The notes beneath the pieces were generated by a model. The model saw nothing but the letters and a program-made list of their open reading frames with translations, was not told the origin of the DNA and did not search any database. DNA of 64,000 bases from Promethearchaeota archaeon (GTDB taxonomy: Archaea; Asgardarchaeota; Lokiarchaeia; Sigyniarchaeales; SOKP01). Shown in pieces: positions 1-64,000 of the stretch (positions are counted from its first letter, which is position 1; each line of letters opens with the position of its first letter). The position numbers and the translations under genes were made by a program. The stretch spans positions 1 to 64,000 of the forward strand of contig RDOA01000005.1 in assembly GCA_011364925.1 (NCBI GenBank). Direction: 5' to 3'.

Positions 1-1920
1 CCCTTCAATAGCTTTTTTAGCGTTATCAAGGGCACCTCCACCAGTATTTAACACGAATCCTAAAATTATACCGGATACTGTTCCAGATATAATAAAGGCT
101 GCTAAAGCAATTGGACCGAATAAAAATCCAATAGCAAGAGGAGTCAAAGTAGGTAATAGTGCTGGAAAAATCATTTGTTTTAATGCTACTTTGGTACCAG
201 TATCAATACACTTAGCATAATCGGGTAATGATCTATTTTCAAGTATTCCCGGATCTTCTTTAAATTGGCGTTGTATTTCTTTAATCATTCCAGAAGCTGC
301 TACTCCTGCGGCTCTAATTGCAAATGCTGAAAACACAAATGGAATCACTGCGCCAATCAATAATGAACACAAAATGATTGGATCAACAATATTTACAATT
401 TCATCCTTAATTTCGTCTAAATATGCTTCAAATAAAATTATAGCAGACAATGCAGCACAAGTAATACCAAAACCCTTTGCTAATGCTTTAGTTGTATTGC
501 CAACAGCATCTAGCCTATCTAAATTATATCGTACTTTTTCTCCTTGATGTGACATTTCTGCTATTCCAGCGGCATTATCAGATACCGGTCCAAATCCATC
601 AAAAGCTAAGATTATCGTTGTAATTGACAATAAACCCATCGTTGTAATAGTTATCCCGAATACACCTCCTAAATACATGCTCCTTGTAGGATCAGGATCT
701 AAACTGATCCCCAGGCCGGGGGTACCGTATAGTTCACCAAGAAAGAAGCTTAAAATGATTCCTACTACAAATGAGATTATTGGGATGGTAGGGGATTCTA
801 AACCAAGTGATAATCCGCTAATTACATTCGTTGCTGAACCCGTTTCGGAACTTTTAATTACATGTTTTACAGGTTTATATCTCGAAGAAGTATAATAATC
901 TACTATATAATATGTTGATAAACCCAAAAAGATTCCTAAAACTGAGCAGGCAAACAAATAGTACCATCCTGTTGGAAAGGAAATCAATGTTAAAATTAAG
1001 AAAATGATGATATTGAAAATCGCTGTAGCAATGAGACTTCTAGCAAATGCAGCGATAGGAGATTTATCTTTTTCTTTAATCTTTACAAAAAAACCTCCAA
1101 AAATACCACCGATATTTCCTAACGCTCTTGATATTAAGGAAAAAATTATAAATAATGGATTGCCAGTAGCTGCACTTAAAGCTACTCCGATTATCATAGC
1201 AGCGATGTTATTAGCGGATGAAGATTCAAAGAGATCAGCGCCTCTACCTGCACAATCTCCGACATTATCTCCAACATTGTCTGCTATAGCAGCGGGATTA
1301 CGTATATCGTCCTCAGGTAACCCATGTTCTAGTTTTCCTACTAAATCTGCTCCAATATCTGCTCCTTTTGTAAATATTCCTCCTCCTAATTGAGCAAATA
1401 ATGCTGAGAAAGAGGCTCCAAAAGCAAATCCAACAATATTTTGAGTAGTAAAATTAAATATGATATATAAAACACTTATACCTAATAAGGATATAGAGAT
1501 TACTGAAACTCCAATAATCATCCCAGCATTAAATCCTATCTTCAAAGCACTATTTAAATCACTTTTGCAAGCCTGTGTTACTTTCACATTTGCTAATGTG
1601 GATGCAATCATACTGATATAACTTGCAATTAGAGATGAAACTGCTCCAATTAAAAAAGAAATAGAAATAGAGAGAAGTATAGGGACTACAAAGGAAAAAC
1701 TAAAAAGTAAAGCAAAAAGGATTACCAATACTATAGCAATTGTTTTAAATTGCCTTTTTAGATATGCGTTCGACCCTAGCTTTATTAAATCGTGGATCTT
1801 TATCATATCTTCAGACCCATTGTCTAAATGTGATAATTTTCTCATTAGATAAATTATGTAAACCAACCCAATAATAGATAGAATTATCCCCAATAAAAAA
1901 AAGAGCCAATATAGAAACAT
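1..1920 (-). CDS. hppA: Membrane-bound proton-pumping pyrophosphatase, K+-independent type (3' end outside window)
   Basis: Hydrolyses pyrophosphate and pumps H+ across the cytoplasmic membrane. The frame is open from ATG at 1920 through the left edge (640 codons) and is rich in membrane segments. It has the family signatures GGGIFTKGADIGADLVGK (about residue 177), DNVGDNVGDCAGRGADLFE and, just before the edge, NTGGGALDNAKK; only the last few dozen residues are missing. The K+-dependence determinant reads GNTTKALAKGF with Lys at residue 478. K+-dependent enzymes have Ala at this site, so the K+-independent class is indicated (established knowledge). The next gene to the right is divergent. 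It and the P-type H+-ATPase at 4188 give two independent proton pumps within 7 kb. Confidence 0.95.
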   Translation of the reverse strand, partial: MFLYWLFFLLGIILSIIGLVYIIYLMRKLSHLDNGSEDMIKIHDLIKLGSNAYLKRQFKTIAIVLVILFALLFSFSFVVPILLSISISFLIGAVSSLIASYISMIASTLANVKVTQACKSDLNSALKIGFNAGMIIGVSVISISLLGISVLYIIFNFTTQNIVGFAFGASFSALFAQLGGGIFTKGADIGADLVGKLEHGLPEDDIRNPAAIADNVGDNVGDCAGRGADLFESSSANNIAAMIIGVALSAATGNPLFIIFSLISRALGNIGGIFGGFFVKIKEKDKSPIAAFARSLIATAIFNIIIFLILTLISFPTGWYYLFACSVLGIFLGLSTYYIVDYYTSSRYKPVKHVIKSSETGSATNVISGLSLGLESPTIPIISFVVGIILSFFLGELYGTPGLGISLDPDPTRSMYLGGVFGITITTMGLLSITTIILAFDGFGPVSDNAAGIAEMSHQGEKVRYNLDRLDAVGNTTKALAKGFGITCAALSAIILFEAYLDEIKDEIVNIVDPIILCSLLIGAVIPFVFSAFAIRAAGVAASGMIKEIQRQFKEDPGILENRSLPDYAKCIDTGTKVALKQMIFPALLPTLTPLAIGFLFGPIALAAFIISGTVSGIILGFVLNTGGGALDNAKKAIEG

Positions 1921-2245
1921 TTTTCATTCAATTTTAATTGTATATTTTACTTTAATTCAGATGGGAAACCTTTTAAATAATCTCATAAAATTTTATAAAT
2001 CAGAGAGAAATTGAAAAAGTCAATTTCCATTATACGTAAATAATTTTTATTATCTCAAAGCAATACAAATGAGAATTTTTTGAGTGATTTATCTATTTAT
2101 TTCCAAAACAGTGTCCTATACTCTTCTTATTCATATTCTACCAATACTATCTCCTAATCTTAATTTTTTTAAGGAAAATTCTTATTAAACAAAAAATCAT
2201 TTTGATCATAATTGTTCAAGACCTACTTTTAAGGTGTAATTAAAA
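1921..2245. other. Intergenic region, divergent promoters
   Basis: AT-rich gap between divergently transcribed hppA and the glucan phosphorylase. It must hold promoters for both, but several TATA-like A/T tracts make a specific assignment unsafe. The only clear element is an AAGGTG Shine-Dalgarno sequence at 2231-2236, serving the gene to the right. No ORF of note on either strand. Confidence 0.5.
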
Positions 2246-2248
2246 ATT
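2231..2248 (+). promoter_or_regulatory. Shine-Dalgarno plus probable ATT start codon of glucan phosphorylase
   Basis: AAGGTG at 2231-2236 is followed, 9 nt on, by ATT at 2246-2248 in frame with the phosphorylase. An in-frame TAA at 2237 rules out a start further upstream, and no ATG/GTG/TTG lies in frame before 2288. An ATG at 2253 is out of frame by one base across a run of eight A's (2258-2265). Confidence 0.5.
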
Positions 2249-3961
2249 ACAAATGATAAAAAAAATCAGGAGATTGCATATTTCTCAATGGAAATAGCAT
2301 TAGAAAGCAGTGTCCCAATTTATTCTGGTGGTTTAGGTATTTTGGCAGGAGATGCACTCCGATCTGCTGCAGATATGGGTGTACCGATGGTTGCAGTAAC
2401 TTTAACTTATGATGCCGGTTATTTCTATCAAGAAATTACACCAGAAGGATATCAAGTCGAACATGATATGGAATGGGATTTTAGTAATGATTTTGAGAGA
2501 ATTAATGAGAGAGTTCAACTTAATATCCAAGATAAAGCGATAATTATTGAAGCATGGCGTTATAACATTATAGGAAGAACTGGTCATATAGTACCAGTGA
2601 TTCTACTTGATACAGACTTACTAGATAATGAACCTTGGCAGAGAAAACTTACCCATATTTTATATGATGCAGATAAATTTCAACGGATTACTCAGGAAAT
2701 GATTTTAGGAATAGGTGGACTTAGAATGCTAGATAAATTAGGTTATAACAATATTAAGACCTATCATTTAAATGAAGGGCACGCCGCTTTTTTAATCCTT
2801 GAATTACTTAAAAAATATAAAGACATAAATCAAGTAAAACAAAGAGTTTGTTTCACAACGCATACTCCGGTCAGAGCTGGACTTGAGGAATTTGATTATA
2901 ATTTAGCCAAGGATGTTTTTAGATCTTATTTACCTGATAATATACAAGATTATGCTGGTAAAAATACGCTTAATATGACTATTTTAGCTCTAAATTTTAG
3001 TAGATATGTCAATGCAGTTTCAAAAAAGCATCTTGAAATTACTAAAAGAATGTTTCCTAATTATGATATTGATTCTATTACTAATGGTGTCCATGCAGGA
3101 TATTGGTTATCACCATATATGAGGAATTTTTTTAATAATGAGTTTGGAAGAGATTGGCATCATAATTTGGCACTTTTAAGAGATGCTGAAAATCTTGACA
3201 GCTTTGAACTATGGAGAACACATAATAAAGCTAAGCGTGATTTAATCGAATATGAAAAATCTCATTCATGGATATTGCTAAATGATAGGTTGTTAACTAT
3301 AGGATTTGCAAGACGATTTGCAGAATATAAACGTCCACTTCTAATCTTTTCCGAGATGGAAAAATTAGCTAAGATTATTAAAGGAAAAGCTCAATTAATT
3401 TTCGCGGGAAAGGCTCATCCAGCTGATCTTCAATCAAAATCGCTTATCAAAAAAATATTTGATTTTAGTGATTATTTATGGAATTCATATCAAATTGGGG
3501 TTGTATTTTTAGAGAATTATGAAATTACATTAGCAAAATTATTAACAAGTGGCGTTGATATTTGGCTAAATAATCCAAGAAGATATCTTGAAGCAAGTGG
3601 AACAAGTGGGATGAAAGCGGCATTGAACGGTGTTCTAAATTTAAGTGTGTTAGATGGATGGTGGATTGAAGGGTATAGCATTTCAAATGGAAAAGCAGGT
3701 TGGTCTATTGGCCCCGAACCTTCTGATCCTAATGCTGAAAAGGCAGATGACAAAGTGGATGCTGTAGATCTGTATCAGAAATTAGAAAATGAAATCATTC
3801 CTCTATATTATAATAATCAAGACGAGTGGAGAGAAATGATGAAACAAGCTATTAAATTAGGTGCATACTTTAATACTAATCGAATGGTCGAAGAATATGC
3901 AAGAAAATCTTACAACTTGATAAAGCAACCATTGTGGAAAAGTCAAAACATTGGATTTTAA
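2246..3961 (+). CDS. Alpha-glucan (glycogen/maltodextrin) phosphorylase, GT35 family
   Basis: Phosphorolysis of alpha-1,4-glucans to glucose-1-phosphate, in the cytoplasm. The short archaeal/bacterial GlgP form, about 570 residues. Visible motifs: YSGGLGILAGDALRSAADMG near the N-terminus, TTHTPVRAGLEEF, and the PLP-site segment EASGTSGMKAALNG (the lysine is residue 443 counted from ATG 2288, 457 counted from ATT 2246). The family's first strand (AYFSMEI) is encoded upstream of the first in-frame ATG (2288): codons 2246-2287 read as an N-terminus ending EIAYFS. I therefore place the start at ATT 2246, behind AAGGTG. Alternatives are ATG 2288 (loses the strand) or a one-base A-run error linking ATG 2253. 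Function sure, start uncertain. No partner glycogen genes are adjacent. Confidence 0.93.
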   Translation: MTNDKKNQEIAYFSMEIALESSVPIYSGGLGILAGDALRSAADMGVPMVAVTLTYDAGYFYQEITPEGYQVEHDMEWDFSNDFERINERVQLNIQDKAIIIEAWRYNIIGRTGHIVPVILLDTDLLDNEPWQRKLTHILYDADKFQRITQEMILGIGGLRMLDKLGYNNIKTYHLNEGHAAFLILELLKKYKDINQVKQRVCFTTHTPVRAGLEEFDYNLAKDVFRSYLPDNIQDYAGKNTLNMTILALNFSRYVNAVSKKHLEITKRMFPNYDIDSITNGVHAGYWLSPYMRNFFNNEFGRDWHHNLALLRDAENLDSFELWRTHNKAKRDLIEYEKSHSWILLNDRLLTIGFARRFAEYKRPLLIFSEMEKLAKIIKGKAQLIFAGKAHPADLQSKSLIKKIFDFSDYLWNSYQIGVVFLENYEITLAKLLTSGVDIWLNNPRRYLEASGTSGMKAALNGVLNLSVLDGWWIEGYSISNGKAGWSIGPEPSDPNAEKADDKVDAVDLYQKLENEIIPLYYNNQDEWREMMKQAIKLGAYFNTNRMVEEYARKSYNLIKQPLWKSQNIGF

Positions 3962-4187
3962 ACCTACGATCTTAAAGAATCGTTAAAAGTCTTTCAGGAC
4001 AATATTTCTTTTAAATCTAGCTTAATTAAATCAAGCACTTTAGGGATATATAACCTAACAATTTGCGAATCTTGTTTATAATTTTTAGAATAAATATTTA
4101 TAAAATAGTATGTATCTTATAGGCTTAATACGAATTGTTTAGTTCTGAGCTAGAATTCAGAATTAATTTAAATCAAAAATTAAAAAA

Positions 4188-6683
4188 GTGTTAAAATTGG
4201 AAGAAAACGTATTAACTACAGAAGCAGCAAAAACAATGGATATTAAGGAAATATATTCCCAGCTAAAAACTGATAAAACAGGATTGAGTAGTGCGGATGC
4301 AGAAAAAAGGTTAGAACAATATGGTTATAATGAAATTCCTGAGAAGAAAGTTCGACCGATTATAAGATTTCTCAAAAATTTCTGGGGGCCTATACCTTGG
4401 ATGATAGAAATTGCCGCGATTTTATCAATAATAATAAATCACTGGGACGATTTTGCTATAATTACCGCGATGCTTTTAATAAATAGTGTTGTTAGGTTTT
4501 GGGAAGAAAACAAAGCAGATAATGCTATAGCACTATTAAAAGAAAAACTAGCGTTGAGAGCTAAGGTTCGACGAGACGGAAAATGGGATGAAATAGAGGC
4601 TAGGTTATTGGTGCCTGGAGATATCGTTCATCTTAGATTAGGAGATATTATCCCTGCGGATGTAAAATTAATCGATGGAGAATATCTCACAGTCGATGAA
4701 TCGGTTTTAACTGGTGAATCATTACCTGTTGATAAAAAGGTTTCAGATTTGGGATATGAAGGGGCAATAATTCGTCAGGGTGAAATGGATGGAATTGTAG
4801 TAGGTACTGCCTTGAATACATTTTTTGGAAAAACAACGCAATTAGTCCAACAAGCAAAAACAAAAAGCCATTTTCAAAAAGCAATTGTCAAAATTGGTAA
4901 TTATCTTATCATTATAGCGGTTATACTTGTCGTAATTGTATTTATTGTTGGAATCATAAGGGATTTAGAATACTCTGGACACCAGAGTATATTTGGTTTA
5001 CTCCAATTTGCGTTAGTTTTAATGGTAGCTGCTATCCCAGTGGCATTACCCGCAGTTATGATGGTGTCAATGGCGGTAGGTGCAACAAAGTTAGCAAAAA
5101 AAAAAGCCATTGTCAGTAAGTTACTTTCAATTGAAGAGGCGGCAAGCGTAGACGTTTTATGTAGTGATAAAACGGGTACATTAACAAAAAATCAAATTTC
5201 TATTGCTAAAATTATACCCTTTGGTAATTATTCGGAAAAAGATGTCATTCTTTATGGAAGTTTAGCATCAAAAGAGGAAAGTAGAGACCCTATAGATGAC
5301 GCTTTCTTTGATAAAGCTAAAGAAGAAACGGAAATTAACGCTTCGTTATCAGAATACAACCCAATATCTTTTATACCTTTTGACCCAGTAAAAAAACGGA
5401 CAGAAGCAAAATTAAAAAATAATTCGGGTGATGAAATTAGAGTTTCTAAAGGAGCTCTTCAAGTGATTTTAGATTTAGTTAAGAAAGATCAAGCTTTAGA
5501 AGATAAAGTCGATATGCAAGGAAAAGAATTTGCATCTCATGGATTTAGAGCACTTGGAATAGCAAAATCGGAAAATCAAGGGTTATGGGAGTACGTAGGG
5601 ATTGTCGCTTTGCATGATCCCCCTAGAGAAGATTCGCTTGAAACAATAAAAACAGCAAAATCTCTGGGAATAAATGTAAAAATGGTAACAGGAGATCATA
5701 TAGAAATTGCAAAACAAATAGCGGGAAATCTTGGAATTGGCACTAATATTGTTGTTTCTTCAGATATTATAGGAAAAGAAGACGAAAAGACCATAAATCT
5801 AGTTGAAAACGCAGATGGTTTTGCAGAAGTGTATCCAGAACATAAATACCATATTGTGGAACTTCTACAAAAGAAGGATCATGTTGTCGGGATGACTGGT
5901 GACGGAGTAAATGATGCACCAGCCTTAAAAAAAGCAGATATTGGTTTTGCCGTTTCCAATGCAACAGATGCAGCAAAATCTGCAGCTGATATAGTCTTAA
6001 CTGATCCAGGGATCTCCGTAATTGTTAAAGCGACTACAACAAGTCGGAAGATCTTTGAAAGAATGAAAAGCTATGCTGTATACCGAATTGCAGAAACTGT
6101 TCGAATATTGATCTTCTTAGTCCTTTCTATTACAATTTTCGCCTTTTATCCTATAACTGCGATAATGATCGTCATTTTAGCTCTTCTAAACGATTTGCCT
6201 ATAATGACAATTGCATTTGATAAAACTAGAATTGCTGAGAAGCCAGTCAGATGGAGGATGCAAAGGATTTTGATTTTATCTTCAGTATTAGGTATCGCTG
6301 GAGTTATCTTTAGTTTTTCTATATTTTTAATTGGTAAATTTGTATTTCTACTCGGTCTCTCAACGCTTCAAACGTTTATTTTCTTGAAATTGGCAGTAGC
6401 AGGGCATATGACAATATATCTTACGAGAACCGACAAAGATCATTTTTGGAAAAGACCCCTTCCATCAAAAATTCTCTTTATCACTTGTGAATCAACACAA
6501 GTAATAGCAACTATTTTTGCTGCGACGGGAATTTTTATGGCACCAATTGGGTGGGCATTAACAGGTTTTATATGGGTGTTCGCTCTCGCTGCGTTTGTTG
6601 GAAATGACTTTCTAAAAGTAGCGACGATAAAATGGCTTGATAGAAGAGATGCTAGAAAAAAAGAACTGGAAATAATAAAATGA
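4188..6683 (+). CDS. P-type H+-ATPase, P3A (plasma-membrane proton pump) subfamily
   Basis: ATP-driven cation pump, most like the P3A H+-ATPases of Thermoplasma, Methanocaldococcus, fungi and plants. Of 831 residues, in order: an N-terminal cytosolic segment with an LSSADAEKRLEQYGYNEIPE motif; two membrane helices; actuator domain with LTGES; helices with the PVALPAVMM segment; phosphorylation motif CSDKTGTLT (Asp327); nucleotide-binding domain with KGA; hinge GMTGDGVNDAPALKKADIG; and a C-terminal set of helices. No heavy-metal-binding CxxC and no Ca2+-ATPase signature are seen. Start is GTG at 4188; an in-frame ATG lies 48 nt downstream. Preceded by a 226-bp gap and followed by T-tracts, so probably monocistronic. 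H+ as substrate is inferred from subfamily. Confidence 0.92.
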   Translation: MLKLEENVLTTEAAKTMDIKEIYSQLKTDKTGLSSADAEKRLEQYGYNEIPEKKVRPIIRFLKNFWGPIPWMIEIAAILSIIINHWDDFAIITAMLLINSVVRFWEENKADNAIALLKEKLALRAKVRRDGKWDEIEARLLVPGDIVHLRLGDIIPADVKLIDGEYLTVDESVLTGESLPVDKKVSDLGYEGAIIRQGEMDGIVVGTALNTFFGKTTQLVQQAKTKSHFQKAIVKIGNYLIIIAVILVVIVFIVGIIRDLEYSGHQSIFGLLQFALVLMVAAIPVALPAVMMVSMAVGATKLAKKKAIVSKLLSIEEAASVDVLCSDKTGTLTKNQISIAKIIPFGNYSEKDVILYGSLASKEESRDPIDDAFFDKAKEETEINASLSEYNPISFIPFDPVKKRTEAKLKNNSGDEIRVSKGALQVILDLVKKDQALEDKVDMQGKEFASHGFRALGIAKSENQGLWEYVGIVALHDPPREDSLETIKTAKSLGINVKMVTGDHIEIAKQIAGNLGIGTNIVVSSDIIGKEDEKTINLVENADGFAEVYPEHKYHIVELLQKKDHVVGMTGDGVNDAPALKKADIGFAVSNATDAAKSAADIVLTDPGISVIVKATTTSRKIFERMKSYAVYRIAETVRILIFLVLSITIFAFYPITAIMIVILALLNDLPIMTIAFDKTRIAEKPVRWRMQRILILSSVLGIAGVIFSFSIFLIGKFVFLLGLSTLQTFIFLKLAVAGHMTIYLTRTDKDHFWKRPLPSKILFITCESTQVIATIFAATGIFMAPIGWALTGFIWVFALAAFVGNDFLKVATIKWLDRRDARKKELEIIK

Positions 6684-6689
6684 AATTAA

Positions 6690-6712
6690 TTTTTATTTTT
6701 TTATAATTTTTT
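6690..6712 (+). terminator. Probable oligo-T terminator of the P-type ATPase gene
   Basis: Three T-tracts of 5-7 T's follow the TGA stop (6681-6683) within 30 nt. Oligo-T runs on the coding strand are the usual archaeal intrinsic termination signal. Confidence 0.45.
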
Positions 6713-7024
6713 AAAACAAATCATCCAACAATCAGTATTTAGGAATAATTATCATATATTTCTTTTAGTTGGACTAGTATAGTAGCTAAAATATTACGAG
6801 TCATCCTTGAATGAAACCTTTTACATCTTAAAATTGCGAGATCAAAATTTTATTTATACCCTAATGATTATTTACAAAAATAAAGTAAAATTTCAATTTT
6901 TTTAACTCCATCTTACAATTTATTTTTATTCTTTAATGATTTGTAAGGAGAACGCTTATTATATGTATTCAAGTTTGAATATTAAGATTAAAAATAGATA
7001 ATATTGTTATGAGGTGTAGAATTA
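6713..7024. other. Intergenic region upstream of the UspA-like gene
   Basis: AT-rich spacer with no supported ORF. It ends in GAGGTG at 7011-7016, a Shine-Dalgarno sequence 8 nt before ATG 7025. TATA-like tracts are present but no single promoter stands out. Confidence 0.4.
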
Positions 7025-7480
7025 ATGTATAAAAAAATATTAGTCGGAATTGATGGTTCAGAAAGTTCTTTAGATGCAGTTAAAGAAGCATTAGAAATTC
7101 AAAAACGTGATAAAAGTGAAGTTACAGTATTTTATTCACTAACTTATAACCTATATGAATATATACCTACATTTACATTCTTAGGGAGACCTACTTCTGC
7201 TATTCCTTATGCACTTCAACATGAACAAATAAATGAGGTTAACGAACTTTTGAATTCCGTTCAAGAATTATTCGAAAAAGAAGGACAAAAAGTCGAAACA
7301 CGATTGATATTCGATATCAATCCCGAAGATTACATAAAAAAAGTAGCTAAAACGGAAAAATTTGACTTAGTGATTTTAGGGTCAAAAGAAAAACATTCGA
7401 AATTAAAAACCATATTTTCAGAGCCTATTCCGGATAAAGTTGTCAATAGCATTTCTAGTGATGTTCTTGTTGTAAGATAA
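7025..7480 (+). CDS. Universal stress protein (UspA) family, probably non-ATP-binding
   Basis: Single-domain UspA-fold protein of 151 residues, normal length. It opens with the family strand ILVGIDGSESSLDAVKEA and closes with SDVLVVR. The C-terminal nucleotide loop, usually G-x2-G-x9-G-[ST], reads LGSKEKHSKLKTIFSEPIPD: only the first glycine is left, so ATP binding as in MJ0577 is unlikely (inference). It lies between the proton ATPase and the CBS-domain site-2 protease, each with its own upstream gap. Start ATG is preceded by GAGGTG. Precise cellular role not predictable. Confidence 0.88.
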   Translation: MYKKILVGIDGSESSLDAVKEALEIQKRDKSEVTVFYSLTYNLYEYIPTFTFLGRPTSAIPYALQHEQINEVNELLNSVQELFEKEGQKVETRLIFDINPEDYIKKVAKTEKFDLVILGSKEKHSKLKTIFSEPIPDKVVNSISSDVLVVR

Positions 7481-7635
7481 GTATATTCACCAGGTTATAC
7501 TGAAGTCTTTCTTATCATTTTTTTCTTGTTTAAGTATTGAAAGTTTTGATTGAAACAAATTTATTTAAAATTTTTAATGTTAAGGTTTAAATATCCAGAA
7601 TTAATAGGTAAACAAAAATCTCTAAAGTGATTTAA

Positions 7636-8751
7636 ATGAAATTATTTAAAGTAAAAGGTATTATAATCTCTTTACATTTAAGTACTCTATTGATTATAGG
7701 GTTAGTTGGTTTCTACGCTGCAGATTATTATGCTACGATGGTATATGGAAGTAGTATAACGGAACTTATTGTTGTAGGATTAATTAATGGCTTGATTATT
7801 TTATTCTCCATTTTAATCCATGAATTAACTCATTCTTTAATCGCTCAGAAATATGGATTAAAAGTCTCAGAAATAGAATTATACTTATTTGGAGGTGTAT
7901 CTAAAATTGAACAGGAACCTACAACTCCTAAAAGCGAGCTTGTGATTTCGATATTTGGGCCTATTTCTAGTTTAATTATCGGTGGTTCATTTTTGGCAAT
8001 TTTATTTCTAGTGCCAATTAAAATGCTTCCAATCATTACTGTGACTTTATTTTATTCTGGAATATCAAATGTGGGCTTAGGTCTTTTTAATCTTATCCCA
8101 GCATACCCTGTTGATGGAGGACGTGTATTAAGAGCTATTTTATGGCAAAAAAGACATGATATATTATCCGCAACTAAAACGGCTGCTAGAGTAGGTAGCT
8201 TTCTTGCCTATGGATTAATGGCTTATGGATTTATTTCAATGCTATTTTATGGAATCTTTAGTGGTCTGTGGTTAATTATTATAGCATCATTTCTAAATAA
8301 TCAATCAAGACATGCTTACTTACAAACCTTTAATGAAATCGCTCTTTCAAAAGTAAGTGCTAGAGAATTAGCCAGAATATCTGAAGTAGCAATTCCATTT
8401 AATACGATTTTAAGTGAAGCTATTAATAAATTTTTTATGGTTTATAAAAAAACGTACTTTCCAGTATCAAAAGAAGGAGATATAGTTGGGATAATTCACA
8501 TGGAAGATATTAAACATATTCCCTATGATCAAAGAAACCATACGATAGTAGGATATCTTATGAAAAATCTCACTCATTTTCCAATGATCTCTGCAAATGA
8601 TACTGGAAAAGAGGCTTTAAATCAATTAATTAAAATGAAAACTAGACCTCATATAATAGTAGTTAAGAATATTGATCAAGCTAATACTTTAGGTTTTATA
8701 GGAGAAGAAGATATCGTAAGTTCATTGGAATTCTTAAAAAGTCAAATTTGA
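7636..8751 (+). CDS. Site-2 protease (M50 metallopeptidase) with C-terminal CBS pair
   Basis: Intramembrane zinc metalloprotease of the SpoIVFB-like/CBS subgroup. About six membrane helices occupy residues 1-225. The zinc motif HELTH (His62, Glu63, His66) lies in a helix, and the third ligand is in NLIPAYPVDGGRVLRA (Asp160). A cytosolic CBS pair follows (about 235-371), with an adenosine-nucleotide-sensing fold in relatives. Likely releases a membrane-tethered factor in response to nucleotide state. No obvious substrate (tethered regulator or anti-sigma-like protein) is next door. Start ATG at 7636 is preceded by AAGTGAT, a good match to the 16S tail. All catalytic residues present. Confidence 0.92.
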   Translation: MKLFKVKGIIISLHLSTLLIIGLVGFYAADYYATMVYGSSITELIVVGLINGLIILFSILIHELTHSLIAQKYGLKVSEIELYLFGGVSKIEQEPTTPKSELVISIFGPISSLIIGGSFLAILFLVPIKMLPIITVTLFYSGISNVGLGLFNLIPAYPVDGGRVLRAILWQKRHDILSATKTAARVGSFLAYGLMAYGFISMLFYGIFSGLWLIIIASFLNNQSRHAYLQTFNEIALSKVSARELARISEVAIPFNTILSEAINKFFMVYKKTYFPVSKEGDIVGIIHMEDIKHIPYDQRNHTIVGYLMKNLTHFPMISANDTGKEALNQLIKMKTRPHIIVVKNIDQANTLGFIGEEDIVSSLEFLKSQI

Positions 8752-9082
8752 TTCTATTCACTTTTTTATTGTCTTCTTTGATAAAGGTATTAATTAAATT
8801 GTATTTTTACATGGATTAGATGGTCTAGACGATGTTATAAAAAAAAAAAAAAAATTATTCTAATGTAAAAAAATCCAACATTCTCTTTTTAATAGTATTT
8901 CGCATAAAATTTGGAATTGAATTTCGTCATTAAAGATATGGGTTAAACAATTAAAAGCGTTATATAGTAAATGAGGTTGAGTATTAATTAAAAGAATGTT
9001 TTAATATTACATAGTAACTTTAATTTGATTAGAAGAAATTTAATTCACACTATTAGTAGAAAAGAATGAGGGAATTGTAAAA
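8752..9082. other. Intergenic region with a 16-A homopolymer
   Basis: Non-coding spacer between the site-2 protease and the longin-like gene. It contains an uninterrupted run of 16 A's at 8839-8854, an assembly-prone site. GAGGGAATTG at 9067-9076 is the Shine-Dalgarno region of the next gene. No ORF supported. Confidence 0.45.
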
Positions 9083-10189
9083 ATGATTGATGGATTATTA
9101 ATCATTAATGACACGGGAGCGTTACTCTACAATTGGCATCCCAAGAACTATGAAGGTAATGGAAAGGACGATTTATTTAGTGGATTTTTAACTGCGATAA
9201 ATAGTTTTGCCACGGTAGAAAGAGGTGAGGATATAAAATCTCTAAAATTAAAAGAAACACAGCTAATATTTGAGAAATATGAGGAACTCACTCAAAAATT
9301 AACATTTGTTATTACCACTAAAAATGAGGAATTCATTGAACTATTACACGCTGTAATCCATGATCTTATGGATATATTTACGGAACAATTTCAAGAAAGC
9401 CTTAACAAACCTTTTGATGGTGCTGTTACACTCTACCAAAAATTTGGTATTCATGTCGATCAAATTCTTAAATCACATGGTTTGGATGTATTAGATGACG
9501 CTATAAGAGATATTGATGATTTCTCAACATTAAAAAGCATAGTATATCTCGAACCAAAAGGAGGAAATATTTACTACATCCACGCTAAGCAATATGTAAA
9601 CAAGGAGAAAATTAGTTTTTTAATCCCTCTACTCATGAATTCTGCTAAGCTATTATATCAAAATAATTTAAACGAACGGCTTTATTGGATTCTACTAAAT
9701 ACTGTTCGTAGTGAAATACTGGTAGTGGAGCCAAGGAATAAAGTTTTAATTGTTAAACAACACCAATTAACTGAAGATCTTGAGGAAGAATTTCTCTCTC
9801 TTGAATTCTTTAAAGATAAGGATAGATATATAAAAAAGCCTAAAAAACTAATAGAAAAATTTGAAAATATCGAATGGAATCCTTTTATTAAACAAATCTA
9901 TTTAGTTGATATGGTAGGTAAAATCTTTTATTCAAATCTAATAGATAATACTTTTGATTGTAGTGATTTTGTTCCTGAAACCATAAGTTTTTTAACATCT
10001 TCTAAGAAAATAAGCGATGAGATATATAACAGGACTCTGTTCAATGCAAGTATAGGAGGAGAAAAATTTGCTACTATATGTATTAATTTCAATAATTTTA
10101 CCTTAATTGTAATAGGTTCGATTAAGGATTTAAGTTCTTTTTCTATAATACAAGAACTATGCTCAGAGATATATCGGAAACTCAAATAA
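9083..10189 (+). CDS. Longin-like / adaptor-like protein, Asgard type
   Basis: A 368-residue soluble protein, no signal peptide or membrane helix. The N-terminus (MIDGLLIINDTGALLYNW) has the strand-turn-strand opening of longin, sigma-adaptin and related trafficking domains: a hydrophobic strand, a polar turn with Gly, then a hydrophobic strand. A long helix follows at about 95-120. The C-terminal third (about 265-368) repeats the pattern: IYLVDMVGKIFYSNLI, then strands ending in FTLIVIGSI, then a terminal helix. This suggests two longin/roadblock-fold domains (inference from pattern only). A longin-GTPase fusion lies 3 kb away at 13064. No enzymatic motif. Possibly a GTPase-regulator scaffold. 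Confidence 0.6.
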   Translation: MIDGLLIINDTGALLYNWHPKNYEGNGKDDLFSGFLTAINSFATVERGEDIKSLKLKETQLIFEKYEELTQKLTFVITTKNEEFIELLHAVIHDLMDIFTEQFQESLNKPFDGAVTLYQKFGIHVDQILKSHGLDVLDDAIRDIDDFSTLKSIVYLEPKGGNIYYIHAKQYVNKEKISFLIPLLMNSAKLLYQNNLNERLYWILLNTVRSEILVVEPRNKVLIVKQHQLTEDLEEEFLSLEFFKDKDRYIKKPKKLIEKFENIEWNPFIKQIYLVDMVGKIFYSNLIDNTFDCSDFVPETISFLTSSKKISDEIYNRTLFNASIGGEKFATICINFNNFTLIVIGSIKDLSSFSIIQELCSEIYRKLK

Positions 10190-10320
10190 ATTACCATTTT
10201 ATTAATGATATTGATTTAATTTATAACTGTAAAATTAATATTTAAGATGAACTTAAATTTAATTTATCTAATTTATTAAATCTAATATCGAGAATACAAT
10301 TTAATTGAGTGTGAAACTGA

Positions 10321-11373
10321 ATGGCACTTGAGTTATGGTTTGAATTAATGATATTACAGACGATTATTGGGTATAGCTTTGCGTTAGCTAATGAATTTAT
10401 TGGATTATATAATATAAAAGATTTAAATCGCATGAAAAGCGATTTTGAGACTGTGAGATTTCATAAAAGATTTGGATGGATAGAAATTACAATTTTTTAT
10501 GCATTGTTCATCCAGTGTATGTACATGCTCTATAATCACATTGTAGCAGGAGACCCTAAGCTGTTTATTCCTTCTCCTTTGTGGTCGCATGTTTGGATTG
10601 GAGGATTAATCGCATTTATATTGGTGACCTTTAAATTCATCGTTGCACGGTTCAATAAGAATAGGATATATTTAGCTGGACAATACATAGGTCCAATTGG
10701 CTTTTTAGGATGGAGTTTAGCACACTGGACGAGTCTTTATAATTTTTATTTTGTAGTTTTACCAATTTGGAACACTCAAGGAATAGCAGCTATATTAGTC
10801 CCTAGTTCATTTTTATGGGCTTCAATTATCCCCTTTATCGTGGGGATAGGGCTTTTTGTTTTTGTGTTGTATAAGAGGGGTTCTGAAATGAAAAAGAAAA
10901 CTAGGTTTGCGTTTAATCAAATTGCATTTCTATTACACGGGGTCACTTTTGGCTACGAAAAGTCCGCAAAAGAATTATTGGGCACACCTGCTCTCTTTAA
11001 ATATGTGGTTCCGAGAACCTACGAATTTATTGAGAAAATGATGACGATCTCTGGATTGAATATGAGGAAACTCGAAAAATTGAGTTTACCTGACGCTTTG
11101 AAGGAATTTATGAGAATGGCAGAAAAAGTTGGAATGGCAGAAAAAGTAAAAATTAAATGGGAGTCAGAAAAGTCTTTTACTATAGAATCTATAAATTGTT
11201 CCACCTCTCAAGTGAGGAGTGTAATGAGTAAAGAAGAATTATCAAATGCAATATGTCCTTGGGCGATTTTTGCAGCTTCAATAGCGAATAAGATAACTGG
11301 TAAGGAATTAAGAATGGAACCCTCTGAATTTAATGAAATCGGAGCTATAACTAAACTAACTTTTATTGAATAG
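10321..11373 (+). CDS. Membrane protein, about 5 helices, with soluble C-terminal V4R-like domain
   Basis: Residues 1-190 hold about five hydrophobic helices. Several histidines lie in or near them (FHKRFGW, YNHIVAG, WSHVWIG, LAHWTS), recalling b-type cytochrome membrane subunits, though no heme motif is certain. After a Lys/Arg-rich stop the rest (about 195-350) is soluble, with conserved-looking segments INCSTSQVRS and NAICPWAIFAASIAN. The CP-[hydrophobic]-A pattern near the end, then a Gly and a beta strand, resembles V4R small-molecule-binding domains, but the match is weak. Start ATG 10321 is preceded by a GAGTGTGA-type Shine-Dalgarno. Function unknown; a membrane redox sensor is only a guess. 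Confidence 0.5.
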   Translation: MALELWFELMILQTIIGYSFALANEFIGLYNIKDLNRMKSDFETVRFHKRFGWIEITIFYALFIQCMYMLYNHIVAGDPKLFIPSPLWSHVWIGGLIAFILVTFKFIVARFNKNRIYLAGQYIGPIGFLGWSLAHWTSLYNFYFVVLPIWNTQGIAAILVPSSFLWASIIPFIVGIGLFVFVLYKRGSEMKKKTRFAFNQIAFLLHGVTFGYEKSAKELLGTPALFKYVVPRTYEFIEKMMTISGLNMRKLEKLSLPDALKEFMRMAEKVGMAEKVKIKWESEKSFTIESINCSTSQVRSVMSKEELSNAICPWAIFAASIANKITGKELRMEPSEFNEIGAITKLTFIE

Positions 11374-11428
11374 CATTCAATCTGAGTATAAAAATTAGAA
11401 ATTTAACTAAAAAAAAATAATTCTTATT

Positions 11429-11584
11429 TTATTCTTTTTTCAACTTCACACCTGTCCGTTGGATACCTACCTCTTTATTTGATGGTATTGGGGTACCACA
11501 ATGGTCCTTTTTAGCTTCATTAGCTTTAAAGGCTTTATCCAATTCGTCTTCTAGTTCTTCATCTGTGAGTTCTTTATTTGGCAT
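11429..11584 (-). CDS. Small hydrophilic hypothetical protein, 51 aa
   Basis: ATG at 11584 opens a 51-codon frame ending in TAA at 11429. The product begins MPNKELTDEELEDELDKAFK, highly charged, with one Cys (DHCGTP) and a Lys-rich tail. Amino-acid use is coding-like and it fills an otherwise empty gap, but there is no clear Shine-Dalgarno and no recognised family. It lies 3' to the convergent membrane-protein gene and on the same strand as the FTR-glutaredoxin pair. Confidence 0.45.
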   Translation of the reverse strand: MPNKELTDEELEDELDKAFKANEAKKDHCGTPIPSNKEVGIQRTGVKLKKE

Positions 11585-11704
11585 ATATTATAAAGAGAAC
11601 TTGACATATTTAAGGATTTTTTTTATAAAAAATTTATATTTGAAATTAAAAAGAGGAGAGAAGATTCTAATAAAAAAGAAAATTTAAATTTAATTTGAAA
11701 TTCT

Positions 11705-12070
11705 TCACTTTTTAAGATAAATCATAACTGCATTTTCCTTTTCAGCAGGACGTCTTTCAGGTACAATGACAAATTCTGAGTTTATTGTCTCATAATAATC
11801 TGATCGCATATACAAATTACAATAACATGTTCCAAATTCTTTAACATCATCGAAAGAATAATCACATGGACAAATTAAATCTCTATCTAGTTCCCTATTT
11901 CCCGAAGCGAGTCGGCAGGGACAAGACTGATACCCATAAGTTTTTTTGTTGAATACTAAACCGCTAATTAAATCTTCAAAAGCTTTTGAACTTTTATTCA
12001 AAATCCATTTGTTCTTCTGGCTTACCTTCTTTACATATTCTTTCATGCCATCTATGGTCTCCATATCCAT
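11705..12070 (-). CDS. Ferredoxin:thioredoxin reductase catalytic (beta) subunit
   Basis: Contains a 4Fe-4S cluster beside a redox-active disulfide, passing electrons from ferredoxin to thioredoxin-like proteins. All six family cysteines are present in the three signature pairs CPC (50-52), CPC (67-69) and CYC (82-84), where plant enzymes have CHC. Start chosen at ATG 12070 because GGAGG lies 8 nt upstream; a TTG at 12085 would overlap that Shine-Dalgarno. Length 121 aa. The glutaredoxin stop codon is 1 nt upstream, so the two are translationally coupled and the glutaredoxin is the probable acceptor (inference). No alpha (variable) subunit is present, as usual in archaea and many anaerobes. 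Confidence 0.9.
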   Translation of the reverse strand: MDMETIDGMKEYVKKVSQKNKWILNKSSKAFEDLISGLVFNKKTYGYQSCPCRLASGNRELDRDLICPCDYSFDDVKEFGTCYCNLYMRSDYYETINSEFVIVPERRPAEKENAVMIYLKK

Positions 12071-12071
12071 T

Positions 12072-12389
12072 TTAATTTCCTCCAAGATTGATTAATTCTT
12101 CATACTTACCTGGATTGTACCCTACAACAACTTTATCATCACATACAACGAAAGGATAAGATATTCTTTCTGGCTTGTATTCTTCTCTTAAATAAGTTAA
12201 TACTTTTGATTTATCACTTGGATCAATTGTATCTACGTCTACATATCGATATTTAATACCTTTTTCGTTGAGCCAAGTTTTGCATCGTTTACACCAACTA
12301 CAAGTTGATAAAGTGAAAATCGTCCAATTCTGGGAGTCTTTTTCCCCGTTAACTTCTTGGGCTAATTTTTCAATAAATTCTGGGAACAT
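12072..12389 (-). CDS. Glutaredoxin-like dithiol protein
   Basis: Thioredoxin-fold redox protein, 105 residues. Active-site CSWC at Cys30-Cys33 follows strand WTIFTLST. The cis-Pro is in RISYPFVVCDD, and the GYNPGKYEEL segment matches the NrdH/glutaredoxin C-terminal helix. An N-terminal helix of about 20 residues precedes the fold. ATG 12389 has GGTG six nt upstream. It is the first gene of a two-gene unit with the ferredoxin:thioredoxin reductase catalytic subunit, its likely reductant. CSWC rather than CPYC suggests reduction by FTR or thioredoxin reductase, not glutathione (inference). Confidence 0.88.
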   Translation of the reverse strand: MFPEFIEKLAQEVNGEKDSQNWTIFTLSTCSWCKRCKTWLNEKGIKYRYVDVDTIDPSDKSKVLTYLREEYKPERISYPFVVCDDKVVVGYNPGKYEELINLGGN

Positions 12390-12447
12390 ATTTTACACCA
12401 ATTAATTATAATATTTTCTAATTTTATATTGTTTTTAGTAATTCTTC

Positions 12448-12894
12448 CTATTTATTAGCGAGATTTTTCTTCCAATTTGGATCTATGCATGCGATGGCTT
12501 CTTCAGTAAGCTTCTTTAGTTCACTTTCGCACGAACTTGATAGAATCCCTAATTGTTCTAAAGCCCTCTTATCTCCAATCTTCATCAAACTCTCAACAAT
12601 TAAAAATAAAAGGCTTTTATCTTGTTCAATTTCAGACTTTTCTAATTCTCTTTTCAAAATTTCTATTATAGCCATAGTAGCTTTAGCATCCTTTATCTCA
12701 CCCATAGCTTCAATTATTCGGTTTATGACTATTGGTTCTTCTTCAGACTTTAAAGCTTTGACTAATAAGTTTGTTGCTCGCCCATCTTTTAAATGTCCAA
12801 TCTGCCTTGCAGCAGACACGCGTTCCATTATCTTGCCATGAAATAAATTTTTTATAGCTAGATTATATTCGCTATCTCGAGAATTAGAATCCAT
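12448..12894 (-). CDS. HEAT-repeat (PBS-lyase-like) protein
   Basis: 148 residues, made almost wholly of paired helices. HEAT-type repeats are visible at ARQIGHLKDGRATNLLVKAL, EAMGEIKDAKATMAIIEIL and ESLMKIGDKRALEQLG, with the A/G-D-x-R-A turn typical of PBS-lyase HEAT repeats. No catalytic motif. Probably a protein-protein interaction module. It lies 58 nt upstream of the glutaredoxin-FTR pair on the same strand and may share its transcript. Start ATG 12894; no strong Shine-Dalgarno. Specific role unknown. Confidence 0.8.
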   Translation of the reverse strand: MDSNSRDSEYNLAIKNLFHGKIMERVSAARQIGHLKDGRATNLLVKALKSEEEPIVINRIIEAMGEIKDAKATMAIIEILKRELEKSEIEQDKSLLFLIVESLMKIGDKRALEQLGILSSSCESELKKLTEEAIACIDPNWKKNLANK

Positions 12895-13063
12895 ATAAGT
12901 GTGTAAAATAGAGTAAGCATTAAAATTTGATTTTTATAAATTATTAAATCTAAGCATATTATTGGTTAATATTTATACAATTATACACAAAAAACATTTG
13001 ATATATATACGAATAACATCTTAAATATAATCTAGATAAAAACTAAATTCATTTAACATTACT

Positions 13064-14107
13064 ATGCCTGAAGAGGTAATCCTCTGCGTAAGCTATTTTG
13101 ATTCAATTTTGGGTCCTAATCTCCTTCATTGTAGCTCTCCATTAAATCCTCAAGAACATCCGGACTTAGGGCGAATTTTGGAGTTTACTGAGGAAGAAGG
13201 AAATTTCATTTTTACCTTTAGAAAGTATCAAACAATTAATCACATTTTTTATCTTGAATCGGAACTAGCTCGAGGGGGAAAAGAACTCTTGATGATAACT
13301 TATATGATTAGAGCTGCGTACTTCAAGGATGAAATAACTGATGTATATAATTATTTATTATCCAAAACTCCCGATCTCGAATCCTACGCTTCAGAACTCA
13401 AAAGTCTCCAAAATCTTAAGGAACTACTTCACGGTCATAAAAATCGAATAAATCAAAAAAAGATTTTAAATGGAGCTTCGAAACGGTTTAAAAAAGAATT
13501 CTTTAAGTTATTCGATAAGTATCTAGAAAAAATGAGTCCTCAGCTAGATTTGAGTTCTCATTTATTAGATAAAGGAAATTTAAAAAAAATATATGTCTTC
13601 GGACCGAGAAACTCCGGTAAAACGGAACTGGTTAAAAATTTAGAGGTAATACAATTCCTACAATATAAGAATAATAATAAAAAAAGAGATTTATCGAGTA
13701 AAATTTACGATTTCATAATTGATAATATCGAAGTTTTAACGTACGAATGTGTTGATAAGGAATCAGATGTCCAAAATATTAAAATGTACGAAGATTGTAT
13801 TGATAATGCTCAAGGCTTTATTTTAATCTTTAACGCTTCTAATAAAGATTCTTTAGAAGAAAATATAGATATGTTCCAGTTAGTATTAAATAGGTGTCAG
13901 GATAAGGGAGAATCCATGCCGATACTTATAATAGGGAATAAATTTGACGATAAAGAAGAATTAACACCCGATTTAATACTCAAGAATTTCGATATGGATA
14001 AGTTAACGGAATGTGGGCTGCTAATTCAATCTTATTCGATTAATGTCCTCAGTGATAATGACAAAATAATTGAAGCAGTTCGGTGGTTACTCCAACAAAT
14101 AATTTAG
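13064..14107 (+). CDS. Longin-like domain fused to a Ras-like small GTPase domain (Asgard)
   Basis: 347 residues. The first 120 or so resemble a longin/roadblock-like fold (VILCVSYFDSILGPNLLHC), followed by a charged helical linker. The GTPase domain begins near 170: P-loop GPRNSGKTE (180-188), NKFD (292-295) as guanine-specificity motif, and an effector strand FILIFNASNKDS. The G3 motif DxxG is not recognisable: its place has YECVDKES (Glu228 region), so hydrolysis may be weak or absent. Ras-like GTPases fused to or partnered with longin/roadblock domains are a known Asgard expansion. Starts close to a TATA-like tract with no Shine-Dalgarno, so possibly leaderless. Probable role: membrane or cytoskeletal signalling scaffold (inference). 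Confidence 0.78.
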   Translation: MPEEVILCVSYFDSILGPNLLHCSSPLNPQEHPDLGRILEFTEEEGNFIFTFRKYQTINHIFYLESELARGGKELLMITYMIRAAYFKDEITDVYNYLLSKTPDLESYASELKSLQNLKELLHGHKNRINQKKILNGASKRFKKEFFKLFDKYLEKMSPQLDLSSHLLDKGNLKKIYVFGPRNSGKTELVKNLEVIQFLQYKNNNKKRDLSSKIYDFIIDNIEVLTYECVDKESDVQNIKMYEDCIDNAQGFILIFNASNKDSLEENIDMFQLVLNRCQDKGESMPILIIGNKFDDKEELTPDLILKNFDMDKLTECGLLIQSYSINVLSDNDKIIEAVRWLLQQII

Positions 14108-14247
14108 TAAAGTTCCCCCCTGCATTAAAGTATTTGTTTTATAATTAATTTTTATGAAAAAGCGTATTTCTATTATCTTTCAACTTTTTCAATTTATAGT
14201 TTAGAATATAAACTTTTTTTATCGTAAATAATTATGTTACAATTACT

Positions 14248-14544
14248 ATGAGTAAAATGCAAATACCAATCGTAATAACGAAGGAAGACTGCCACAGGTG
14301 CCATGAATTAGTTGGTTGGCTTAAAGAACACGATGTTGAGTATATAGAACGTAATATTGACGACGAGGAATTTGTGCAAAAGTTACTACACGATGGCAAC
14401 TTCCTTAAAACTTTCTGTGATGCTGACGGGTGCATTGTAAATACACCAGTTGTCATTATGAACGGAAAATATTGGTTTAAAGAACTCTGGGGCATTTCGG
14501 GGCTCAGAGAAAGCGAAGCTAAGAAGCTTTTTGGTGTTAAGTAA
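14248..14544 (+). CDS. Glutaredoxin-like protein, CHRC motif
   Basis: 98-residue thioredoxin-fold protein. Opening strand IPIVITKEDCHRCHELVGWL puts the redox pair at Cys15-Cys18 (CHRC). The cis-Pro segment is NTPVVIMNGKYWFK. Two extra cysteines occur in the middle (TFCDADGC), unusual for glutaredoxin; they may bind a metal or form a second disulfide. Divergent from the HEAT/Grx/FTR cluster and convergent with the flavoprotein gene to its right. No Shine-Dalgarno; probably leaderless. It is a second potential acceptor for the FTR at 11705. Confidence 0.82.
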   Translation: MSKMQIPIVITKEDCHRCHELVGWLKEHDVEYIERNIDDEEFVQKLLHDGNFLKTFCDADGCIVNTPVVIMNGKYWFKELWGISGLRESEAKKLFGVK

Positions 14545-14572
14545 AATACATACGAACAGTTAATTTTAATTC

Positions 14573-15172
14573 TTATTTTTTAAACTCTGCTAATCTTTTT
14601 ATGACTTTTCTAATTGTTTTTAATCCAGTTTCATCGTTTTGAACTCCATCTTTACCTCTATCTTTACTCCATAATGAAGCACCTAAATTGGCTCCAAAGG
14701 CTCCTCCAGATACGGAAATTATAAGATTTTGTTGATAGAAATCTAAAATACTTCTAATGGCGATTTCTTGTCCTCCGCTTCGATCCCCTCCTACTGCAAG
14801 AGCGCTCCCGAATTTACCTTTAAATACATAAGGATTTTTAGCTATTAATCCACGACAGCGATCCAAAATTGTTTTTAATTGGCCAGAAAGATTTCCTTGA
14901 AATACTGGTGTCCCTATAAGCAAAAATTTGGCTTTTTCTAACAATGGATAAAGATTTTGAATGTCATCTTTGTTAATACATCCCTTTTTTTCTCTTATAC
15001 AGTAATCGCAGTGTGTGCAATACATTATTTCTTTTCCTCTTACTGTCCAGAATTCGGTTTCAAACCCAAACTTTTCAGAAGCGTAATTCAGAGCGTATTC
15101 AACAGCGTAATCAGTACCTTGTTTCCTTGGACTACCACAGATTCCTAAAAGCAGATTATTATTTTCCACCAT
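14573..15172 (-). CDS. Iron-sulfur flavoprotein (Isf family)
   Basis: Flavodoxin-fold FMN protein with a compact 4Fe-4S motif. N-terminal phosphate loop GICGSPRKQGT; cluster cysteines C52-x2-C55-x2-C58-x6-C65 in YCTHCDYCIREKKGC; then the NADPH-dependent-FMN-reductase segments LIGTPVFQGNLSGQLKTILD and AVGGDRSGGQE. Isf proteins in methanogens and Archaeoglobus reduce O2/H2O2 or carry electrons from ferredoxin, which fits the oxygen-defence genes that follow. 199 aa, normal length. Divergent from the Bat-type regulator at 15262, 89 bp away. Confidence 0.9.
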   Translation of the reverse strand: MVENNNLLLGICGSPRKQGTDYAVEYALNYASEKFGFETEFWTVRGKEIMYCTHCDYCIREKKGCINKDDIQNLYPLLEKAKFLLIGTPVFQGNLSGQLKTILDRCRGLIAKNPYVFKGKFGSALAVGGDRSGGQEIAIRSILDFYQQNLIISVSGGAFGANLGASLWSKDRGKDGVQNDETGLKTIRKVIKRLAEFKK

Positions 15173-15231
15173 AGTTATAATAAAGCATATTTCTTTCTTT
15201 ATTAATTATTTTTCATTCTGAACCAAAAAAT

Positions 15232-15240
15232 GTTATAAAT
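15232..15240 (+). promoter_or_regulatory. TATA box of the leaderless regulator gene
   Basis: GTTATAAAT lies 22-30 nt before the ATG at 15262, with an A-rich BRE-like AACCAAAAAAT just upstream (15221-15231). This is the archaeal spacing for a transcript that starts at or next to the ATG, and no Shine-Dalgarno is present. Confidence 0.55.
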
Positions 15241-15261
15241 ACTTGTTTATTACTAATTACG

Positions 15262-15915
15262 ATGGATTCACCCAAATCGAGTTTAGCTAGAATTAAGATT
15301 AAATTTCCAGACCAACTGTGGATTTCGGAAATTTTCAAGAAGTTTCGCGATGTGAGAATGGAAATTGAACACTTCCTTCCTTACGATTTTGAATATTCTA
15401 TTGGAAATTCAATTATAGAAATTACTCATTACAATATTGATTCAATAGTAGAGGAAATTACGCACCATAAATCTGTAATCGAAATGAGTGTGTTGGAAAA
15501 AGAAGAAACAAGAGTAAAATTTAATGTAAAAACGAGAGATCCGTTTTTATTATATGCAATAATCAAATGTGGCGTTCTTGTTAACTTTCCCGTCCGAGTA
15601 AGAGATGGATACGCTTACTGGAGATTAGTATCAAGTAGAGAGCGAATAGATAATCTACTAAATATTTTTGAACAAAAAGGAATTAACTATACGCTCCTTC
15701 GAATTGGGACTTCTCCTTATAGTGTTGACGATGAAAAGAATCGATTAACGCTGGAAGAATCCGCAATACTGGATAAAGCTATATCGTTGGGGTTCTTTGA
15801 AATTCCAAGAAAAATTTCGCTAGAGGATCTGGCTAACGAATTAGGGAAATCTAAGTCTGCTTTGTCAGTTAATCTTAGAAAGATAATCAAGAAAAAAGTA
15901 ATGTTTGAAATGTAA
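15262..15915 (+). CDS. Bat-type (HTH_10) transcriptional regulator
   Basis: 217 residues. The C-terminal 60 form the HTH_10 domain: the segment beginning LTLEESAILDKAISLGFFEI, then a helix-turn-helix in LEDLANELGKSKSALSVNLR, matching Bat-family DNA-binding regions. The N-terminal 150 residues are a ligand- or interaction-type region with repeated alpha/beta units, no PAS or GAF motif recognised. It sits divergently 89 bp from the iron-sulfur flavoprotein, a plausible target, and near many oxygen-response genes. Leaderless from the TATA box at 15232. Effector unknown. Confidence 0.82.
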   Translation: MDSPKSSLARIKIKFPDQLWISEIFKKFRDVRMEIEHFLPYDFEYSIGNSIIEITHYNIDSIVEEITHHKSVIEMSVLEKEETRVKFNVKTRDPFLLYAIIKCGVLVNFPVRVRDGYAYWRLVSSRERIDNLLNIFEQKGINYTLLRIGTSPYSVDDEKNRLTLEESAILDKAISLGFFEIPRKISLEDLANELGKSKSALSVNLRKIIKKKVMFEM

Positions 15916-15922
15916 CACATTT

Positions 15923-16432
15923 CTAGTAATATGTCTTAATTTGTTCTGCCAAAAATTTCACGATATTATTTACATTAAAAGGCCATACATAAGAAAACTC
16001 AATGCTGGGATTTTTCTTCTTTGCACGTTCAATGGCTTCGGGGATGTCCTTTTCGGAATGTTCTCCTCCTCTTGTCATCATCGGAGTAATGACAATAATT
16101 TTTTCTGGATTGAACTTTACCGCTTCTTCAAAGGCTTCATCTAAAGAAGGAGAACAAAATTCGTTAAATCCAACTACAACACCATAGCCCGTTTGATTTG
16201 AAAGATTTTCTGCCATTTCTCTTGATGCAAAACTGTATGGATCATTTTCCTGAGTTCGCGGCCAATTACGCATTTTACGGTCTAATTCTTCAAATTGTTG
16301 TTGCATTTGTAGAGGTGGTGGTCCCGGCATATTCTCTAACCTAGAGTGAAGCATAAAATAGTCAAGTGTTTCTTTTTGAGGAAAATTATTAGGTGGCATT
16401 CCATGCATTGCAAGCACTATAATAGTTTTCAT
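15923..16432 (-). CDS. CbiX/SirB-like class II chelatase family protein
   Basis: 169 residues. Starts with IIVLAMHGMPPNNFP, the family's strand-HG turn with metal-binding His. A second conserved histidine is in VITPMMTRGGEHSEKDIPEA. Between them is SLDEAFEEAVKFNPEKIIV, the usual helix-strand before it. Relatives insert Co2+ or Ni2+ into sirohydrochlorin, or handle tetrapyrrole metals. The central Pro/Met/Gln-rich stretch (about 33-60) is atypical and may replace part of the active-site lid, so the substrate is uncertain. Corrinoid proteins are encoded elsewhere in the window (33229, 43604) and a cobalt importer at 63115-64000. Confidence 0.75.
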   Translation of the reverse strand: MKTIIVLAMHGMPPNNFPQKETLDYFMLHSRLENMPGPPPLQMQQQFEELDRKMRNWPRTQENDPYSFASREMAENLSNQTGYGVVVGFNEFCSPSLDEAFEEAVKFNPEKIIVITPMMTRGGEHSEKDIPEAIERAKKKNPSIEFSYVWPFNVNNIVKFLAEQIKTYY

Positions 16433-16579
16433 AATAATATTAATAATTCTTAGCTTAAAATTAAAATTATTAAAAATATCCTGAGAGAGTATGAATATCT
16501 TCGAGTATAATAATATTATAAATTAATTGAGGTAAATACCTTACATATTATAAAATTAAAAAGAATAAGAAAAAAAATT

Positions 16580-17359
16580 TTATACCCATTCTTCTTTAAG
16601 AATTTCTCCTTTAACAGAGACAACGATGTACTTTATAGGTACTTTTCGAGTTGCATTTTTAGCTCCTTCTTGAGCCAAAGCCAAAAGACCACCGCAACAG
16701 GGAACTTCCATTATGGCAACAGTAAGTGTGTTAATTTTAGCATCATCGATCAATGATCTAATTTTTTCTATATAGACTTCTCTACCTTGATCAAGTTTTG
16801 GACAAGCGATTGCTATTGATTTTTTATTCAGAAAATCTCTGTGAAAATCTCCGTATGAAAAGCCGGTACAATCAGCAGCAAGCAAAACATCAGCACTTTG
16901 ATAATACGGTGCTCGAGGATTGATTAAATGCATTTGAACTGGCCATTGCCTCAAAGCTGAAGGTATTTTTCCAGCTACTACTTCTGATTGTGATTCCGGT
17001 TCATCAAAAACCATAGTTTGAGCAGAAGGACAACCACATTGATGGCTATGCTCCGCAACAATTTGCTTGATTTGTTGAGTTTCTAGTGTTTTTATTGATT
17101 CTAGATGTTCCTCAACCGCTTCTTCATCAAACTCTAACGCTTCCCTTTCTATAATCTCAAGAGCACCCTCTGGGCACCCAGAAATACAGGCACCTAATCC
17201 ATCGCAAAATATCTCGTTTACAACTCTTGCTTTTCCATCAATCACTTTGAGAGCACCCTCTGCGCATTCTACTACGCAGTTTCCGCATCCGGTGCATAAT
17301 TCCTCGTCTATTCTAATAATCTTTCTAATTTTCGAGTTATGTTGTTTTGTTTCAGTCAT
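16580..17359 (-). CDS. 2x[4Fe-4S] ferredoxin-domain iron-sulfur protein
   Basis: 259 residues. The N-terminal ferredoxin domain has two CxxCxxCxxxC-type clusters: CTGCGNCVVEC around 22-32, then CDGLGACISGCPEGA, where one spacing is altered (CxxxxxCxxxC). The remainder belongs to a family seen beside hybrid-cluster and rubredoxin proteins in anaerobes: HQCGCPSAQTMVF, LLAADCTGFSYG and EVPCCGGLLALAQ give several more cysteines, possibly another cluster. Likely an electron-transfer protein in the anaerobic redox network. Divergent from the rubredoxin reductase at 17483, 123 bp away; a shared control region is plausible. Confidence 0.8.
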   Translation of the reverse strand: MTETKQHNSKIRKIIRIDEELCTGCGNCVVECAEGALKVIDGKARVVNEIFCDGLGACISGCPEGALEIIEREALEFDEEAVEEHLESIKTLETQQIKQIVAEHSHQCGCPSAQTMVFDEPESQSEVVAGKIPSALRQWPVQMHLINPRAPYYQSADVLLAADCTGFSYGDFHRDFLNKKSIAIACPKLDQGREVYIEKIRSLIDDAKINTLTVAIMEVPCCGGLLALAQEGAKNATRKVPIKYIVVSVKGEILKEEWV

Positions 17360-17482
17360 ATCTAGATCAAATGGAGATGATTATATATTTTTAATTTCGA
17401 ACATGTTCTTATAACCTGTTCTCTTCATTATTTTAGGATTTATAAACAGAATCTTAAAAAATATGTCAAAACTAGTTAAATT

Positions 17483-18832
17483 ATGGAGAAAATTCTAATT
17501 ATAGGGAATAACGTTGGTGGCACATTTTCTGCTCAAAACATTAGATTTTTGAATGATGATGTAGAAATTGAGATTTATACTCAAGAGAGTTATCCTTATT
17601 ATTCGCGGATCAACCTACCAGAAGTTATATCTGAAAAAAAGAAATATGATGAACTTGTGGTATTCGATGATAGCTGGTACGATAATAAAAATATTAAGCT
17701 ATTTTTAAATCATGAGGCTAAAAAGATAGATCCTATCAATAAAGTTGTAGAATTTAACGGATCAAAAAAATTCGTAGAGTATGACAAGTTAATTTTGGCA
17801 TTAGGAAGCACTCCTAGTATCCCCCCTATCAAAAATGCTCAGGAGATGAAAAACGATAAGAAAGGAGTATTTACATTACGAAGTATTGATGATGCTTTAG
17901 AAATCCAAAACTTCATAAAATCAAACTCAATAAAAAAAGCAATTGTTATTGGAGGTGGTTTACTCGGTTTAGAATTGGCAAATCAAATCAACGATTATAG
18001 GTTAGATACTACTGTAGTGGAATTTTTTCCAAGATTGTTACCGAGACAGCTAGATGAAGAGTGTGGATTAATGCTAAAGGATGAGATTGAAAGTAGAGGA
18101 ATCAAGGTAGTTTTAGATGCTACTACTGAGGAAATACTAGGAAATGGAGCCGTAACTGGTATTAAACTTAAAGATGGTAGAATTTTTGAAGCAGGAATAG
18201 TTCTAATCCAAGCAGGAATTAAACCTACAATTGATTTAGCAAAAAATGCAGATATTGAAACCAATAGAGGTATTATTGTTAATGAGTATTTAGAGACCAG
18301 TGTAAAAGATATATATGCGGTTGGAGATTGTATTGAATATAATAATCAAATATGGGGTATCATACCTGCGTGTATGGAACAATCGAAAATCATCGCGGCA
18401 TCGATTATAGGTTCCAAGAAAGTCGAATATGAAGGAACTACTCCTAAAAATACCCTCAAAATAGTAGGTATAGATATGACTTCAATTGGAATAATAGATC
18501 CCTCCAAAGAAAAATCTGGAGGATGGGAAATTTTAAAAAAAGCTGATAAAGAGGATTGTTGCTATCAAAAAATCATACTAAAAGATAATAAACTCAAAGG
18601 AGCGATATTACTGGGAGAAAATAAGGCAATATCATATGTATATAACAAAATGGAAGAGGATGTTGATAAAGCAGAATTAAGAAAATTACTGGAGCTCTAT
18701 GTATACGTATGTAATAATTGTGGAATGGAATATGATGAATCAGAAACAGGTATTCCCTTTGATGAGCTCCCAGATGATTTTAAGTGCCCTGGTTGTGGTG
18801 GACCAAAAGAACAATTTACTAAAAAGGAATAG
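17483..18832 (+). CDS. NAD(P)H:rubredoxin oxidoreductase fused to C-terminal rubredoxin
   Basis: FAD-dependent pyridine-nucleotide-disulfide-fold reductase of the NirB/rubredoxin-reductase type: FAD site IIGNNVGGTFSAQN near residue 5, NAD site VIGGGLLGLELANQ near 155, and FAD C-terminal motif IYAVGDCIEY near 275. An about 80-residue domain follows, then a complete rubredoxin from about residue 408 (C410, C413, C435, C438) with ELPDDFKCPGCGG. Electrons would go from NADH through FAD to its own rubredoxin, then to superoxide reductase or rubrerythrin, encoded 7-9 kb away. A free rubredoxin gene follows 13 nt after the stop, making an operon. Leaderless-type start. Confidence 0.9.
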   Translation: MEKILIIGNNVGGTFSAQNIRFLNDDVEIEIYTQESYPYYSRINLPEVISEKKKYDELVVFDDSWYDNKNIKLFLNHEAKKIDPINKVVEFNGSKKFVEYDKLILALGSTPSIPPIKNAQEMKNDKKGVFTLRSIDDALEIQNFIKSNSIKKAIVIGGGLLGLELANQINDYRLDTTVVEFFPRLLPRQLDEECGLMLKDEIESRGIKVVLDATTEEILGNGAVTGIKLKDGRIFEAGIVLIQAGIKPTIDLAKNADIETNRGIIVNEYLETSVKDIYAVGDCIEYNNQIWGIIPACMEQSKIIAASIIGSKKVEYEGTTPKNTLKIVGIDMTSIGIIDPSKEKSGGWEILKKADKEDCCYQKIILKDNKLKGAILLGENKAISYVYNKMEEDVDKAELRKLLELYVYVCNNCGMEYDESETGIPFDELPDDFKCPGCGGPKEQFTKKE

Positions 18833-18844
18833 GGTGGGGAAAAA

Positions 18845-18991
18845 ATGAGTATTCATAGGTGTAAAAGGTGTAATTATTTATATATTGACGAGGAACACGA
18901 AGTTCCTTTTGAACAATTAGGGGATGATTATAAATGTCCTAAATGTCGATCATCTCTACATTTTTTTGTTAAAAAAGATACACCAAAATAA
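18845..18991 (+). CDS. Small rubredoxin-like protein, 48 aa
   Basis: MSIHRCKRCNYLYIDEEH, then FEQLGDDYKCPKC: cysteines at 6, 9, 31 and 34 form a rubredoxin-type iron site, in the short-loop form also found in rubrerythrin. The second knuckle is CPKCRS and lacks the usual Gly. A strong Shine-Dalgarno (AGGGTGGGG) overlaps the stop of the reductase-rubredoxin gene, so the two are co-translated. Likely an electron acceptor of that reductase, or a zinc ribbon if the site prefers Zn. Confidence 0.85.
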   Translation: MSIHRCKRCNYLYIDEEHEVPFEQLGDDYKCPKCRSSLHFFVKKDTPK

Positions 18992-19033
18992 ACTTTAATA
19001 TATTAATCTTACTTTCTTGTTTTAACTAACTTT

Positions 19034-19048
19034 AGGTGGATTATTATA
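19034..19048 (+). promoter_or_regulatory. Shine-Dalgarno plus probable ATA start of the D-aminoacylase
   Basis: AGGTGG at 19034-19039 is followed by ATT ATT ATA GAG. The reading frame between an in-frame TAA (19004) and TTG 19127 contains no ATG, GTG or TTG. ATA at 19046 lies 6 nt after AGGTGG and sits exactly where amidohydrolase N-termini begin; ATT 19043 is the alternative. Confidence 0.5.
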
Positions 19049-20665
19049 GAGCTAGATATCCTTATAAAAAATGGGAGAATCGTCAATGGAACGGGAAATC
19101 CTTGGTATCCTGGAGAAATTGGAATCTTGGATGGAAAAATTATTCATATTAGTCATAAAATAAAGGAAAAAGCAAAAAAAGTAATTAATGCAAATGGACT
19201 TATAGTATGCCCTGGATTTATTGACATCCATTCTCATTCTGATTACTTTTTACCATTTTCTAGAACTTTAGAGTCAACACTTTATCAAGGTATTACAACT
19301 ACCATTGTAGGAATGTGTGGAGACGGAATGGCTCCAATACCTGAGGGAAGGGAAGAAGAATTCAAAAAGTTAATGTCAACTATGGACCCTGCCCTTGCTC
19401 AATTAGATTATCCATATCACACGTTTGGTGAATATTTAGATTATAATGAAAGAAAAAGAAATTCTTCAAACTTAATATTTGCTATAGGATATGGAAATTT
19501 AAGATGGGCGGGAGGTCAAGGTGGTGAAAATAGACCTGCAACTCGAGAAGAACTAGAGAAAATGAAGTTCTACTTACGTGAAGCATTAGAAGCAGGAGCC
19601 TTTGGAATGAGTACAGGATTGATCTATGCACCTCAAGTTTTTGCCACTACTGGAGAAATTATAGAGTTAGCTAAAGTTGTAGCAGAGTATAATGGATTAT
19701 ACTTTTCACATATCCGAGATGAAAGTTCATCAATACTAGATGCAATAAAGGAAGTAATAGAAATTGTTGAAAAATCTGGTTGTGTTGGGGGACAAATTGC
19801 TCATCATAAAGTATCTGGTGAAGCAAATTGGGGAATGAGTAAGGAAACTCTAAAATTAATTGAAGATGCAAATAATCGAGGGATTAATATTGCTTACGAC
19901 CAATACCCATATAATCGAGGATGGTCAAATTTGATGACAGCTCTTCCTCCATGGGCCCGCGTAGGATCATATGAGGATATTTTGGAACGTATAAAAAAAC
20001 CAGAAATTCAGGAAAAAATTAAGCAAGACATCGAGACCGGAATTGAAGGTTGGGAATCTTGGATTAAAAATAATGGATTTCATAATATTTTTATCTCAAC
20101 TGTTGGGAGTGAAAAATGGAAAGATACAGTGAGTAAAAGTATAACTGAAATTACAAAATTAAAAAAATTTCCTGATGATTTTACAACTTTTTTCCAAATT
20201 TTGATTGATAATAATTTATCTGTTAATATAACAATTAGAAGCATGGCTGAAGACGATATACGAAGAATTATGGTTGGTCGATATCATATGGTTGGTACTG
20301 ACGGTGCTGGAATTCCTGCTGCATATAGTGCTGGTGCGTTTCATCCCCGATTTTTTGGCACTTATCCACGAATACTTGGTAAATATGTGCGAGAAGAGAA
20401 GCTGCTGTTATTAGAAGAAGCGATTAGGAAAATGACATCGTTTCCAGCTCAAAGATTAGGATTAAAAGATAGAGGGCTCATTATGGAAAGATATTGGGCA
20501 GATATCGTCATTTTTGATCCCGATAAAGTAAAAGATACCGCGACATTTGAAGATCCATATCAACTTCCAGAAGGTATCCCATATGTAATCGTAAATGGAG
20601 TAATTGTCATTGAAAACGGGGAAAAAAATAAGAAAGCACCAGGGAAAATTATCCGTCGAGTCTGA
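19046..20665 (+). CDS. D-aminoacylase (N-acyl-D-amino-acid deacylase), amidohydrolase superfamily
   Basis: Removes acyl groups from N-acyl-D-amino acids; zinc amidohydrolase. N-terminal small beta domain (ELDILIKNGRIVNGTGNPWY, then strands), metal ligands HSHSD at about His62/His64, SHIRDESSS and QIAHHKVSG for further ligands, GTDGAG with the catalytic Asp, and C-terminal WADIVIFDPDKV. The N-terminal strands are essential to the fold and are encoded upstream of the first permitted start (TTG 19127), so I place the start at ATA 19046 behind AGGTGG. 539 residues, normal size. Probably in peptide or D-amino-acid catabolism. A prolyl/dipeptide hydantoinase-like role is a weaker alternative. Confidence 0.9.
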   Translation: MELDILIKNGRIVNGTGNPWYPGEIGILDGKIIHISHKIKEKAKKVINANGLIVCPGFIDIHSHSDYFLPFSRTLESTLYQGITTTIVGMCGDGMAPIPEGREEEFKKLMSTMDPALAQLDYPYHTFGEYLDYNERKRNSSNLIFAIGYGNLRWAGGQGGENRPATREELEKMKFYLREALEAGAFGMSTGLIYAPQVFATTGEIIELAKVVAEYNGLYFSHIRDESSSILDAIKEVIEIVEKSGCVGGQIAHHKVSGEANWGMSKETLKLIEDANNRGINIAYDQYPYNRGWSNLMTALPPWARVGSYEDILERIKKPEIQEKIKQDIETGIEGWESWIKNNGFHNIFISTVGSEKWKDTVSKSITEITKLKKFPDDFTTFFQILIDNNLSVNITIRSMAEDDIRRIMVGRYHMVGTDGAGIPAAYSAGAFHPRFFGTYPRILGKYVREEKLLLLEEAIRKMTSFPAQRLGLKDRGLIMERYWADIVIFDPDKVKDTATFEDPYQLPEGIPYVIVNGVIVIENGEKNKKAPGKIIRRV

Positions 20666-20805
20666 TTTTGCATATACACTTATGCCAGATTAGGCAGTAA
20701 ATTATCAAATAGTCTTATAAATTATTAAATTAATATTTTTAATATACATTCAATTTACAAACCCATAAATACAAATAATTCAAATTAAAATAAAGGTAGT
20801 TTTTT

Positions 20806-20946
20806 ATGGCTAAATGGGAATGTGGCGCTTGCGGATACGTTTACGACGAAGATAAAGAAGGTACCAAATTTGAAGATCTCCCTGATGATTGGGTATGCCC
20901 AGTCTGTGGAGTTGATAAGAGTTTCTTTACAAAAATCTCAGATTAA
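20806..20946 (+). CDS. Rubredoxin, 46 aa
   Basis: Complete small rubredoxin: [19 protein letters not shown], then [20 protein letters not shown]. Iron ligands Cys6, Cys9, Cys31, Cys34. It is shorter than classical rubredoxins (about 52 aa) through a reduced loop, as in rubrerythrin. AAAGGTAG at 20793-20800 is a Shine-Dalgarno about 5 nt from ATG. Monocistronic by position. Likely electron donor to superoxide reductase (25664) and rubrerythrin (26164). Confidence 0.93.
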
Positions 20947-21092
20947 TACTTATTTATTCCTAATTATTTTTTTTCTCTTTCTTGTTATAGTTAACTCAGT
21001 AGGATTTATAACCTAAAGAAATTAAATTTATTAGATGTAAAAAAAAGATCAACTTAAAATTAAAAAAAATTCCAAAGTGGTGTGAAAATATT

Positions 21093-21155
21093 ATGACTCT
21101 TTTAGAGTTTGAAGCATTTATAGATAAATTTATAGAAAAAATGAGAGGTAATTAA
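21093..21155 (+). CDS. Possible 20-codon leader ORF before acyl-CoA dehydrogenase
   Basis: ATG at 21093, preceded by GTGGTGTGA, encodes MTLLEFEAFIDKFIEKMRGN and stops at TAA 21153-21155, one base before the dehydrogenase ATG (21157). The leader's last codons contain the downstream gene's GAGGT Shine-Dalgarno. The layout suggests translational coupling or a small leader peptide. The product is an amphipathic helix with no recognised family. Confidence 0.4.
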   Translation: MTLLEFEAFIDKFIEKMRGN

Positions 21156-21156
21156 A

Positions 21157-22338
21157 ATGGAATTCATGTTAACAGAAGAACAACAGAAGTTAAAAGCAAA
21201 AGCTAGAGAATTTGCTATTAGAGAAGTCTTGCCTGTTGCTCGAAAATACGACGAATCTGAAGAATTTCCTTTGCCAGTCATTAAAAAAGCGTGGGAGGAG
21301 AAATTGCTTAATACTGGAATACCAAAGAAATACGGCGGACAAGGGTATGGACTACTTGAAGCTTGTTTAGTAGTGGAAGAAATCTCTTCAGCGTGTCCTG
21401 GAATTGCAACTTCAATTTTTGATAACAATCTTGGAGCTGAGCCAATTGTCATTGGAGGAACCGAGGAGCAAAAAGAAAGAATCTTAGGAGAGCTTATTAA
21501 TGAGTTTAAGCTTATCGCATTTGCAACATCGGAACCAACTATGGGATCTGATGTGGCTGGCATGAAATGCCGAGCTGAGCAAGATGGGGATGAGTTCATT
21601 TTAAACGGATCGAAATTCTGGATTACAAATGGCGGGTTTGCTGATTATATCACAGTCTTTGCCACATCTGATCCTGAGAAAAAACATAAAGGAATTGGAA
21701 CTTTTATCGTAGATACTAAAACAGAAGGGGTAAGATTAGGAAAACACATTCCTAAACTTGGTCAGAGAGCATCAAATACTGTCGCCGTTACTCTAAAGGA
21801 TGTAAGAATTCCGAAAGAAAATGTGCTCGCTAAACCAGGTAGAGGATTTGTTCTAGGGATGCAGACATTTGCTCACACTCGTCCTGCAATAGGTGCGTTT
21901 GCTGTTGGCTGTGCTCGTTCTGCTATGGAATATTCAATAGACTATGCGAAAAAACGAGAGGCTTTTGGAAGATCAATAGCAAACTATCAGGTAATACAAG
22001 AAAAGATTGCCAATATGTATAAAGATATAGAAGCGGCTCGATTATTAACCTATAGAGCAGCGTGGGAAGCGGATCGAGGTGTAGATAATAATTTGAGCTC
22101 TTCTATTGCCAAAGCTTTTGCTTCAGATGTTGTGATGAATGTCACAACCGAAGCAATACAAATTTACGGGGGGTATGGTTATTTACGAACTTATCCCGTT
22201 GAAAAATTATTCAGAGATGCAAAACTATATCAAATCTACGAAGGAACAAGCGAAATACAGCGAATTATTATTTCACGATTTGCTATGGAAAAATACGAAC
22301 ACGCAATGCCCAGCGTATTCAAAAGAGATAGGGCTTAA
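21157..22338 (+). CDS. Acyl-CoA dehydrogenase
   Basis: FAD enzyme that oxidises acyl-CoA to trans-2-enoyl-CoA. 393 residues. Signature 1 FATSEPTMGSDVAGMKC (flavin contact), substrate-binding REAFGRSIANYQ, signature 2 with IYGGYGYLRTYPVEKLFRDA, and catalytic base Glu362 in IYEGTSEIQ. All expected motifs present. No electron-transferring flavoprotein or thiolase is next to it, but an MFS/GPH transporter follows 123 bp downstream and an acyl-CoA synthetase alpha chain is at 51623. It could act on fatty or branched-chain acyl-CoAs; chain-length preference cannot be read from sequence. Confidence 0.95.
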   Translation: MEFMLTEEQQKLKAKAREFAIREVLPVARKYDESEEFPLPVIKKAWEEKLLNTGIPKKYGGQGYGLLEACLVVEEISSACPGIATSIFDNNLGAEPIVIGGTEEQKERILGELINEFKLIAFATSEPTMGSDVAGMKCRAEQDGDEFILNGSKFWITNGGFADYITVFATSDPEKKHKGIGTFIVDTKTEGVRLGKHIPKLGQRASNTVAVTLKDVRIPKENVLAKPGRGFVLGMQTFAHTRPAIGAFAVGCARSAMEYSIDYAKKREAFGRSIANYQVIQEKIANMYKDIEAARLLTYRAAWEADRGVDNNLSSSIAKAFASDVVMNVTTEAIQIYGGYGYLRTYPVEKLFRDAKLYQIYEGTSEIQRIIISRFAMEKYEHAMPSVFKRDRA

Positions 22339-22461
22339 AAATTAAAGTATTCAATTTTTTTACTCTTATTTTATCTGTTTCTTGCATAAAATTAAAATTA
22401 AAAATCATATTTTTTACTCTATTGGATAATTTGGGACTATCATTGATTAGGGAATAATAAT

Positions 22462-23958
22462 ATGTTAGAAGAAGCTACAAACGAATCTAAATTTTCTGAC
22501 AAAGCAGATATGGGGATTGTACCTATGAAAGAAAAGCTAGCTTATGCTTTTGGTCAAATGCCTGGTACATTCTACGGAGGAGTTATGGGAGTTATCCAAT
22601 CGTTCTATTTTGCTTGGATGGGATTATTGACGATATGGATAAGTATTGCCCAAATAGTTTACGCGGTTTGGAATGTGGTAAATGATCCAATTTTTGGGAA
22701 TGTAATTGGAAACACTCGGTATTACGATAAAAGAAAAGGAGAAATACAAAGATATATCCCATATATTAAATTTGGCGCTCCAATTTTTAGCTTGTGCTTT
22801 GCACTGGTATTCTTTCCACCAGATGCTTGGAGAGGGCAACCTTCAAACCTTATAATTCAAGTTTGGCTTTTTACGTGGTATCTTGTAACACAATTAGCCT
22901 ACGACACTTTATTCACTCTCGTTTTATGCGCTTATGTTGCTTTACTCCCTCAAATGACTTTAAATCAACGTGAGCGAGAGAAAATCCAACTTTATGCGAC
23001 AGCAGTTCAAATACCTGCAATTCTAATCGGATTTATTATTCCTGTAACTTTCCTTGCAAATCCTTCAGCAGAAAAAATTACTCAATTTCAAATCCTAGTA
23101 GTGGCAATTGCAATCTTTGGAATCGTTCCTTATTTTATTTTATCCAAATATGTAAGAGAACATAGTGAACACATTCCTGAGAATAAAACGCCTTTATTTA
23201 AATCGCTAAAACTCGCTTTTAAAAATCCATCCTATAGGGTATACTTGATATACGACGGGGTTTCAGTGCTATTCTTGAATTTAATTATGGTGAGTTTACC
23301 ATTTTATTTAACTTGGGTTTTGGGACCAATGAAAGGGCTTAATATGCTTGTCTTCTGGATTGGACCAATTACTTGCGTTATTTTATCAGTTCCGATTATT
23401 CTCAAGATCGCATCAAAATATTCGACAAAAGCATCGATTTCATATTATTTCGGAGCTCTTTCTATAGGTGGTATCTCAAGTTTTTTTGCTGGACTTCTCG
23501 GTAATTGGGTTCTTGTTTCTATAGGGTTTTCAATATTTATGCTCGGTTTTACGGGAGAATTTATTCAACATAATCCAATGAGAGCAGACACTATAGATTA
23601 TGATTATTGGAAAATTTCGGGGGAAAGGAGAGAGGGACTCTATGCAGGAATAGGACCATTAATTAGTAAACCCATGATTAGTGTAGCTTTAGCCGTACCA
23701 CCTGCTTTAATGACAGCTTTTGGGTTAATTTATGTGGATGCTGTTGGTGGATTATCACCAACCCATGGTCTAGCTGCTGCTTCCTTGGGTGTTAATATTA
23801 GCATGACGCTTATTCCAGGAATAACATGTTTAATCGGTTTAATAATTTGGATAAAATTTTATCCTCTAACCGGAAAAGTCGTAGAAGAAATGAAAAAAGA
23901 AGTTCGCATTCTGCATGAACAACGAAAAAAAGAGTACGAAGAAAAGCGTCGTTCTTAA
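22462..23958 (+). CDS. GPH-family (MFS_2, MelB-like) sodium/sugar-type symporter
   Basis: 498 residues, about 12 membrane helices, in the cytoplasmic membrane. The family signature lies after helix 2: VWNVVNDPIFGNVIGNTRYY, matching the D-P-x(3)-G-x(3)-D/N-R loop of glycoside-pentoside-hexuronide carriers. A second hallmark near the C-terminal half reads ADTIDYDYWKISGERREGLY, a GPH-type E-R-R-E-G motif. Substrate unclear: archaeal and anaerobe members may carry sugars, sulfonates or acids. Start ATG with AGGGAAT 8 nt upstream. Possibly the uptake route for a substrate of the upstream acyl-CoA dehydrogenase (inference). Confidence 0.85.
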   Translation: MLEEATNESKFSDKADMGIVPMKEKLAYAFGQMPGTFYGGVMGVIQSFYFAWMGLLTIWISIAQIVYAVWNVVNDPIFGNVIGNTRYYDKRKGEIQRYIPYIKFGAPIFSLCFALVFFPPDAWRGQPSNLIIQVWLFTWYLVTQLAYDTLFTLVLCAYVALLPQMTLNQREREKIQLYATAVQIPAILIGFIIPVTFLANPSAEKITQFQILVVAIAIFGIVPYFILSKYVREHSEHIPENKTPLFKSLKLAFKNPSYRVYLIYDGVSVLFLNLIMVSLPFYLTWVLGPMKGLNMLVFWIGPITCVILSVPIILKIASKYSTKASISYYFGALSIGGISSFFAGLLGNWVLVSIGFSIFMLGFTGEFIQHNPMRADTIDYDYWKISGERREGLYAGIGPLISKPMISVALAVPPALMTAFGLIYVDAVGGLSPTHGLAAASLGVNISMTLIPGITCLIGLIIWIKFYPLTGKVVEEMKKEVRILHEQRKKEYEEKRRS

Positions 23959-23978
23959 AATCACGATTTTTAATTGTA

Positions 23979-24530
23979 TCAATTCTGTTTTTTAAGTATC
24001 TTTATAGCAGCATCAAGAAAGTTAGCGCAAACTAAATTTGCCTCTATTCCATTTGATTTTAAATCACTTAAATGCTTTTCTCCATGCCCAGTAACCATAT
24101 AAACCGTTTTGCAACCTCCATTAATCCCAAATTGTATATCAGATGGGTGATCACCAATCATCCAAGATGATGTTAAATCAACATCCCACTTGACAGCTAT
24201 TTCGTTTAAGAATTTTGGTTTAGGTTTTCGACAATCGCAGTAATCTTCCTTAACATGCGGACAGTAAAAAGTATTTTCAATTTTGATGTTGTTTTCATTT
24301 AATATAGATACAAGATGATTGTTATAATTGAAAAAGTCTTCTACCGTGTAGTAACCTCTTCCTATACCAGATTGATTGGTCACAATAAAAAGAATAAAGT
24401 CGTTTTGTAATTCCTTTAATCCCTCAATAACTCCGGGTAGTAGTTCTAAATCTTCAATTTTATACGAATAATTTCTATCCTCTATTAAAACCCCGTCTCT
24501 ATCTAAAATAATCGCTTTATTTTTTCTCAT
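23979..24530 (-). CDS. HAD-IIIA phosphatase, GmhB-like (heptose-1,7-bisphosphate phosphatase type)
   Basis: 183 residues. Motif I ILDRDGVL (nucleophile Asp10, acid/base Asp12), motif II FIVTNQSGIGRG, and motif III/IV CRKPKP with MIGDHPSDIQFG. A zinc-binding loop CPHVKEDYCDC matches GmhB. In archaea such enzymes serve GDP-heptose-like or histidinol-phosphate pathways; no other heptose gene is nearby, so the substrate is uncertain. Convergent with the transporter gene (20-bp gap). Confidence 0.88.
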   Translation of the reverse strand: MRKNKAIILDRDGVLIEDRNYSYKIEDLELLPGVIEGLKELQNDFILFIVTNQSGIGRGYYTVEDFFNYNNHLVSILNENNIKIENTFYCPHVKEDYCDCRKPKPKFLNEIAVKWDVDLTSSWMIGDHPSDIQFGINGGCKTVYMVTGHGEKHLSDLKSNGIEANLVCANFLDAAIKILKKQN

Positions 24531-24712
24531 ATAATTAGTAATTTTTCAACCTACTTAAAGGAGCCAAACTACTTTGAATAGTGATAAAAGCCATGAAGCT
24601 TCAATTTTTACAACTATGTAGACTTAACACATACTATGTAGAACCAACAAGTTTAAATAGAAAGTAATCTATTTATTATTTAAATTAACACAAATCCTAA
24701 AGGTGGCTAATA

Positions 24713-25561
24713 TTGAGAGTCTTAGCTATAATGGGAAGTCCTAGAAAGGGTTATGGAACAATAATAATGCAACAACTAGAACATCAACTAAAATTACTTC
24801 AAGAAGTTGAATTTGAATATTTATATCTTAAAGATGTTAATCTAGAATCTTGCAGAGGGTGTCATTCCTGTTTTTTCAAAGGCGAAGATAAGTGCCCTGT
24901 AAGAAATGACGATAGAGATGCAATTCTCAATAAAATTGATAAAGCTGATGGTGTAATTTTCGTAGCTCCCGCTTATGCACTACATATTCCAGCACTTATG
25001 AAAAACTTTTTTGACCGATTAGCCTATATCTTTCATAGACCTCGCTTTTTCGGAAAAATTGCAATAGGGATTTGCAATCAAGGTATTGCAGATGCTAAAA
25101 AAATTACAAAGTACTTCAATCAAGTCGCTAACTCTTGGGGATTTAATTTCGTACATCACCTAGAAATTCGGACTATGCCCATCGAAGGAGCAGAACGAAA
25201 AATTAATAAGAAAATAAAGAAAACCTGCAAAGTATTCATCAAAGCTTTAAACGGAAAACGATATCAAAAACCAAGTTTAGGTAGTGTTCTTGGATTTAGT
25301 ATTAGAAAGATGTTACATAGAATAGCAATAGACGAGACTAATACGGATTACAAATATTGGCTTGAGCAAGGATGGCTGGAAGATGGTAAGCAATACTATT
25401 ACGACATACGATTAGGGATCTTTAAGAGGATTTTCGCTGGATTATTAAGTGTAATATTAAAACCACAATTCAAAAAGATGTTCGCTGGCGATCCTCACCA
25501 AGCTTATAACCAGTACTTAAAATTAGAATCGCTAAAGTTTGAAAATGTAGTTGTAAGTTAA
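24713..25561 (+). CDS. NADPH-dependent FMN reductase-like iron-sulfur flavoprotein
   Basis: Flavodoxin-fold protein of 282 residues. FMN loop AIMGSPRKGYGT at the N-terminus; cysteine set CRGCHSCFFKGEDKCP resembles the Isf cluster motif (CxxCxxC...C); VFVAPAYALHIPALMKNF is typical of the family. A C-terminal extension of about 100 residues (helical, basic) is longer than most Isf proteins and of unknown use. Start is TTG 24713, with AGGTGG 6 nt upstream. A TATA-like GTTTAAATA lies about 55 nt upstream. Part of the redox island; may reduce quinones, O2 or metals. Confidence 0.82.
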   Translation: MRVLAIMGSPRKGYGTIIMQQLEHQLKLLQEVEFEYLYLKDVNLESCRGCHSCFFKGEDKCPVRNDDRDAILNKIDKADGVIFVAPAYALHIPALMKNFFDRLAYIFHRPRFFGKIAIGICNQGIADAKKITKYFNQVANSWGFNFVHHLEIRTMPIEGAERKINKKIKKTCKVFIKALNGKRYQKPSLGSVLGFSIRKMLHRIAIDETNTDYKYWLEQGWLEDGKQYYYDIRLGIFKRIFAGLLSVILKPQFKKMFAGDPHQAYNQYLKLESLKFENVVVS

Positions 25562-25639
25562 ATTACTATATTACCACAATCATTTGAAGCAATATTGACA
25601 TGTTATATCTATTGAAGCTTATTATATAATTAAGAAATT

Positions 25640-25657
25640 AAAAAAAAAATAAAAAAA
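25640..25657 (-). terminator. Oligo-T terminator of the superoxide reductase gene
   Basis: On the minus strand two runs of T (7 and 10) follow the end of the superoxide reductase gene at 25664 by only a few bases. This is the typical archaeal termination signal. Confidence 0.5.
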
Positions 25658-25663
25658 GTTTAT

Positions 25664-26068
25664 TTACTCGTTCCCGCGATAAAGCCACAAACCATGTAAA
25701 TTACAATATTCACGAGCGACTAATCCTGTTGTATCGCTAACGACAAATTCTGCTTTAGGCTCCATTCCAGGTGCCAACATTTGTCTTTTGTAGCAGTTTC
25801 CTTTACAGATTAATTCAATCCACATTATATAATGCTCTTCGGTCATAGGGTGTGGTGTTCCCATAGAAATACCAACATCAACGGTAACCTTATTACCATT
25901 AACCGTGATTTTAGGAACATGTTTCTCACCCTTCCAGTCAGCGGTTTTTTCCTCCATCAATTCCATAGGTTTTGCACAACAAATGGTTTCTTTAGATGCA
26001 GGATTAAGGATTTCAATAACTTTACCACAAACATTGCATTTGTAAATTTCTTTTTGCTTCATAACCAT
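25664..26068 (-). CDS. Superoxide reductase, desulfoferrodoxin (class I, 2Fe-SOR)
   Basis: Reduces superoxide to H2O2 without making O2, with electrons from rubredoxin. 134 residues. The N-terminal desulforedoxin domain has all four iron cysteines: C11, C14, C30, C31 (CNVC, then ICC). The catalytic domain has E48-K49-H50 (EKHVP), His73 and His79 (TPHPMTEEHY), and Cys122/His125 (EYCNLHG), the full set of ligands. Start is ATG 26068 or the ATG two codons later (better Shine-Dalgarno spacing from GTGAG). Neighbouring rubrerythrin and rubredoxins complete the detoxification path. Confidence 0.96.
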   Translation of the reverse strand: MVMKQKEIYKCNVCGKVIEILNPASKETICCAKPMELMEEKTADWKGEKHVPKITVNGNKVTVDVGISMGTPHPMTEEHYIMWIELICKGNCYKRQMLAPGMEPKAEFVVSDTTGLVAREYCNLHGLWLYRGNE

Positions 26069-26163
26069 TTCTCACTTTCTATATTTAAGAAAAGCGTTGA
26101 TTCTAATATTTGAAAGTTAATATTTAATTATTTTGATTAAATTTTATAATTTAAATCAAGATT

Positions 26164-26748
26164 TTAGAAGTCTTCGCATTTTTTTCTGAAATACGCTCTT
26201 GGATGTGAACAGCTTGGACATACGAAGTCATCTGGAAGCTCATCCATCTCAACTTGGTAACCACATTCAAGGCATATCCATACTACTTTTTCTCCTCGCT
26301 TAAAGAAAATGTCATCGCCTACTAATTTAAGTAATTTACCATATCTTTCTGAATGGTGTTTTTCTGCGAGAGCAATAGATCGAAGTCTTTCAGCGATTTT
26401 TGGATATCCTTCCTTTTCTGCGACATCAGCAAATCCCGGGTACATTTCCTGCCACTCGTAATCCTCACCAGCAATGGCGGATATTAAATTTTCTTCTGTG
26501 GTTCCATAGGTAGTAGGTCCAGCAGCTTTTACTTCCAAGTGTCCAAAATCTTCCTCGTTTTTAAGATCTTGGAGCATTTTATAGTTCCAACCACCATGTT
26601 CTTTTTCCTGATTAGCAGTTTCTTCAAAAATCTGTGAGATAAGGACATATCCTTCTTTTTTAGCGATTGAAGAAAACATTGTATACCTATTTCTTGCTTG
26701 AGATTCTCCCAAAAACGCGGTGAATAAATTTTTAACTGTTTTTTTCAT
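26164..26748 (-). CDS. Rubrerythrin
   Basis: Peroxide reductase of anaerobes. The ferritin-like N-terminal diiron domain ([34 protein letters not shown]) supplies carboxylate and His ligands. The C-terminal rubredoxin domain has C-x2-C (WICLECGYQ) and CPSCSHP. 194 aa, usual length. Good Shine-Dalgarno AAGGTGA. Completes superoxide to H2O2 to water with the superoxide reductase 95 bp downstream on the same strand (likely one transcript). Electrons come via the rubredoxins at 18845/20806 and the fused reductase at 17483. Confidence 0.97.
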
Positions 26749-26954
26749 ATTCTCACCTTTGGTTATTTATTTATTGGATATTTTCAGTAAATTGAATATT
26801 TTTGAATATTTATCTATTTCGCTAAAATTAACTTTTACACTTATAATTTAAAGGAAATATGATGTATTGATTTTCACCTTTTTAATTAACTATTTAGTAT
26901 TGCTTAAATTTATCTAAGAAAGCTCCTTCGCTAAACATGATTAAGAAGGCATAG

Positions 26955-28097
26955 TTGAAAAAAATGGATAATAATAACATTCTTCAAGAAATATATGCTT
27001 GTAAAGATTGCAAAACATGTATGGATTATTGTGATACTTTTATGGTGTCAAATGATCTGTTAAAATCCCCAAATGGGAGATTAAAAATTGCTGAAAAGAT
27101 CTTTACGAACAAAGAAATATCGGAAGAAGAAACTATTGGATTATATACATGTACTTTATGCGCTGAATGTGATTTAGTTTGTGAACAAAATATTTCAATA
27201 TCTAAAATAATCTATTCCTCTAAAATAAAGTTAGTTGAGCAAAATAAAGCCCCTTTAGCTATTCATAAAAAAATCATTAAAGATATTATGGAAAAGGATA
27301 ATTCGGTGAATGGAAATCCTGGAGAACGTTTAGAATGGTTACCTGAAGAATTTAGAGACGAAGAACTATACGAAGACAAAGAATCAGATACACTATTGTT
27401 TTTAGGATGCATGTCTTCCTTTCGCGTAAAAGAAAGTGCGATTACTGCCTACAAAATCTTAAAAAAATGTAATTATGACTTTAAAATATTCAAAAATGAA
27501 CCGTGTTGTGGAGAATATATTTATTCAGCGGGTGATATCAATCTCGCTAAAAAAGTATTTCAGATAAATTCGGAATTGTTTAAATCCAAGGGAATAAAAA
27601 ATCTAATTGTTACATGCGGAGGGTGTTTATATGCTTTTGATCAAGTATATCCTCTTTATATTAAAGATTACAAAATAAAAGTTAGACATATAGTTGATGT
27701 CATTTATGAATTAGAAAGCCAGAACAAAATTGACTTAATTCCTTTAAATAAGTCCATAACATATCACGATCCTTGTAGACTCGGAAGAAAATACAATAAT
27801 GGACCTTTATACTTAGAACCTAGAGCTTTATTAGAAAAGTGTGGATTAGATGTAAAAGAGATTGCACAGAACCATAGTGAGTGTCCATGTTGTGGTGCTG
27901 GTTCTGGAATCAGAGGTGTTGATAGTAGTATTAGCATAAAAATTGGTAAAAAAATATTCGAAAAAGTCGAAACTAAAGAAATTGCATCATCTTGTCCCCT
28001 ATGTGTTTTTAATTTCAGGTATGTTAATTACAAAACTCAATCAGAAAAAGAAATCAAATATATAACAGATTATATATTAGAAGCTTATAAAAATTAA
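26955..28097 (+). CDS. HdrD/GlpC-like Fe-S protein with CCG domains
   Basis: 380 residues. Two N-terminal 4Fe-4S sets: CKDCKTCMDYC near residues 16-26 and CTLCAECDLVC near 66-76; Pro is absent after the last cysteine. Two CCG domains follow: NEPCCGEYIYSAGD and later CPCCGAGSGIRG, with CGGC and DPCRLGR elements, as in heterodisulfide reductase D, GlpC and glycolate/lactate dehydrogenase subunits. Probably shuttles electrons between a flavin dehydrogenase and quinone, thiol or ferredoxin partners. Partner unknown: no FAD subunit adjoining. TTG start at 26955 or ATG at 26964. Convergent with the fusion gene at 28102. Confidence 0.87.
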   Translation: MKKMDNNNILQEIYACKDCKTCMDYCDTFMVSNDLLKSPNGRLKIAEKIFTNKEISEEETIGLYTCTLCAECDLVCEQNISISKIIYSSKIKLVEQNKAPLAIHKKIIKDIMEKDNSVNGNPGERLEWLPEEFRDEELYEDKESDTLLFLGCMSSFRVKESAITAYKILKKCNYDFKIFKNEPCCGEYIYSAGDINLAKKVFQINSELFKSKGIKNLIVTCGGCLYAFDQVYPLYIKDYKIKVRHIVDVIYELESQNKIDLIPLNKSITYHDPCRLGRKYNNGPLYLEPRALLEKCGLDVKEIAQNHSECPCCGAGSGIRGVDSSISIKIGKKIFEKVETKEIASSCPLCVFNFRYVNYKTQSEKEIKYITDYILEAYKN

Positions 28098-28101
28098 AAA
28101 A

Positions 28102-30489
28102 TTAATAGTTAGTGCTTTTAACACCACCATTTTCAACGGGATAACCTTTTCTGTGCCACATTATCATCCCACCAGTTAAATTCCTTACATCCTTAAAACC
28201 TGCTCTTGCTAAAATTTGAGCTGCCATCATTGAGCGAGATCCGCTATGACAAATTACAACAATTTCCTCATCTTTATATTTTTCTAACTCATCAACATTG
28301 TACATTAGTTCTCCTAATGGCATCAATTTAGAATTCTTAATATGTCCCGTTTTTCCATGATACTCTTGGGGGGTTCGTACATCAATCATGATTGCTGGAA
28401 CATCGTCTGAATCGATTCTTTCGTAGAGTTCAGTAGCATTTATGTCTGAAAGAGGTGGTGCTCCTTCAACTCTAAGTTGTTTTCTAGTTTTCTTTTCAGG
28501 TTTCACTGGCGCTTTGATTTCTTCGTAAGTGGAAATACCCTTTTCCAACATGGCTACTAACTTTCCTTCCTCTTTTCTTAAAGATAACAACTTAACGGTT
28601 TCGTTTAATTTTGCATATGCTTCAACGCTAGCTTTAAATCCTGGATCTGTTGCATAAATCTTCAGTTGTTTATTTTCTGGCAGCGTTTCAAGAGATTTGA
28701 TAAGAGCATTTAAAGGACCGGGACAAGCCAGACCAGATGCATCTATTTCGACATAGTCTTCTGTTACTCTACGATTTTTACCAATAAATTCTTCTATTAC
28801 CTCTTCTGATGTACCGCACTCCGCAGCTATTTCTTCAGTCGTAGCTATTGCAGTTTTATATAACTTGTATCCTCCTGCGAGATTCTTCACATTATAACCC
28901 ATCTGATTTAAGAATCTAGTTGCAAGATATGCCCTAAATCCAACTTCACAGTAAATGTATATATTTTTATCTTTTGGAACTTCATTTAGTCGATTTCTTA
29001 ATTCTAAATCATTGATATTTATTGCTCCGTCAATTGACCCAATTTCATATTCACCAGGGGTTCGAACATCCAAAATGACACTATTATCTTCTTTTATTTT
29101 GCTTAATTCATTCCAATGCCAGATAGGCATATCCCCTCGAAGCACATTTGATGCAACGAATCCGGCCATATTAACTGGGTCTTTCGCGGAACCATAAGGA
29201 GGTGCATATGTAAGCTCCAGTTCCTCTAGATCAAAAACAGTTCCGTTAAATTTCATAACAGTAGAGATTACATCAATCCTTTTTTCTGTCCCCGAACCAC
29301 CAACTGCTTGTGCTCCAAGAATTCTTCCATTTGGAGTTTCAAAAATGAGTTTTAAGGTTATAGGCACTGCTCCAGGATAGTATCCTGCGTGGTTATTTGG
29401 ATGAACGTATATTTTTTCATATTTAATATCAGTCTGCTTTAGTTCCTTTTCATTTAATCCAACTGATGAGACAGTTATATCAAAGATCTTCACAACAGAA
29501 GCGCCAAGTACACCTTTGTACTTTGATTTTCGTCCAGCAATAACATCAGCAACGATCCTACCTTGCTTATTTGCCGGACCCGCTAAAGGAACTCCAGTTG
29601 GTTGTTTTGTGACATAATTTTTTATCTGAATAGCGTCCCCTACAGCAAAGATCGAAGGATCCGATGTTCTCATCTGTTCATCTACAATAATGTGACCTTT
29701 AGGACCAATTTCCAATCCTGCATCTTTAGCTAAGTGATTTTCAGGTTTAACCCCCATCGCTAAAATGACCATATCAGTTTTTATTCTATTCCCACTTCTA
29801 GGAACAACATAAAAATTTCCTTCACTATCAGTTTTGAACGATTCTATTGGATCTTCTAACTGTAAGCAAACACCATTTAGAAGTAGCTCCTGATGAATGA
29901 ACTGAGCAATTTCCCTATCCAAGGGGGCCATAACCTGGTCTAGCATTTCCACAATTTTCACTTTAACCCCTCTATACCTAAGATTCTCTGCCATTTCTAA
30001 CCCGATGAACCCTCCACCAACAATAGTGGCGTGTTTAATTTCATTATCCTCTATATACTGAATTATCCTATTAGAATCGGGAATATTTCTTATGGTAAAA
30101 AACGGAACATCGTTTATCCCTGGGAAGGGAGGAATAATCGGACTCGCTCCAGGAGAGAGAATGAGATAATCATAATCTAATACTAGTGTATTCCCATTCT
30201 TTAGATCTATAACAGTAACCTTTTTATCAGTTTCATCGATGCTTCTGACTTCATGGTCTACCTTAACATTAATATTAAACCTATTGAGAAATCTCTTTGG
30301 TGTCATCAGTTTTAATCTTCTTTCTTCTTTTATAACTTGACCAATATAATAGGGTAAACCACAATTCGCAAAAGAAACAAATGGTCCTCTTTCAAGCACA
30401 GTAATTTCTAAATCTTCTCTTAATCTTCTGAGTCTGGCCGCAGCTGAGGCTCCTCCAGCTACTCCACCCACTATAATTACTTTTTCCAT
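28102..30489 (-). CDS. CoA-disulfide-reductase-like flavoprotein fused to rhodanese, TusA and second rhodanese
   Basis: 795 residues from ATG 30489, the family start MEKVIIVGGVAGGASAAAR, with GAGTGA 7 nt upstream; ATGs at 30504 and 30537 are in frame but less likely. Order: FAD/NAD domains with active Cys43 in SFANCGLPYYIG, ending near 445; rhodanese 1 with YCEVGFRA; a TusA/SirA domain with SGLACPGPLN; rhodanese 2 with ICHSGSRS. Known NADH:CoADR-rhodanese fusions reduce polysulfide or CoA-persulfide; the extra TusA and second rhodanese form a persulfide relay in one chain. Lies directly upstream (5' to 3' on minus) of nothing but sits beside the IscU-IscS-TusA cluster. Likely sulfur-trafficking enzyme. 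Confidence 0.9.
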   Translation of the reverse strand: MEKVIIVGGVAGGASAAARLRRLREDLEITVLERGPFVSFANCGLPYYIGQVIKEERRLKLMTPKRFLNRFNINVKVDHEVRSIDETDKKVTVIDLKNGNTLVLDYDYLILSPGASPIIPPFPGINDVPFFTIRNIPDSNRIIQYIEDNEIKHATIVGGGFIGLEMAENLRYRGVKVKIVEMLDQVMAPLDREIAQFIHQELLLNGVCLQLEDPIESFKTDSEGNFYVVPRSGNRIKTDMVILAMGVKPENHLAKDAGLEIGPKGHIIVDEQMRTSDPSIFAVGDAIQIKNYVTKQPTGVPLAGPANKQGRIVADVIAGRKSKYKGVLGASVVKIFDITVSSVGLNEKELKQTDIKYEKIYVHPNNHAGYYPGAVPITLKLIFETPNGRILGAQAVGGSGTEKRIDVISTVMKFNGTVFDLEELELTYAPPYGSAKDPVNMAGFVASNVLRGDMPIWHWNELSKIKEDNSVILDVRTPGEYEIGSIDGAININDLELRNRLNEVPKDKNIYIYCEVGFRAYLATRFLNQMGYNVKNLAGGYKLYKTAIATTEEIAAECGTSEEVIEEFIGKNRRVTEDYVEIDASGLACPGPLNALIKSLETLPENKQLKIYATDPGFKASVEAYAKLNETVKLLSLRKEEGKLVAMLEKGISTYEEIKAPVKPEKKTRKQLRVEGAPPLSDINATELYERIDSDDVPAIMIDVRTPQEYHGKTGHIKNSKLMPLGELMYNVDELEKYKDEEIVVICHSGSRSMMAAQILARAGFKDVRNLTGGMIMWHRKGYPVENGGVKSTNY

Positions 30490-30689
30490 CTTTAAGTCAC
30501 TCATTTTTAGTTGTGTGATCGTGAAACACAATATCACTACTTATAATTTTCAAAATTAAGTATTCAATTTAAAGAACTTTCTTATTATTTATTGATTGTT
30601 CTCACTAAAAATTTACTTTTTCGATTTTTATAAAAGAAGTTACAACCACTAGGGATGTATTGTAAAAATAAGAAAATTAAAGAAAAAAT

Positions 30690-31493
30690 TTAGCCTCTAT
30701 AATCCAATACTATTACTGCATCAACGAATAACTCATAATTCTCGTCTTCGTCATAATCATGTATTACGACCTTTTCCACTTCATCCAGTTCTCCTTCAAC
30801 TTCTATAAGTTCGGATTGCTGTAATATTTTAATATCCGAATGTTTTAAATCCTTCCGAATTTCGACGTTGCCCGGAATAGACTTTGCTGATGTGACTACA
30901 ATTACTCTTCCTGAATATTCTGTTAATTTTATCGCGAGCTCTAAAGAATCGTCCCCAGAGTCAACTACTAGAATTCTTTTTTCTCTTAGCTCTTCTAGGT
31001 CGGTTGGAACTTCGTAGTAAACACCTTTTCCAATAAACTTTTCAATTCCCAATATTACTCTCGCATCTAATTGACAGGAAGTAACAACTTCGACTTCTGG
31101 TTTTGTTCCAAGACGATAATTATCAATTGCAGCTTTTAATGCATCAGCAGCAAGGTTTGAACAATGCATTTTTATAGGAGGCAAACCATCTAATTCGTCT
31201 GCAACATCTTGCCTGGTAACCTTATAGGCATCATCTAAAGTCATCCCCTTAACCATTTCGGTTATCATTGACGAGGTACTGATAGCACTACCGCAACCAA
31301 ACGTTTTAAACTTAATATCATCAATTACTTCCTCGCCCTTATCATTTTTTCCGACTTTTATGTATATCCACATGAGATCCCCACAAACAGGATTACCAAC
31401 TTGTCCAACTCCGTCTGCGTCGTCTATTTCTCCTACATTTCTAGGATTTTTAAAATGGTCTAGTACTTTATCTGAATATTGAGTTGATTTCAC
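30690..31493 (-). CDS. iscU: IscU-type scaffold protein with degenerate thioredoxin-reductase-like C-terminal domain
   Basis: Residues 1-145 are a complete IscU: NPVCGDL (Cys37, Asp39), FGCGSA (Cys67) and MHCSNLA (His110, Cys111), the ligands for cluster assembly. The remaining 120 residues are not a NifU NFU or ferredoxin domain. They run IGKGVYYEVPTDLEEL, RILVVDSGDDSLELAI, RVIVVTSAKS, EVEKVVIHDYDE and FVDAVIVLDYRG, which follows the NADPH-binding half of thioredoxin reductase. The CxxC is missing and the Gly-rich loop reads VDSGDD, so it is probably not catalytic. GTG start with GAGGTGA inside the end of the upstream iscS, 4 nt away: one operon. Function of tail unknown. Confidence 0.88.
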   Translation of the reverse strand: MKSTQYSDKVLDHFKNPRNVGEIDDADGVGQVGNPVCGDLMWIYIKVGKNDKGEEVIDDIKFKTFGCGSAISTSSMITEMVKGMTLDDAYKVTRQDVADELDGLPPIKMHCSNLAADALKAAIDNYRLGTKPEVEVVTSCQLDARVILGIEKFIGKGVYYEVPTDLEELREKRILVVDSGDDSLELAIKLTEYSGRVIVVTSAKSIPGNVEIRKDLKHSDIKILQQSELIEVEGELDEVEKVVIHDYDEDENYELFVDAVIVLDYRG

Positions 31494-31497
31494 TTTA

Positions 31498-32688
31498 TTA
31501 TTTCACCTCTTCATATTGCTTAAGTAGGTCAGAAGGCGTTAATGGCGATAATTTCCTCAGTCTTTTTACCTGTTCAGGTAATACTTCAATGAGGCGATCG
31601 ACATCAGATTCACGAGTAGTTCTCCCTAAAGAAACTAATAAACTACCATGTGCCTCTTCATGGAGAAGTCCCATAGCGATTAGTGTATGCGACGGCTCTA
31701 ATGTTTTCGAGCTACAAGCAGAACCAGTAGCAGCAGCAATATTATGCTCTTTTAAAGTTAAAATTAAGGATTCTCCCTCGATATAATCGAATCTGAAATG
31801 TGCGTTATGAGGTAGTCTTTTTTCGGGATGTCCATTTAAATGTGATTTAGGAATAGTTTCTAAAACGCCCTTAATCAATTTATCTCGCAATTTTTTCAGT
31901 CTTTCTGATTCTTGTGGCATTTCTTCTTTCGTAATTTCTGCAGCTTTAGCGAATCCCACGATTCCAGGAATATTTTCAGAACCGGATCTAAAACCCCTCT
32001 CTTGACCGCCCCCTATGATTATGGGGTTCACTCTCACTCCTTTTTTCATATAAAGCGCGCCGACACCTCGAGGACCATAAATATCATTAGAGGATAAAGT
32101 GATTAAATCAATCGGAATCTTTTGCACATCAATTGGAATTACACTTGCACTAGCTACTGCGTCAGTGTGGAAGAGAATTCCTTTCTCTTGAGCCAATTTA
32201 CTTATTTCAGCAATGGGTTGAAGTGAGCCAACTTCATTGCTCGCAGTAGCAATCGAAATTAGTATTGTGTCGTCTGAAATAAGTTTCTCAAGCTTTTCTA
32301 ATTGGATTATTCCAAACCTATCCACAGCAACTCGACTAACTCGGAATCCTTCTTTTTCAAGATATTTAGCAATGTTCAAAATCGAGATATGCTCAATCTC
32401 GGAAATAATAATGTGATTGCCCTTTTTCTTTTGTCTCATTGCCGCTCCGATTATTCCCAAATTGTTAGATTCTGTCGCTCCAGAAGTAAATATAATATCG
32501 GAGCGATCAGGTGCATTCACAAAATTCGCAACCATTTCTCGTGACTTCTCTAAAATATCAGTCGCAATATCTCCATCGCAATGTAACGAAGCAGGATTCG
32601 CAAATTTTTCGTTAAAATACGGCATCATCTCAGCTATAACTCTATCATCAACTGGTTTTGCCGCTTGATTGTCCAGATAAACGCTCAT
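31498..32688 (-). CDS. iscS: Cysteine desulfurase family protein (IscS/NifS) lacking the PLP lysine
   Basis: 396 residues, NifS fold: TSGATESNNLGIIGA, the HTDAVAS Asp/His pair for PLP, and the persulfide Cys325 in ATGSACSSKTL. Where the Schiff-base lysine belongs (normally S-x-H-K) this protein reads SSNDIYGPRGVG, with Asn201 and Asp202. Archaeoglobus fulgidus IscS also has Asp at this site and holds PLP without the covalent link (established), so the protein may take sulfur from a supplied source or act as a weak or non-desulfurating scaffold. Organised with iscU (4 nt after) and tusA (30 nt before) in an operon. Shine-Dalgarno GAGGTT. Confidence 0.92.
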   Translation of the reverse strand: MSVYLDNQAAKPVDDRVIAEMMPYFNEKFANPASLHCDGDIATDILEKSREMVANFVNAPDRSDIIFTSGATESNNLGIIGAAMRQKKKGNHIIISEIEHISILNIAKYLEKEGFRVSRVAVDRFGIIQLEKLEKLISDDTILISIATASNEVGSLQPIAEISKLAQEKGILFHTDAVASASVIPIDVQKIPIDLITLSSNDIYGPRGVGALYMKKGVRVNPIIIGGGQERGFRSGSENIPGIVGFAKAAEITKEEMPQESERLKKLRDKLIKGVLETIPKSHLNGHPEKRLPHNAHFRFDYIEGESLILTLKEHNIAAATGSACSSKTLEPSHTLIAMGLLHEEAHGSLLVSLGRTTRESDVDRLIEVLPEQVKRLRKLSPLTPSDLLKQYEEVK

Positions 32689-32718
32689 AGTATAAACCTC
32701 AATATCTTAAGTATCGTG

Positions 32719-32970
32719 TTATTTCTTTTTCTTAAAGTAAAATATCAGATCGTCTCCATCTTTTAAAAATTCAACTAACTCTGTTCCCGTTCTCTTTGCC
32801 CACCTTGTTAAATCTTCTTCTGCAGCTGGATCGTCAGCCAACACTTTAAAACATTGACCGACATCTAAAGTTTCTGAAAAATTTCTGACTTCAAAAAGCG
32901 GTTCTGGACAAAATAATCCTCTAGTGTCCAATTCTTCATCGTATTCGATTTCCTTTTTTTCTCCAGACAT
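32719..32970 (-). CDS. tusA: TusA/SirA-family sulfur carrier
   Basis: 83 residues. TusA fold with persulfide-accepting Cys21 in TRGLFCPEPLFEVRN, then ADDPAAEEDLTRWAKRTGTELV. First gene of a TusA-IscS-IscU operon on the minus strand. It probably receives sulfur from the IscS-like protein or passes it on, and the fusion protein at 28102 carries another TusA domain. Start ATG 32970; weak Shine-Dalgarno GGTTGT. Confidence 0.9.
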   Translation of the reverse strand: MSGEKKEIEYDEELDTRGLFCPEPLFEVRNFSETLDVGQCFKVLADDPAAEEDLTRWAKRTGTELVEFLKDGDDLIFYFKKKK

Positions 32971-33228
32971 CTTAACAACCTTCTCTTACTTTTATATCTT
33001 ATATAAAGATTTTTTGTATTTAGAATTAATTTAATTTCTAATTCTCCTATGAGATATACTTGCCTTAACAAATTAAACATTCTTATTATAAATTAAACAA
33101 CTTTTCCGATAATAAAACTAAGAAAATAAAATCTCATTTAAAACGATGTTATAAATTATAAATCTGTTATTATACTACAATAGGGTTAAGAAGATAAAAG
33201 GATAAAAATAAATTTTTAAGTAAACCAA

Positions 33229-33864
33229 TCAATTTCCAGCTAAATCTTTTATGTGTTTTACACCATCAACCGCATCATCAGCAAAATCGTCGGCTCCAAG
33301 CTTTTTTGCTAGTTCCATATTCAACGGAGCGCCTCCAACTATTAATTTTACTGAACTTCTTAATCCTGCAGCTATTAAAGCCTCATGAACAGCTTTAATT
33401 TGTTCGACAGTCATAGTTAGTAAAGAACTTAATGCTATAATGGTTGCACCAGTTTCTTTTACTTTTTCAACTATAGTATTTTCATCAACATCCATTCCAA
33501 GGTCGACGAGTTCAAATCCACTACTTAATAACAGGGATCCAAGTATGTTCTTACCGATATCGTGATTGTCTCCCTTTACGGTTGCGAGAATAATCTTAGT
33601 TTTATCCACTGATTTGTCAGCAGCAGCTAACGCGGGTTGGAGCACTTTAAAAGCTTCCTTCATTGTTTCCCCAGCAAGCACAAGTTCGGTTAAATAGTAT
33701 TCTTTTTCTTCGTATCGGCGTCCGACTTCATCCATTCCTTTTGTTAAAGCGTTCAGGACATCAAAAGGGTCTTTTCCGTCATCTTCTAAAGCTTCTTTTA
33801 CGGCAGCTTCAATATCATCTACTTCTAATTCGATAATAAGTTCCGTTAATTTCTCAAAATCCAT
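33229..33864 (-). CDS. Corrinoid (cobalamin-binding) methyltransferase protein, MtbC/MttC type
   Basis: 211 residues. N-terminal helical B12-binding cap (VEEYGRRYEEKEYYLTEL-type region, here DEVGRRYEEKEYYLTELVL). Then the B12 Rossmann domain with the His-on motif GDNHDIGKN (His101) and IALSSLLTMTVEQ, ending LGADDFADDAVDGV. Carries a methyl group between a substrate-specific methyltransferase (amine, methanol or ether type) and a corrinoid-activating or acceptor protein. No MtaB/MtbB/MttB-like partner lies in the window. A CbiX-like chelatase and CbiM/N cobalt importer may supply the corrin. Confidence 0.93.
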   Translation of the reverse strand: MDFEKLTELIIELEVDDIEAAVKEALEDDGKDPFDVLNALTKGMDEVGRRYEEKEYYLTELVLAGETMKEAFKVLQPALAAADKSVDKTKIILATVKGDNHDIGKNILGSLLLSSGFELVDLGMDVDENTIVEKVKETGATIIALSSLLTMTVEQIKAVHEALIAAGLRSSVKLIVGGAPLNMELAKKLGADDFADDAVDGVKHIKDLAGN

Positions 33865-34254
33865 TTCTGACTCTCTTTACTCGATGTATAACCATTTAAT
33901 AATAAAATATCCAACTTAAGATAAATATTTTCTAAATTAATTTAGACAAGTAAGTATAATCATCTAAAAAAAAGAGAACGAGAGAAGCCGGAAATTTTAC
34001 CTCATAAAGAGGATTTAACATTTGGGATAAAATTTAGTTCCGTACGTTACCATTTAAATTAGGAAATTAGGGGATATTTTTATTTACGACTTCCTCTCTA
34101 TTAATGAATTATAACATGGCAATATATAAACTTTTGTCTAATTCCTCGAATAAACCTAATATTGCCTATATAATCCGATTTAACCCATAAGAATTTAAAT
34201 AACTAAAAATTATAGAAAGAAGAATTCGAAAAAGAATGTAATAAATGATTAAAA
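33865..34254. other. Intergenic region, divergent promoters
   Basis: 390 bp between the divergent corrinoid protein and ABC transporter genes. AT-rich, with no supported ORF on either strand and no strong hairpin. Should hold both promoters; I cannot single out a TATA box with confidence. Confidence 0.4.
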
Positions 34255-35013
34255 ATGGAAAGAGAATTTCTCGAAGAACCCCAAGAAATAGAAGAGATTG
34301 ACTTTTTAGAGGAAATTAAAGCAAACAACCTTATAATTTTAGCGAACGCTTTAACAAAAGATTATGAAATTGGAGATTTCATCGTACGAGCCGTTGATAA
34401 TGTCTCTTTGAGAGTAAAGGAATCTGATTTTGTAATAATAAAGGGTCCGTCTGGTGCTGGCAAAACAACCCTGCTAAATCTAATAGGAGGGCTCGATTCT
34501 CCTAAAAGTGGAGTAGTTTATTCAAATATGGTCAGAATCACTAATTTACAAGAAGAATCTCTTGCAACATTTAGGCTAATTAATGTAGGCTTCATTTTTC
34601 AGAATTACAATCTCATCAGTACTCTAACAGCTGAAGAAAACATAATGTTCCCTATGAAGCTAGCTGGCTTGAGTTTAAAAGAGCAAAGAGAACGAGCAGT
34701 AGATCTTTTAAAAAAGGTGGGTTTAGGGGAGAGAAGAGAACACCTTCCGTTTCAACTTTCAGCAGGAGAGCAGCAAAGAGTAGCAATAGCAAGAGCTTTA
34801 GCAAACAATCCTGAAATAATTTTAGCAGACGAACCTACGGCTAATATAGATAAAGAAACGAGTGTATTTATACGCGATCTCTTTAAAGACATAAAGCAAG
34901 ATAAAAAAACAATTATTATAGCCACTCACGATGATTTTTTGATAGAACTTGCTAATCGGATTATATCATTTGAAGATGGGAAGATAATCAAAGAGGAGAT
35001 AGTCGAAATTTAA
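34255..35013 (+). CDS. ABC transporter ATP-binding protein, MacB/LolD type
   Basis: 252 residues. An acidic N-terminal extension of about 25 residues (MEREFLEEPQEIEEIDFLEE) precedes the domain. Walker A GPSGAGKTT (64-72), Q-loop FQNYNLIS, signature LSAGEQQRVAIARAL, Walker B IILADEPTANID, and switch His in IATHD. The MacB/LolD subfamily energises FtsX-like permeases for lipoprotein, peptide or antibiotic efflux. The permease gene follows directly (14 nt after the stop). Start ATG 34255, leaderless-like. Confidence 0.93.
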   Translation: MEREFLEEPQEIEEIDFLEEIKANNLIILANALTKDYEIGDFIVRAVDNVSLRVKESDFVIIKGPSGAGKTTLLNLIGGLDSPKSGVVYSNMVRITNLQEESLATFRLINVGFIFQNYNLISTLTAEENIMFPMKLAGLSLKEQRERAVDLLKKVGLGERREHLPFQLSAGEQQRVAIARALANNPEIILADEPTANIDKETSVFIRDLFKDIKQDKKTIIIATHDDFLIELANRIISFEDGKIIKEEIVEI

Positions 35014-35039
35014 GTCGAACATTAAAATTGTTAGGAGGG

Positions 35040-36959
35040 ATGAACATTTCGCTTGACTTTGCACTAAAAGATTTCTATAGGAAACGTGAAACGACTTTTT
35101 CTTACACATTAATGATTATATTAGTTATAGCGTTGACAGTATTCTTGATCAATTTTACTTCGGCAATGGGATTCAATGATTTTATAACGTACAGTTATCA
35201 GAATGCTTATTATTTTTCTGGGGGTATTAGTATCGTTTATACTGACTTCACTACGCTTGTTATAAGTTTGATGTTGGTTATGGCTTTTGTGGTAGTGATA
35301 ATCGTAGCTAGCACGTTAATTTATTCGAAAAAACGAGATATAGCAATAATGAAAGCTTTAGGTTCTCTTCCCAGGAAATTATATAGCTTTTATTTAACAG
35401 AGGCATACATTACATTCATTATAGGTTTTGTAATAGGAGGAATATTAGGATTTATTTGCTATGGTATTGTTTCTCTCATAGTTCCAATTATCGGAATTTA
35501 TATTTCATTTCAAGTTGATTTTTTTTATACGCCAATTTTATTTTTTTCTTGTCTTGTAGGAATATATATTGTTCCAGGAGTAATTTTACGGAAATTGGGA
35601 ACCCAAAACACAATTACGTTGTTCTCGAGAGATATTTCACACAATTATAATGCTTCGAAAAAACTATCGTTGATACCAAGATGGATAAGTTCAATCGGAT
35701 ATCATTTTAAGATCTCTGTTATTAATACGATGAGAAGAACAGGGGAATTCAAACGTTATTTGATTGTGTTTTGTATAATATCGCTAATAATTTTCACATT
35801 AGGGATAGGGAGCAGTGTTATCCAAAATTCATCTCAACAATGGATAAAAAAGTCTCAAGGAATAGATATTATCGCTATAGGTCATCAAGACGTAATTCAG
35901 CAGTATACTTTAATGTACTCTATGTTTTCAAATCCAGAAATTATTATTACTGGTAACGATATTGACTTTCTGAGTTCAAATTACATGTTCAATTTTAGTG
36001 AAGTTGCAGACCTCTTGAATATCTCTGAAATTGAGAAGGTAGATCAGCGTTTGATAAGCTTCTTTAATGTTACTGAATTGGATGGATACCACCTTCTTGA
36101 GAATGGTAGGTACATCCTTACAGGACAGTCGCGTAAGGCGTCTATTCCAATCATTGGTATAAATGTTAACGATATAGTGCAGGATTTCGAGATAGAAGGA
36201 AATTATTTTGAGGAGTCTGATCCAATATATATGATAATTGGGGATGGATTAGGTTACAATTTTTTCGATTTCCCTTTAGATCAGAGCATGAGAGTTGAAG
36301 AATTAGGTGCTGGTCACTCATTTCATATTTCGGGGGTGGCGATTGATAGTTTTTATAGTGGGTTCGCAGGGTATATAGATTTACAAGTTATGCAAGGAGA
36401 GTTAAATTTTACTTCGGACGAGATAAATCTACTATTGTTAAAAATCGAGTCTGGCGAATATAATAACATCAAGGGAACAATAGAATCTATTATTAGCAAT
36501 AATCTCGGATTAAACTACAGTGTTATTAGTTTAAGTCAGACTTTCGAGAGTAATTACGCGTTTTTGAATAGCTTAACATTCTATCCTTCTCTTATCATTA
36601 TAATGATGGCTATTATATCAATTCTTTCGTTATATAATTACCAAAAAGGGAGTATATTAGAAAAAGCCAAAGACTTTTTGATTATGAGGGCTATAGGATC
36701 GAAATATAAGTCAATTAAGAGGATTTTATTCCTAGAAGCTCTTTACATACTTATTCCTTCAATTCTCTTAAGCTTGGGTATTGGAATGATCTTGAATTCT
36801 ACAATATTATTGTATCGAGCCTATTTACCTCACATATCAATTCCTTTTATTCTTGGTGGAATCCTCTTTGCTGCTTTTTTAGTTTTTAATTATTTGAGTC
36901 TGTTCCCCATTTTAAGGCGAATAAAGAAGTTTACTATCAAGGACTTTGAAATGTATTAA
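35040..36959 (+). CDS. FtsX-like ABC transporter permease
   Basis: About 640 residues with the MacB/FtsX pattern: helix 1 (about 15-35), three more helices around 80-190, then a second set with a large extracytoplasmic domain between (about 270-500) and helices at the C-terminus. FtsX-type segments KKRDIAIMKALGS and AKDFLIMRAIGSK mark the two repeated cores. Pairs with the ATPase immediately upstream. ATG 35040 is only 1 nt after the Shine-Dalgarno AGGAGGG (35033-35039), too close to be optimal; TTG 35028 lies before it. ATT 35046 has normal spacing and would match other unusual starts in this window. Confidence 0.88.
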   Translation: MNISLDFALKDFYRKRETTFSYTLMIILVIALTVFLINFTSAMGFNDFITYSYQNAYYFSGGISIVYTDFTTLVISLMLVMAFVVVIIVASTLIYSKKRDIAIMKALGSLPRKLYSFYLTEAYITFIIGFVIGGILGFICYGIVSLIVPIIGIYISFQVDFFYTPILFFSCLVGIYIVPGVILRKLGTQNTITLFSRDISHNYNASKKLSLIPRWISSIGYHFKISVINTMRRTGEFKRYLIVFCIISLIIFTLGIGSSVIQNSSQQWIKKSQGIDIIAIGHQDVIQQYTLMYSMFSNPEIIITGNDIDFLSSNYMFNFSEVADLLNISEIEKVDQRLISFFNVTELDGYHLLENGRYILTGQSRKASIPIIGINVNDIVQDFEIEGNYFEESDPIYMIIGDGLGYNFFDFPLDQSMRVEELGAGHSFHISGVAIDSFYSGFAGYIDLQVMQGELNFTSDEINLLLLKIESGEYNNIKGTIESIISNNLGLNYSVISLSQTFESNYAFLNSLTFYPSLIIIMMAIISILSLYNYQKGSILEKAKDFLIMRAIGSKYKSIKRILFLEALYILIPSILLSLGIGMILNSTILLYRAYLPHISIPFILGGILFAAFLVFNYLSLFPILRRIKKFTIKDFEMY

Positions 36960-37051
36960 TTATACTTTCGGAAAGAAAAATATTAAAAAACTGACTTTAT
37001 ATACATAATATAAAATTAATATTCCGATTTAAATGGAAAGGTGCGCGAAAA

Positions 37052-38383
37052 TTGACAGTAGAAGAGAAAGATAACTTGGAAAGAAGGACCCGCGAATTAG
37101 AAGATGAATTAAGAAAAAAGGAGAATCAACTTAATACTTACCTTGATAAGATTGAAGGCCTTGAAGTAGAAATTATGAAATACGAGGAAATGTTTGATGA
37201 GAAGGCTCCAAAATCAAAGATGAAGAAAGCAAAAGAAGAAAAATTAAATCTGGAATTGGAAGCAAAAGATCGAGAAATCCGGGAATTAAAAGATCGAATG
37301 GGCTTTTTAAGGAAGGAAAAAATAGAATTACAAAAAAAATTGGATCAAGAAAACAAAAAAACTAGCACCTCTTCTGTGATTAGCGTCGAAGAGTTAAGAG
37401 AAAAGGAGAAAGCACCGTTGAATCTCCTACTTCATGAATTGCAAGATAAAATCAATAAGCAAGATTCGATAATTAGAAGATTAAAGAGTAAAGATATTGG
37501 TAATGATGAGTTTAAAGAAAAATTGACAGAAAAAGACAAGCAAATTGAAATACTCAATAATCAACTTTCCGATTTAAAAGAAAGCTTAGAAAAGAAGCCT
37601 TCTCAAACGGAAGAAAAACCAAAACAGAACAAGGAAGCAATTTCGAAAGGGCTTCTTGAAGAGTTACAGAATTCGCTTAACAAAGTTAAAAGGCAGAACG
37701 AAGAATTAAAGAATAAATTAAGTAAATACGAGAAAAAGGATAAAAAGAAAAAAGATTCAAAGGAAGATAAAGCTACTCAAGAATTAAAAGAAAAAATATC
37801 TCAATTGACTGGAGAATTGGAATATAAAAATAAAGAAATTGAAAGACTGAACACTACTGCGATACATTTGGAAAGCTTATCCGGACCAGATTCGTTAAAA
37901 CAAGTCGTCGAAGAACTAACAAACAAGTTAAATAAATCCAAAACGCAAGTTAACACCCTTAAACAACAATTAAAAGCAGTAGAAAACATTCCTACCGATA
38001 CTCTACCTCAAGGAGATGTCGATAGCAAATTAAAGTATCAACGAGAAATGGCAAGCTTCTTACAACAACAGCTAGATGAAGCAAAACACGCCCTTAAAAC
38101 TAAAGAAGAAGAAATTGCTACTATTAAAAGTGAAGCGATAAGAATAAAAAGAAAGTATGAGGAATTAGATAACCAACTTAAAATGAAAGAAAAAAGAACT
38201 AATGAATTAAAAGCTGACTTGGATTCACTCAAGATGCAAACTCAAAATCAAACTCAAGAAGGAAGGGCAATCAGTCCTGAGTTTAATTTAAGACTAAAAG
38301 AACTTGAAAGTTTGGTTGATGATTTGAGTAAACAAAATATTCAACAGAGGTTAGAAATTTCTCAATTAAGAAAAGGAAAATAA
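37052..38383 (+). CDS. Long coiled-coil protein
   Basis: 443 residues, almost entirely heptad-rich alpha-helix with very high Lys/Glu content (for example RELEDELRKKENQLNTYLD). It has no transmembrane segment, signal peptide or enzymatic motif. Predicted: an elongated coiled coil of several hundred angstroms in a few segments with short breaks (about 105-130, 175-205). TTG start at 37052, 8 nt after AAAGGTG. RNase Z lies 21 nt downstream. May be structural, chromosome-associated or a cytoskeletal linker; no family recognised. Confidence 0.8.
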   Translation: MTVEEKDNLERRTRELEDELRKKENQLNTYLDKIEGLEVEIMKYEEMFDEKAPKSKMKKAKEEKLNLELEAKDREIRELKDRMGFLRKEKIELQKKLDQENKKTSTSSVISVEELREKEKAPLNLLLHELQDKINKQDSIIRRLKSKDIGNDEFKEKLTEKDKQIEILNNQLSDLKESLEKKPSQTEEKPKQNKEAISKGLLEELQNSLNKVKRQNEELKNKLSKYEKKDKKKKDSKEDKATQELKEKISQLTGELEYKNKEIERLNTTAIHLESLSGPDSLKQVVEELTNKLNKSKTQVNTLKQQLKAVENIPTDTLPQGDVDSKLKYQREMASFLQQQLDEAKHALKTKEEEIATIKSEAIRIKRKYEELDNQLKMKEKRTNELKADLDSLKMQTQNQTQEGRAISPEFNLRLKELESLVDDLSKQNIQQRLEISQLRKGK

Positions 38384-38403
38384 TAGAATCCAAATGAAAC
38401 TTT

Positions 38404-39384
38404 ATGGAATTAATCATTTTAGGTTCTTCGGCAGCTATTCCTGTTCGCGAGCGAAACCTACCGTCAACCGCACTTAAATATAAGAATGAACTCATCTTGT
38501 TCGACTGCGGCGAGGATCTGCAAAGAAAATTTGTTGAAGCCGGACTAAAATTCAATAAACCTTTAAAAATATTAATTTCACATTTCCATGGAGACCATAT
38601 AATAGGGCTTCCTGGTCTATTATTTAGGTTTGGCTTAAACCATAGAACTGCCCCTATAACGATTTTTGGACCGAGAAACCTTTACTTATATTTGTATTTA
38701 CATAGAAAAATACTAGGTCTTAAAACGGATTACCCATTAGAGATTATAGAGATAGATAATGAAAGGAATAAATTACTTTTTTACGAAAATATCGACTCTG
38801 AATTCCCAAACAAAGAATTTGACTTAAGCGGGAACGTTATCTATGAAAATAATAAATATACTCTTAATTATGCTAAGGTTCATCATTCTGTTTTGACATT
38901 TGCTTATTCCTTCGTCGAGAAACCACGTCATGGCAAATTTAACCCTGAAAGAGCAACTGAACTTGGAATTCCTCAAAGTAATTTATGGAAGAAATTACAA
39001 GAAGGAGAAACTATTGAATTTGGAGGAAAATTAATCGATCCCTTCAAAGAAGGAATTGTAGGTCCAAAAAGGCCCGGGAGAAAAATAACCTACTCTGGAG
39101 ATACAATCCCTTGCGATAGTCTAATAGAATTGGGAAAAAATTCTGATATTTTAATACATGAAGCAACTTTCTCAAAAGAACTTGCTGATGTCGCTGAAGA
39201 AAAAATGCATTCCACTTCTGTAGATGCTGCAAATGATGCGATAAAAATGGGAGCAAAGCAATTAATTTTAACTCATATATCATCAAGATACCAAGAGGAT
39301 GCCGTAAAATTGTTAGAAGATGCAAAAGAAATATTTTCTAACACATTATTAGCTATAGACTTGATGAGAATATCGTTGGATTAA
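38404..39384 (+). CDS. rnz: tRNase Z (RNase Z, 3'-processing endonuclease)
   Basis: Cleaves the 3' trailer of pre-tRNA. 326 residues. Opening strand MELIILGSSAAIPVRERNLPS; zinc motif HFHGDH (His60, His62, Asp64, His65) in SHFHGDHIIGLPGL; exosite-type insert around 140-200; KITYSGDTIPCDSL; and the last zinc ligands HEATF and HISSRY with EKMHSTS. Standard short (bacterial/archaeal) form. Downstream of the coiled-coil gene (20 nt) and convergent with the ThiS/MoaD-like gene. Confidence 0.95.
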   Translation: MELIILGSSAAIPVRERNLPSTALKYKNELILFDCGEDLQRKFVEAGLKFNKPLKILISHFHGDHIIGLPGLLFRFGLNHRTAPITIFGPRNLYLYLYLHRKILGLKTDYPLEIIEIDNERNKLLFYENIDSEFPNKEFDLSGNVIYENNKYTLNYAKVHHSVLTFAYSFVEKPRHGKFNPERATELGIPQSNLWKKLQEGETIEFGGKLIDPFKEGIVGPKRPGRKITYSGDTIPCDSLIELGKNSDILIHEATFSKELADVAEEKMHSTSVDAANDAIKMGAKQLILTHISSRYQEDAVKLLEDAKEIFSNTLLAIDLMRISLD

Positions 39385-39412
39385 AAAGCTTTAGAAAAAT
39401 AAGAAGAAATAG

Positions 39413-39622
39413 TTATATACCCCCAGCAATGTGCGGAAGTATCGTAATGTCGTCTTCAGGAGAAATCTCGGTGTCCTCATTAGCTTTCTTCCCATTTATA
39501 AGAATTCCAAAATATTTCCCTTCTAGATTTAACTCTCGGAGTAAATCTCTAACTAGCATCTTTCTCTCGGGAATAATTGTTTCGATAATACCTGTTTCTA
39601 AAATATCTGCTGTTTGCTTCAA
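39413..39622 (-). CDS. ThiS/MoaD-like ubiquitin-fold protein ending in Gly-Gly-Ile
   Basis: 69 residues. Beta-grasp proteins of this family supply sulfur as a C-terminal thiocarboxylate. Signs: VRDLLRELNLEGKYFGILING, then EDTEISPEDDITILPHIAGGI. The C-terminal Gly-Gly is followed by a single Ile before the TAA at 39413, where ThiS, MoaD and SAMP proteins normally end in GG. A protease or JAMM-type activity would have to remove Ile (inference), or the protein differs in function. No E1-like MoeB is nearby. Convergent with RNase Z. Confidence 0.82.
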   Translation of the reverse strand: MKQTADILETGIIETIIPERKMLVRDLLRELNLEGKYFGILINGKKANEDTEISPEDDITILPHIAGGI

Positions 39623-39958
39623 TTTGTTTTACCTCATTTAGTAAATTTTACTATTATAAATAAACCCTTTTTAGTATTTAAAATTAATTTAAGAAATCTA
39701 TAAATGTTGATTATTAATACTAAAGATTTTTATCCAGCTCATTTTAGCTCGTTTTTGTAATTCTGGTGAAATCATAGATTTTTATCACTCTATTATTGAA
39801 AATATATGCTTATTTTTTCTTAAATCCAACATTTTTTTATGTGTTTTTTAATTTTAATGCATAAATTTAAGCAAATTTAATTGGGTTGATCTTAGATTCT
39901 TCATGAGGATTCGTTCAGTGATAATATTGATGACCTCGAGGTTATAAGAGAGGCATTA
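39623..39958. other. Intergenic region with an open, coding-like tail before the TPR gene
   Basis: Divergent spacer. The last 60 nt (39896-39958) are open in the TPR gene's frame and read like protein (HEDSFSDNIDDLEVIREAL), but there is no ATG, GTG or TTG; the nearest codon behind the TAG at 39893 is ATT 39896. GGGTTGATC at 39883-39891 resembles the 16S-tail complement, 4 nt before it. Otherwise AT-rich and empty. Confidence 0.4.
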
Positions 39959-41542
39959 ATGCAAATTGAAACAATCAAAAATGAGAAGGAAAAGAACAAT
40001 CTTATTCAAATAACAATTAACGATTCTATCTCGACAGCTTTTGAAATTGCTGATTCTGGAGAATTTTATGAAGCTGGTGAATTTCTATTTTCAATAACGG
40101 AATTGTTAGAAGAGCTCGTCTCTGTTCAATCTAATAAGTTATATAAATTAATAGTAAAGTATTGGAGCAATGCAATTACTGATCTTAAGATTCAAGGAAA
40201 ATTGCACGAGGTTGCAGAAATTTTCTTAAGAATTGCGGATCTTTATGAGAAAATAAACGACGCTAAGTCGTATAGAAAGAATATTATAGGAAGCATCGAA
40301 TACTTAAAGCAAGAAAGCAAAATTTTAAAAGACTTTAATGAAACGAGAAAATTAGCGCAAAATTACGAGAACATAGCTGGGTTATATCTAAAAATCGATA
40401 ATCTAAAAAACGCAATTAAATATTATTTAAGTGTTGTCAATATTGCTAAAGAGCATGAATATTTTGATTTACTATCTTATTCATATAAACAAATCTCGTC
40501 ATGTTATCAAGATTTAGACGAGATTGAAAAATCTAATGGCATTATTTACGACGGGATAGAGTTTTTCTCGATACTTTTACAAACATTTGAAGAGAAAAAT
40601 GATAATCTCGCGATTTCTCAAATTGCACAAGTTTTAAAGTCTCTTTATCAGATCATCGATGACGAAGAGCAATTTGTTAATTACTCTAAAAAAGAAGCTG
40701 GAGCATATATCAATTTAGCGGAAAGATTAGAGAAAAGCAAAGAAAATTACTATAAAATAGCGAGATATTATCGAGGGGCAGCATTATGTTACCAAGAAAT
40801 AAACAATAATTTAATCGAATCAGCTTCTTGTTTTGTATTAGCTGGAAATTACTCTGAAGGAATTGAGGATTTTAACGAAGCAGCAAACAACTTCTTTAAT
40901 GCCGCAGGGACTTTTAAAGAATTAACCAATTTAGAGATGGCATATAAGCATTATGTGAAAGCAGGAGACAATTATTGGAAAGTTGAGAATGTGAACGATT
41001 CCACAGAATGCTATCTGAACGCTTACGACATTGCAGTAGAAGGAAACTTAGAATACAATCGATTTGGTATTTTCAACCAAATAATAAGAGGGTTGAACAT
41101 TATCGCAAAAGAAGGATTAAAGAATAAAGAATTCTATACCGCAGCAACGCTCATAATGGAAAGCATTAAATTTTATCAACAGCTCGATACTGCAAAAGAC
41201 TTTCTAGTTAACGAAATGCTTAAGAATGTGTATCGGTATTACTACCGGGCGGCGAACTTAAAGAAGATTGGCTATTCCCACATCGTTCAATCATATGTAA
41301 TGGCAGCTATCTCTTCTATTCTTAATGGCAAAACTAAAAAAGCACTCGAAATTCTCTCTGAGATAGAATTAGAAGGAAATACAGTAAATAAATATAAAGA
41401 ATTAGTTAAATTAATTATTAAGTGGGTCTCTGAGGGAAAAACAGTAGACTTTGAAAATTTTCCTTACGAACTACAACGAATAATTCAACACTCAGAGGAA
41501 ATAACATATCTTTTAAAATTCTTTAAGGGATACAAACCCTAA
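39959..41542 (+). CDS. TPR / alpha-solenoid protein
   Basis: 527 residues. Helical hairpin repeats throughout: EAGEFLFSITELLEEL, YENIAGLYLKIDNLKNAIKY, AGNYSEGIEDFNEAANNFF, AAGTFKELTNLEMAYKHYVK, AGDNYWKVENVNDSTECYL. The arrangement resembles SNAP/Sec17-like TPR scaffolds of eukaryotes (SNAP-like TPRs are known in Asgards); this is only a fold-level resemblance. ATG 39959 is preceded by GAGAGG 5 nt away, but the open frame upstream (39896-39958) may be coding if a non-ATG start is used. Function: protein-interaction scaffold. Confidence 0.75.
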   Translation: MQIETIKNEKEKNNLIQITINDSISTAFEIADSGEFYEAGEFLFSITELLEELVSVQSNKLYKLIVKYWSNAITDLKIQGKLHEVAEIFLRIADLYEKINDAKSYRKNIIGSIEYLKQESKILKDFNETRKLAQNYENIAGLYLKIDNLKNAIKYYLSVVNIAKEHEYFDLLSYSYKQISSCYQDLDEIEKSNGIIYDGIEFFSILLQTFEEKNDNLAISQIAQVLKSLYQIIDDEEQFVNYSKKEAGAYINLAERLEKSKENYYKIARYYRGAALCYQEINNNLIESASCFVLAGNYSEGIEDFNEAANNFFNAAGTFKELTNLEMAYKHYVKAGDNYWKVENVNDSTECYLNAYDIAVEGNLEYNRFGIFNQIIRGLNIIAKEGLKNKEFYTAATLIMESIKFYQQLDTAKDFLVNEMLKNVYRYYYRAANLKKIGYSHIVQSYVMAAISSILNGKTKKALEILSEIELEGNTVNKYKELVKLIIKWVSEGKTVDFENFPYELQRIIQHSEEITYLLKFFKGYKP

Positions 41543-41685
41543 AACTTCGAGCTTTTATTCACTATACTTCTGGAAACCATATAAATAAATAGGTCATACT
41601 TTATCATATTTGTATCAAATCGATAATTTATTTATAAGAATTTCATCTTTAAAATTAAATTATCTCTGAATTAAGGGTTTTAAAT

Positions 41686-42819
41686 ATGAGAAAACAAATC
41701 AAAGCTATATTAATTATTATCCCGATATTAATTGCTATTGGTGTTACGCTAACTTTTGTCTTACCATTGTTTAAACAACCTCCTACTGGTAGTAAGGGCG
41801 TTGTACGTGTATATGTAAATTCTACGATTGCACAAAGTATTTCAACTGAAATCGATCAGTATGAGCAAGATATCATGAATCAAGGTTATACCGTTCAGGT
41901 TATTAATTGGTCTAATAGTGACGTAAATGTTCTTAGAAGCGATCTAATTAATGCAAGTATTAGGCCTGAAGGATTAGAAGGTGCAGTAATAGTTGGTGAT
42001 CTTCCTGCTGCATATTTACAATATTGGGACAATCCTTGGAGCAAATGGAGGAAATATCCTTGTGATTTGTTCTTAACTGACTTAGATGGTCAATGGGTTG
42101 ATAACGATCCTACAGATGAATTATTTGATGCACATAACAATGGAACAGGTGATATCTATCCAGAAATTTGGTTAGGTCGGATATGTCCTGAATCATTGAA
42201 CAATTTGAATCATCTTACAGCCTATAGAAACTATTTCACACGAAACCACGCTTATAGAACGGGACAGCTAACAAGACCTCATTCTCAGTTAGTATATATC
42301 GACGACGACTGGTCAGCGTGGACAAGTGAATGGCTTGGTGATATGACAGCTTACACAAACATAACCTGTATTAGCACTAATGCTGTCACTACGGCTACCG
42401 ACTATAAATCACGTTTAACACACACATACGAATTTGTGCATGTTTTTGTACATTCTTGGCCATATGAGCATATGTTTGGTCCTGGAGGATATGGAACAGA
42501 AGGGAAGGTAAACTGTTCGGATATTTTGTCAATTAACACTAAATCGTTGTTTTACAATTTATATGCTTGTTCAGCTGCAAATTTTAGTAATACAAACAAT
42601 ATGGGAAACCAATATCTTTTTTCAAATAACACTCTTGCTGTTGTCGGTTCAACAAAGGAAGGCGGTATGACTATGAACAGTTATTTCTATACACCTCTCA
42701 GTCAAGGTAAAATATTCGGAGAAGCATTGAAATTATGGTGGTGGAATCCACTTCACGGTCCTAGCGATCCAATTTCAGTAGGGATGGTTCTTCTCGGAGA
42801 TCCCCTCTTAACAATTTAG
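41686..42819 (+). CDS. Gingipain-like (C25/clan CD) cysteine peptidase, membrane-anchored or secreted
   Basis: 377 residues. N-terminal signal/anchor helix (about 6-28: AILIIIPILIAIGVTLTFVL). The body has gingipain-fold traits: VIVGDLPAAYLQYW, CDLFLTDLDGQW, DIYPEIWLGRI and LTAYRNYFTR. Probable dyad: His256 in HVFVHSWPYEH (F-V-H at strand end) and Cys295 in YACSAANF, 39 residues apart, as in clan CD peptidases (family RgpB His211/Cys244). It lacks the N-terminal propeptide and C-terminal Ig domains of bacterial gingipains, so is a compact form. Likely digests external protein, matching an amino-acid-catabolising lifestyle (inference). Start ATG preceded by AAGGGT. Confidence 0.72.
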   Translation: MRKQIKAILIIIPILIAIGVTLTFVLPLFKQPPTGSKGVVRVYVNSTIAQSISTEIDQYEQDIMNQGYTVQVINWSNSDVNVLRSDLINASIRPEGLEGAVIVGDLPAAYLQYWDNPWSKWRKYPCDLFLTDLDGQWVDNDPTDELFDAHNNGTGDIYPEIWLGRICPESLNNLNHLTAYRNYFTRNHAYRTGQLTRPHSQLVYIDDDWSAWTSEWLGDMTAYTNITCISTNAVTTATDYKSRLTHTYEFVHVFVHSWPYEHMFGPGGYGTEGKVNCSDILSINTKSLFYNLYACSAANFSNTNNMGNQYLFSNNTLAVVGSTKEGGMTMNSYFYTPLSQGKIFGEALKLWWWNPLHGPSDPISVGMVLLGDPLLTI

Positions 42820-42901
42820 AAATAATAATCTTTATTTTTTTTAGAATTTCTATTTTTATATTACTCATGATACTCGAACAATTCCAGAAAGTTTGTAAAA
42901 A

Positions 42902-43558
42902 ATGAACCATACTCAGAAGATCCTTTTAAGTTTTGATTTAGACAACACTTTAATTAACAATCGAGAAGGAATCGTTAATTCATTTAATTACGCTCTTAAT
43001 AAATATAATCTCCAAACTCTTGATAGAGACGAAATCGAAGCCATGATTGGAATTCCTCTTGCTGAAATGTTTGAGCGAGTAACAATTGAAAATTCTGATA
43101 AACTCATAACAGCATTTCGAGAGTATTACAGCAAAACTGGGATTTATCAAGCTAGTTTATTACCCGGTGTTAAAGAAAAACTTACTGAGCTTATTCAAAA
43201 TTCATTTACTTTAGGAGTGATTACTTCTAAGAAGCAAGAATTGGCCATTAAAATAACAAAAATTTTGGGGATCTTTGAACAATTCATCTATATATTAGGC
43301 GAAAGTGATAGCATCAAAAGTAAATTAGATCCAAGGTTGAAAACACACTTGCTACAAAAATACCACGAATATAGCATTGTAATAATTGGAGATCATCCAA
43401 AAGATAAAGCTCTCGCTGAAAATATTAACGCGCCTTTCGTAGGAGTTTTAACAGGTAATCATTCAGCTAAAGTACTAATTAGTGGAATTAAAATAAAAAC
43501 TTTAGTTATAGAAAGTGTCAAAGATCTTGAGCCAGAAATGATTTATAATCTAATGTAA
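42902..43558 (+). CDS. HAD hydrolase, phosphoglycolate-phosphatase-like
   Basis: 218 residues. HAD motif I LSFDLDNTLINN (nucleophile Asp and acid Asp), helical cap with EIEAMIGIPLAEMF, motif II GVITSKKQELA (Thr), motif III Lys in the IKSKLDPR loop, and motif IV IIGDHPKDKALAENI. The family includes phosphoglycolate phosphatase and pyrophosphatase PpaX; substrate not predictable. Convergent with cdhE; 82 bp after the peptidase gene. Confidence 0.85.
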   Translation: MNHTQKILLSFDLDNTLINNREGIVNSFNYALNKYNLQTLDRDEIEAMIGIPLAEMFERVTIENSDKLITAFREYYSKTGIYQASLLPGVKEKLTELIQNSFTLGVITSKKQELAIKITKILGIFEQFIYILGESDSIKSKLDPRLKTHLLQKYHEYSIVIIGDHPKDKALAENINAPFVGVLTGNHSAKVLISGIKIKTLVIESVKDLEPEMIYNLM

Positions 43559-43603
43559 GGGAGATCGAGTAAATTATATAAAAAAAGTAAATATTGAAAT
43601 AAG

Positions 43604-45058
43604 CTATTCCTTCATTTCTTTGTAGATTTTCATAAATTCCTCAGGTTTCCATTGTTCTTTCATGTACTTTCCAATTCCAGAACTATCCCGAGGTCCTACT
43701 ACAACGTAGGCATCAGCTTCGTCTTCTAAAGCCCCACTCAACCGTGCGGCCATTCCAGGAATTATAAGAATGCGATGTTTCACCTTATCAAATACTCCGA
43801 ACTCTTTAACTGCTTCTGCGATGGCACCCGCACTAAACTGGCCACCAGCTACCGCTGATTCAATTCCAATACCTTCTGAATCCACAACAAGAAGATATGC
43901 GTTAACATTCGCGCCTTTAATATCTATTTCTACGGGAATTTTGGTTAAACGGTAATTTGATGTCACAAAAATCGGAGACATATCGTTTGGCTCTCCAATT
44001 TCGTATATGCCAGCATCAACCGATGGATAAATACGTGGATCGCTAAATATGCTCTGTCTTAGCGTCATAATAGCTAATAAAGCCCAGATTTCTTCTTTTG
44101 TCTTTCCGCTGTGAAGAACAAGAAGACTCGTATCAATTGATTCCATAATCGCTGCCATTATGATTTCTTGATATTGATGTTCCCAGAGTTCTTTACCATC
44201 GTTTGTATCCACTTGGCTCCAATAAGCTGCTGGAACTCCCATGACGGGAAAACCTGCATTTGTGTCTTCTTTATCAATCGCAGCAACTCTCAACTGCATT
44301 ATGTTATCGTAAGTCAAGGCTAAATTTCCTGGACCAAAAACAGTCATAGCATCCAATACGATATCCTTTACTCCAAGTTTCTGTAGGGAAGCACTTAAAG
44401 ACATCAACTCATCTAGATTGTTCGAAACTGCTACCAATGGTAAATTGTTCTGAATCGCAAATTTGCCAACTTGTTCCCAAGAGGCCTTTGTAGCTGCGTA
44501 AAGTAAAGGTCTCAGCTGCTTAATCCCTTCAGCACCAGCGAGTAAAATTTCTGGATTCATACACGCAAGCATTATTGGTAGAGGTGATACTTCACTAAGC
44601 CTTTTTGCAGCAAGTTTAAATTGTTCAGCGTCTCCTGAAACGCATCTTAACGCAATTCCGTTTACTCTTAAAACATCCCCCATTCTCTCTACAACTAAAT
44701 CCGACAAGTATTTAGCTGTTGTTTCTAGATCTGGATCATCGTCGGCAATTTCTATGAATATCGCAGTTTCATTATAATACGTAAGTTGGTGACGATTAAG
44801 AACTTCCTCACCACCAACTATACATTTTCGATCACCGACTCCAACTATTATCGCCTTTTGTGGAGGAGCAACAAGAGCGATTAGTTTATCGCGTTTAGTT
44901 GCTTGTTTAGGATCTTGCATCAGGTGAGTACAATCTTGAACTGTGACTTTCCGTTCAAGTAAATCTGTAGAAAATGCCATGCACGTGTCTCGCCCACAGT
45001 CTTGGCAATTACTTTTGTCTAAAAGAGCATAAATTTCTAATGGACTAGGTCTACCCAT
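43604..45058 (-). CDS. cdhE: Acetyl-CoA decarbonylase/synthase gamma subunit (corrinoid Fe-S protein large subunit)
   Basis: Carries the methyl group from methyl-tetrahydro(methano)pterin to the A cluster in the Wood-Ljungdahl pathway. 484 residues. N-terminal 4Fe-4S domain with C18-x2-C21-x4-C26 and C43 (NCQDCGRDTCMAFS, then QDC). Then a TIM barrel (KYLSDLVVERMGDVLRVNGI, LACMNPEILLAGAEG, LVAVSNNLDEL) and a C-terminal corrinoid-binding Rossmann-like domain with LLVVDSEGIGIESAVAGGQF, followed by ILIIPGMAARLSGALEDE. No CdhA, B, C or D neighbour is present, so the complex is split in this genome or encoded elsewhere. Right-hand gap 45059-45366 carries its promoter. Confidence 0.95.
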   Translation of the reverse strand: MGRPSPLEIYALLDKSNCQDCGRDTCMAFSTDLLERKVTVQDCTHLMQDPKQATKRDKLIALVAPPQKAIIVGVGDRKCIVGGEEVLNRHQLTYYNETAIFIEIADDDPDLETTAKYLSDLVVERMGDVLRVNGIALRCVSGDAEQFKLAAKRLSEVSPLPIMLACMNPEILLAGAEGIKQLRPLLYAATKASWEQVGKFAIQNNLPLVAVSNNLDELMSLSASLQKLGVKDIVLDAMTVFGPGNLALTYDNIMQLRVAAIDKEDTNAGFPVMGVPAAYWSQVDTNDGKELWEHQYQEIIMAAIMESIDTSLLVLHSGKTKEEIWALLAIMTLRQSIFSDPRIYPSVDAGIYEIGEPNDMSPIFVTSNYRLTKIPVEIDIKGANVNAYLLVVDSEGIGIESAVAGGQFSAGAIAEAVKEFGVFDKVKHRILIIPGMAARLSGALEDEADAYVVVGPRDSSGIGKYMKEQWKPEEFMKIYKEMKE

Positions 45059-45366
45059 TTTGATTTCTCCAAACTTCTAGTTTATCTCTTTTTAAAACAT
45101 TATTTTTTATTTTTTATAATAGTTAGAGTAGTCTGGATTAACATTAAAAAGTTTTTAAAAATAAGTTAAGAGTTGGAAAGGTATTTTTAGATTTTATGAA
45201 TAAATGAGAGAACTTATGAGAAGTTTGATTTTATAGAAAGAAAAAAAAAATTTGCGAAACAATACAATGTTGAGCTCAAATCTTCTCTAAGTCCTCTCTC
45301 TCAAGATAAGGGGAGATTGATGAGACAATAGTTACTTATTAAAAATGTATTTAAACTTCGAAGTTT
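45059..45366. other. Intergenic region upstream of cdhE
   Basis: 308 bp between cdhE (minus) and the NYN-domain gene (minus). AT-rich with poly-A tract at 45240-45250. A purine/pyrimidine patch (CTCTCTCTCAAGATAAGGGG, 45294-45313) is conspicuous but gives no convincing stem. No ORF seen. Confidence 0.4.
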
Positions 45367-45867
45367 TTAATATTTAATATCCTCCAATATGCCATCAATA
45401 AAGTGAACATTCCTTCTACCTGCTTCTTTTATTAATCTATGGGAGATCGAATTATAAAACCCCCAAATTTCGACTTCTTTTTCCATAGCTTTTAATTTTA
45501 TTATGGCATCTATAAAATCAGAATCCCCGCTGACTAAAATTGCTTTATCGAATGAATCTTCGCATGCAAGCTCAACAATATCTCGATATATAAATATGTC
45601 AATTCCCTTTTGAGATTTCTTACCATTAGGCGACTCTTTTATGTTTTTTGCTTGAATTACAAATCCTTGCGTTTCTAGATATTTAATAAATGCGTACTTT
45701 TTAGGTAATAGCTGCTCAGGAATACCCATATACACAAATGTGCCTAATAAGTAATTATCATTACGTAAAACTTCCCTGAATGCTACATAGTTAATTCTTA
45801 TTTTTAACCGGACTAAATTGTGAAATAGATTAGCGTGATCTATGAATATAATCGATCTTTTTAACAT
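45367..45867 (-). CDS. NYN/LabA-type PIN-fold nuclease
   Basis: 166 residues. Opening SIIFIDHANLFHNL carries the first acidic active-site residue (Asp10) with the Asn of the NYN signature. The next acidic residues are in KGIDIFIYRDIVEL and LVSGDSDFIDAI, the typical GDSDF. Likely an RNase acting in RNA turnover or toxin-like; no antitoxin gene is next to it. Start ATG 45867. Confidence 0.88.
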   Translation of the reverse strand: MLKRSIIFIDHANLFHNLVRLKIRINYVAFREVLRNDNYLLGTFVYMGIPEQLLPKKYAFIKYLETQGFVIQAKNIKESPNGKKSQKGIDIFIYRDIVELACEDSFDKAILVSGDSDFIDAIIKLKAMEKEVEIWGFYNSISHRLIKEAGRRNVHFIDGILEDIKY

Positions 45868-45998
45868 AATATTAAGTGAGATTATCTTATTATATCGAAT
45901 TGCATTATTGATAAGATATACTGTTATACCTTAAAACTCAGTAAAGAATAAGAGTTCTTATATAAAAACTCCAAACTTTTTAACTCCATTTAAAATAG

Positions 45999-47393
45999 TT
46001 AATAGTTTTGAACTTTCACTTTGGTTCTTAAAAAAGCCAATGGAATTAATGAGATAATTGCAAGAAAACCAACGGTTATAATCAGGATTTCCATTTGAAT
46101 GAAAGCTGATAAGTAAGTCCCTAAAGGTAAAAAAATTACACAACTCAACGCGTAGGATATTTTTAAGCACTGGAATTTGAAAGTTTTGTACTTCCCTTTA
46201 TTAGAAATAGCCATCATTAAAGACATGTAATTTAACATCATAACCCCGGCTATAACTTGAATAAATCCCTGAATTATCATTAAGCATAGAAAATTTGAAA
46301 ATGCCATCATGAAAGTCAAAACAATGTATAAACCAACTGTAAGGGAAATGATCCGTTTTTTATTAGATAATTTTAACTTCTCTACTACTTCTTCTTGATT
46401 AAATTCCCTAATGTTTAATTGATGACGGTTTTCTGATATGATTCTCTCAATTTTCTTGTTTTTTCGATTTGAAATTCGCTGTCCTACAATCCAACCGCCA
46501 ATGTTAAGCAAAATTAATCCAATATAAAATAATGAGTATATGTTAAAACCATCTTCGCCGAATCTAGTCAAAATCCATGAAGAAAAAGGAAATTGATACA
46601 ACTTATCGCTCCAAATTAGTAAGTAAGATAAAAAAAGGAGGATAAAATTTAATATGCTAGTTCCTCTTGAACTTTTAGCCACACTCTCCGACCTTTCTAA
46701 GCTTATCTCTATTTTTTTATCGCTTTCTTTTATCAGAAGAACCGAGAAAACAATTGGAAGAGAACACAAGAATCCAAGAAAGAAGAAAGTGTTCCATTGA
46801 TCTACATTAAAGATATTAGAAACAGTAAATAGAAAAACAACTGAAGGTATAAACGAACCGATGTTAGAAGAAATATTAATTGCTGCTAAATTACCATCCT
46901 TCACACTTTCATTAATAGAAAGGTCAATTATCAATTTTGAGACAATTACTTTGATAAACTCTTGAGCTAGAAGGTTTAAAGCTAAGAAAAGACCAAAAAG
47001 ACCGATATTGCTTCCGTTAAATACAGAACATAAGAAACTCACCAAGAATAAAGCGCTTGAAGCTATTAGGATAACTCTCTTATTCTTAGAGTATCTGTCG
47101 AATACGAAGCCTAAAAACGGACTTAAAAACATAACGAGGTAAATAAACACCTGAATAAAAGCTAACTGACCTCTATCAGTCAACAATATGTTAAGTAGAA
47201 AGGTAGGGATGTATACTACTAAATAAATCCTTATCACATTTATTGCAAAATAGAGCATAAAAAATCCAATATAGTTGATTCTTTTATCGTTTCTTTTATG
47301 AATACTTCTAAAAGGTTTAAAATTCCATTTATACTCAAGTTCTGCACTTTCAATTGATTTATTCATTGTTGTTCTAATTCTATTAATAACCAT
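45999..47393 (-). CDS. MFS-type membrane transporter
   Basis: 464 residues, about 12 hydrophobic helices after a cytosolic N-terminal tail of about 40 residues rich in Arg/Lys. An MFS-style loop occurs after helix 2/3: PFLGFVFDRYSKNKRVIL (like G-x3-D-x2-G-R-R/K). A charged central loop at about 250-330 (NIGGWIVGQRISNRKNKKIERI) splits two halves. Substrate unknown. Start ATG 47393 with GGAG 4 nt upstream. AT-rich 520-bp gap on its 5' side with a strong hairpin (47553-47595). Confidence 0.75.
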   Translation of the reverse strand: MVINRIRTTMNKSIESAELEYKWNFKPFRSIHKRNDKRINYIGFFMLYFAINVIRIYLVVYIPTFLLNILLTDRGQLAFIQVFIYLVMFLSPFLGFVFDRYSKNKRVILIASSALFLVSFLCSVFNGSNIGLFGLFLALNLLAQEFIKVIVSKLIIDLSINESVKDGNLAAINISSNIGSFIPSVVFLFTVSNIFNVDQWNTFFFLGFLCSLPIVFSVLLIKESDKKIEISLERSESVAKSSRGTSILNFILLFLSYLLIWSDKLYQFPFSSWILTRFGEDGFNIYSLFYIGLILLNIGGWIVGQRISNRKNKKIERIISENRHQLNIREFNQEEVVEKLKLSNKKRIISLTVGLYIVLTFMMAFSNFLCLMIIQGFIQVIAGVMMLNYMSLMMAISNKGKYKTFKFQCLKISYALSCVIFLPLGTYLSAFIQMEILIITVGFLAIISLIPLAFLRTKVKVQNY

Positions 47394-47913
47394 AATTCTC
47401 CATCAACATTGTGAGTTTAATTACTTAATTTAAATCGAACTTCAAGCTTATAAACTGCACAAAAAAGTGGATCTCAATATGTAATAAGTTAAATTAAGAC
47501 TAGATTGGAATGAAAACTCCTACTTTTCATACAAAAAAAGAGAAAAATATGGTTTTCCCGCTTTGAGTTATATGAAAACTCATAACGCGGGAAAAGCATT
47601 TAAGGACAAATTCCGCTATTCCCAGGCATTTACATAACCTCAACAAATTGTTAACTGGAGTAAACATAAATCAAATTAAATCGCTCTTAGAATTATTAGC
47701 GATTTTATAAAACTGTTCCATGTCAACTTTATTTTATGAACTTTATATATAAACATAAAGAAAATACAATGCGATATAATAGCAAATAATTGTAGTTTAA
47801 ATAGTTTAACAAAAAGGAAGCTATTTTTAAATTTGAAAATCAGCGACATGACAAAATATAAATAAATAGATACACCAAATAAATTTATAATCCTAAATTT
47901 CCAAAGATATTAG
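47394..47913. other. 520-bp intergenic region with a GC-rich inverted repeat
   Basis: Divergent spacer between the MFS gene and the 1204-residue orphan. It holds a GC-rich hairpin (47553-47595) in otherwise AT-rich DNA, and two small frames: ATG AAA ACT from 47512 (18 codons) and ATG AAA ACT from 47572 (21 codons), both starting MKT. No confident ORF. Could encode a small RNA. Confidence 0.45.
47553..47595. repeat. Inverted repeat / hairpin, 9-bp perfect outer stem
   Basis: TTTTCCCGC (47553-47561) pairs with GCGGGAAAA (47587-47595); inner GAGTT (47565-47569) pairs with AACTC (47577-47581) across a small internal bulge, closing a 7-nt loop. The GC-rich arms stand out against an AT-rich context. 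It may be an operator, a structured RNA or an archaeal attenuator; nothing similar is seen elsewhere in the window by eye. Confidence 0.6.
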
Positions 47914-50900
47914 ATGAGAAAGCTTAGTATTGATTTTTTACTTAGTACTCCAGTAGAAAAGTTAGTAGAAAACATAGATTCTTTCTTTAAAAAACTTCTT
48001 CAAGAACTTGAATCTTATCTTAATTTAGAACCAATCAATTATAAAATTGAGATATCCATTAAGCAAGAAGAAGTAGTTGAAAATAAATTCCAATCAGATG
48101 TTTTCTCTATTGGAGTAGATAGGTTTATTGAAAATAATGTGCTTAAATTGCATTTTTATATAAGTTTCCTTAAATTTTTTCCCATTCTTCTGCTGAGGGA
48201 GGCATATAAATGCTTTATTCCATTCGAAGCCTCTCGGATGAAAATTATTGAAATCTTTATCAATCAAAAAGTACTTATCGATCTCGAGACTTTAAACTCA
48301 ATAGAAAAATGGAACTCATTCATTCTAAATAAACTTGTTGATTATGAATTCATATCCCATGAATATAATCGCCTAGATAATTTTTTAAAACAGGAAAGCT
48401 CGGAAAAAGTTGACAGTCCATTTATTTATTTTTTTAAATATATAAGGAGAAACATCTCGATTATTAGTGAGGAGGATCCTAATTTCTACGATGCTTTTTT
48501 TAAAGAATATATGATGGTCTCATCAAAATCTTTATTTAATGATGAAATTGTTGAAACTATTAGAGTTCTTAATAAAATTTTCAACGAAGTTCAGTATTAC
48601 ACAGCGTTATTAGATTATCAACAATATTTTAGAGAATATAAAGATAAAGGATTCATTCAAACTGATTTAAGTTTAAATAAATTTACAGAAAATATGCAAT
48701 GGATAAAGCAATTTAGTACATTATCTCCAAGTTATAGAATAAATTGGCCTGCATTGAATATTTCTTCAATTAATTGTTATTTGAAATTCAATCCTATTCT
48801 AAATAAATCGAAAATAAATCAAATTTTCGAGGAACTCCCCTTCTTTGTTCTTCTTCGGGAATCTAGATACAGTTTTGCTTATGAAATGGATGGTTTTTTT
48901 GTCATTCCTAACCAATATGATACTGATTTAAAAAATTTCTTAAAAAGTCTCGAAGAAAATGGGTATGTCCTCAAAATTGAATTTACTCACTCAAAAAAAC
49001 ATGAAACCTTTGTTAATCTGAATTATTTTAGAGAATATCATAATAGAAAGACCATAGTTAATAAAGAACATAAAGTGTATGAAGATAAGTATGAATTGAG
49101 AAATTTTTTCGATTATGCAAACCAAGGACACAAATCAAAATTAACAATGCTCGATTGGTTAATTATTGATAGAATTCGATACTATTCGCAAACTGGATTT
49201 AATTTTGAAAGAAGAGCCGGTACTCTTAAACTTTTAAAGTCAGATCTTATGAATGAGGTCATTAGTCAAAGGAAATTTATTACTAACTTAAAATCTAATT
49301 TGCTTGTTATTCATTCCTCATCAGAACTTAGAAATAATTTTTTAGAATTTATTTCCAAAAATGAATCATTCGGATTTTTCTATATAAAAAAGGCTCTCTC
49401 TAAATATATCATTATATTTAATTTAATTAAGGAAATTCTTAGCAATAATTCTTCTATTCATAATGTTCAGGAGTTTTTTGAACATATCAAAAAACATGGT
49501 GTATCTTATTCAATTGAAAATAATCTAAGTTTTAATGACAAGCTGATTAAAAAGACAATTCTCACGCATTTCCTCCCATTATATTTTAAATCAAAGGAGG
49601 AATTTGATAAAGAAATAAAGAAATTTGGTTATTTTTTGAAAATCATTAATTCTTTCTATGATTTGAAGATCTTTAACTTACAATCCATTAGAATGATTGT
49701 CCAAAATGAATCTTTAATAAATACAATCTTTAAATCAAAAGAAAAAAAATTGAACAAGTCATATGAAAGTTATGAATTATCGGATATAACTTATCAATTG
49801 GTTGAAGAAAAGCTTGATAACTTTTTAAAAGATGTTCCCCCCGTTATTAAACCTGATTTAACTATTACAATCCCCTCAATAATGACCCCCTTTTTTGTTA
49901 TATTACTAAGAAATAATGTGGACACAGTTGAAAAACTAAAAAAAGTATCTTATATTGCTCAAAGAATGGAAATCATATCCAATGATCAATTGTATGTAGG
50001 TTTACTTATCCCTCACATAAATAGCGAGGAAAAACACACACTTATTTCAATACTCAGTAATCTTTTTGAAAATAATCTACTAAATGTTAAAAGATATATT
50101 TGGAGTGGTCATCAAAGAGCTTTCTCTAGAAAAGATTTTTATGATCTAGAACAAAAGGAGTTCTTTTATACTCATGACCTCTTTAGACAATATTTTTTGA
50201 ATGTCAAAGCGCTTCTTGGAGAAGTCCAAAAACCTATCTCAGAAGCAAAATCAATACACCATAATATTTTTTGGTCAAATAGAAATGATTTAAATTACCT
50301 CATTAAATTGATTGACAACCGCATAAGAATTGAAAATATCGATTTTAGATCAACTGAATTACGATTTCTTCTTGATTTTCATAATAATTTAGATAAAATA
50401 TTACAAAATCTTGATGAGTATAAAATTGCTCAACAACAATATTTTTTCAAAAATTATATTAACTCAATTGATTTCGTGCCTTCATTTCAGCATTTTGGCA
50501 TAAGTCAATATTTCTTATATTTTTATCCAACCCACATAAACCAAGTTGATTTTAAACTCTTATTAAATAACTCTTTTCAGTTAATTAGTTATCCCGCTCA
50601 GATTGATAACTCTAATTCCTTCTTATGTCAATATCTCTTTCCATATCGTAATCCTGGTGTATCCTCATACCTGAATTGGTTAACTAAATCAAAAAAAATC
50701 ATTAGAGAGTATTGTTTGTTTTTCATTAAGAAGATTTTTCAGATATTGCATTTCAATTACAATTTAAATCCAGATGGCTGGGATCTTGACCCTAATCGGT
50801 TTAAGATGTATTTTCAAAATATCTTGTTTAATCCAGAGTATAATGTCCAAATTCCCTATTTGAAGGAATTTAATATTGGGGATTTAAACAGTTCGAAATA

Positions 50901-51528
50901 TCTTGGACCCAATTCCCCTGAATTTAAAGCGTTATCCCAAATTTATAATTGGAAACCAATAGATATAAAATCTTACATCACCAGACGCTATTTTAAAATA
51001 ATTAGCAGTTTTGCTAGTTTATTAAAAAAAGGATTAATCTCTCCATATATATCTTTAAAGAATTTAGATATTGTGGATGAAATTACTATTATTTTACCGG
51101 CTGTTAAAAAGGAATTAAATGAAATAATTCAAAACATTTTCAGCTTTTTTAACATCGGGTTCGTTTACGAAATGGAAGGGGAATATTATATTCATGGATT
51201 TGAGGATGTTATAAAATTCGAGAATGGAATTATGATTAAATTATTTTTTCCCGACTGTCAAATTGATGAGTTTGAGAAACTTTTTGACTTATTATTTGAA
51301 TACATGGAAATTGATTATTACTTAATTTTACATGATTTAGTTGAAGGGAAGGCTTTACTTAAGAACACTTTTCAGAGTTTGAAATTCTTAGATACATATA
51401 ATCCATTAACCAATCTTATCTGGAACGATAAGGATAAGCGGTGGAGAAACCATAAACTTTTTGACGAAAATTTTAAGCCTGTTTATCCTGATTTGTTCTA
51501 TGGAAAAAATACATACAAATTAACCTAA
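47914..51528 (+). CDS. Very large orphan protein, 1204 aa
   Basis: Not recognised. 1204 residues, soluble, rich in Phe/Tyr/Asn/Lys/Leu, no signal peptide, no clear membrane helices and no catalytic signature. Mostly alpha-helical with aromatic clusters. Segments such as LPFFVLLRESRYSFAYEMDG (about 310), DLTITIPSIMTPFFVILLRN (about 648) and FFNIGFVYEMEGEYYIHGFED (about 1084) suggest small mixed alpha/beta units, perhaps repeated winged-helix-like folds. Starts with ATG 47914. Neighbour is the acyl-CoA synthetase alpha gene, 94 bp downstream. The C-terminus ends in an aromatic-rich tail (WNDKDKRWRNHKL). A second large orphan of similar composition is at 56688. Probably Asgard-specific. Confidence 0.7.
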   Translation: MRKLSIDFLLSTPVEKLVENIDSFFKKLLQELESYLNLEPINYKIEISIKQEEVVENKFQSDVFSIGVDRFIENNVLKLHFYISFLKFFPILLLREAYKCFIPFEASRMKIIEIFINQKVLIDLETLNSIEKWNSFILNKLVDYEFISHEYNRLDNFLKQESSEKVDSPFIYFFKYIRRNISIISEEDPNFYDAFFKEYMMVSSKSLFNDEIVETIRVLNKIFNEVQYYTALLDYQQYFREYKDKGFIQTDLSLNKFTENMQWIKQFSTLSPSYRINWPALNISSINCYLKFNPILNKSKINQIFEELPFFVLLRESRYSFAYEMDGFFVIPNQYDTDLKNFLKSLEENGYVLKIEFTHSKKHETFVNLNYFREYHNRKTIVNKEHKVYEDKYELRNFFDYANQGHKSKLTMLDWLIIDRIRYYSQTGFNFERRAGTLKLLKSDLMNEVISQRKFITNLKSNLLVIHSSSELRNNFLEFISKNESFGFFYIKKALSKYIIIFNLIKEILSNNSSIHNVQEFFEHIKKHGVSYSIENNLSFNDKLIKKTILTHFLPLYFKSKEEFDKEIKKFGYFLKIINSFYDLKIFNLQSIRMIVQNESLINTIFKSKEKKLNKSYESYELSDITYQLVEEKLDNFLKDVPPVIKPDLTITIPSIMTPFFVILLRNNVDTVEKLKKVSYIAQRMEIISNDQLYVGLLIPHINSEEKHTLISILSNLFENNLLNVKRYIWSGHQRAFSRKDFYDLEQKEFFYTHDLFRQYFLNVKALLGEVQKPISEAKSIHHNIFWSNRNDLNYLIKLIDNRIRIENIDFRSTELRFLLDFHNNLDKILQNLDEYKIAQQQYFFKNYINSIDFVPSFQHFGISQYFLYFYPTHINQVDFKLLLNNSFQLISYPAQIDNSNSFLCQYLFPYRNPGVSSYLNWLTKSKKIIREYCLFFIKKIFQILHFNYNLNPDGWDLDPNRFKMYFQNILFNPEYNVQIPYLKEFNIGDLNSSKYLGPNSPEFKALSQIYNWKPIDIKSYITRRYFKIISSFASLLKKGLISPYISLKNLDIVDEITIILPAVKKELNEIIQNIFSFFNIGFVYEMEGEYYIHGFEDVIKFENGIMIKLFFPDCQIDEFEKLFDLLFEYMEIDYYLILHDLVEGKALLKNTFQSLKFLDTYNPLTNLIWNDKDKRWRNHKLFDENFKPVYPDLFYGKNTYKLT

Positions 51529-51622
51529 TAAATGTAGTTCTAAAACCTAAGACAAAATTGTAAAGAAAATTGAAATCAAAATTTCAAAAATAATAAAATC
51601 ATTCTAATTTTATTCTTAATGA

Positions 51623-53077
51623 ATGGTGCCCAAAAATCTAAGTTTTGACGAGTTCGATACAATCTTCAATCCAAAGCACATAGCGTTTGTTGGTGCGAGT
51701 GAAAAATCTCCCTTTGGAGCCATGTTGTATTTATCAGCCTTCAAAACCTCAAAATGGGTTAACACTTTTTACCCCGTAAATCCAAAATACGATAAGGTAC
51801 TCGATTGGAAGTGTTATTCCTCAGTCCTCGATATCCCATATCCTGTAGACGCGGTATACATATCAGTAAAGACTCAAAATATTCCAACTGTGTTAAGAGA
51901 TTGCGTGAAAAAGAACATTCCTTGGGTTATTATTTTTTCTTCTGGATTTTCTGAAACAGGCGATTTGACAGGATTAGAGTTAGAAAGAGAATTAAAAAGT
52001 ATAATACAAAATTCTAATACGAGAATTATTGGTCCAAATTGCTTAGGACCATTTAACGCAGCCGATGGTATGGCTTTTTCATTCGCTGCTAAAATAAATA
52101 CTCCTGGACAAGTATCATTTATGTCCCAATCTGGTGGTCATATGAGCCAATTGTTAGATACGGGCTATAAGAGGGATATAAGATTTAGATATGGTATATC
52201 GTTTGGAAATCAAATTGATCTCAATTGTCGTGATTTTTTAAGACATTTTCATAACGATGGGAAGACAAAAATAATCGCTGCTTATCTAGAGTCGTTTGGT
52301 TCAACGACGGGGCGTGAATTCTTTTTAGAGTTAAAAACGACGACTCTTTCCAAGCCAGTTATTATTTGGAAGGGTGGATATACTGCCGATGGTGTCAAAG
52401 CTGCGTTTTCTCATACTGGAGCCATTGCAAGTGATTTACGGTTGTGGGAGTCTATGGCTAAACAGACGGGAGCGATGATTGTCAAAGATAATGAGGAATT
52501 TTGGAACACTATTAAATGTTTTGAGTTATTATTCCCAAATTACATTCTAAATGGAAGAAATGTAGGAATTGTAACTCCTGGAGGAGGATCGAGCGTAAAT
52601 ACTACAGATCTATTCAATTATCATAACTTAAAAATTCCCGAATTAACAAAGGATTCACAGGATAAAATCAGCGAGATTCTTCCTTATGAAAATGTGAATG
52701 TAAAGAATCCCGTGGATTTGGGTGCACTTGGATTTGTTGTCCCCGTATTTATTAGTTGTATAGAAATCACAGTAAATGATCCCAACATTGATGTTGTTGT
52801 TATTCCGTTATGGCCTCATCTTATTTATACTCATGTTTTTCAGCAGATGATAAATATTCAAAAATCAACAGATAAACCATTTATATTTTGTTTACCGAGT
52901 ATCGCAGACTCCTCAGAACTTGCTCAGCGTTTTTCATCAGTTAAAAAAATACTTCATGCAGAACGTTCACTTTATTTCTTTTCATTAAGAGACGCTGCGA
53001 AAAGTTTGTCTCGCTATTGTGATTATATTGAATTTTTAAGAGCACGCGGAGTTGAAATATCAGAAAAAGAGAAATGA
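51623..53077 (+). CDS. Acyl-CoA synthetase (ADP-forming), alpha-chain-like
   Basis: 484 residues with CoA-binding Rossmann domain (HIAFVGASEKSPFGAML), ligase domain IIGPNCLGPFNAADGMAFSF, MSQSGGHMSQLLDTG, and the phospho-His site AAFSHTGAIASD. This is the alpha half of the ADP-forming acetate/acyl-CoA synthetase (ACD). The ATP-grasp beta half is not adjacent. In archaea these enzymes conserve energy by converting acyl-CoA to acid plus ATP during amino-acid or peptide fermentation. Start ATG 51623. The C-terminal third (375-484) is a CoA-ligase-like domain, somewhat diverged. Confidence 0.88.
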   Translation: MVPKNLSFDEFDTIFNPKHIAFVGASEKSPFGAMLYLSAFKTSKWVNTFYPVNPKYDKVLDWKCYSSVLDIPYPVDAVYISVKTQNIPTVLRDCVKKNIPWVIIFSSGFSETGDLTGLELERELKSIIQNSNTRIIGPNCLGPFNAADGMAFSFAAKINTPGQVSFMSQSGGHMSQLLDTGYKRDIRFRYGISFGNQIDLNCRDFLRHFHNDGKTKIIAAYLESFGSTTGREFFLELKTTTLSKPVIIWKGGYTADGVKAAFSHTGAIASDLRLWESMAKQTGAMIVKDNEEFWNTIKCFELLFPNYILNGRNVGIVTPGGGSSVNTTDLFNYHNLKIPELTKDSQDKISEILPYENVNVKNPVDLGALGFVVPVFISCIEITVNDPNIDVVVIPLWPHLIYTHVFQQMINIQKSTDKPFIFCLPSIADSSELAQRFSSVKKILHAERSLYFFSLRDAAKSLSRYCDYIEFLRARGVEISEKEK

Positions 53078-53082
53078 TTTCT

Positions 53083-53364
53083 CTACATTTTCTTTATCAT
53101 TTCTTTTAAGTAGAGTTTCATAAAATATCGTTCAATAGTACAATAATCTAATTTCTGGTTATTCGTCAATTTTTTATTATTGGATAAGAAAAAATGAATG
53201 TTAATTATCTTACCATAAACTTTCGTGAGTTTATTATTAAAATCTAGATTCGTAAAGTTGCTAACAGTAAGTTTTTCAAAAATTGGCTCACTAGGTATGT
53301 CATAAATCACTGGTTTATCTAAAATATCCATAGGATAGTTAAACTCTGTTTTTCCCGAACTCAA
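53083..53364 (-). CDS. Hypothetical protein, 93 aa
   Basis: Open frame with TTG start (53364), beginning MSSGKTEFNYPMDILDKP, rich in Asn/Lys/Ile; ATG at codon 12 is an alternative. Composition is coding-like (FNNKLTKVYGKIINIHFFLS), ends in a basic helix (KLYLKEMIKKM). No family recognised, no Shine-Dalgarno. Convergent with the acyl-CoA synthetase gene, five bases after its stop. May be a small regulator; could be spurious given the AT-rich background. Confidence 0.4.
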   Translation of the reverse strand: MSSGKTEFNYPMDILDKPVIYDIPSEPIFEKLTVSNFTNLDFNNKLTKVYGKIINIHFFLSNNKKLTNNQKLDYCTIERYFMKLYLKEMIKKM

Positions 53365-53666
53365 TTCTTACACTTAGTTTCTATATTTATATCATTAAAC
53401 CCCTTTGTTCTTAGACCAGAAGCACTGATTCTAATTTTGTCGGTAATCTGCAATAAAGCCTACTAAATTGTCTATTATTAAGCGTACTTAGGGCTATAAT
53501 CTCAATTTTGCATATATTATTGTTTTTCTTATATTAAACGAAGAGTGAGCGCTATATTAAGGGGTTAATATCATTGAACTAAAATCTAAAATACAAGAGA
53601 AAGTAAATGTTAAAATAAATTCAATTGAATAATCAAAACTATGCTAAATTAATACGGAGATAAAAA
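53365..53666. other. Intergenic region with a possible 19-aa upstream ORF
   Basis: Contains GGGG at 53561-53564, then, 8 nt later, ATT 53573 opening a 19-codon frame (MELKSKIQEKVNVKINSIE if ATT is read as Met) that stops at TAA 53632, 34 nt before the TTG start at 53667. CGGAG (53655-53659) serves that gene. Otherwise AT-rich and empty. Confidence 0.35.
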
Positions 53667-54716
53667 TTGAAATTTATAACTGGACTTAAAGGATTTTTTA
53701 AAAGACCGTTGTATGTTTTTATCATAAGTGCGTTTACCCTTACTTGGATTCTTATTATAATAACTAAATACATCGCAAGTGTCTTAGTTAGCGTAATATT
53801 AGGATTATTCATTATTATCTTTGGAGGAAGTTTGTTATTTTTTTCATTGTTTTTGTTTTTCGTCTCCTTTTTTAAACAAATTAACAAAATGAAATGGTGG
53901 TTTTTTCTAATAGTCTATATAATTTCTCTAATTTTATCGTTATTCTCAAACCTCTTGTTTCGATCTATCTTTTCCCCTACCTCTGATCTATTTTTTATTA
54001 TTACTTTAACCGTTAATCAGTTTTTCACAGCGTTTTTCGCATTTAGACTCTGTATGAATTCTTCTACTAAGGTTGATGATTATCTCTATAAAAAAGAGAA
54101 ATCTCGAATTGTTACCAGGATTATTGAATTTTTACTTTTCGGCTTTTTAAACTGGTGGATTATTAGAATTACAGTTACTTTTTTCAGTTATACCCCAACT
54201 GTATTGTTAGTTACCGTAATACTAATGCTCTGGATAATGTTTTGGATTAATGTATGTTTATTAGGAGTTGCTATAATTAGACTAATAATAACTAAGGAGT
54301 TTACTGCCTATCTTACATTATTCTTTTTGCTTACTCTCTTCTATGCCTTGTACATTCTTGTTGATTATTTATATGGAGCTTTTTTCAGTACGGAATCTGG
54401 AGATCCGATTTATATTGTTAGTTCATTTATCATAGATTTTTTGTTATTCTTATATATCTTAGGTACGGTATATAGTAGGGTAGATTACATTAAATCCAAA
54501 ATAAAATTCCTAAACGTAGAAACAATAGCGTTATTTCTTATTATAATGAAAATCTATGTTCAAGTCTCTAAAATCGTTCCAAAAATTGTAACATTGGAGT
54601 GGCAGATCCTACAAGCTGGAGGGTTGTTTGTTATATTTGTGTTTTTCAACCTTCTTTTTGGAATTCACTCGGTCATAACCCATAAATATAAAAAGAAAAA
54701 TGAAAAAGAAAGTTAA
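53667..54716 (+). CDS. Multi-pass membrane protein, unknown family
   Basis: 349 residues, about nine hydrophobic helices with many Phe/Ile/Leu residues (for example FIISAFTLTWILIIITKYI) and short basic loops. No transport signature. Start TTG 53667 with GGAG 5-7 nt upstream. A 33-residue-apart pair of helical hairpins with Tyr/Trp residues near the membrane face gives no substrate clue. The minus-strand membrane gene begins 5 nt beyond its end. Confidence 0.7.
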   Translation: MKFITGLKGFFKRPLYVFIISAFTLTWILIIITKYIASVLVSVILGLFIIIFGGSLLFFSLFLFFVSFFKQINKMKWWFFLIVYIISLILSLFSNLLFRSIFSPTSDLFFIITLTVNQFFTAFFAFRLCMNSSTKVDDYLYKKEKSRIVTRIIEFLLFGFLNWWIIRITVTFFSYTPTVLLVTVILMLWIMFWINVCLLGVAIIRLIITKEFTAYLTLFFLLTLFYALYILVDYLYGAFFSTESGDPIYIVSSFIIDFLLFLYILGTVYSRVDYIKSKIKFLNVETIALFLIIMKIYVQVSKIVPKIVTLEWQILQAGGLFVIFVFFNLLFGIHSVITHKYKKKNEKES

Positions 54717-54720
54717 TTAT

Positions 54721-55242
54721 TTAGTACATTTCTGACTTCGAAAACAATAGCGCGAAACAACCGTAAAATATTCCGTTTACAACCCCGCTTATTAAGAATG
54801 CGATCAATGTCATAGTTGGGATGAGTACTGTTATACCATAAAAATTCAATAGTGTAACAGGATTTACGAACGCTAATACGCCTAAAGCTGCAGCACCAAT
54901 CAATGCAGCGAGCATCCAACCTCCAAAGCTACCTCCTTTACCGTCCCCCGTGCGTCCAGCTACTAATGCCGCAACAAATGGAGAAACTATAAATCCAATA
55001 TTTTGAATTAACGAAGCACCAAATAAACCGGAGGAAATATCAGTAAATATTGAAGTGATCACATTTCCCGGCATGTTAATAACAGGGCCGAAGAATATGA
55101 GTAATAAAATTAACGGATCGCTACTTATAGCGCTAAAAAGGAGGTTTAAATCACTACTTATAGTTTGCGCAATTATAACAAATAGGAAGTTTAAACCAAT
55201 AAAAGCCAGTAGACTGAAACCTAGCGCTTTACCTAGCCCGAT
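54721..55242 (-). CDS. Membrane protein of unknown function, non-ATG (ATC) start inferred
   Basis: Protein read from ATC 55242 is 173 residues, beginning MGLGKALGFSLLAF. It has five to six membrane helices and a Gly-rich loop AGRTGDGKGGSFGGW (around 95-110). The first available ATG (55074) would cut off the first two helices. In-frame TGA 55248 blocks anything upstream; ATC 55242 is 9 nt after GAGG (in AGAGGTTGATG). ATG 55249 is out of frame by one base across AAAAA (an A5-to-A4 change would join it). Function unknown; convergent with the 349-residue membrane protein. Confidence 0.6.
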   Translation of the reverse strand: MGLGKALGFSLLAFIGLNFLFVIIAQTISSDLNLLFSAISSDPLILLLIFFGPVINMPGNVITSIFTDISSGLFGASLIQNIGFIVSPFVAALVAGRTGDGKGGSFGGWMLAALIGAAALGVLAFVNPVTLLNFYGITVLIPTMTLIAFLISGVVNGIFYGCFALLFSKSEMY

Positions 55243-55472
55243 TTTTCATCAACCTCTTTTTATAATCTATATTCAATTTAAATGTTTGATTCTATGTAAA
55301 AATTATTTAAATTTATTTATTTAAATTTAATTAAGTCCAATTTTTTATGTCGAATTTTATTAATTCTAGAAAATTAAGTTGAAAAAAGCCTTGAATTGGT
55401 GAAAATTACACAAATTTTTAGTAATTTCTTCTATATTTTAATAATTAGAATTTTTAATAATAATTTAAGGTT

Positions 55473-56510
55473 ATGAGAGAGAATCAAAATAAGTTCCATA
55501 TCGGGAAATTGAAACATCGTTTTCTCAAAGAAATGTTAGATAATTTTGTGTCATCTACACATTTAAAAAACAATCGAGTCGTTGTAGGCTCACAAATAGG
55601 AGAAGACGCTGCAGTGATCGATATGGGCGATAAGTATTTAGTTTCGAAAACAGATCCTATAACATTTGTAACAGATGAAATAGGATATTATGCGGTTCAC
55701 ATTAATGTTAACGATGTAGTATGCACAGGAGCAATACCAAGATGGTTTCAATCAACCATATTGTTACCTGCTGGACGAACTGATGCAGATTTAATTGAAT
55801 ATATATTTAAAAATATCCAAGATACATGTAGATCTTTAGGAATCACTGTAATTGGTGGACACACCGAAATTACAACAGGTCTTAATAGACCAATAATAAT
55901 TGGTTCCCTCCTCGGAGAAGTTGAGAAAGAGAAATTAGTGTTATCCTCTGGAGCAAAAGCAAATGATTCAATTATACTAACTAAGGGTATATTCATTGAA
56001 GGGACTTCGATAATAGCTCGTGAAAAAGAAACCATATTAAAACAAAAAGGTTTTTCTAATGATTTCATAGAAAAATGTAAAAATTTTCTGTATAATCCAG
56101 GTATTAGCGTTTTTAAAGAAGCAATCACATCTAACGATAATTTTCCTATAACATCTATGCACGATCCGACTGAAGGGGGTCTCTTTTGCGGACTTGCTGA
56201 GTTAGCAATAGCATCTGAATTAGGATTATCAATCAAAAAAGAACTCATCAATATCTTACCAGAACCGCTAGAACTAAGTAAAGTTTTTGAAATAGACCCA
56301 TATAGCACAATTTCTTCTGGATCTCTTTTAATTTCAATCAATGAGAAGTATAGCGAAGATTTAATTCATTTATTAAAAAAAAATGGGATTCTTGCTTCAA
56401 AAATCGGAAAATTTACATCAGCAAAAGAAGAATATTTTATCCTTGATGAAAATCGTAAGAAATTACCAATGAACTATACTGAAATTGACGAAATTACTAA
56501 AATTGTGTAA
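55473..56510 (+). CDS. HypE-like / AIR-synthase-family protein
   Basis: 345 residues. AIR-synthase/HypE fold: GEDAAVIDMGDKYLVSKTDPI, then VHINVNDVVCTGAIPRWF, then IGGHTEIT and MHDPTEGG, the two ATP-binding Gly-rich segments. Lacks the C-terminal Cys of HypE (it ends EIDEITKIV), so is not a classical NiFe-hydrogenase maturase; a related archaeal paralogue instead. Starts at ATG 55473 next to AAGG; no hydrogenase gene nearby. Could have a sugar-phosphate or nucleotide-activating role. Confidence 0.8.
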   Translation: MRENQNKFHIGKLKHRFLKEMLDNFVSSTHLKNNRVVVGSQIGEDAAVIDMGDKYLVSKTDPITFVTDEIGYYAVHINVNDVVCTGAIPRWFQSTILLPAGRTDADLIEYIFKNIQDTCRSLGITVIGGHTEITTGLNRPIIIGSLLGEVEKEKLVLSSGAKANDSIILTKGIFIEGTSIIAREKETILKQKGFSNDFIEKCKNFLYNPGISVFKEAITSNDNFPITSMHDPTEGGLFCGLAELAIASELGLSIKKELINILPEPLELSKVFEIDPYSTISSGSLLISINEKYSEDLIHLLKKNGILASKIGKFTSAKEEYFILDENRKKLPMNYTEIDEITKIV

Positions 56511-56687
56511 AAAAATTAGTTTGGTAACATAAATTTTACTTTTTTAAATAAAGAGATTGGTTATTATGCTAATACTAAGATTTTTATTATTGAATTTTCA
56601 AAACTAATATATACGGGTGTATTTTAAAAATTAATAATAAAGGGTTGTTTTATCAAAATATATATGATTAATATACTAAATTAAATT

Positions 56688-58616
56688 TTGATTATTGTGG
56701 TAAATAAGGAGCTACTTACTATACTGAAATCCATTGGAGAGAAAGCGAAAGGAGAAGCATTTACACTTAAGATGAATTCTCACGTTTTTTTTAACATTTT
56801 GGAATCTAATAACAATTCATTATTGGAATTTAAAGAAGAAATTAAAAAAGAATGGGAAAAGTTTAAAATTTTAAACCAGAATAGAATTATTAAGAAAACT
56901 TACTCTACATTTTTTTTCCAATATTTTCATAACTATTTCAAATATTACCTCCAAAATTTTTGTGGATTTGATACCAGCTCGTTAAAATTGATAATAAAAG
57001 AGAAAATATCTGACGACCAGTTATTTTTAGAGTATAGCTATACCCTATCTCCCGAAGAACAGGATTATTTTCGGGAATTCCGTGAGAATTTTGACGACGG
57101 TGCAGATGGAATAACTACTCCATTTGGTTATCTTTATCTCGTTGTAGCAATTTTGGGAGTAGTGTTAAGAAAGCTTCTGAAAGAAAAATTTTTTATAATT
57201 TTAGATGGAGCTGTATTAAAGAATGGTGAGAATAATAACACTTTAAAATTTCTAGTTGTTATAAAAAACAGTCACGATGAGCTCTTTGCTAACTATTATT
57301 ATATGTATTTAATATATTTTTTGAAATATTTTAAAGATATTCCAAAATCCTATTTTGATAAGCTTCTAAAAGGGAGAGAGAAAGTATATCAGATTGCGAT
57401 TGAAGAATATTCTTTTGCTAAAGATAAACTTGTTGATCTGTTGTATTACTTCTATAAAAAGTGTAATCTCCTTCAAAATTTCTCACCACTTCTAGATTTT
57501 TTAAATTTCGTGTGTAGCCGAGTCGAAGACTCTGTATTTCCTAAATTGGATATCATCAGAAAAGAGTTCTTACAAAACTTTGATTATTCTGAAGAAAAAA
57601 AAAATTCATTGCTTCGAATTTTTGATTTCATTGATAAGAAATCTACCCTATATAGTACATTTCAGGCGAACAACCTCCCAAGCCACAAAGCACAATTTAA
57701 CTTGTTTCTGTTGTATACAAAATACTTTTTTGGCGGTGGAAGCTTAGAGGCTTTGGAAGTTGGAGATTTTTTACTATTACCCGCGGATTTTAAAGAAGCG
57801 TTGAATGCAACCAATAATCAAATCGAAAATACAATTACTGCTACTACTATAAAAGACATTAGAGAATTTTTGGATAATTTTTCAATCGCATCGAATTTAG
57901 AGAATCCAAATCTAATTTTTAGAATTATTTTTGGGAAGGAAATTTCCCAGATTAATTACGACTTCTTTAAAGCTTTCTTACATAGTTTAAACACTAGCAT
58001 TCAGCGTTTAATAGATAAAGAAAATAAAATTTTAGAAGAAGACCCTAACAACGAGCCATTAACCTTTAAGTTAGTAGTTGATCATATTTGTAGGATGCTA
58101 TACACTTTAATAGATAAAATTTTTATAAGAAAACTTCCAGGACAAGCATCTAAAAACTTTATTGACCCTAGAAGCAGATATATTGGGAGAAATATAGCTT
58201 TGAGGGTATTGGAATTGTTCATTTTCAGCGACTTAAATGTCTCAGACGATGTGTGGCCTGATTACATAATAAGTATGAAAAAAGATGTTTTAACAAAAGA
58301 CTTAGAAAAATTCAATGTGAAAATTCCAGAAAATCTGTTCTATAACTACGAAGATATTGCAAGATTCGTCGTTACCTTTAATTTTCTCCCCAGTAATCAG
58401 CCTTTATTCGAAGAATGGGTAATCAATGGAATAATGATGCCGATAAACGAATTTATTTTAAAGATTCATAGTTTAATTAAAGATAAGGCTAAAGGTGTTG
58501 AAATTCACGAAATTCTCTATAATTACTTCATTAATAATATAGAAGGAATAAATAATCATCAAGAATTAGAATTTGTTTGTCAACAGCTCTCCGTTGTTTG
58601 GAACAATTCGAAGTAA
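56688..58616 (+). CDS. Large orphan protein, 642 aa
   Basis: Not recognised. 642 residues from TTG 56688 (TTG ATT ATT GTG GTA; GTG 56697 is an alternative). No membrane helix or catalytic motif; helix-rich and aromatic-rich (Phe, Tyr), with segments PFGYLYLVVAILGVVLRKLL (about 143) and a charged middle section. Resembles the style of the 1204-residue protein at 47914 but no direct repeat was seen. Downstream neighbour is MobB (convergent). Likely lineage-specific. Confidence 0.6.
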   Translation: MIIVVNKELLTILKSIGEKAKGEAFTLKMNSHVFFNILESNNNSLLEFKEEIKKEWEKFKILNQNRIIKKTYSTFFFQYFHNYFKYYLQNFCGFDTSSLKLIIKEKISDDQLFLEYSYTLSPEEQDYFREFRENFDDGADGITTPFGYLYLVVAILGVVLRKLLKEKFFIILDGAVLKNGENNNTLKFLVVIKNSHDELFANYYYMYLIYFLKYFKDIPKSYFDKLLKGREKVYQIAIEEYSFAKDKLVDLLYYFYKKCNLLQNFSPLLDFLNFVCSRVEDSVFPKLDIIRKEFLQNFDYSEEKKNSLLRIFDFIDKKSTLYSTFQANNLPSHKAQFNLFLLYTKYFFGGGSLEALEVGDFLLLPADFKEALNATNNQIENTITATTIKDIREFLDNFSIASNLENPNLIFRIIFGKEISQINYDFFKAFLHSLNTSIQRLIDKENKILEEDPNNEPLTFKLVVDHICRMLYTLIDKIFIRKLPGQASKNFIDPRSRYIGRNIALRVLELFIFSDLNVSDDVWPDYIISMKKDVLTKDLEKFNVKIPENLFYNYEDIARFVVTFNFLPSNQPLFEEWVINGIMMPINEFILKIHSLIKDKAKGVEIHEILYNYFINNIEGINNHQELEFVCQQLSVVWNNSK

Positions 58617-58637
58617 ATCCAAAAAGTAAATATCAAT

Positions 58638-59141
58638 TCATGAGATTTCAAATATTTGGCAAAAATCTTCGAAATTATTCTCAACATCAAGTATTGGCGC
58701 CCTAATTTCTTTGATTTGATTAATGTTACTTGTTGTAATTAAACCAGAAATCATTTTAATATAATTATTGAATTGTTCATCTATTTGATTTAAATTTTCA
58801 ACACATAAGATTGTTGGGTAAGGTAAATTCCTAAAACTTTCAAAAAAAAGAATGTCTAATTTGAAAGGGCTCTTTTCTAACCATTTTATCAGATCTTCCA
58901 AATTAATTTCATCTTTAAGAAAAATTGCGCTCTCACCAGCTTTATTCTGTATAATTGAAAAAACTGCACCAGATTTAGAAAATCTATAAGAATCTTTTCC
59001 TTCTTCATCGATTTGGTGTTCGTGTATATATTTTATTACACCTACTTTTAAGTTCAGTTCAAATTTCAATTTACTTATAAGATTCTCAATAAGAATCGTC
59101 TTTCCTGAACCAGAATACCCAATCACATTAATTATTTTCAT
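58638..59141 (-). CDS. mobB: MobB: molybdopterin-guanine dinucleotide biosynthesis protein B
   Basis: 167 residues. P-loop VIGYSGSGKTILIENL (8-15) at the start, then VGVIKYIHEH (metal-binding/His region of MobB), and IDEEGKDSYRFSKSGA before it. Provides GTP/nucleotide handling for molybdenum-cofactor guanylylation. No MobA nearby. Supports a molybdo- or tungsto-enzyme in the genome. Convergent with the 642-residue orphan. Confidence 0.9.
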   Translation of the reverse strand: MKIINVIGYSGSGKTILIENLISKLKFELNLKVGVIKYIHEHQIDEEGKDSYRFSKSGAVFSIIQNKAGESAIFLKDEINLEDLIKWLEKSPFKLDILFFESFRNLPYPTILCVENLNQIDEQFNNYIKMISGLITTSNINQIKEIRAPILDVENNFEDFCQIFEIS

Positions 59142-59263
59142 TTAAAACTGCCAAATCTTAACTTTTTTAAAAAATCCTAGAGATTTAATATAAGTATTAA
59201 TATCTAAAAAGTGTTAAAAGAATTAACTTTCCATTGAGACAAACGAAATAGTTCCGTCTAATC

Positions 59264-61264
59264 ATGACCACGAAAAATGAAATAATTGTATTCGACGCCA
59301 ATTTCTTTATTTGCATGAATTCCATTCGAGCAAAAAACATACTGGAAAATTTAAAATCAGCTGCTTCAGATCTAGGTTTTGTATATTACACAAGTACCGT
59401 TGTCTTTGATGAAATTAAAGCCTCGAGTACGTATCGAGACAAGTTTCAAAACATTATAAAAGTTGAAAAAATAGAAGAATTAGAGATTGACTCAATTAAA
59501 AACGACCTAAGCACTGAAGGTATTCGTTTTCCTGCTCAAGATCCTGATTTATCCTTATTATCATTATCTCAGAAATTACTCGATGATGACAACAATCGTA
59601 TGATCAATTTAGTTTCAGACGATTTTAAACTTGTAAAAAATGCTAATATATTCTTCCATGGAAAAATAAATATTTTGTCTCTTTCGAGTTTTTTATTAAA
59701 AATCCATAGAACAATCCCAAATAAACAATTACGAAGCTATTTTAAAAATTTATGGAAAAAAAGTTTGAACTACACCTTAGCATATATGATAGAACGCTCT
59801 AAAATCTATCCTGCTGAAGAAAAGATCACATGGTTAATTGAAAAAGCAATAAGTGTTACCCAAGACTCAATTATTACCCAAGATGCGCGCTATGGTGATA
59901 ATCAAAAGGATCATGTTAAATTTGAGATTGGAAAAAGTAAATACGAGAATGAAATTACTATTTGTGAAAAATATATTGGAAATCAAAAACTTGCGAATAG
60001 TGAAGAAAAATACCTTACGGGAATAATCAATTTCCTTGAAAATTTAAAAATATCTCGCGAGTATGTAATACAAGCTCGCAAGGCGATTGAAAAACAGGAA
60101 TCAAAAGATGCGGTAAAATATTTAAAAAAGGGAAATGGATTCTTAATTTCGCTTTTGCAAATTGCTTCAGGGCAGTTATCCAATCCCAAGGATTATGAGA
60201 TTGTCGAACAATTAATCTGTAGCGAAATTTCAAAGATGGAGTTCTTAAGAGCCTTCATCTTAATTTCGTTAGGAAGGGTTAATAATGCTATTGATTCGTT
60301 AGAACGAGCAGCGCTTTTTTCTACGATAATTCATAATCATCAAACTTGTTTAACTTTAAATTATGTAAAAGCCTTAATCCTTTTGTTTCATGGGTTATAC
60401 AACAACGCGATTATGGCATATAACTTTACGGAAGAGCTAGCAGACATCTATAACGATGAACGCCTTAAACTCAAATGTGCTATAGGAAAAAGTATAGCGC
60501 TTTATATTCAAGGTGAGGATAGCGAAACAGCAATGGCAATAATGGAGGAGATTTCATTAATGGACATGGAGAAAAACTTCTTAGACGCGGTTATCGTATT
60601 TGGCGAGCTCGGGGATTATTTCTTAGCCTTAGGTCACTCCCAATTAGCAGCAAATTTGTATAATGAGGCGCTAGAAATAAGTATTGACTACAATCTCAAG
60701 ATCAGGAGCGATATTCTCATAGAAAAATTAAAACGTTCATACATCGCAACAGTTCTGAATGGGTATTCCACAGAGGATATTATGGTTGATAAATTGGATG
60801 TCTTGCTTAATAGGGCTTACGCAGTAAAGGAAATTGAGAAATATAATGAACAGATTAAGAAAATATCTAGCTTTAACATTTTATTTTATACACCCTTTCC
60901 CTATATCACTGGTAAAAAAAAATTAGTCCCATATATAAAACTTCCTAAAGAGCTACAAGAGGATTATTTAGAAGTTGTTCATTTCGAAAAAATTGGTGAC
61001 AAAGATGGCTCTAAATATCTTTTCGTAGTTTCTCACTATGAACTTGGATTACTTGGAATTATTCTAAAGACTGATGAGAGGGTAACTGGTATAGCAGAAA
61101 ATTATACTTTGAAATTAAAACCTACATCAAAAGTTAAAATCTACAATCCATCCGCAAATTTAAAAGATACCTACTTGGTTAGAGCGATCGTAGAGGTTGT
61201 ATCAAAAGATGAATGCGAAATTGTATATTCACTACCTTCTTTCTTTAAGGCGTTAAATATATAA
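59264..61264 (+). CDS. PIN-domain nuclease fused to TPR-like helices and C-terminal beta domain
   Basis: 666 residues. The N-terminal 140 are a PIN domain: IVFDANFFICMNS (Asp10), TSTVVFDEIKAS (Glu), and NLVSDDFKL (Asp). The middle (about 280-500) has helical hairpins in TPR style (KAIEKQESKDAVKYLKKGNG, LFHGLYNNAIMAYNF, LGHSQLAANLYNEALEIS). The C-terminal 120 residues (FYTPFPYITGKKKLVPYIKL) look like a beta-rich domain, possibly OB. The arrangement recalls rRNA- or translation-linked PIN proteins such as Nob1, but is not one of these. eS26 lies next door, convergently (1 nt gap), a possible link to ribosome biogenesis (inference). Confidence 0.78.
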   Translation: MTTKNEIIVFDANFFICMNSIRAKNILENLKSAASDLGFVYYTSTVVFDEIKASSTYRDKFQNIIKVEKIEELEIDSIKNDLSTEGIRFPAQDPDLSLLSLSQKLLDDDNNRMINLVSDDFKLVKNANIFFHGKINILSLSSFLLKIHRTIPNKQLRSYFKNLWKKSLNYTLAYMIERSKIYPAEEKITWLIEKAISVTQDSIITQDARYGDNQKDHVKFEIGKSKYENEITICEKYIGNQKLANSEEKYLTGIINFLENLKISREYVIQARKAIEKQESKDAVKYLKKGNGFLISLLQIASGQLSNPKDYEIVEQLICSEISKMEFLRAFILISLGRVNNAIDSLERAALFSTIIHNHQTCLTLNYVKALILLFHGLYNNAIMAYNFTEELADIYNDERLKLKCAIGKSIALYIQGEDSETAMAIMEEISLMDMEKNFLDAVIVFGELGDYFLALGHSQLAANLYNEALEISIDYNLKIRSDILIEKLKRSYIATVLNGYSTEDIMVDKLDVLLNRAYAVKEIEKYNEQIKKISSFNILFYTPFPYITGKKKLVPYIKLPKELQEDYLEVVHFEKIGDKDGSKYLFVVSHYELGLLGIILKTDERVTGIAENYTLKLKPTSKVKIYNPSANLKDTYLVRAIVEVVSKDECEIVYSLPSFFKALNI

Positions 61265-61265
61265 C

Positions 61266-61538
61266 CTAATATTTTCTTAATTGTTTATCTCGTTGGCTAA
61301 CTTGATGACCGTGAATAGCACAACTTATGCAGTAATAATTCTTCTTACTGGGGGTCTGAATAATAGTCCCTTCTTTCTTGAGTTCTGTAAACATTCTCCC
61401 ATCGACTAATGAAACTCGTCTTGTGACAGCTTTTGCTTTACTACGAGGTACAAAACGCCCACACTTATAACATTGAACGCGATTATAATGACCCTTGCTT
61501 GAGCCACTTTTTCCGCCACTTCTTCTTTTTTTAGGAAT
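61266..61538 (-). CDS. rps26e: Ribosomal protein eS26, ATT start inferred
   Basis: Small-subunit ribosomal protein, 90 residues. Reads MPKKRRSGGKSGSSKGHYNR (ATT read as Met), then VQCYKCGRFVPRSKAKAV and NYYCISCAIHGHQV, matching eS26: basic N-terminal tail, zinc ligands C23-C26 and C70-C73, and the CAIH hallmark. The family N-terminus Met-Pro-Lys-Lys falls exactly on ATT 61538. No ATG, GTG or TTG occurs upstream as far as an in-frame TGA at 61607; the first ATG is residue 49. CTGAT lies 4 nt upstream, the same spacing as GTGAT before ATG at 7636. Established: eS26 occurs in TACK and Asgard archaea. Confidence 0.93.
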   Translation of the reverse strand: MPKKRRSGGKSGSSKGHYNRVQCYKCGRFVPRSKAKAVTRRVSLVDGRMFTELKKEGTIIQTPSKKNYYCISCAIHGHQVSQRDKQLRKY

Positions 61539-61662
61539 AAAAATCAGCTTTTTTTTCTGTTTTCTACATCTTAGAATAAGACAAACCTTAAAAAATTTAT
61601 TCTTTCACTGTGAAAATTAGCATAAACGTACTCATTTTTAGCTTTATTTCACGAAGAAATGG

Positions 61663-62358
61663 TTAACTTTCATTGATCGCTTCGATTTTACTTAAAGCTT
61701 TAAAAGAATATACTAACCTTTGAATCACTGTCAAAATGAGTAAGCCTGTGAATACTATTGTGAAAATAGGAAAAAACAAAGTGAAAGGCGCTCCATACAA
61801 AAGATTAGAAATGAAATAGATCCAATACTCAATAATAAAGGCTAACCAAAGAACAATCATTCTTTCAGCTCTTTCCATAAAACCTACGCCTTTCATGTCA
61901 ATACCCTCGTTTTCAGCTCTCGCGCGAACATACGAAATCATAATGATTAAAAACATAATCGCAAATCCAATTAGATAATTGAAATAACCCCCTATTATTA
62001 ACCCTAAAACTAGTAAAGCATCAGATAGTCGATCTAGATTCGAATCTAAAAAAGCTCCTGATTTTGAAATATTTTCTGTCCTGCGAGCAACTTCTCCATC
62101 AAAAACATCAAAGGCTCCTGCCCAGAACATTGTAAATGGGACAATCCACGCTATTTGAAAAGGAAAATGCAACCCTCCGTACGCGAGTAGAACAGCTACT
62201 ACTACAGAACAAAAAAATCCGCAATAAGACAAGAAATTTGGTGTAAATCCATGTTTAATTAGTATTTTGACTGGATAATCAACAAATTTATTTAACAGTC
62301 TTCGCTGGTTATTCCGTTTTGCGTTAGCTTGTTCAGATTTGCTCAAATTTTCAGCCAA
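61663..62358 (-). CDS. CDP-alcohol phosphatidyltransferase (archaetidylinositol-phosphate-synthase type)
   Basis: 231 residues, membrane phospholipid-synthesis enzyme. Six helices. Catalytic motif D-G-x2-A-R-x8-G-x3-D-x3-D is intact: FDGEVARRTENISKSGAFLD then NLDRLSD. PF01066 family: transfers a polar head group to CDP-archaeol in archaea. The cytosolic N-terminal 35 residues include NRRLLNKFVDYPVKILIKHG, typical of archaetidylinositol phosphate synthase; headgroup not proven. Ends before the eS26 promoter. Confidence 0.9.
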   Translation of the reverse strand: MAENLSKSEQANAKRNNQRRLLNKFVDYPVKILIKHGFTPNFLSYCGFFCSVVVAVLLAYGGLHFPFQIAWIVPFTMFWAGAFDVFDGEVARRTENISKSGAFLDSNLDRLSDALLVLGLIIGGYFNYLIGFAIMFLIIMISYVRARAENEGIDMKGVGFMERAERMIVLWLAFIIEYWIYFISNLLYGAPFTLFFPIFTIVFTGLLILTVIQRLVYSFKALSKIEAINES

Positions 62359-62410
62359 TATTAGTTTTATCGATAATTAATTTTAAAAGTACTTTAAAAT
62401 AAAAAATTTT

Positions 62411-63007
62411 TCATACTAATAATTGCAGATTGATTTTGATTAAACGAATCGTGGAAGATGCTAAATATGAGCGATGTCCTAAGCTCAGATTTGTCAAATT
62501 CATCTTTTTCAATTCATTATCAATTAGAAAATCACCGCTTTGATCTCCAATGAGAAATAATAAATTATCTTTTGACTTCAATTTCCTAAACTCTTTTCTA
62601 TAATCATTACCAGATTCGTTTAACACATATATTTTATAATTTCGTTTAGTAAAATCCCTAATTGCATCAAAAATACTTTTCTCGGAGTATATTACTGATT
62701 CAAGTGTTTTAGGGTGGTTTTCTGTTTTGGTCTTATTCTTAATCAAGCCTACAAAAGAATCTGTCAGTAAAATTTCATTTTTCGGAAAAGTCTCATTATT
62801 TAGATAATTAGAATCAAAGATATATGTTCCATAATTATCAAGAAAAATCCAAATTTGAATATCTTTTTCAATTTCTTTTTCATTTAGAATAGCTGATAAG
62901 ACACATCTTGAAATAACATCAAGCCTTCCAGATGACCCCGGGATATCTTTGATATTATACTTACTGATGTTAACAGTTGCTGATTTTAAAAAATAGATAA
63001 TACTCAT
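62411..63007 (-). CDS. trmY: tRNA pseudouridine(54) N1-methyltransferase TrmY
   Basis: SPOUT-family methyltransferase of archaea making N1-methylpseudouridine 54 in tRNA. 198 residues. N-terminal DIPGSSGRLDVISRCVLSA is the TrmY signature; C-terminal SAM-knot region FLIGDQSGDFLI and LGHRSYLASSTIRLIK (TrmY-like L-G-x-x-S-Y-L-A-S). ATG 63007. Downstream of the CbiM/N pair on the minus strand. Confidence 0.92.
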   Translation of the reverse strand: MSIIYFLKSATVNISKYNIKDIPGSSGRLDVISRCVLSAILNEKEIEKDIQIWIFLDNYGTYIFDSNYLNNETFPKNEILLTDSFVGLIKNKTKTENHPKTLESVIYSEKSIFDAIRDFTKRNYKIYVLNESGNDYRKEFRKLKSKDNLLFLIGDQSGDFLIDNELKKMNLTNLSLGHRSYLASSTIRLIKINLQLLV

Positions 63008-63114
63008 TAACTTAAAGCCGATCTAATCGAAATATCTGGTCTATTATGATTAGGAATACCACATTTGGATATATTATTTACTTTTTCGACCTAAAAACAC
63101 TTCTGAAATTCCTT

Positions 63115-63426
63115 TTACTTTACCTTTCTCTTTTTAAAGCGAGCAATTAAATAAAAAGCACTCATCATGATTGTTATCGAAAGTACAATTCCGAGAATTC
63201 CAGCAATATAATCATTATTAAGCCAAGATAAAATAGGAATCCAAGGTGAAAATAGATTATCGAGCCAATCTTCACCATGATAATCAATTAAGACTCTTTC
63301 TAAACCATCAGGAGCATTAGAAAGAAATCCAATCCTAAATCCTACTGATATTACTAACATTAATGAAGTGATAACGATTAATATAACAATTAATGGCCAT
63401 TTATTCCTTTTTAATATGCTTATTAT
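63115..63426 (-). CDS. cbiN: CbiN/PDGLE-domain cobalt-transport subunit, ATA start inferred
   Basis: Accessory subunit of the Co2+ ECF importer. 103 residues when read from ATA 63426. The PDGLE motif (APDGLERV) follows helix 1, and a second helix lies at the C-terminus, ending in a Lys/Arg tail. ATG 63360 lies inside helix 1, so it cannot be the true start. Upstream to an in-frame TGA (63450) there is no ATG, GTG or TTG. GGGAG (63438-63434) is followed at 7 nt by ATA, which overlaps the cbiM stop as TAATA, a stop/start overlap like the classic TAATG. Co-translated with cbiM. Confidence 0.9.
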   Translation of the reverse strand: MISILKRNKWPLIVILIVITSLMLVISVGFRIGFLSNAPDGLERVLIDYHGEDWLDNLFSPWIPILSWLNNDYIAGILGIVLSITIMMSAFYLIARFKKRKVK

Positions 63427-64000
63427 TAGTTCACTCCCAATATTGATTCAGTTGTAATAAGATCAGGTTTGGCTTTATAAATATAGAATATAATTAACGC
63501 AGATATTATTCCTTCACCAATTCCAATTAAAAGATGCCAAAAAACCATAGCAGGTACAGCGATTGCTATTGGTACTTTACCACCAATCGCAATTTCAATG
63601 CCGCATATGAAGGAAGCTAATACAATTGCAATATAGGATCCTATCGCAGTTGCGATCGATACTTTTAATTCTTTTTTGAGGGATGTTTTATTTAAAGCTC
63701 TTACTAACAATGTAACCAAATAAAAACCTACGATTCCTCCGATTATTCCCATATTGAAAGCGTTCGCTCCTAGCGCAGTAATGCCACCATCTGCAAAAAG
63801 ACTTTGGATTACTAAAATTAGAAATAAAACTATGACTGATGCCCATGGACCAAGGATAACAGCTACTAGAGTGCCTCCTACCAAATGGCCGGATGTTCCT
63901 CCAGGTACAGGATAATTAACAAACTGAAAAGCAAAAATTATTGCAGCTAAAACTCCAATATATGGGATTAACTTTTCAGAATCCTCTTTTTCAAACATTT
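63426..64000 (-). CDS. cbiM: CbiM cobalt-transport S component (N-terminus beyond right edge)
   Basis: Substrate-binding membrane subunit of the cobalt ECF importer. The visible part (191 residues, starting inside the protein at the edge) has PVPGGTSGHLVGGTLVAVIL, LFADGGITALGANAFNMG and a helix-rich end ILGVN. The conserved N-terminal metal-binding MHIPDGFL is outside the window, so ATG 63998 is not the start. cbiN follows with a TAATA overlap. Supplies Co for the corrinoid proteins at 33229 and 43604. Confidence 0.94.
   Translation of the reverse strand, partial: MFEKEDSEKLIPYIGVLAAIIFAFQFVNYPVPGGTSGHLVGGTLVAVILGPWASVIVLFLILVIQSLFADGGITALGANAFNMGIIGGIVGFYLVTLLVRALNKTSLKKELKVSIATAIGSYIAIVLASFICGIEIAIGGKVPIAIAVPAMVFWHLLIGIGEGIISALIIFYIYKAKPDLITTESILGVN

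Follow-up and report, generated by a model that had tools for sequence, protein, structure and literature searches.

Genes of the window and their start codons

The window, a stretch of 64,000 nucleotides from contig C70 of a Lokiarchaeal genome (G000), has a GC content of 31.9%. One of its proteins has five relatives with a named source, and each of these comes from Candidatus Lokiarchaeota/Lokiarchaeia. Six of its genes were assigned starts at ATT, ATA, or ATC (AUU, AUA, or AUC, here AUH), as opposed to the canonical starts ATG, GTG, and TTG. These genes and the Shine-Dalgarno (SD) sequences ahead of them are:

2231–2236, + strand: SD-like AAGGTG, 9 nt before ATT 2246 (GlgP)
2246–3961, + strand: GlgP-like glucan phosphorylase (Pfam Phosphorylase), proposed AUU start 2246–2248
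19034–19040, + strand: SD AGGTGGA, 5 nt before ATA 19046 (D-aminoacylase)
19046–20665, + strand: D-aminoacylase/amidohydrolase (Pfam Amidohydro_3), AUA start 19046–19048
39887–39891, + strand: SD-like TGATC, ahead of ATT 39896 (SNAP/TPR-like gene)
39896–41542, + strand: SNAP/TPR-like protein (Pfam SNAP, 9e-10), AUU start directly behind an in-frame TAG
54721–55242, − strand: small membrane protein, AUC start 55242–55240
55252–55257, − strand: SD AGAGGT, preceding ATC 55242 (membrane protein)
61266–61538, − strand: ribosomal protein eS26 (Pfam Ribosomal_S26e), AUU start 61538–61536
61543–61548, − strand: SD-like GCTGAT before eS26, one mismatch from GGTGAT and kept in relatives
63115–63423, − strand: CbiN-position gene downstream of cbiM, AUA start 63423–63421
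63431–63438, − strand: SD-like GGGAGTGA, within the end of cbiM, ahead of ATA 63423

The first-pass annotation had proposed AUH starts for all of these genes except the SNAP/TPR-like one, which is a sixth case. As it held, all five frames are open above the first ATG, GTG, or TTG and encode family residues there; an in-frame stop lies above each proposed start, with 1 to 22 codons between the two. Inspection of the frames and comparison with orthologues showed that the conserved N-terminus of the AUH genes cannot come from any canonical start. The SD sequence described 4–9 nt ahead of each codon was found at 2246, 19046, 55242, and 63423, and not at eS26, which has GCTGAT only.

The eS26 case is unambiguous. 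Residue 1 of the protein aligns with the first position of the Pfam S26e profile, and PKKR is preceded by ATT in 11, ATG in four, and TTG in two of 17 same-genus loci (own locus included). Other genera have ATT (G029), ATA (G030), TTG, or ATG. The frame of G002 and G013 reads TGA TTT TGT ATT CCT, which makes ATT the sole plausible start. The stop stands two codons ahead of ATT in G002, and in several genes an in-frame stop directly precedes the AUH codon; no other start is therefore left. In a pattern scan of 83 genomes of the class, 30 genomes of this family, most of them from the same genus or genus g8, had an eS26 that starts with AUH. The 18 genomes of other families had none, though the pattern also fixes the residues that follow. 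A 31st match, in G035 (ATTCCTAAAAAAAGTAAAACGGG), was rejected: it is not the eS26 of that genome, which starts with ATG. In the 10-contig assembly G034 (C6:441741–442036), eS26 and the CbiN-position gene are split or carry in-frame stops, suggesting that the assembly has base or indel errors at these genes.

Alignment of the five N-termini gave a divided result. Three of the genes (eS26, the membrane protein, and the CbiN-position gene) have AUH in exactly the start column of independently assembled relatives as well; the pattern that would have spoken against AUH initiation, ATG in relatives and AUH in none, was not seen for these three. The membrane protein shares its ATC with G021; the other members of the genus have ATG, TTG, or GTG. 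The start of the CbiN-position gene had been placed at 63426, which was not borne out: relatives have AAA, AGG, or GAA there, and the start was moved to the second ATA, at 63423, because that column holds ATA here and in G016 and ATG or TTG in other relatives. This ATA lies 2 nt past the stop of cbiM (TAA 63428–63426); the protein has a weak Pfam match to PDGLE (E = 4e-4, below the cut-off). D-aminoacylase (AUA) and GlgP (AUU) have AUH in this genome only, among the relatives compared; the start column of D-aminoacylase is ATA here vs. ATG in about 20 relatives. The SNAP/TPR-like gene has AUH in five of five genomes (ATT, ATT, ATC, ATA, and ATT in G000, G002, G015, G020, and G030). Its product has a eukaryote-type fold.

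GlgP is the weakest of the five cases, with an ambiguous alignment. A stop lies three codons upstream of ATT 2246, and a start at the first ATG (2288) would delete the conserved IAYFS block, at or ahead of which the orthologues begin. The start column matches their canonical start only with a one-residue gap. An ATG at 2253 stands one base out of frame ahead of an A8 run, and GlgP alone could be a one-base indel in that run.

Conservation of AUH starts outside the window

Further genes of the same genome were assigned AUH starts:

C70:65087, + strand: Cbi-type ABC ATPase, ATT ATT in five of five genomes
C70:67384–68337 (L151:3384–4337), − strand: TFB, ATT start in six of six genomes
C70:89690, − strand: eS19, ATT here and in G009; ATG in G015, G020, and G030
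C86 (L263:1426–1752): aIF1 (SUI1), ATT start

AGGTG-TAA precedes the ATT of TFB in most of the six genomes. The frame of aIF1 in G000 reads TGA AAA AAG AGT ATT AAA GAC GAC GAC ATT TGT, with the first ATG, GTG, or TTG not before codon 69. We scanned 228 Asgard genomes for aIF1 with a pattern that accepted any third base in the start column. In its main form, all 42 genomes of family f1 that were matched had AUH (41 ATT, one ATC) and never ATG, GTG, or TTG; the column was taken as the start by alignment in the other family members, the upstream sequence having been read in G000 only. Second copies have ATT (three), ATA, or TTG (G004, G012, G018, G073, and G035), and three g2 genomes, with AGC or GAT in the column, presumably have their start at another position. 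Genomes from outside the family have GTG there (nine f15 genomes and G055) or ATG (G140), and in f22, G047, G056, and G057 an ATG comes one codon later. The ribosome-binding site is weak at aIF1, as it is at eS26. Because AUH occurs at about 5% of genes genome-wide, yet canonical codons are wholly absent from the aIF1 column, the alignment suggests selection for a weak start.

These conserved extensions bear on two other explanations. The proteins might start at the first internal ATG, GTG, or TTG, the upstream part being a leader or decayed sequence, which is what gene callers limited to these codons put out. Such starts would cost eS26 half of its sequence, aIF1 half of its SUI1 domain, and TFB its zinc ribbon, and the upstream part shows conservation at the protein level, which already contradicts this explanation; we give it next to no credence. 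Alternatively, ribosomes might start at an out-of-frame canonical codon, with ribosomal or transcriptional slippage on an A-run restoring the frame. A-runs do follow out-of-frame codons in GlgP, in the membrane protein (ATG 55249, one base out, ahead of A5), and in aIF1 (GTG, one A out, ahead of A6) of this genome. The arrangement is absent from eS26, D-aminoacylase, the SNAP-like gene, and TFB, and in relatives an in-frame ATG, TTG, or GTG stands in place of the in-frame AUH. Slippage is thus very unlikely, and we rejected it, together with homopolymer error, as a general account, since it fits only those three genes of this genome and fails in relatives. Initiation at the in-frame AUH codon is the reading retained below.

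Frequency of AUH starts and association with Shine-Dalgarno sequences

Start columns, defined as the position of a canonical start in an orthologue, were counted over reciprocal best hits in nine Lokiarchaeal genomes (2.04 Mb); one partner had to have a canonical start. Unfiltered, the columns held ATG in 281, TTG in 66, and GTG in 19 cases. Genes without a canonical start of their own had AUH in 26 (ATT 18, ATA 6, and ATC 2) vs. 31 spread over 21 other codons. Several matches were likely antisense shadow ORFs (IPRAHIASLTSC at C70:88314, + strand, and IPATSEPIPGSE) and were left out of the filtered counts, which were ATG 236, TTG 37, GTG 16, AUH 13, and other non-canonical codons 8.

A second test required no canonical partner and asked whether protein conservation extends upstream of the first canonical codon. 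In the nine genomes, 45 of 668 gene instances (6.7%) had such an extension, and in 35 of the 45 conservation sets in at an AUH codon that follows an SD-like site. The other extensions, about 10, lack a clear AUH codon with SD and reflect misalignment or starts at other codons, CTG in one case. The same pipeline applied to phages T4, RB69, and RB49, a small control, gave extensions in nine of 108 (8%), none of the nine with AUH and SD. At about position 196459 of G028:C51, a Rubredoxin-like gene has CTG, behind GAGGGG, in the ATG column of G030; a CUG start is possible in this gene.

SD matches of at least 5 nt preceded 38% of AUH starts, 12% of ATG, 20% of TTG, and 3% of other non-canonical codons. 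In SD-anchored scans, AUH was found eight times vs. 2.9 expected in the own genome, 11 vs. 3.1 in the genus, and, with a looser SD, 10 vs. 3.0 in other genera, an excess of about threefold. The AUH group as a whole therefore has a ribosome-binding site at the right distance, enriched over ATG starts. A naive SD-to-codon scan over every in-frame codon had no power and was dropped. The 16S gene was found in part only, without its 3′ end, and the tRNA scan of the sampled contigs did not find the initiator tRNA. Many tRNA matches in G000 span 85–159 nt, which suggests introns.

Sequencing or assembly errors over canonical starts, whether substitutions or homopolymer indels, could account for ATG 2253 of GlgP, which would be in frame if A8 were A9, for the out-of-frame ATG and GTG ahead of A5 and A6 in the membrane protein and aIF1, and for an ATA seen in this genome alone in D-aminoacylase. 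Errors would show no preference for ATT, ATA, and ATC, nor placement behind SDs. The AUH codons of eS26 have no homopolymers, and the same column holds AUH in many independently assembled genomes (eS26, aIF1, TFB, the SNAP-like gene, and the membrane protein; the CbiN-position gene also keeps it in independent genomes). We consider error a highly improbable explanation of the set.

The column statistics, the SD enrichment, and the conservation in relatives thus agree with the first-pass annotation that AUH initiation is real and exceeds single errors. Its term "widespread" holds in that AUH occurs across the family (aIF1, TFB, SNAP-like, Cbi ATPase, and eS19), and needs to be read as a small fraction of genes: from the column test, the extension test, and the SD results we estimate roughly 4–7% of the genes in the sequence sampled. 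Across this Lokiarchaeon and its relatives, AUU, AUA, and AUC together appear to open about one gene in twenty.

Initiation at AUH and comparison with known systems

Codon identity, conservation, SD association, and exchange with canonical starts in a fixed column were seen directly, the last in eS26 (ATT/ATG/TTG/ATA), the membrane protein (ATC/ATG/TTG/GTG), and the CbiN-position gene (ATA/ATG/TTG). On this comparative evidence, this Lokiarchaeal family, with high confidence, uses AUU, AUA, and AUC as genuine initiation codons, at the frequency given above and usually with stronger SD-like pairing than at AUG genes. The initiator Met-tRNA would most likely pair with the first two bases and tolerate a mismatch at the third, and methionine would be inserted at AUH. 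As archaeal aIF1, bacterial IF3, and eukaryotic eIF1 do elsewhere, the Lokiarchaeal aIF1 would reject non-AUG codons; for this reason AUH genes would be translated weakly and inversely to the level of aIF1, and the conserved AUU of aIF1 itself may form a feedback loop on its own synthesis. We regard it as an even chance that this AUU is an archaeal feedback on start-codon stringency, an infC-type circuit on the eIF1 homologue, with an AUH regulon (eS26, eS19, TFB, SNAP-like, and Cbi transporter genes) read out by the level of aIF1.

Genes that start at AUH are shortened or lost by standard gene finders. In Lokiarchaeal annotations, several percent of genes are therefore probably truncated or missing, among them eS26, aIF1, TFB, and the SNAP-like protein, the last relevant to studies of eukaryote origin. 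With routine AUH use and an AUU-started fidelity factor, the evolution of start-codon stringency from archaea to eukaryotes becomes testable; the infC-type circuit, if true, would sit in the lineage closest to eukaryotes.

AUH starts themselves are already known as a rarity; we found no report of them in Asgard archaea in the open-access literature searched. The archaeal initiation review names AUG, GUG, and UUG as start codons (PMC7531240). Use of these codons and switching among them in prokaryotes (PMC5622118, PMC7531240) share the fixed-column exchange seen here. That AUH is otherwise rare, as the first reading assumed, agrees with a single AUG-to-AUU switch among 61,358 reconstructed AUG starts (PMC5622118), whereas in the Lokiarchaeal family AUH recurs.

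The aIF1 of Sulfolobus works against initiation at non-canonical codons (PMC6237735); in the proposed feedback, an excess of aIF1 would accordingly reduce translation of its own AUH mRNA, and depletion would increase it. The Streptomyces sigR gene starts at GTC and is repressed by IF3 (PMC5472188); like the AUH genes, it lies outside the initiation machinery and has a non-canonical start, which lowers its translation, but it is a single gene with a different type of codon. The eukaryotic eIF1, homologous to aIF1 (SUI1), keeps a poor start context for autoregulation (PMC5823381). A weak start has likewise been conserved there over long evolution, although eIF1 retains AUG in a poor context and Lokiarchaeal aIF1 uses AUU. 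A parallel in the codon itself is infC, the autoregulated gene of IF3, whose start is AUU in E. coli and, in Streptomyces, AUC (PMC5472188). Like Lokiarchaeal aIF1, it has an AUH start on a start-codon fidelity factor, with negative feedback proposed; infC is a rare bacterial exception, whereas the Lokiarchaeal case is archaeal, concerns the unrelated factor aIF1, and comes with AUH on many ordinary genes.

Follow-up and report, generated by a model that had tools for sequence, protein, structure and literature searches.

In the window, that is, the whole 64,000-nucleotide stretch of Promethearchaeota DNA analysed here, the gene for ribosomal protein eS26 raises the question of where and how its translation begins. 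On the minus strand its frame runs from a TGA (61607-61605) through 22 codons, none of them ATG, GTG or TTG, to an ATT (61538-61536) followed by CCT AAA AAA AGA AGA, and it closes with a TAG (61268-61266). After its upstream stop the frame thus offers no canonical start ahead of the conserved N-terminus, as a preliminary description of this DNA had stated, and the earliest one in frame is an ATG at residue 49, so that gene callers requiring ATG, GTG or TTG miss the gene. Asgard archaea are the nearest known prokaryotic relatives of eukaryotes, and to our knowledge their translation initiation has hardly been studied. The reading favoured here, with a probability of about three in four, is that eS26 is an intact gene starting at AUU, that it belongs to a class of Lokiarchaeia genes with AUU, AUA or AUC (AUH) starts, and that this class is accompanied by a feedback loop on initiation factor aIF1. 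The features concerned are listed in Table 1.

Table 1. Positions of the eS26 gene, its leader elements and other AUH-start genes in the window
Feature	Position	Strand	Basis or remark
eS26 (S26e) CDS	61266..61538	minus	90 codons + TAG, read from ATT; translation, NCBIfam PRK09335, PDB 9fs6_b, pN/pS
eS26 start codon ATT	61536..61538	minus	aligned codon across 54 family loci
TGA stop preceding eS26, in frame	61605..61607	minus	read from the sequence
GCTGAT element, SD-like, one mismatch to GGTGAT	61543..61548	minus	conservation in two genera
Out-of-frame ATG-TAG in the eS26 leader	61564..61569	minus	31 nt upstream of ATT; present also in G021 (L010/L032)
AAATTTTTTAAGG, possible archaeal TATA/BRE	61586..61598	minus	by eye
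Amidohydrolase	19046..20665	plus	start ATA 19046-19048; ATG in 17 orthologues
Membrane protein	54721..55242	minus	start ATC 55242-55240; ATG in the G009 orthologue
PDGLE-domain protein	63115..63423	minus	start ATA 63423-63421; ATG in the G021 orthologue

The earlier claim that the gene begins with ATT at the Met-Pro-Lys-Lys of the family is borne out by two alignments. Met-1 of the solved archaeal eS26 in PDB 9fs6, chain b ('MPKKRENRG'), pairs with residue 1, the ATT (phmmer, E=4e-14), and residues 1-89 of the NCBIfam S26e model (PRK09335) align over their full length with residues 1-89 of the translation; the score, 81.7, is below the equivalog cut-off of 118, and the alignment still spans 1-89. 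The protein thus matches the family from end to end, MPKKR N-terminus included, and carries the two CxxC pairs (zinc) as CYKC and CISC. Full-length homology, the conserved N-terminus and the CxxC pairs are shared with archaeal and eukaryotic eS26, whereas the start codon and the leader are unusual, and nothing else is. Codons 2-47, compared with 22 relatives, give a mean pS of 0.71 and a pN of 0.107 (ratio 0.15); synonymous change is about sevenfold the nonsynonymous one, which argues that the gene is intact and protein-coding from codon 2 onwards. One eS26 copy is present in the genome of origin (completeness 100), in agreement with the earlier view that a pseudogene is unlikely. A single draft genome always invites the suspicion of an assembly error, of a pseudogene or of a second, genuine eS26 elsewhere. 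These explanations are contradicted by the strong purifying selection, by the single copy and by the same ATT in many MAGs, and they can be given practically no weight. An assembly error in particular is ruled out for this codon: the ATT recurs in independent GenBank MAGs produced by various assemblers and is found in most close relatives, not only in this assembly.

For comparison, whole-genome and contig searches supplied 54 eS26 loci from the GTDB family to which this archaeon belongs. The start codon is ATT in 28 of them, ATA in 3, ATG, TTG or GTG (NTG) in 22 and GTT in one. At exactly this codon ATT is either conserved or interchanged with ATG and TTG; it is kept across two genera and occurs sporadically beyond them, and close relatives with ATG or TTG also exist (L002, L008, L009, L011). 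On the tree, parsimony requires about 10 changes from ATH to NTG or back, of which at least 4 fall on well-supported branches; the count is rough, since the alignment has few columns. In the remaining families a phylum-wide pattern survey returned almost only NTG. Outside the family, ATT is seen in L081 (family f2), with a TAA immediately followed by the ATT and sisters (L082, L085) that have ATG, and in L133 (family f17), which reads AAGGTGAACCCTT ATT CCT with a strong SD and an in-frame TGA two codons upstream.

These loci also bear on a start slightly upstream, at the CTG 61547-61545 or the ATT 61544-61542 of GCTGATTTTTATT, which would give eS26 a short N-terminal extension. The window and many relatives do have these two codons in the eS26 frame, at 9 and 6 nt before the start. 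In L015, L016, L018, L048, L058, L068 and L010, however, the spacing differs, so that the codons fall into another frame or are separated from the gene by an in-frame TGA. The conserved protein, moreover, opens at PKKR, and this explanation is very improbable. An in-frame stop lies directly or two codons before the ATT in seven loci (L015, L016, L018, L048, L058, L068, L081), where no other near-cognate codon, CTG or upstream ATT, is therefore usable. It is no more credible that an AUG is supplied by RNA editing, by a small intron or by a frameshift from an upstream ATG. The out-of-frame ATG-TAG, shared by the window and the G021 leader, could be cited for it; however, other species with ATT have no common upstream ATG, and sisters alternate ATG and ATT at one codon, as a start codon would. 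The codons themselves, their conservation and the lack of alternative starts can be read directly from the loci, and translation of eS26 very probably starts at AUU.

The leader of eS26 is variable and A/T-rich outside one short element. The sequence GCTGAT stands, exact and 4-6 nt before the ATT, in 24 of the 26 ATT-start loci of two genera, the exceptions being L063 (GTTGAT) and L010 (GCTGAA). An altered anti-SD pairing with GCTGAT was considered and ruled out: the 16S anti-SD GGATCACCTCC is canonical in 36 of 36 genomes matched by pattern, the genome of origin included. GCTGAT thus amounts to an SD that carries a single, constant mismatch to this canonical 16S 3' end. Strong SDs are rare in a 347-kb sample of the genome, too small for genome-wide SD statistics. 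The pattern GCTGAT-N4-6-ATTCC was also considered as a regulon signal and rejected, the additional matches read falling inside coding sequences.

The element leads to another explanation, autogenous control, in which free eS26 would bind the GCUGAU leader, or ribosomes bearing eS26 would be unable to use SD-like pairing, the AUU merely lowering the ceiling of expression. In S. solfataricus, eS26 sits on the exit channel of the 30S subunit, where it wraps the 16S 3' end, competes with SD duplexes to their exclusion and inhibits leadered mRNAs (PMC11698992), and yeast Rps26 reads mRNA position -4 (PMC8880767). By analogy with these two roles, eS26 might feed back on the GCUGAU leader of its own gene, and the near-invariant GCTGAT, in which a constant C disrupts pairing as an SD, fits the idea. 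On the other hand, the element is absent from some relatives without ATT (L002, L040), and folding of the leader compared with shuffles gave no structure beyond chance (z 0.83). Autogenous control is on balance rather unlikely.

Initiation at AUH appears to extend well beyond eS26. The amidohydrolase of the window reads AGG TGG ATT ATT ATA GAG CTA GAT, against ATG GAA TTT GAA or ATG GAT TAT GAA in its orthologues, and its family match opens at ATA 19046; the membrane protein reads AAGAGGTTGA TGA AAA ATC GGG, against AAT ATG GGA in G009. Scoring of an 18-gene ribosomal-protein cluster across 20 relatives covered 336 gene-genome pairs. In fifteen of them ATG, GTG and TTG are lacking all the way from the upstream in-frame stop to the conserved N-terminus. 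A frameshift artefact accounts for one; in the remaining 14 (4%) the codon at the homologous start is always ATT or ATA. They comprise uS8 (TAA AAA [ATA] ACA AAT in 7 scored species, ATG in sisters), uL15 (ATA or ATT, 4 species), uS14 (ATT or ATA, 2 species) and uS3 (ATT, 1 species). Against a background of 9.5%, 14 ATH codons out of 14 would arise by chance with a probability of about 5e-15, or 8e-6 if the cases represent five independent events. A comparison of ORF lengths with one other Asgard genome (G056) gave a difference in the expected direction, not decisive by itself. That AUH starts are a general feature of Lokiarchaeia is highly likely from these comparisons, in which all data are MAG sequences, the genome-wide frequency rests on samples and the counts in relatives are not independent. 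Related to this, the preliminary description was right about eS26 and incomplete in scope, eS26 being one of several AUH-start genes.

In the genome of origin, a TetR-like gene (L150:3562-4224, minus) and an MFS gene (L147:2036-3262, plus), whose starts were placed from domain matches, can be grouped with a gene of unknown function (L153:8973-9497, minus). All three have ATT or ATC after an SD-like sequence and 34-62 codons without a canonical start, and the TetR and MFS genes are probably AUH-start genes.

Among the AUH genes, that of aIF1 is a more conserved and more telling non-AUG case than eS26. Its product belongs to the SUI1 family (NCBIfam score 106.6, above the cut-off of 98; match to PDB 4mo0), and in the genome of origin the gene begins TGA AAA AAG AGT ATT AAA GAC GAC. 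ATT is the start in 21 of 21 species of the genus and also in genera g2, g3, g5, g7 and g8; of the two g4 genomes one has ATT and the other (G026) ATC, while in g6 the codon is ATA, preceded by a GTG at a distance of four codons. When the third base of the pattern was left free, the 35 genomes matched had T in 34, C in one and G in none. Elsewhere in the class the codon is ATA in f2/g13, f5 and f7, TTG in f2/g10, f2/g15 and f6, and ATG in f4; beyond the class, GTG is used by 18 of the 20 f15 genomes (L287-L306), and ATG by f16 and f20. The GTG of f15 is another weak start on aIF1. AUU or AUA starts of archaeal eS26 or aIF1 are not reported in the open-access literature that was searched, most subscription papers lying outside the search.

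What is known of aIF1 in start-codon stringency comes from Sulfolobus and Pyrococcus and does not extend to Lokiarchaeia. The factor of S. solfataricus is reported to discriminate against non-canonical starts (PMC6237735, PMC8211752); given this activity in other archaea and the ATT on its own gene, the fidelity factor itself is written with the kind of start that it rejects there. In bacteria, infC, encoding IF3, has an AUU or AUC start and is autoregulated (PMC5472188). A conserved start of the AUU type on the gene of a start-fidelity factor is likewise found in aIF1, and would permit self-repression in the same manner (PMC5472188), whereas aIF1 is not homologous to IF3 and the archaeal loop is deduced by analogy. 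In eukaryotes, eIF1 autoregulates through an AUG in poor context (cited in PMC6237735). It is a SUI1 homologue of aIF1, and both have a suboptimal start on their own gene (PMC6237735), but eukaryotes weaken the context of AUG while Lokiarchaeia change the codon to AUU, AUC or AUA. From these parallels, autoregulation of aIF1 through its AUU start seems rather more probable than its absence. An alternative for aIF1 would be termination-coupled re-initiation at AUU, which is possible. In most genomes of the family (L160:10195-10225 and relatives) the aIF1 leader contains, in another frame, a mini-ORF of GTG, four codons and TAA or TAG whose stop overlaps the ATT; it is missing from G026 and G033.

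In the mechanism proposed, the initiator Met-tRNA, with its CAU anticodon, would read the AUU of eS26 with a mismatch at the third position, translation presumably beginning with methionine, and the weak SD-like GCUGAU 4-6 nt upstream would position this tRNA on AUU. Three groups would make up the AUH-start class: scattered cases amounting to a few percent of the genes in the ribosomal cluster, the eS26 genes of most species in two genera, and the aIF1 genes of nearly the whole family. Because aIF1 makes archaeal ribosomes reject non-canonical starts, AUU on its own gene would give a homeostatic loop: at low aIF1 stringency would relax, AUU initiation would increase and more aIF1 would be made, and at high aIF1 its own AUU initiation would be shut down, as in infC/IF3. 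The AUH-start genes, eS26 among them, may in this manner be tied to the level of aIF1. Many tRNA genes of the genome of origin contain introns (L272-L284), and no initiator or other Met tRNA was recovered from it with RF00005 or ARAGORN, with introns allowed or not.

A simpler explanation is that Lokiarchaeal ribosomes are just lax at the third start position, so that AUG drifts to AUU or AUA where other signals are given and eS26 is not regulated by its codon. AUH starts in unrelated genes (amidohydrolase, PDGLE-domain protein, membrane protein, uS8, uL15, probably TetR and MFS), the frequent codon switching in eS26 and its ATG or TTG in close relatives all speak for such laxity, and if AUH starts make up a few percent of the genes overall, the AUU of eS26 may be due to tolerance alone. 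However, eS26 (ATH in 31/54) and aIF1 (nearly all) stand far above the 14/336 of the ribosomal cluster in these non-independent samples (Fisher p about 1e-20 for eS26, relatedness uncorrected), and a single substitution would give back AUG, yet the ATT of aIF1 persists over many genera. The excess in eS26 suggests that its AUU is kept, more than tolerated, and tolerance as the whole explanation is unlikely. Regulation of eS26 through the AUU, beyond mere tolerance, is nevertheless a somewhat doubtful proposition. More tentative still is the idea that in Lokiarchaeia AUU, AUA and AUC work together as a second set of functional start codons. The level of aIF1, itself written with such a start, would then set a single threshold for all AUH genes, and for eS26 the GCUGAU leader would bring a further control, acting through the part of the 16S rRNA, its 3' end, over which eS26 lies.

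The class as favoured here differs from infC in that AUH starts are spread over many genes, eS26 included. The eS26 product itself acts in the mRNA exit channel and, in contrast to IF3, is not known to check start codons; its known role being channel occupancy and mRNA choice (PMC11698992, PMC8880767), it is not counted as an infC-type member. A closer parallel for the coupling of another gene to the fidelity factor is Streptomyces sigR, whose GTC start is repressed by IF3 (PMC5472188), although there a single bacterial regulatory gene is concerned and here a ribosomal protein and many genes of an archaeal class. Some of the start codons in use in Lokiarchaeia are apparently ignored by gene-finding software; should AUH starts prove general, routine annotation in this lineage shortens or drops genes, among them marker genes for ribosomal proteins and initiation factors. 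With a conserved AUU on aIF1, the feedback loop of infC would have been invented a second time, independently, in the eIF1 lineage, and the stringency of start-codon choice in Asgard archaea becomes open to direct tests.

Some loci of the relatives are peculiar in themselves. Genomes G004 and G012 have two eS26 and two aIF1 copies each and are probably mixed bins. The eS26 frame of L080/L051 (G034) and the uS3 frame of L203 (G030) are broken near the N-terminus, probably by sequencing indels. In L019 (about 1480-1510) and L053 (G031) the N-terminus of eS26 is apparently doubled, an out-of-frame copy with ATG being followed by one in which GTT occupies the place of the start codon.
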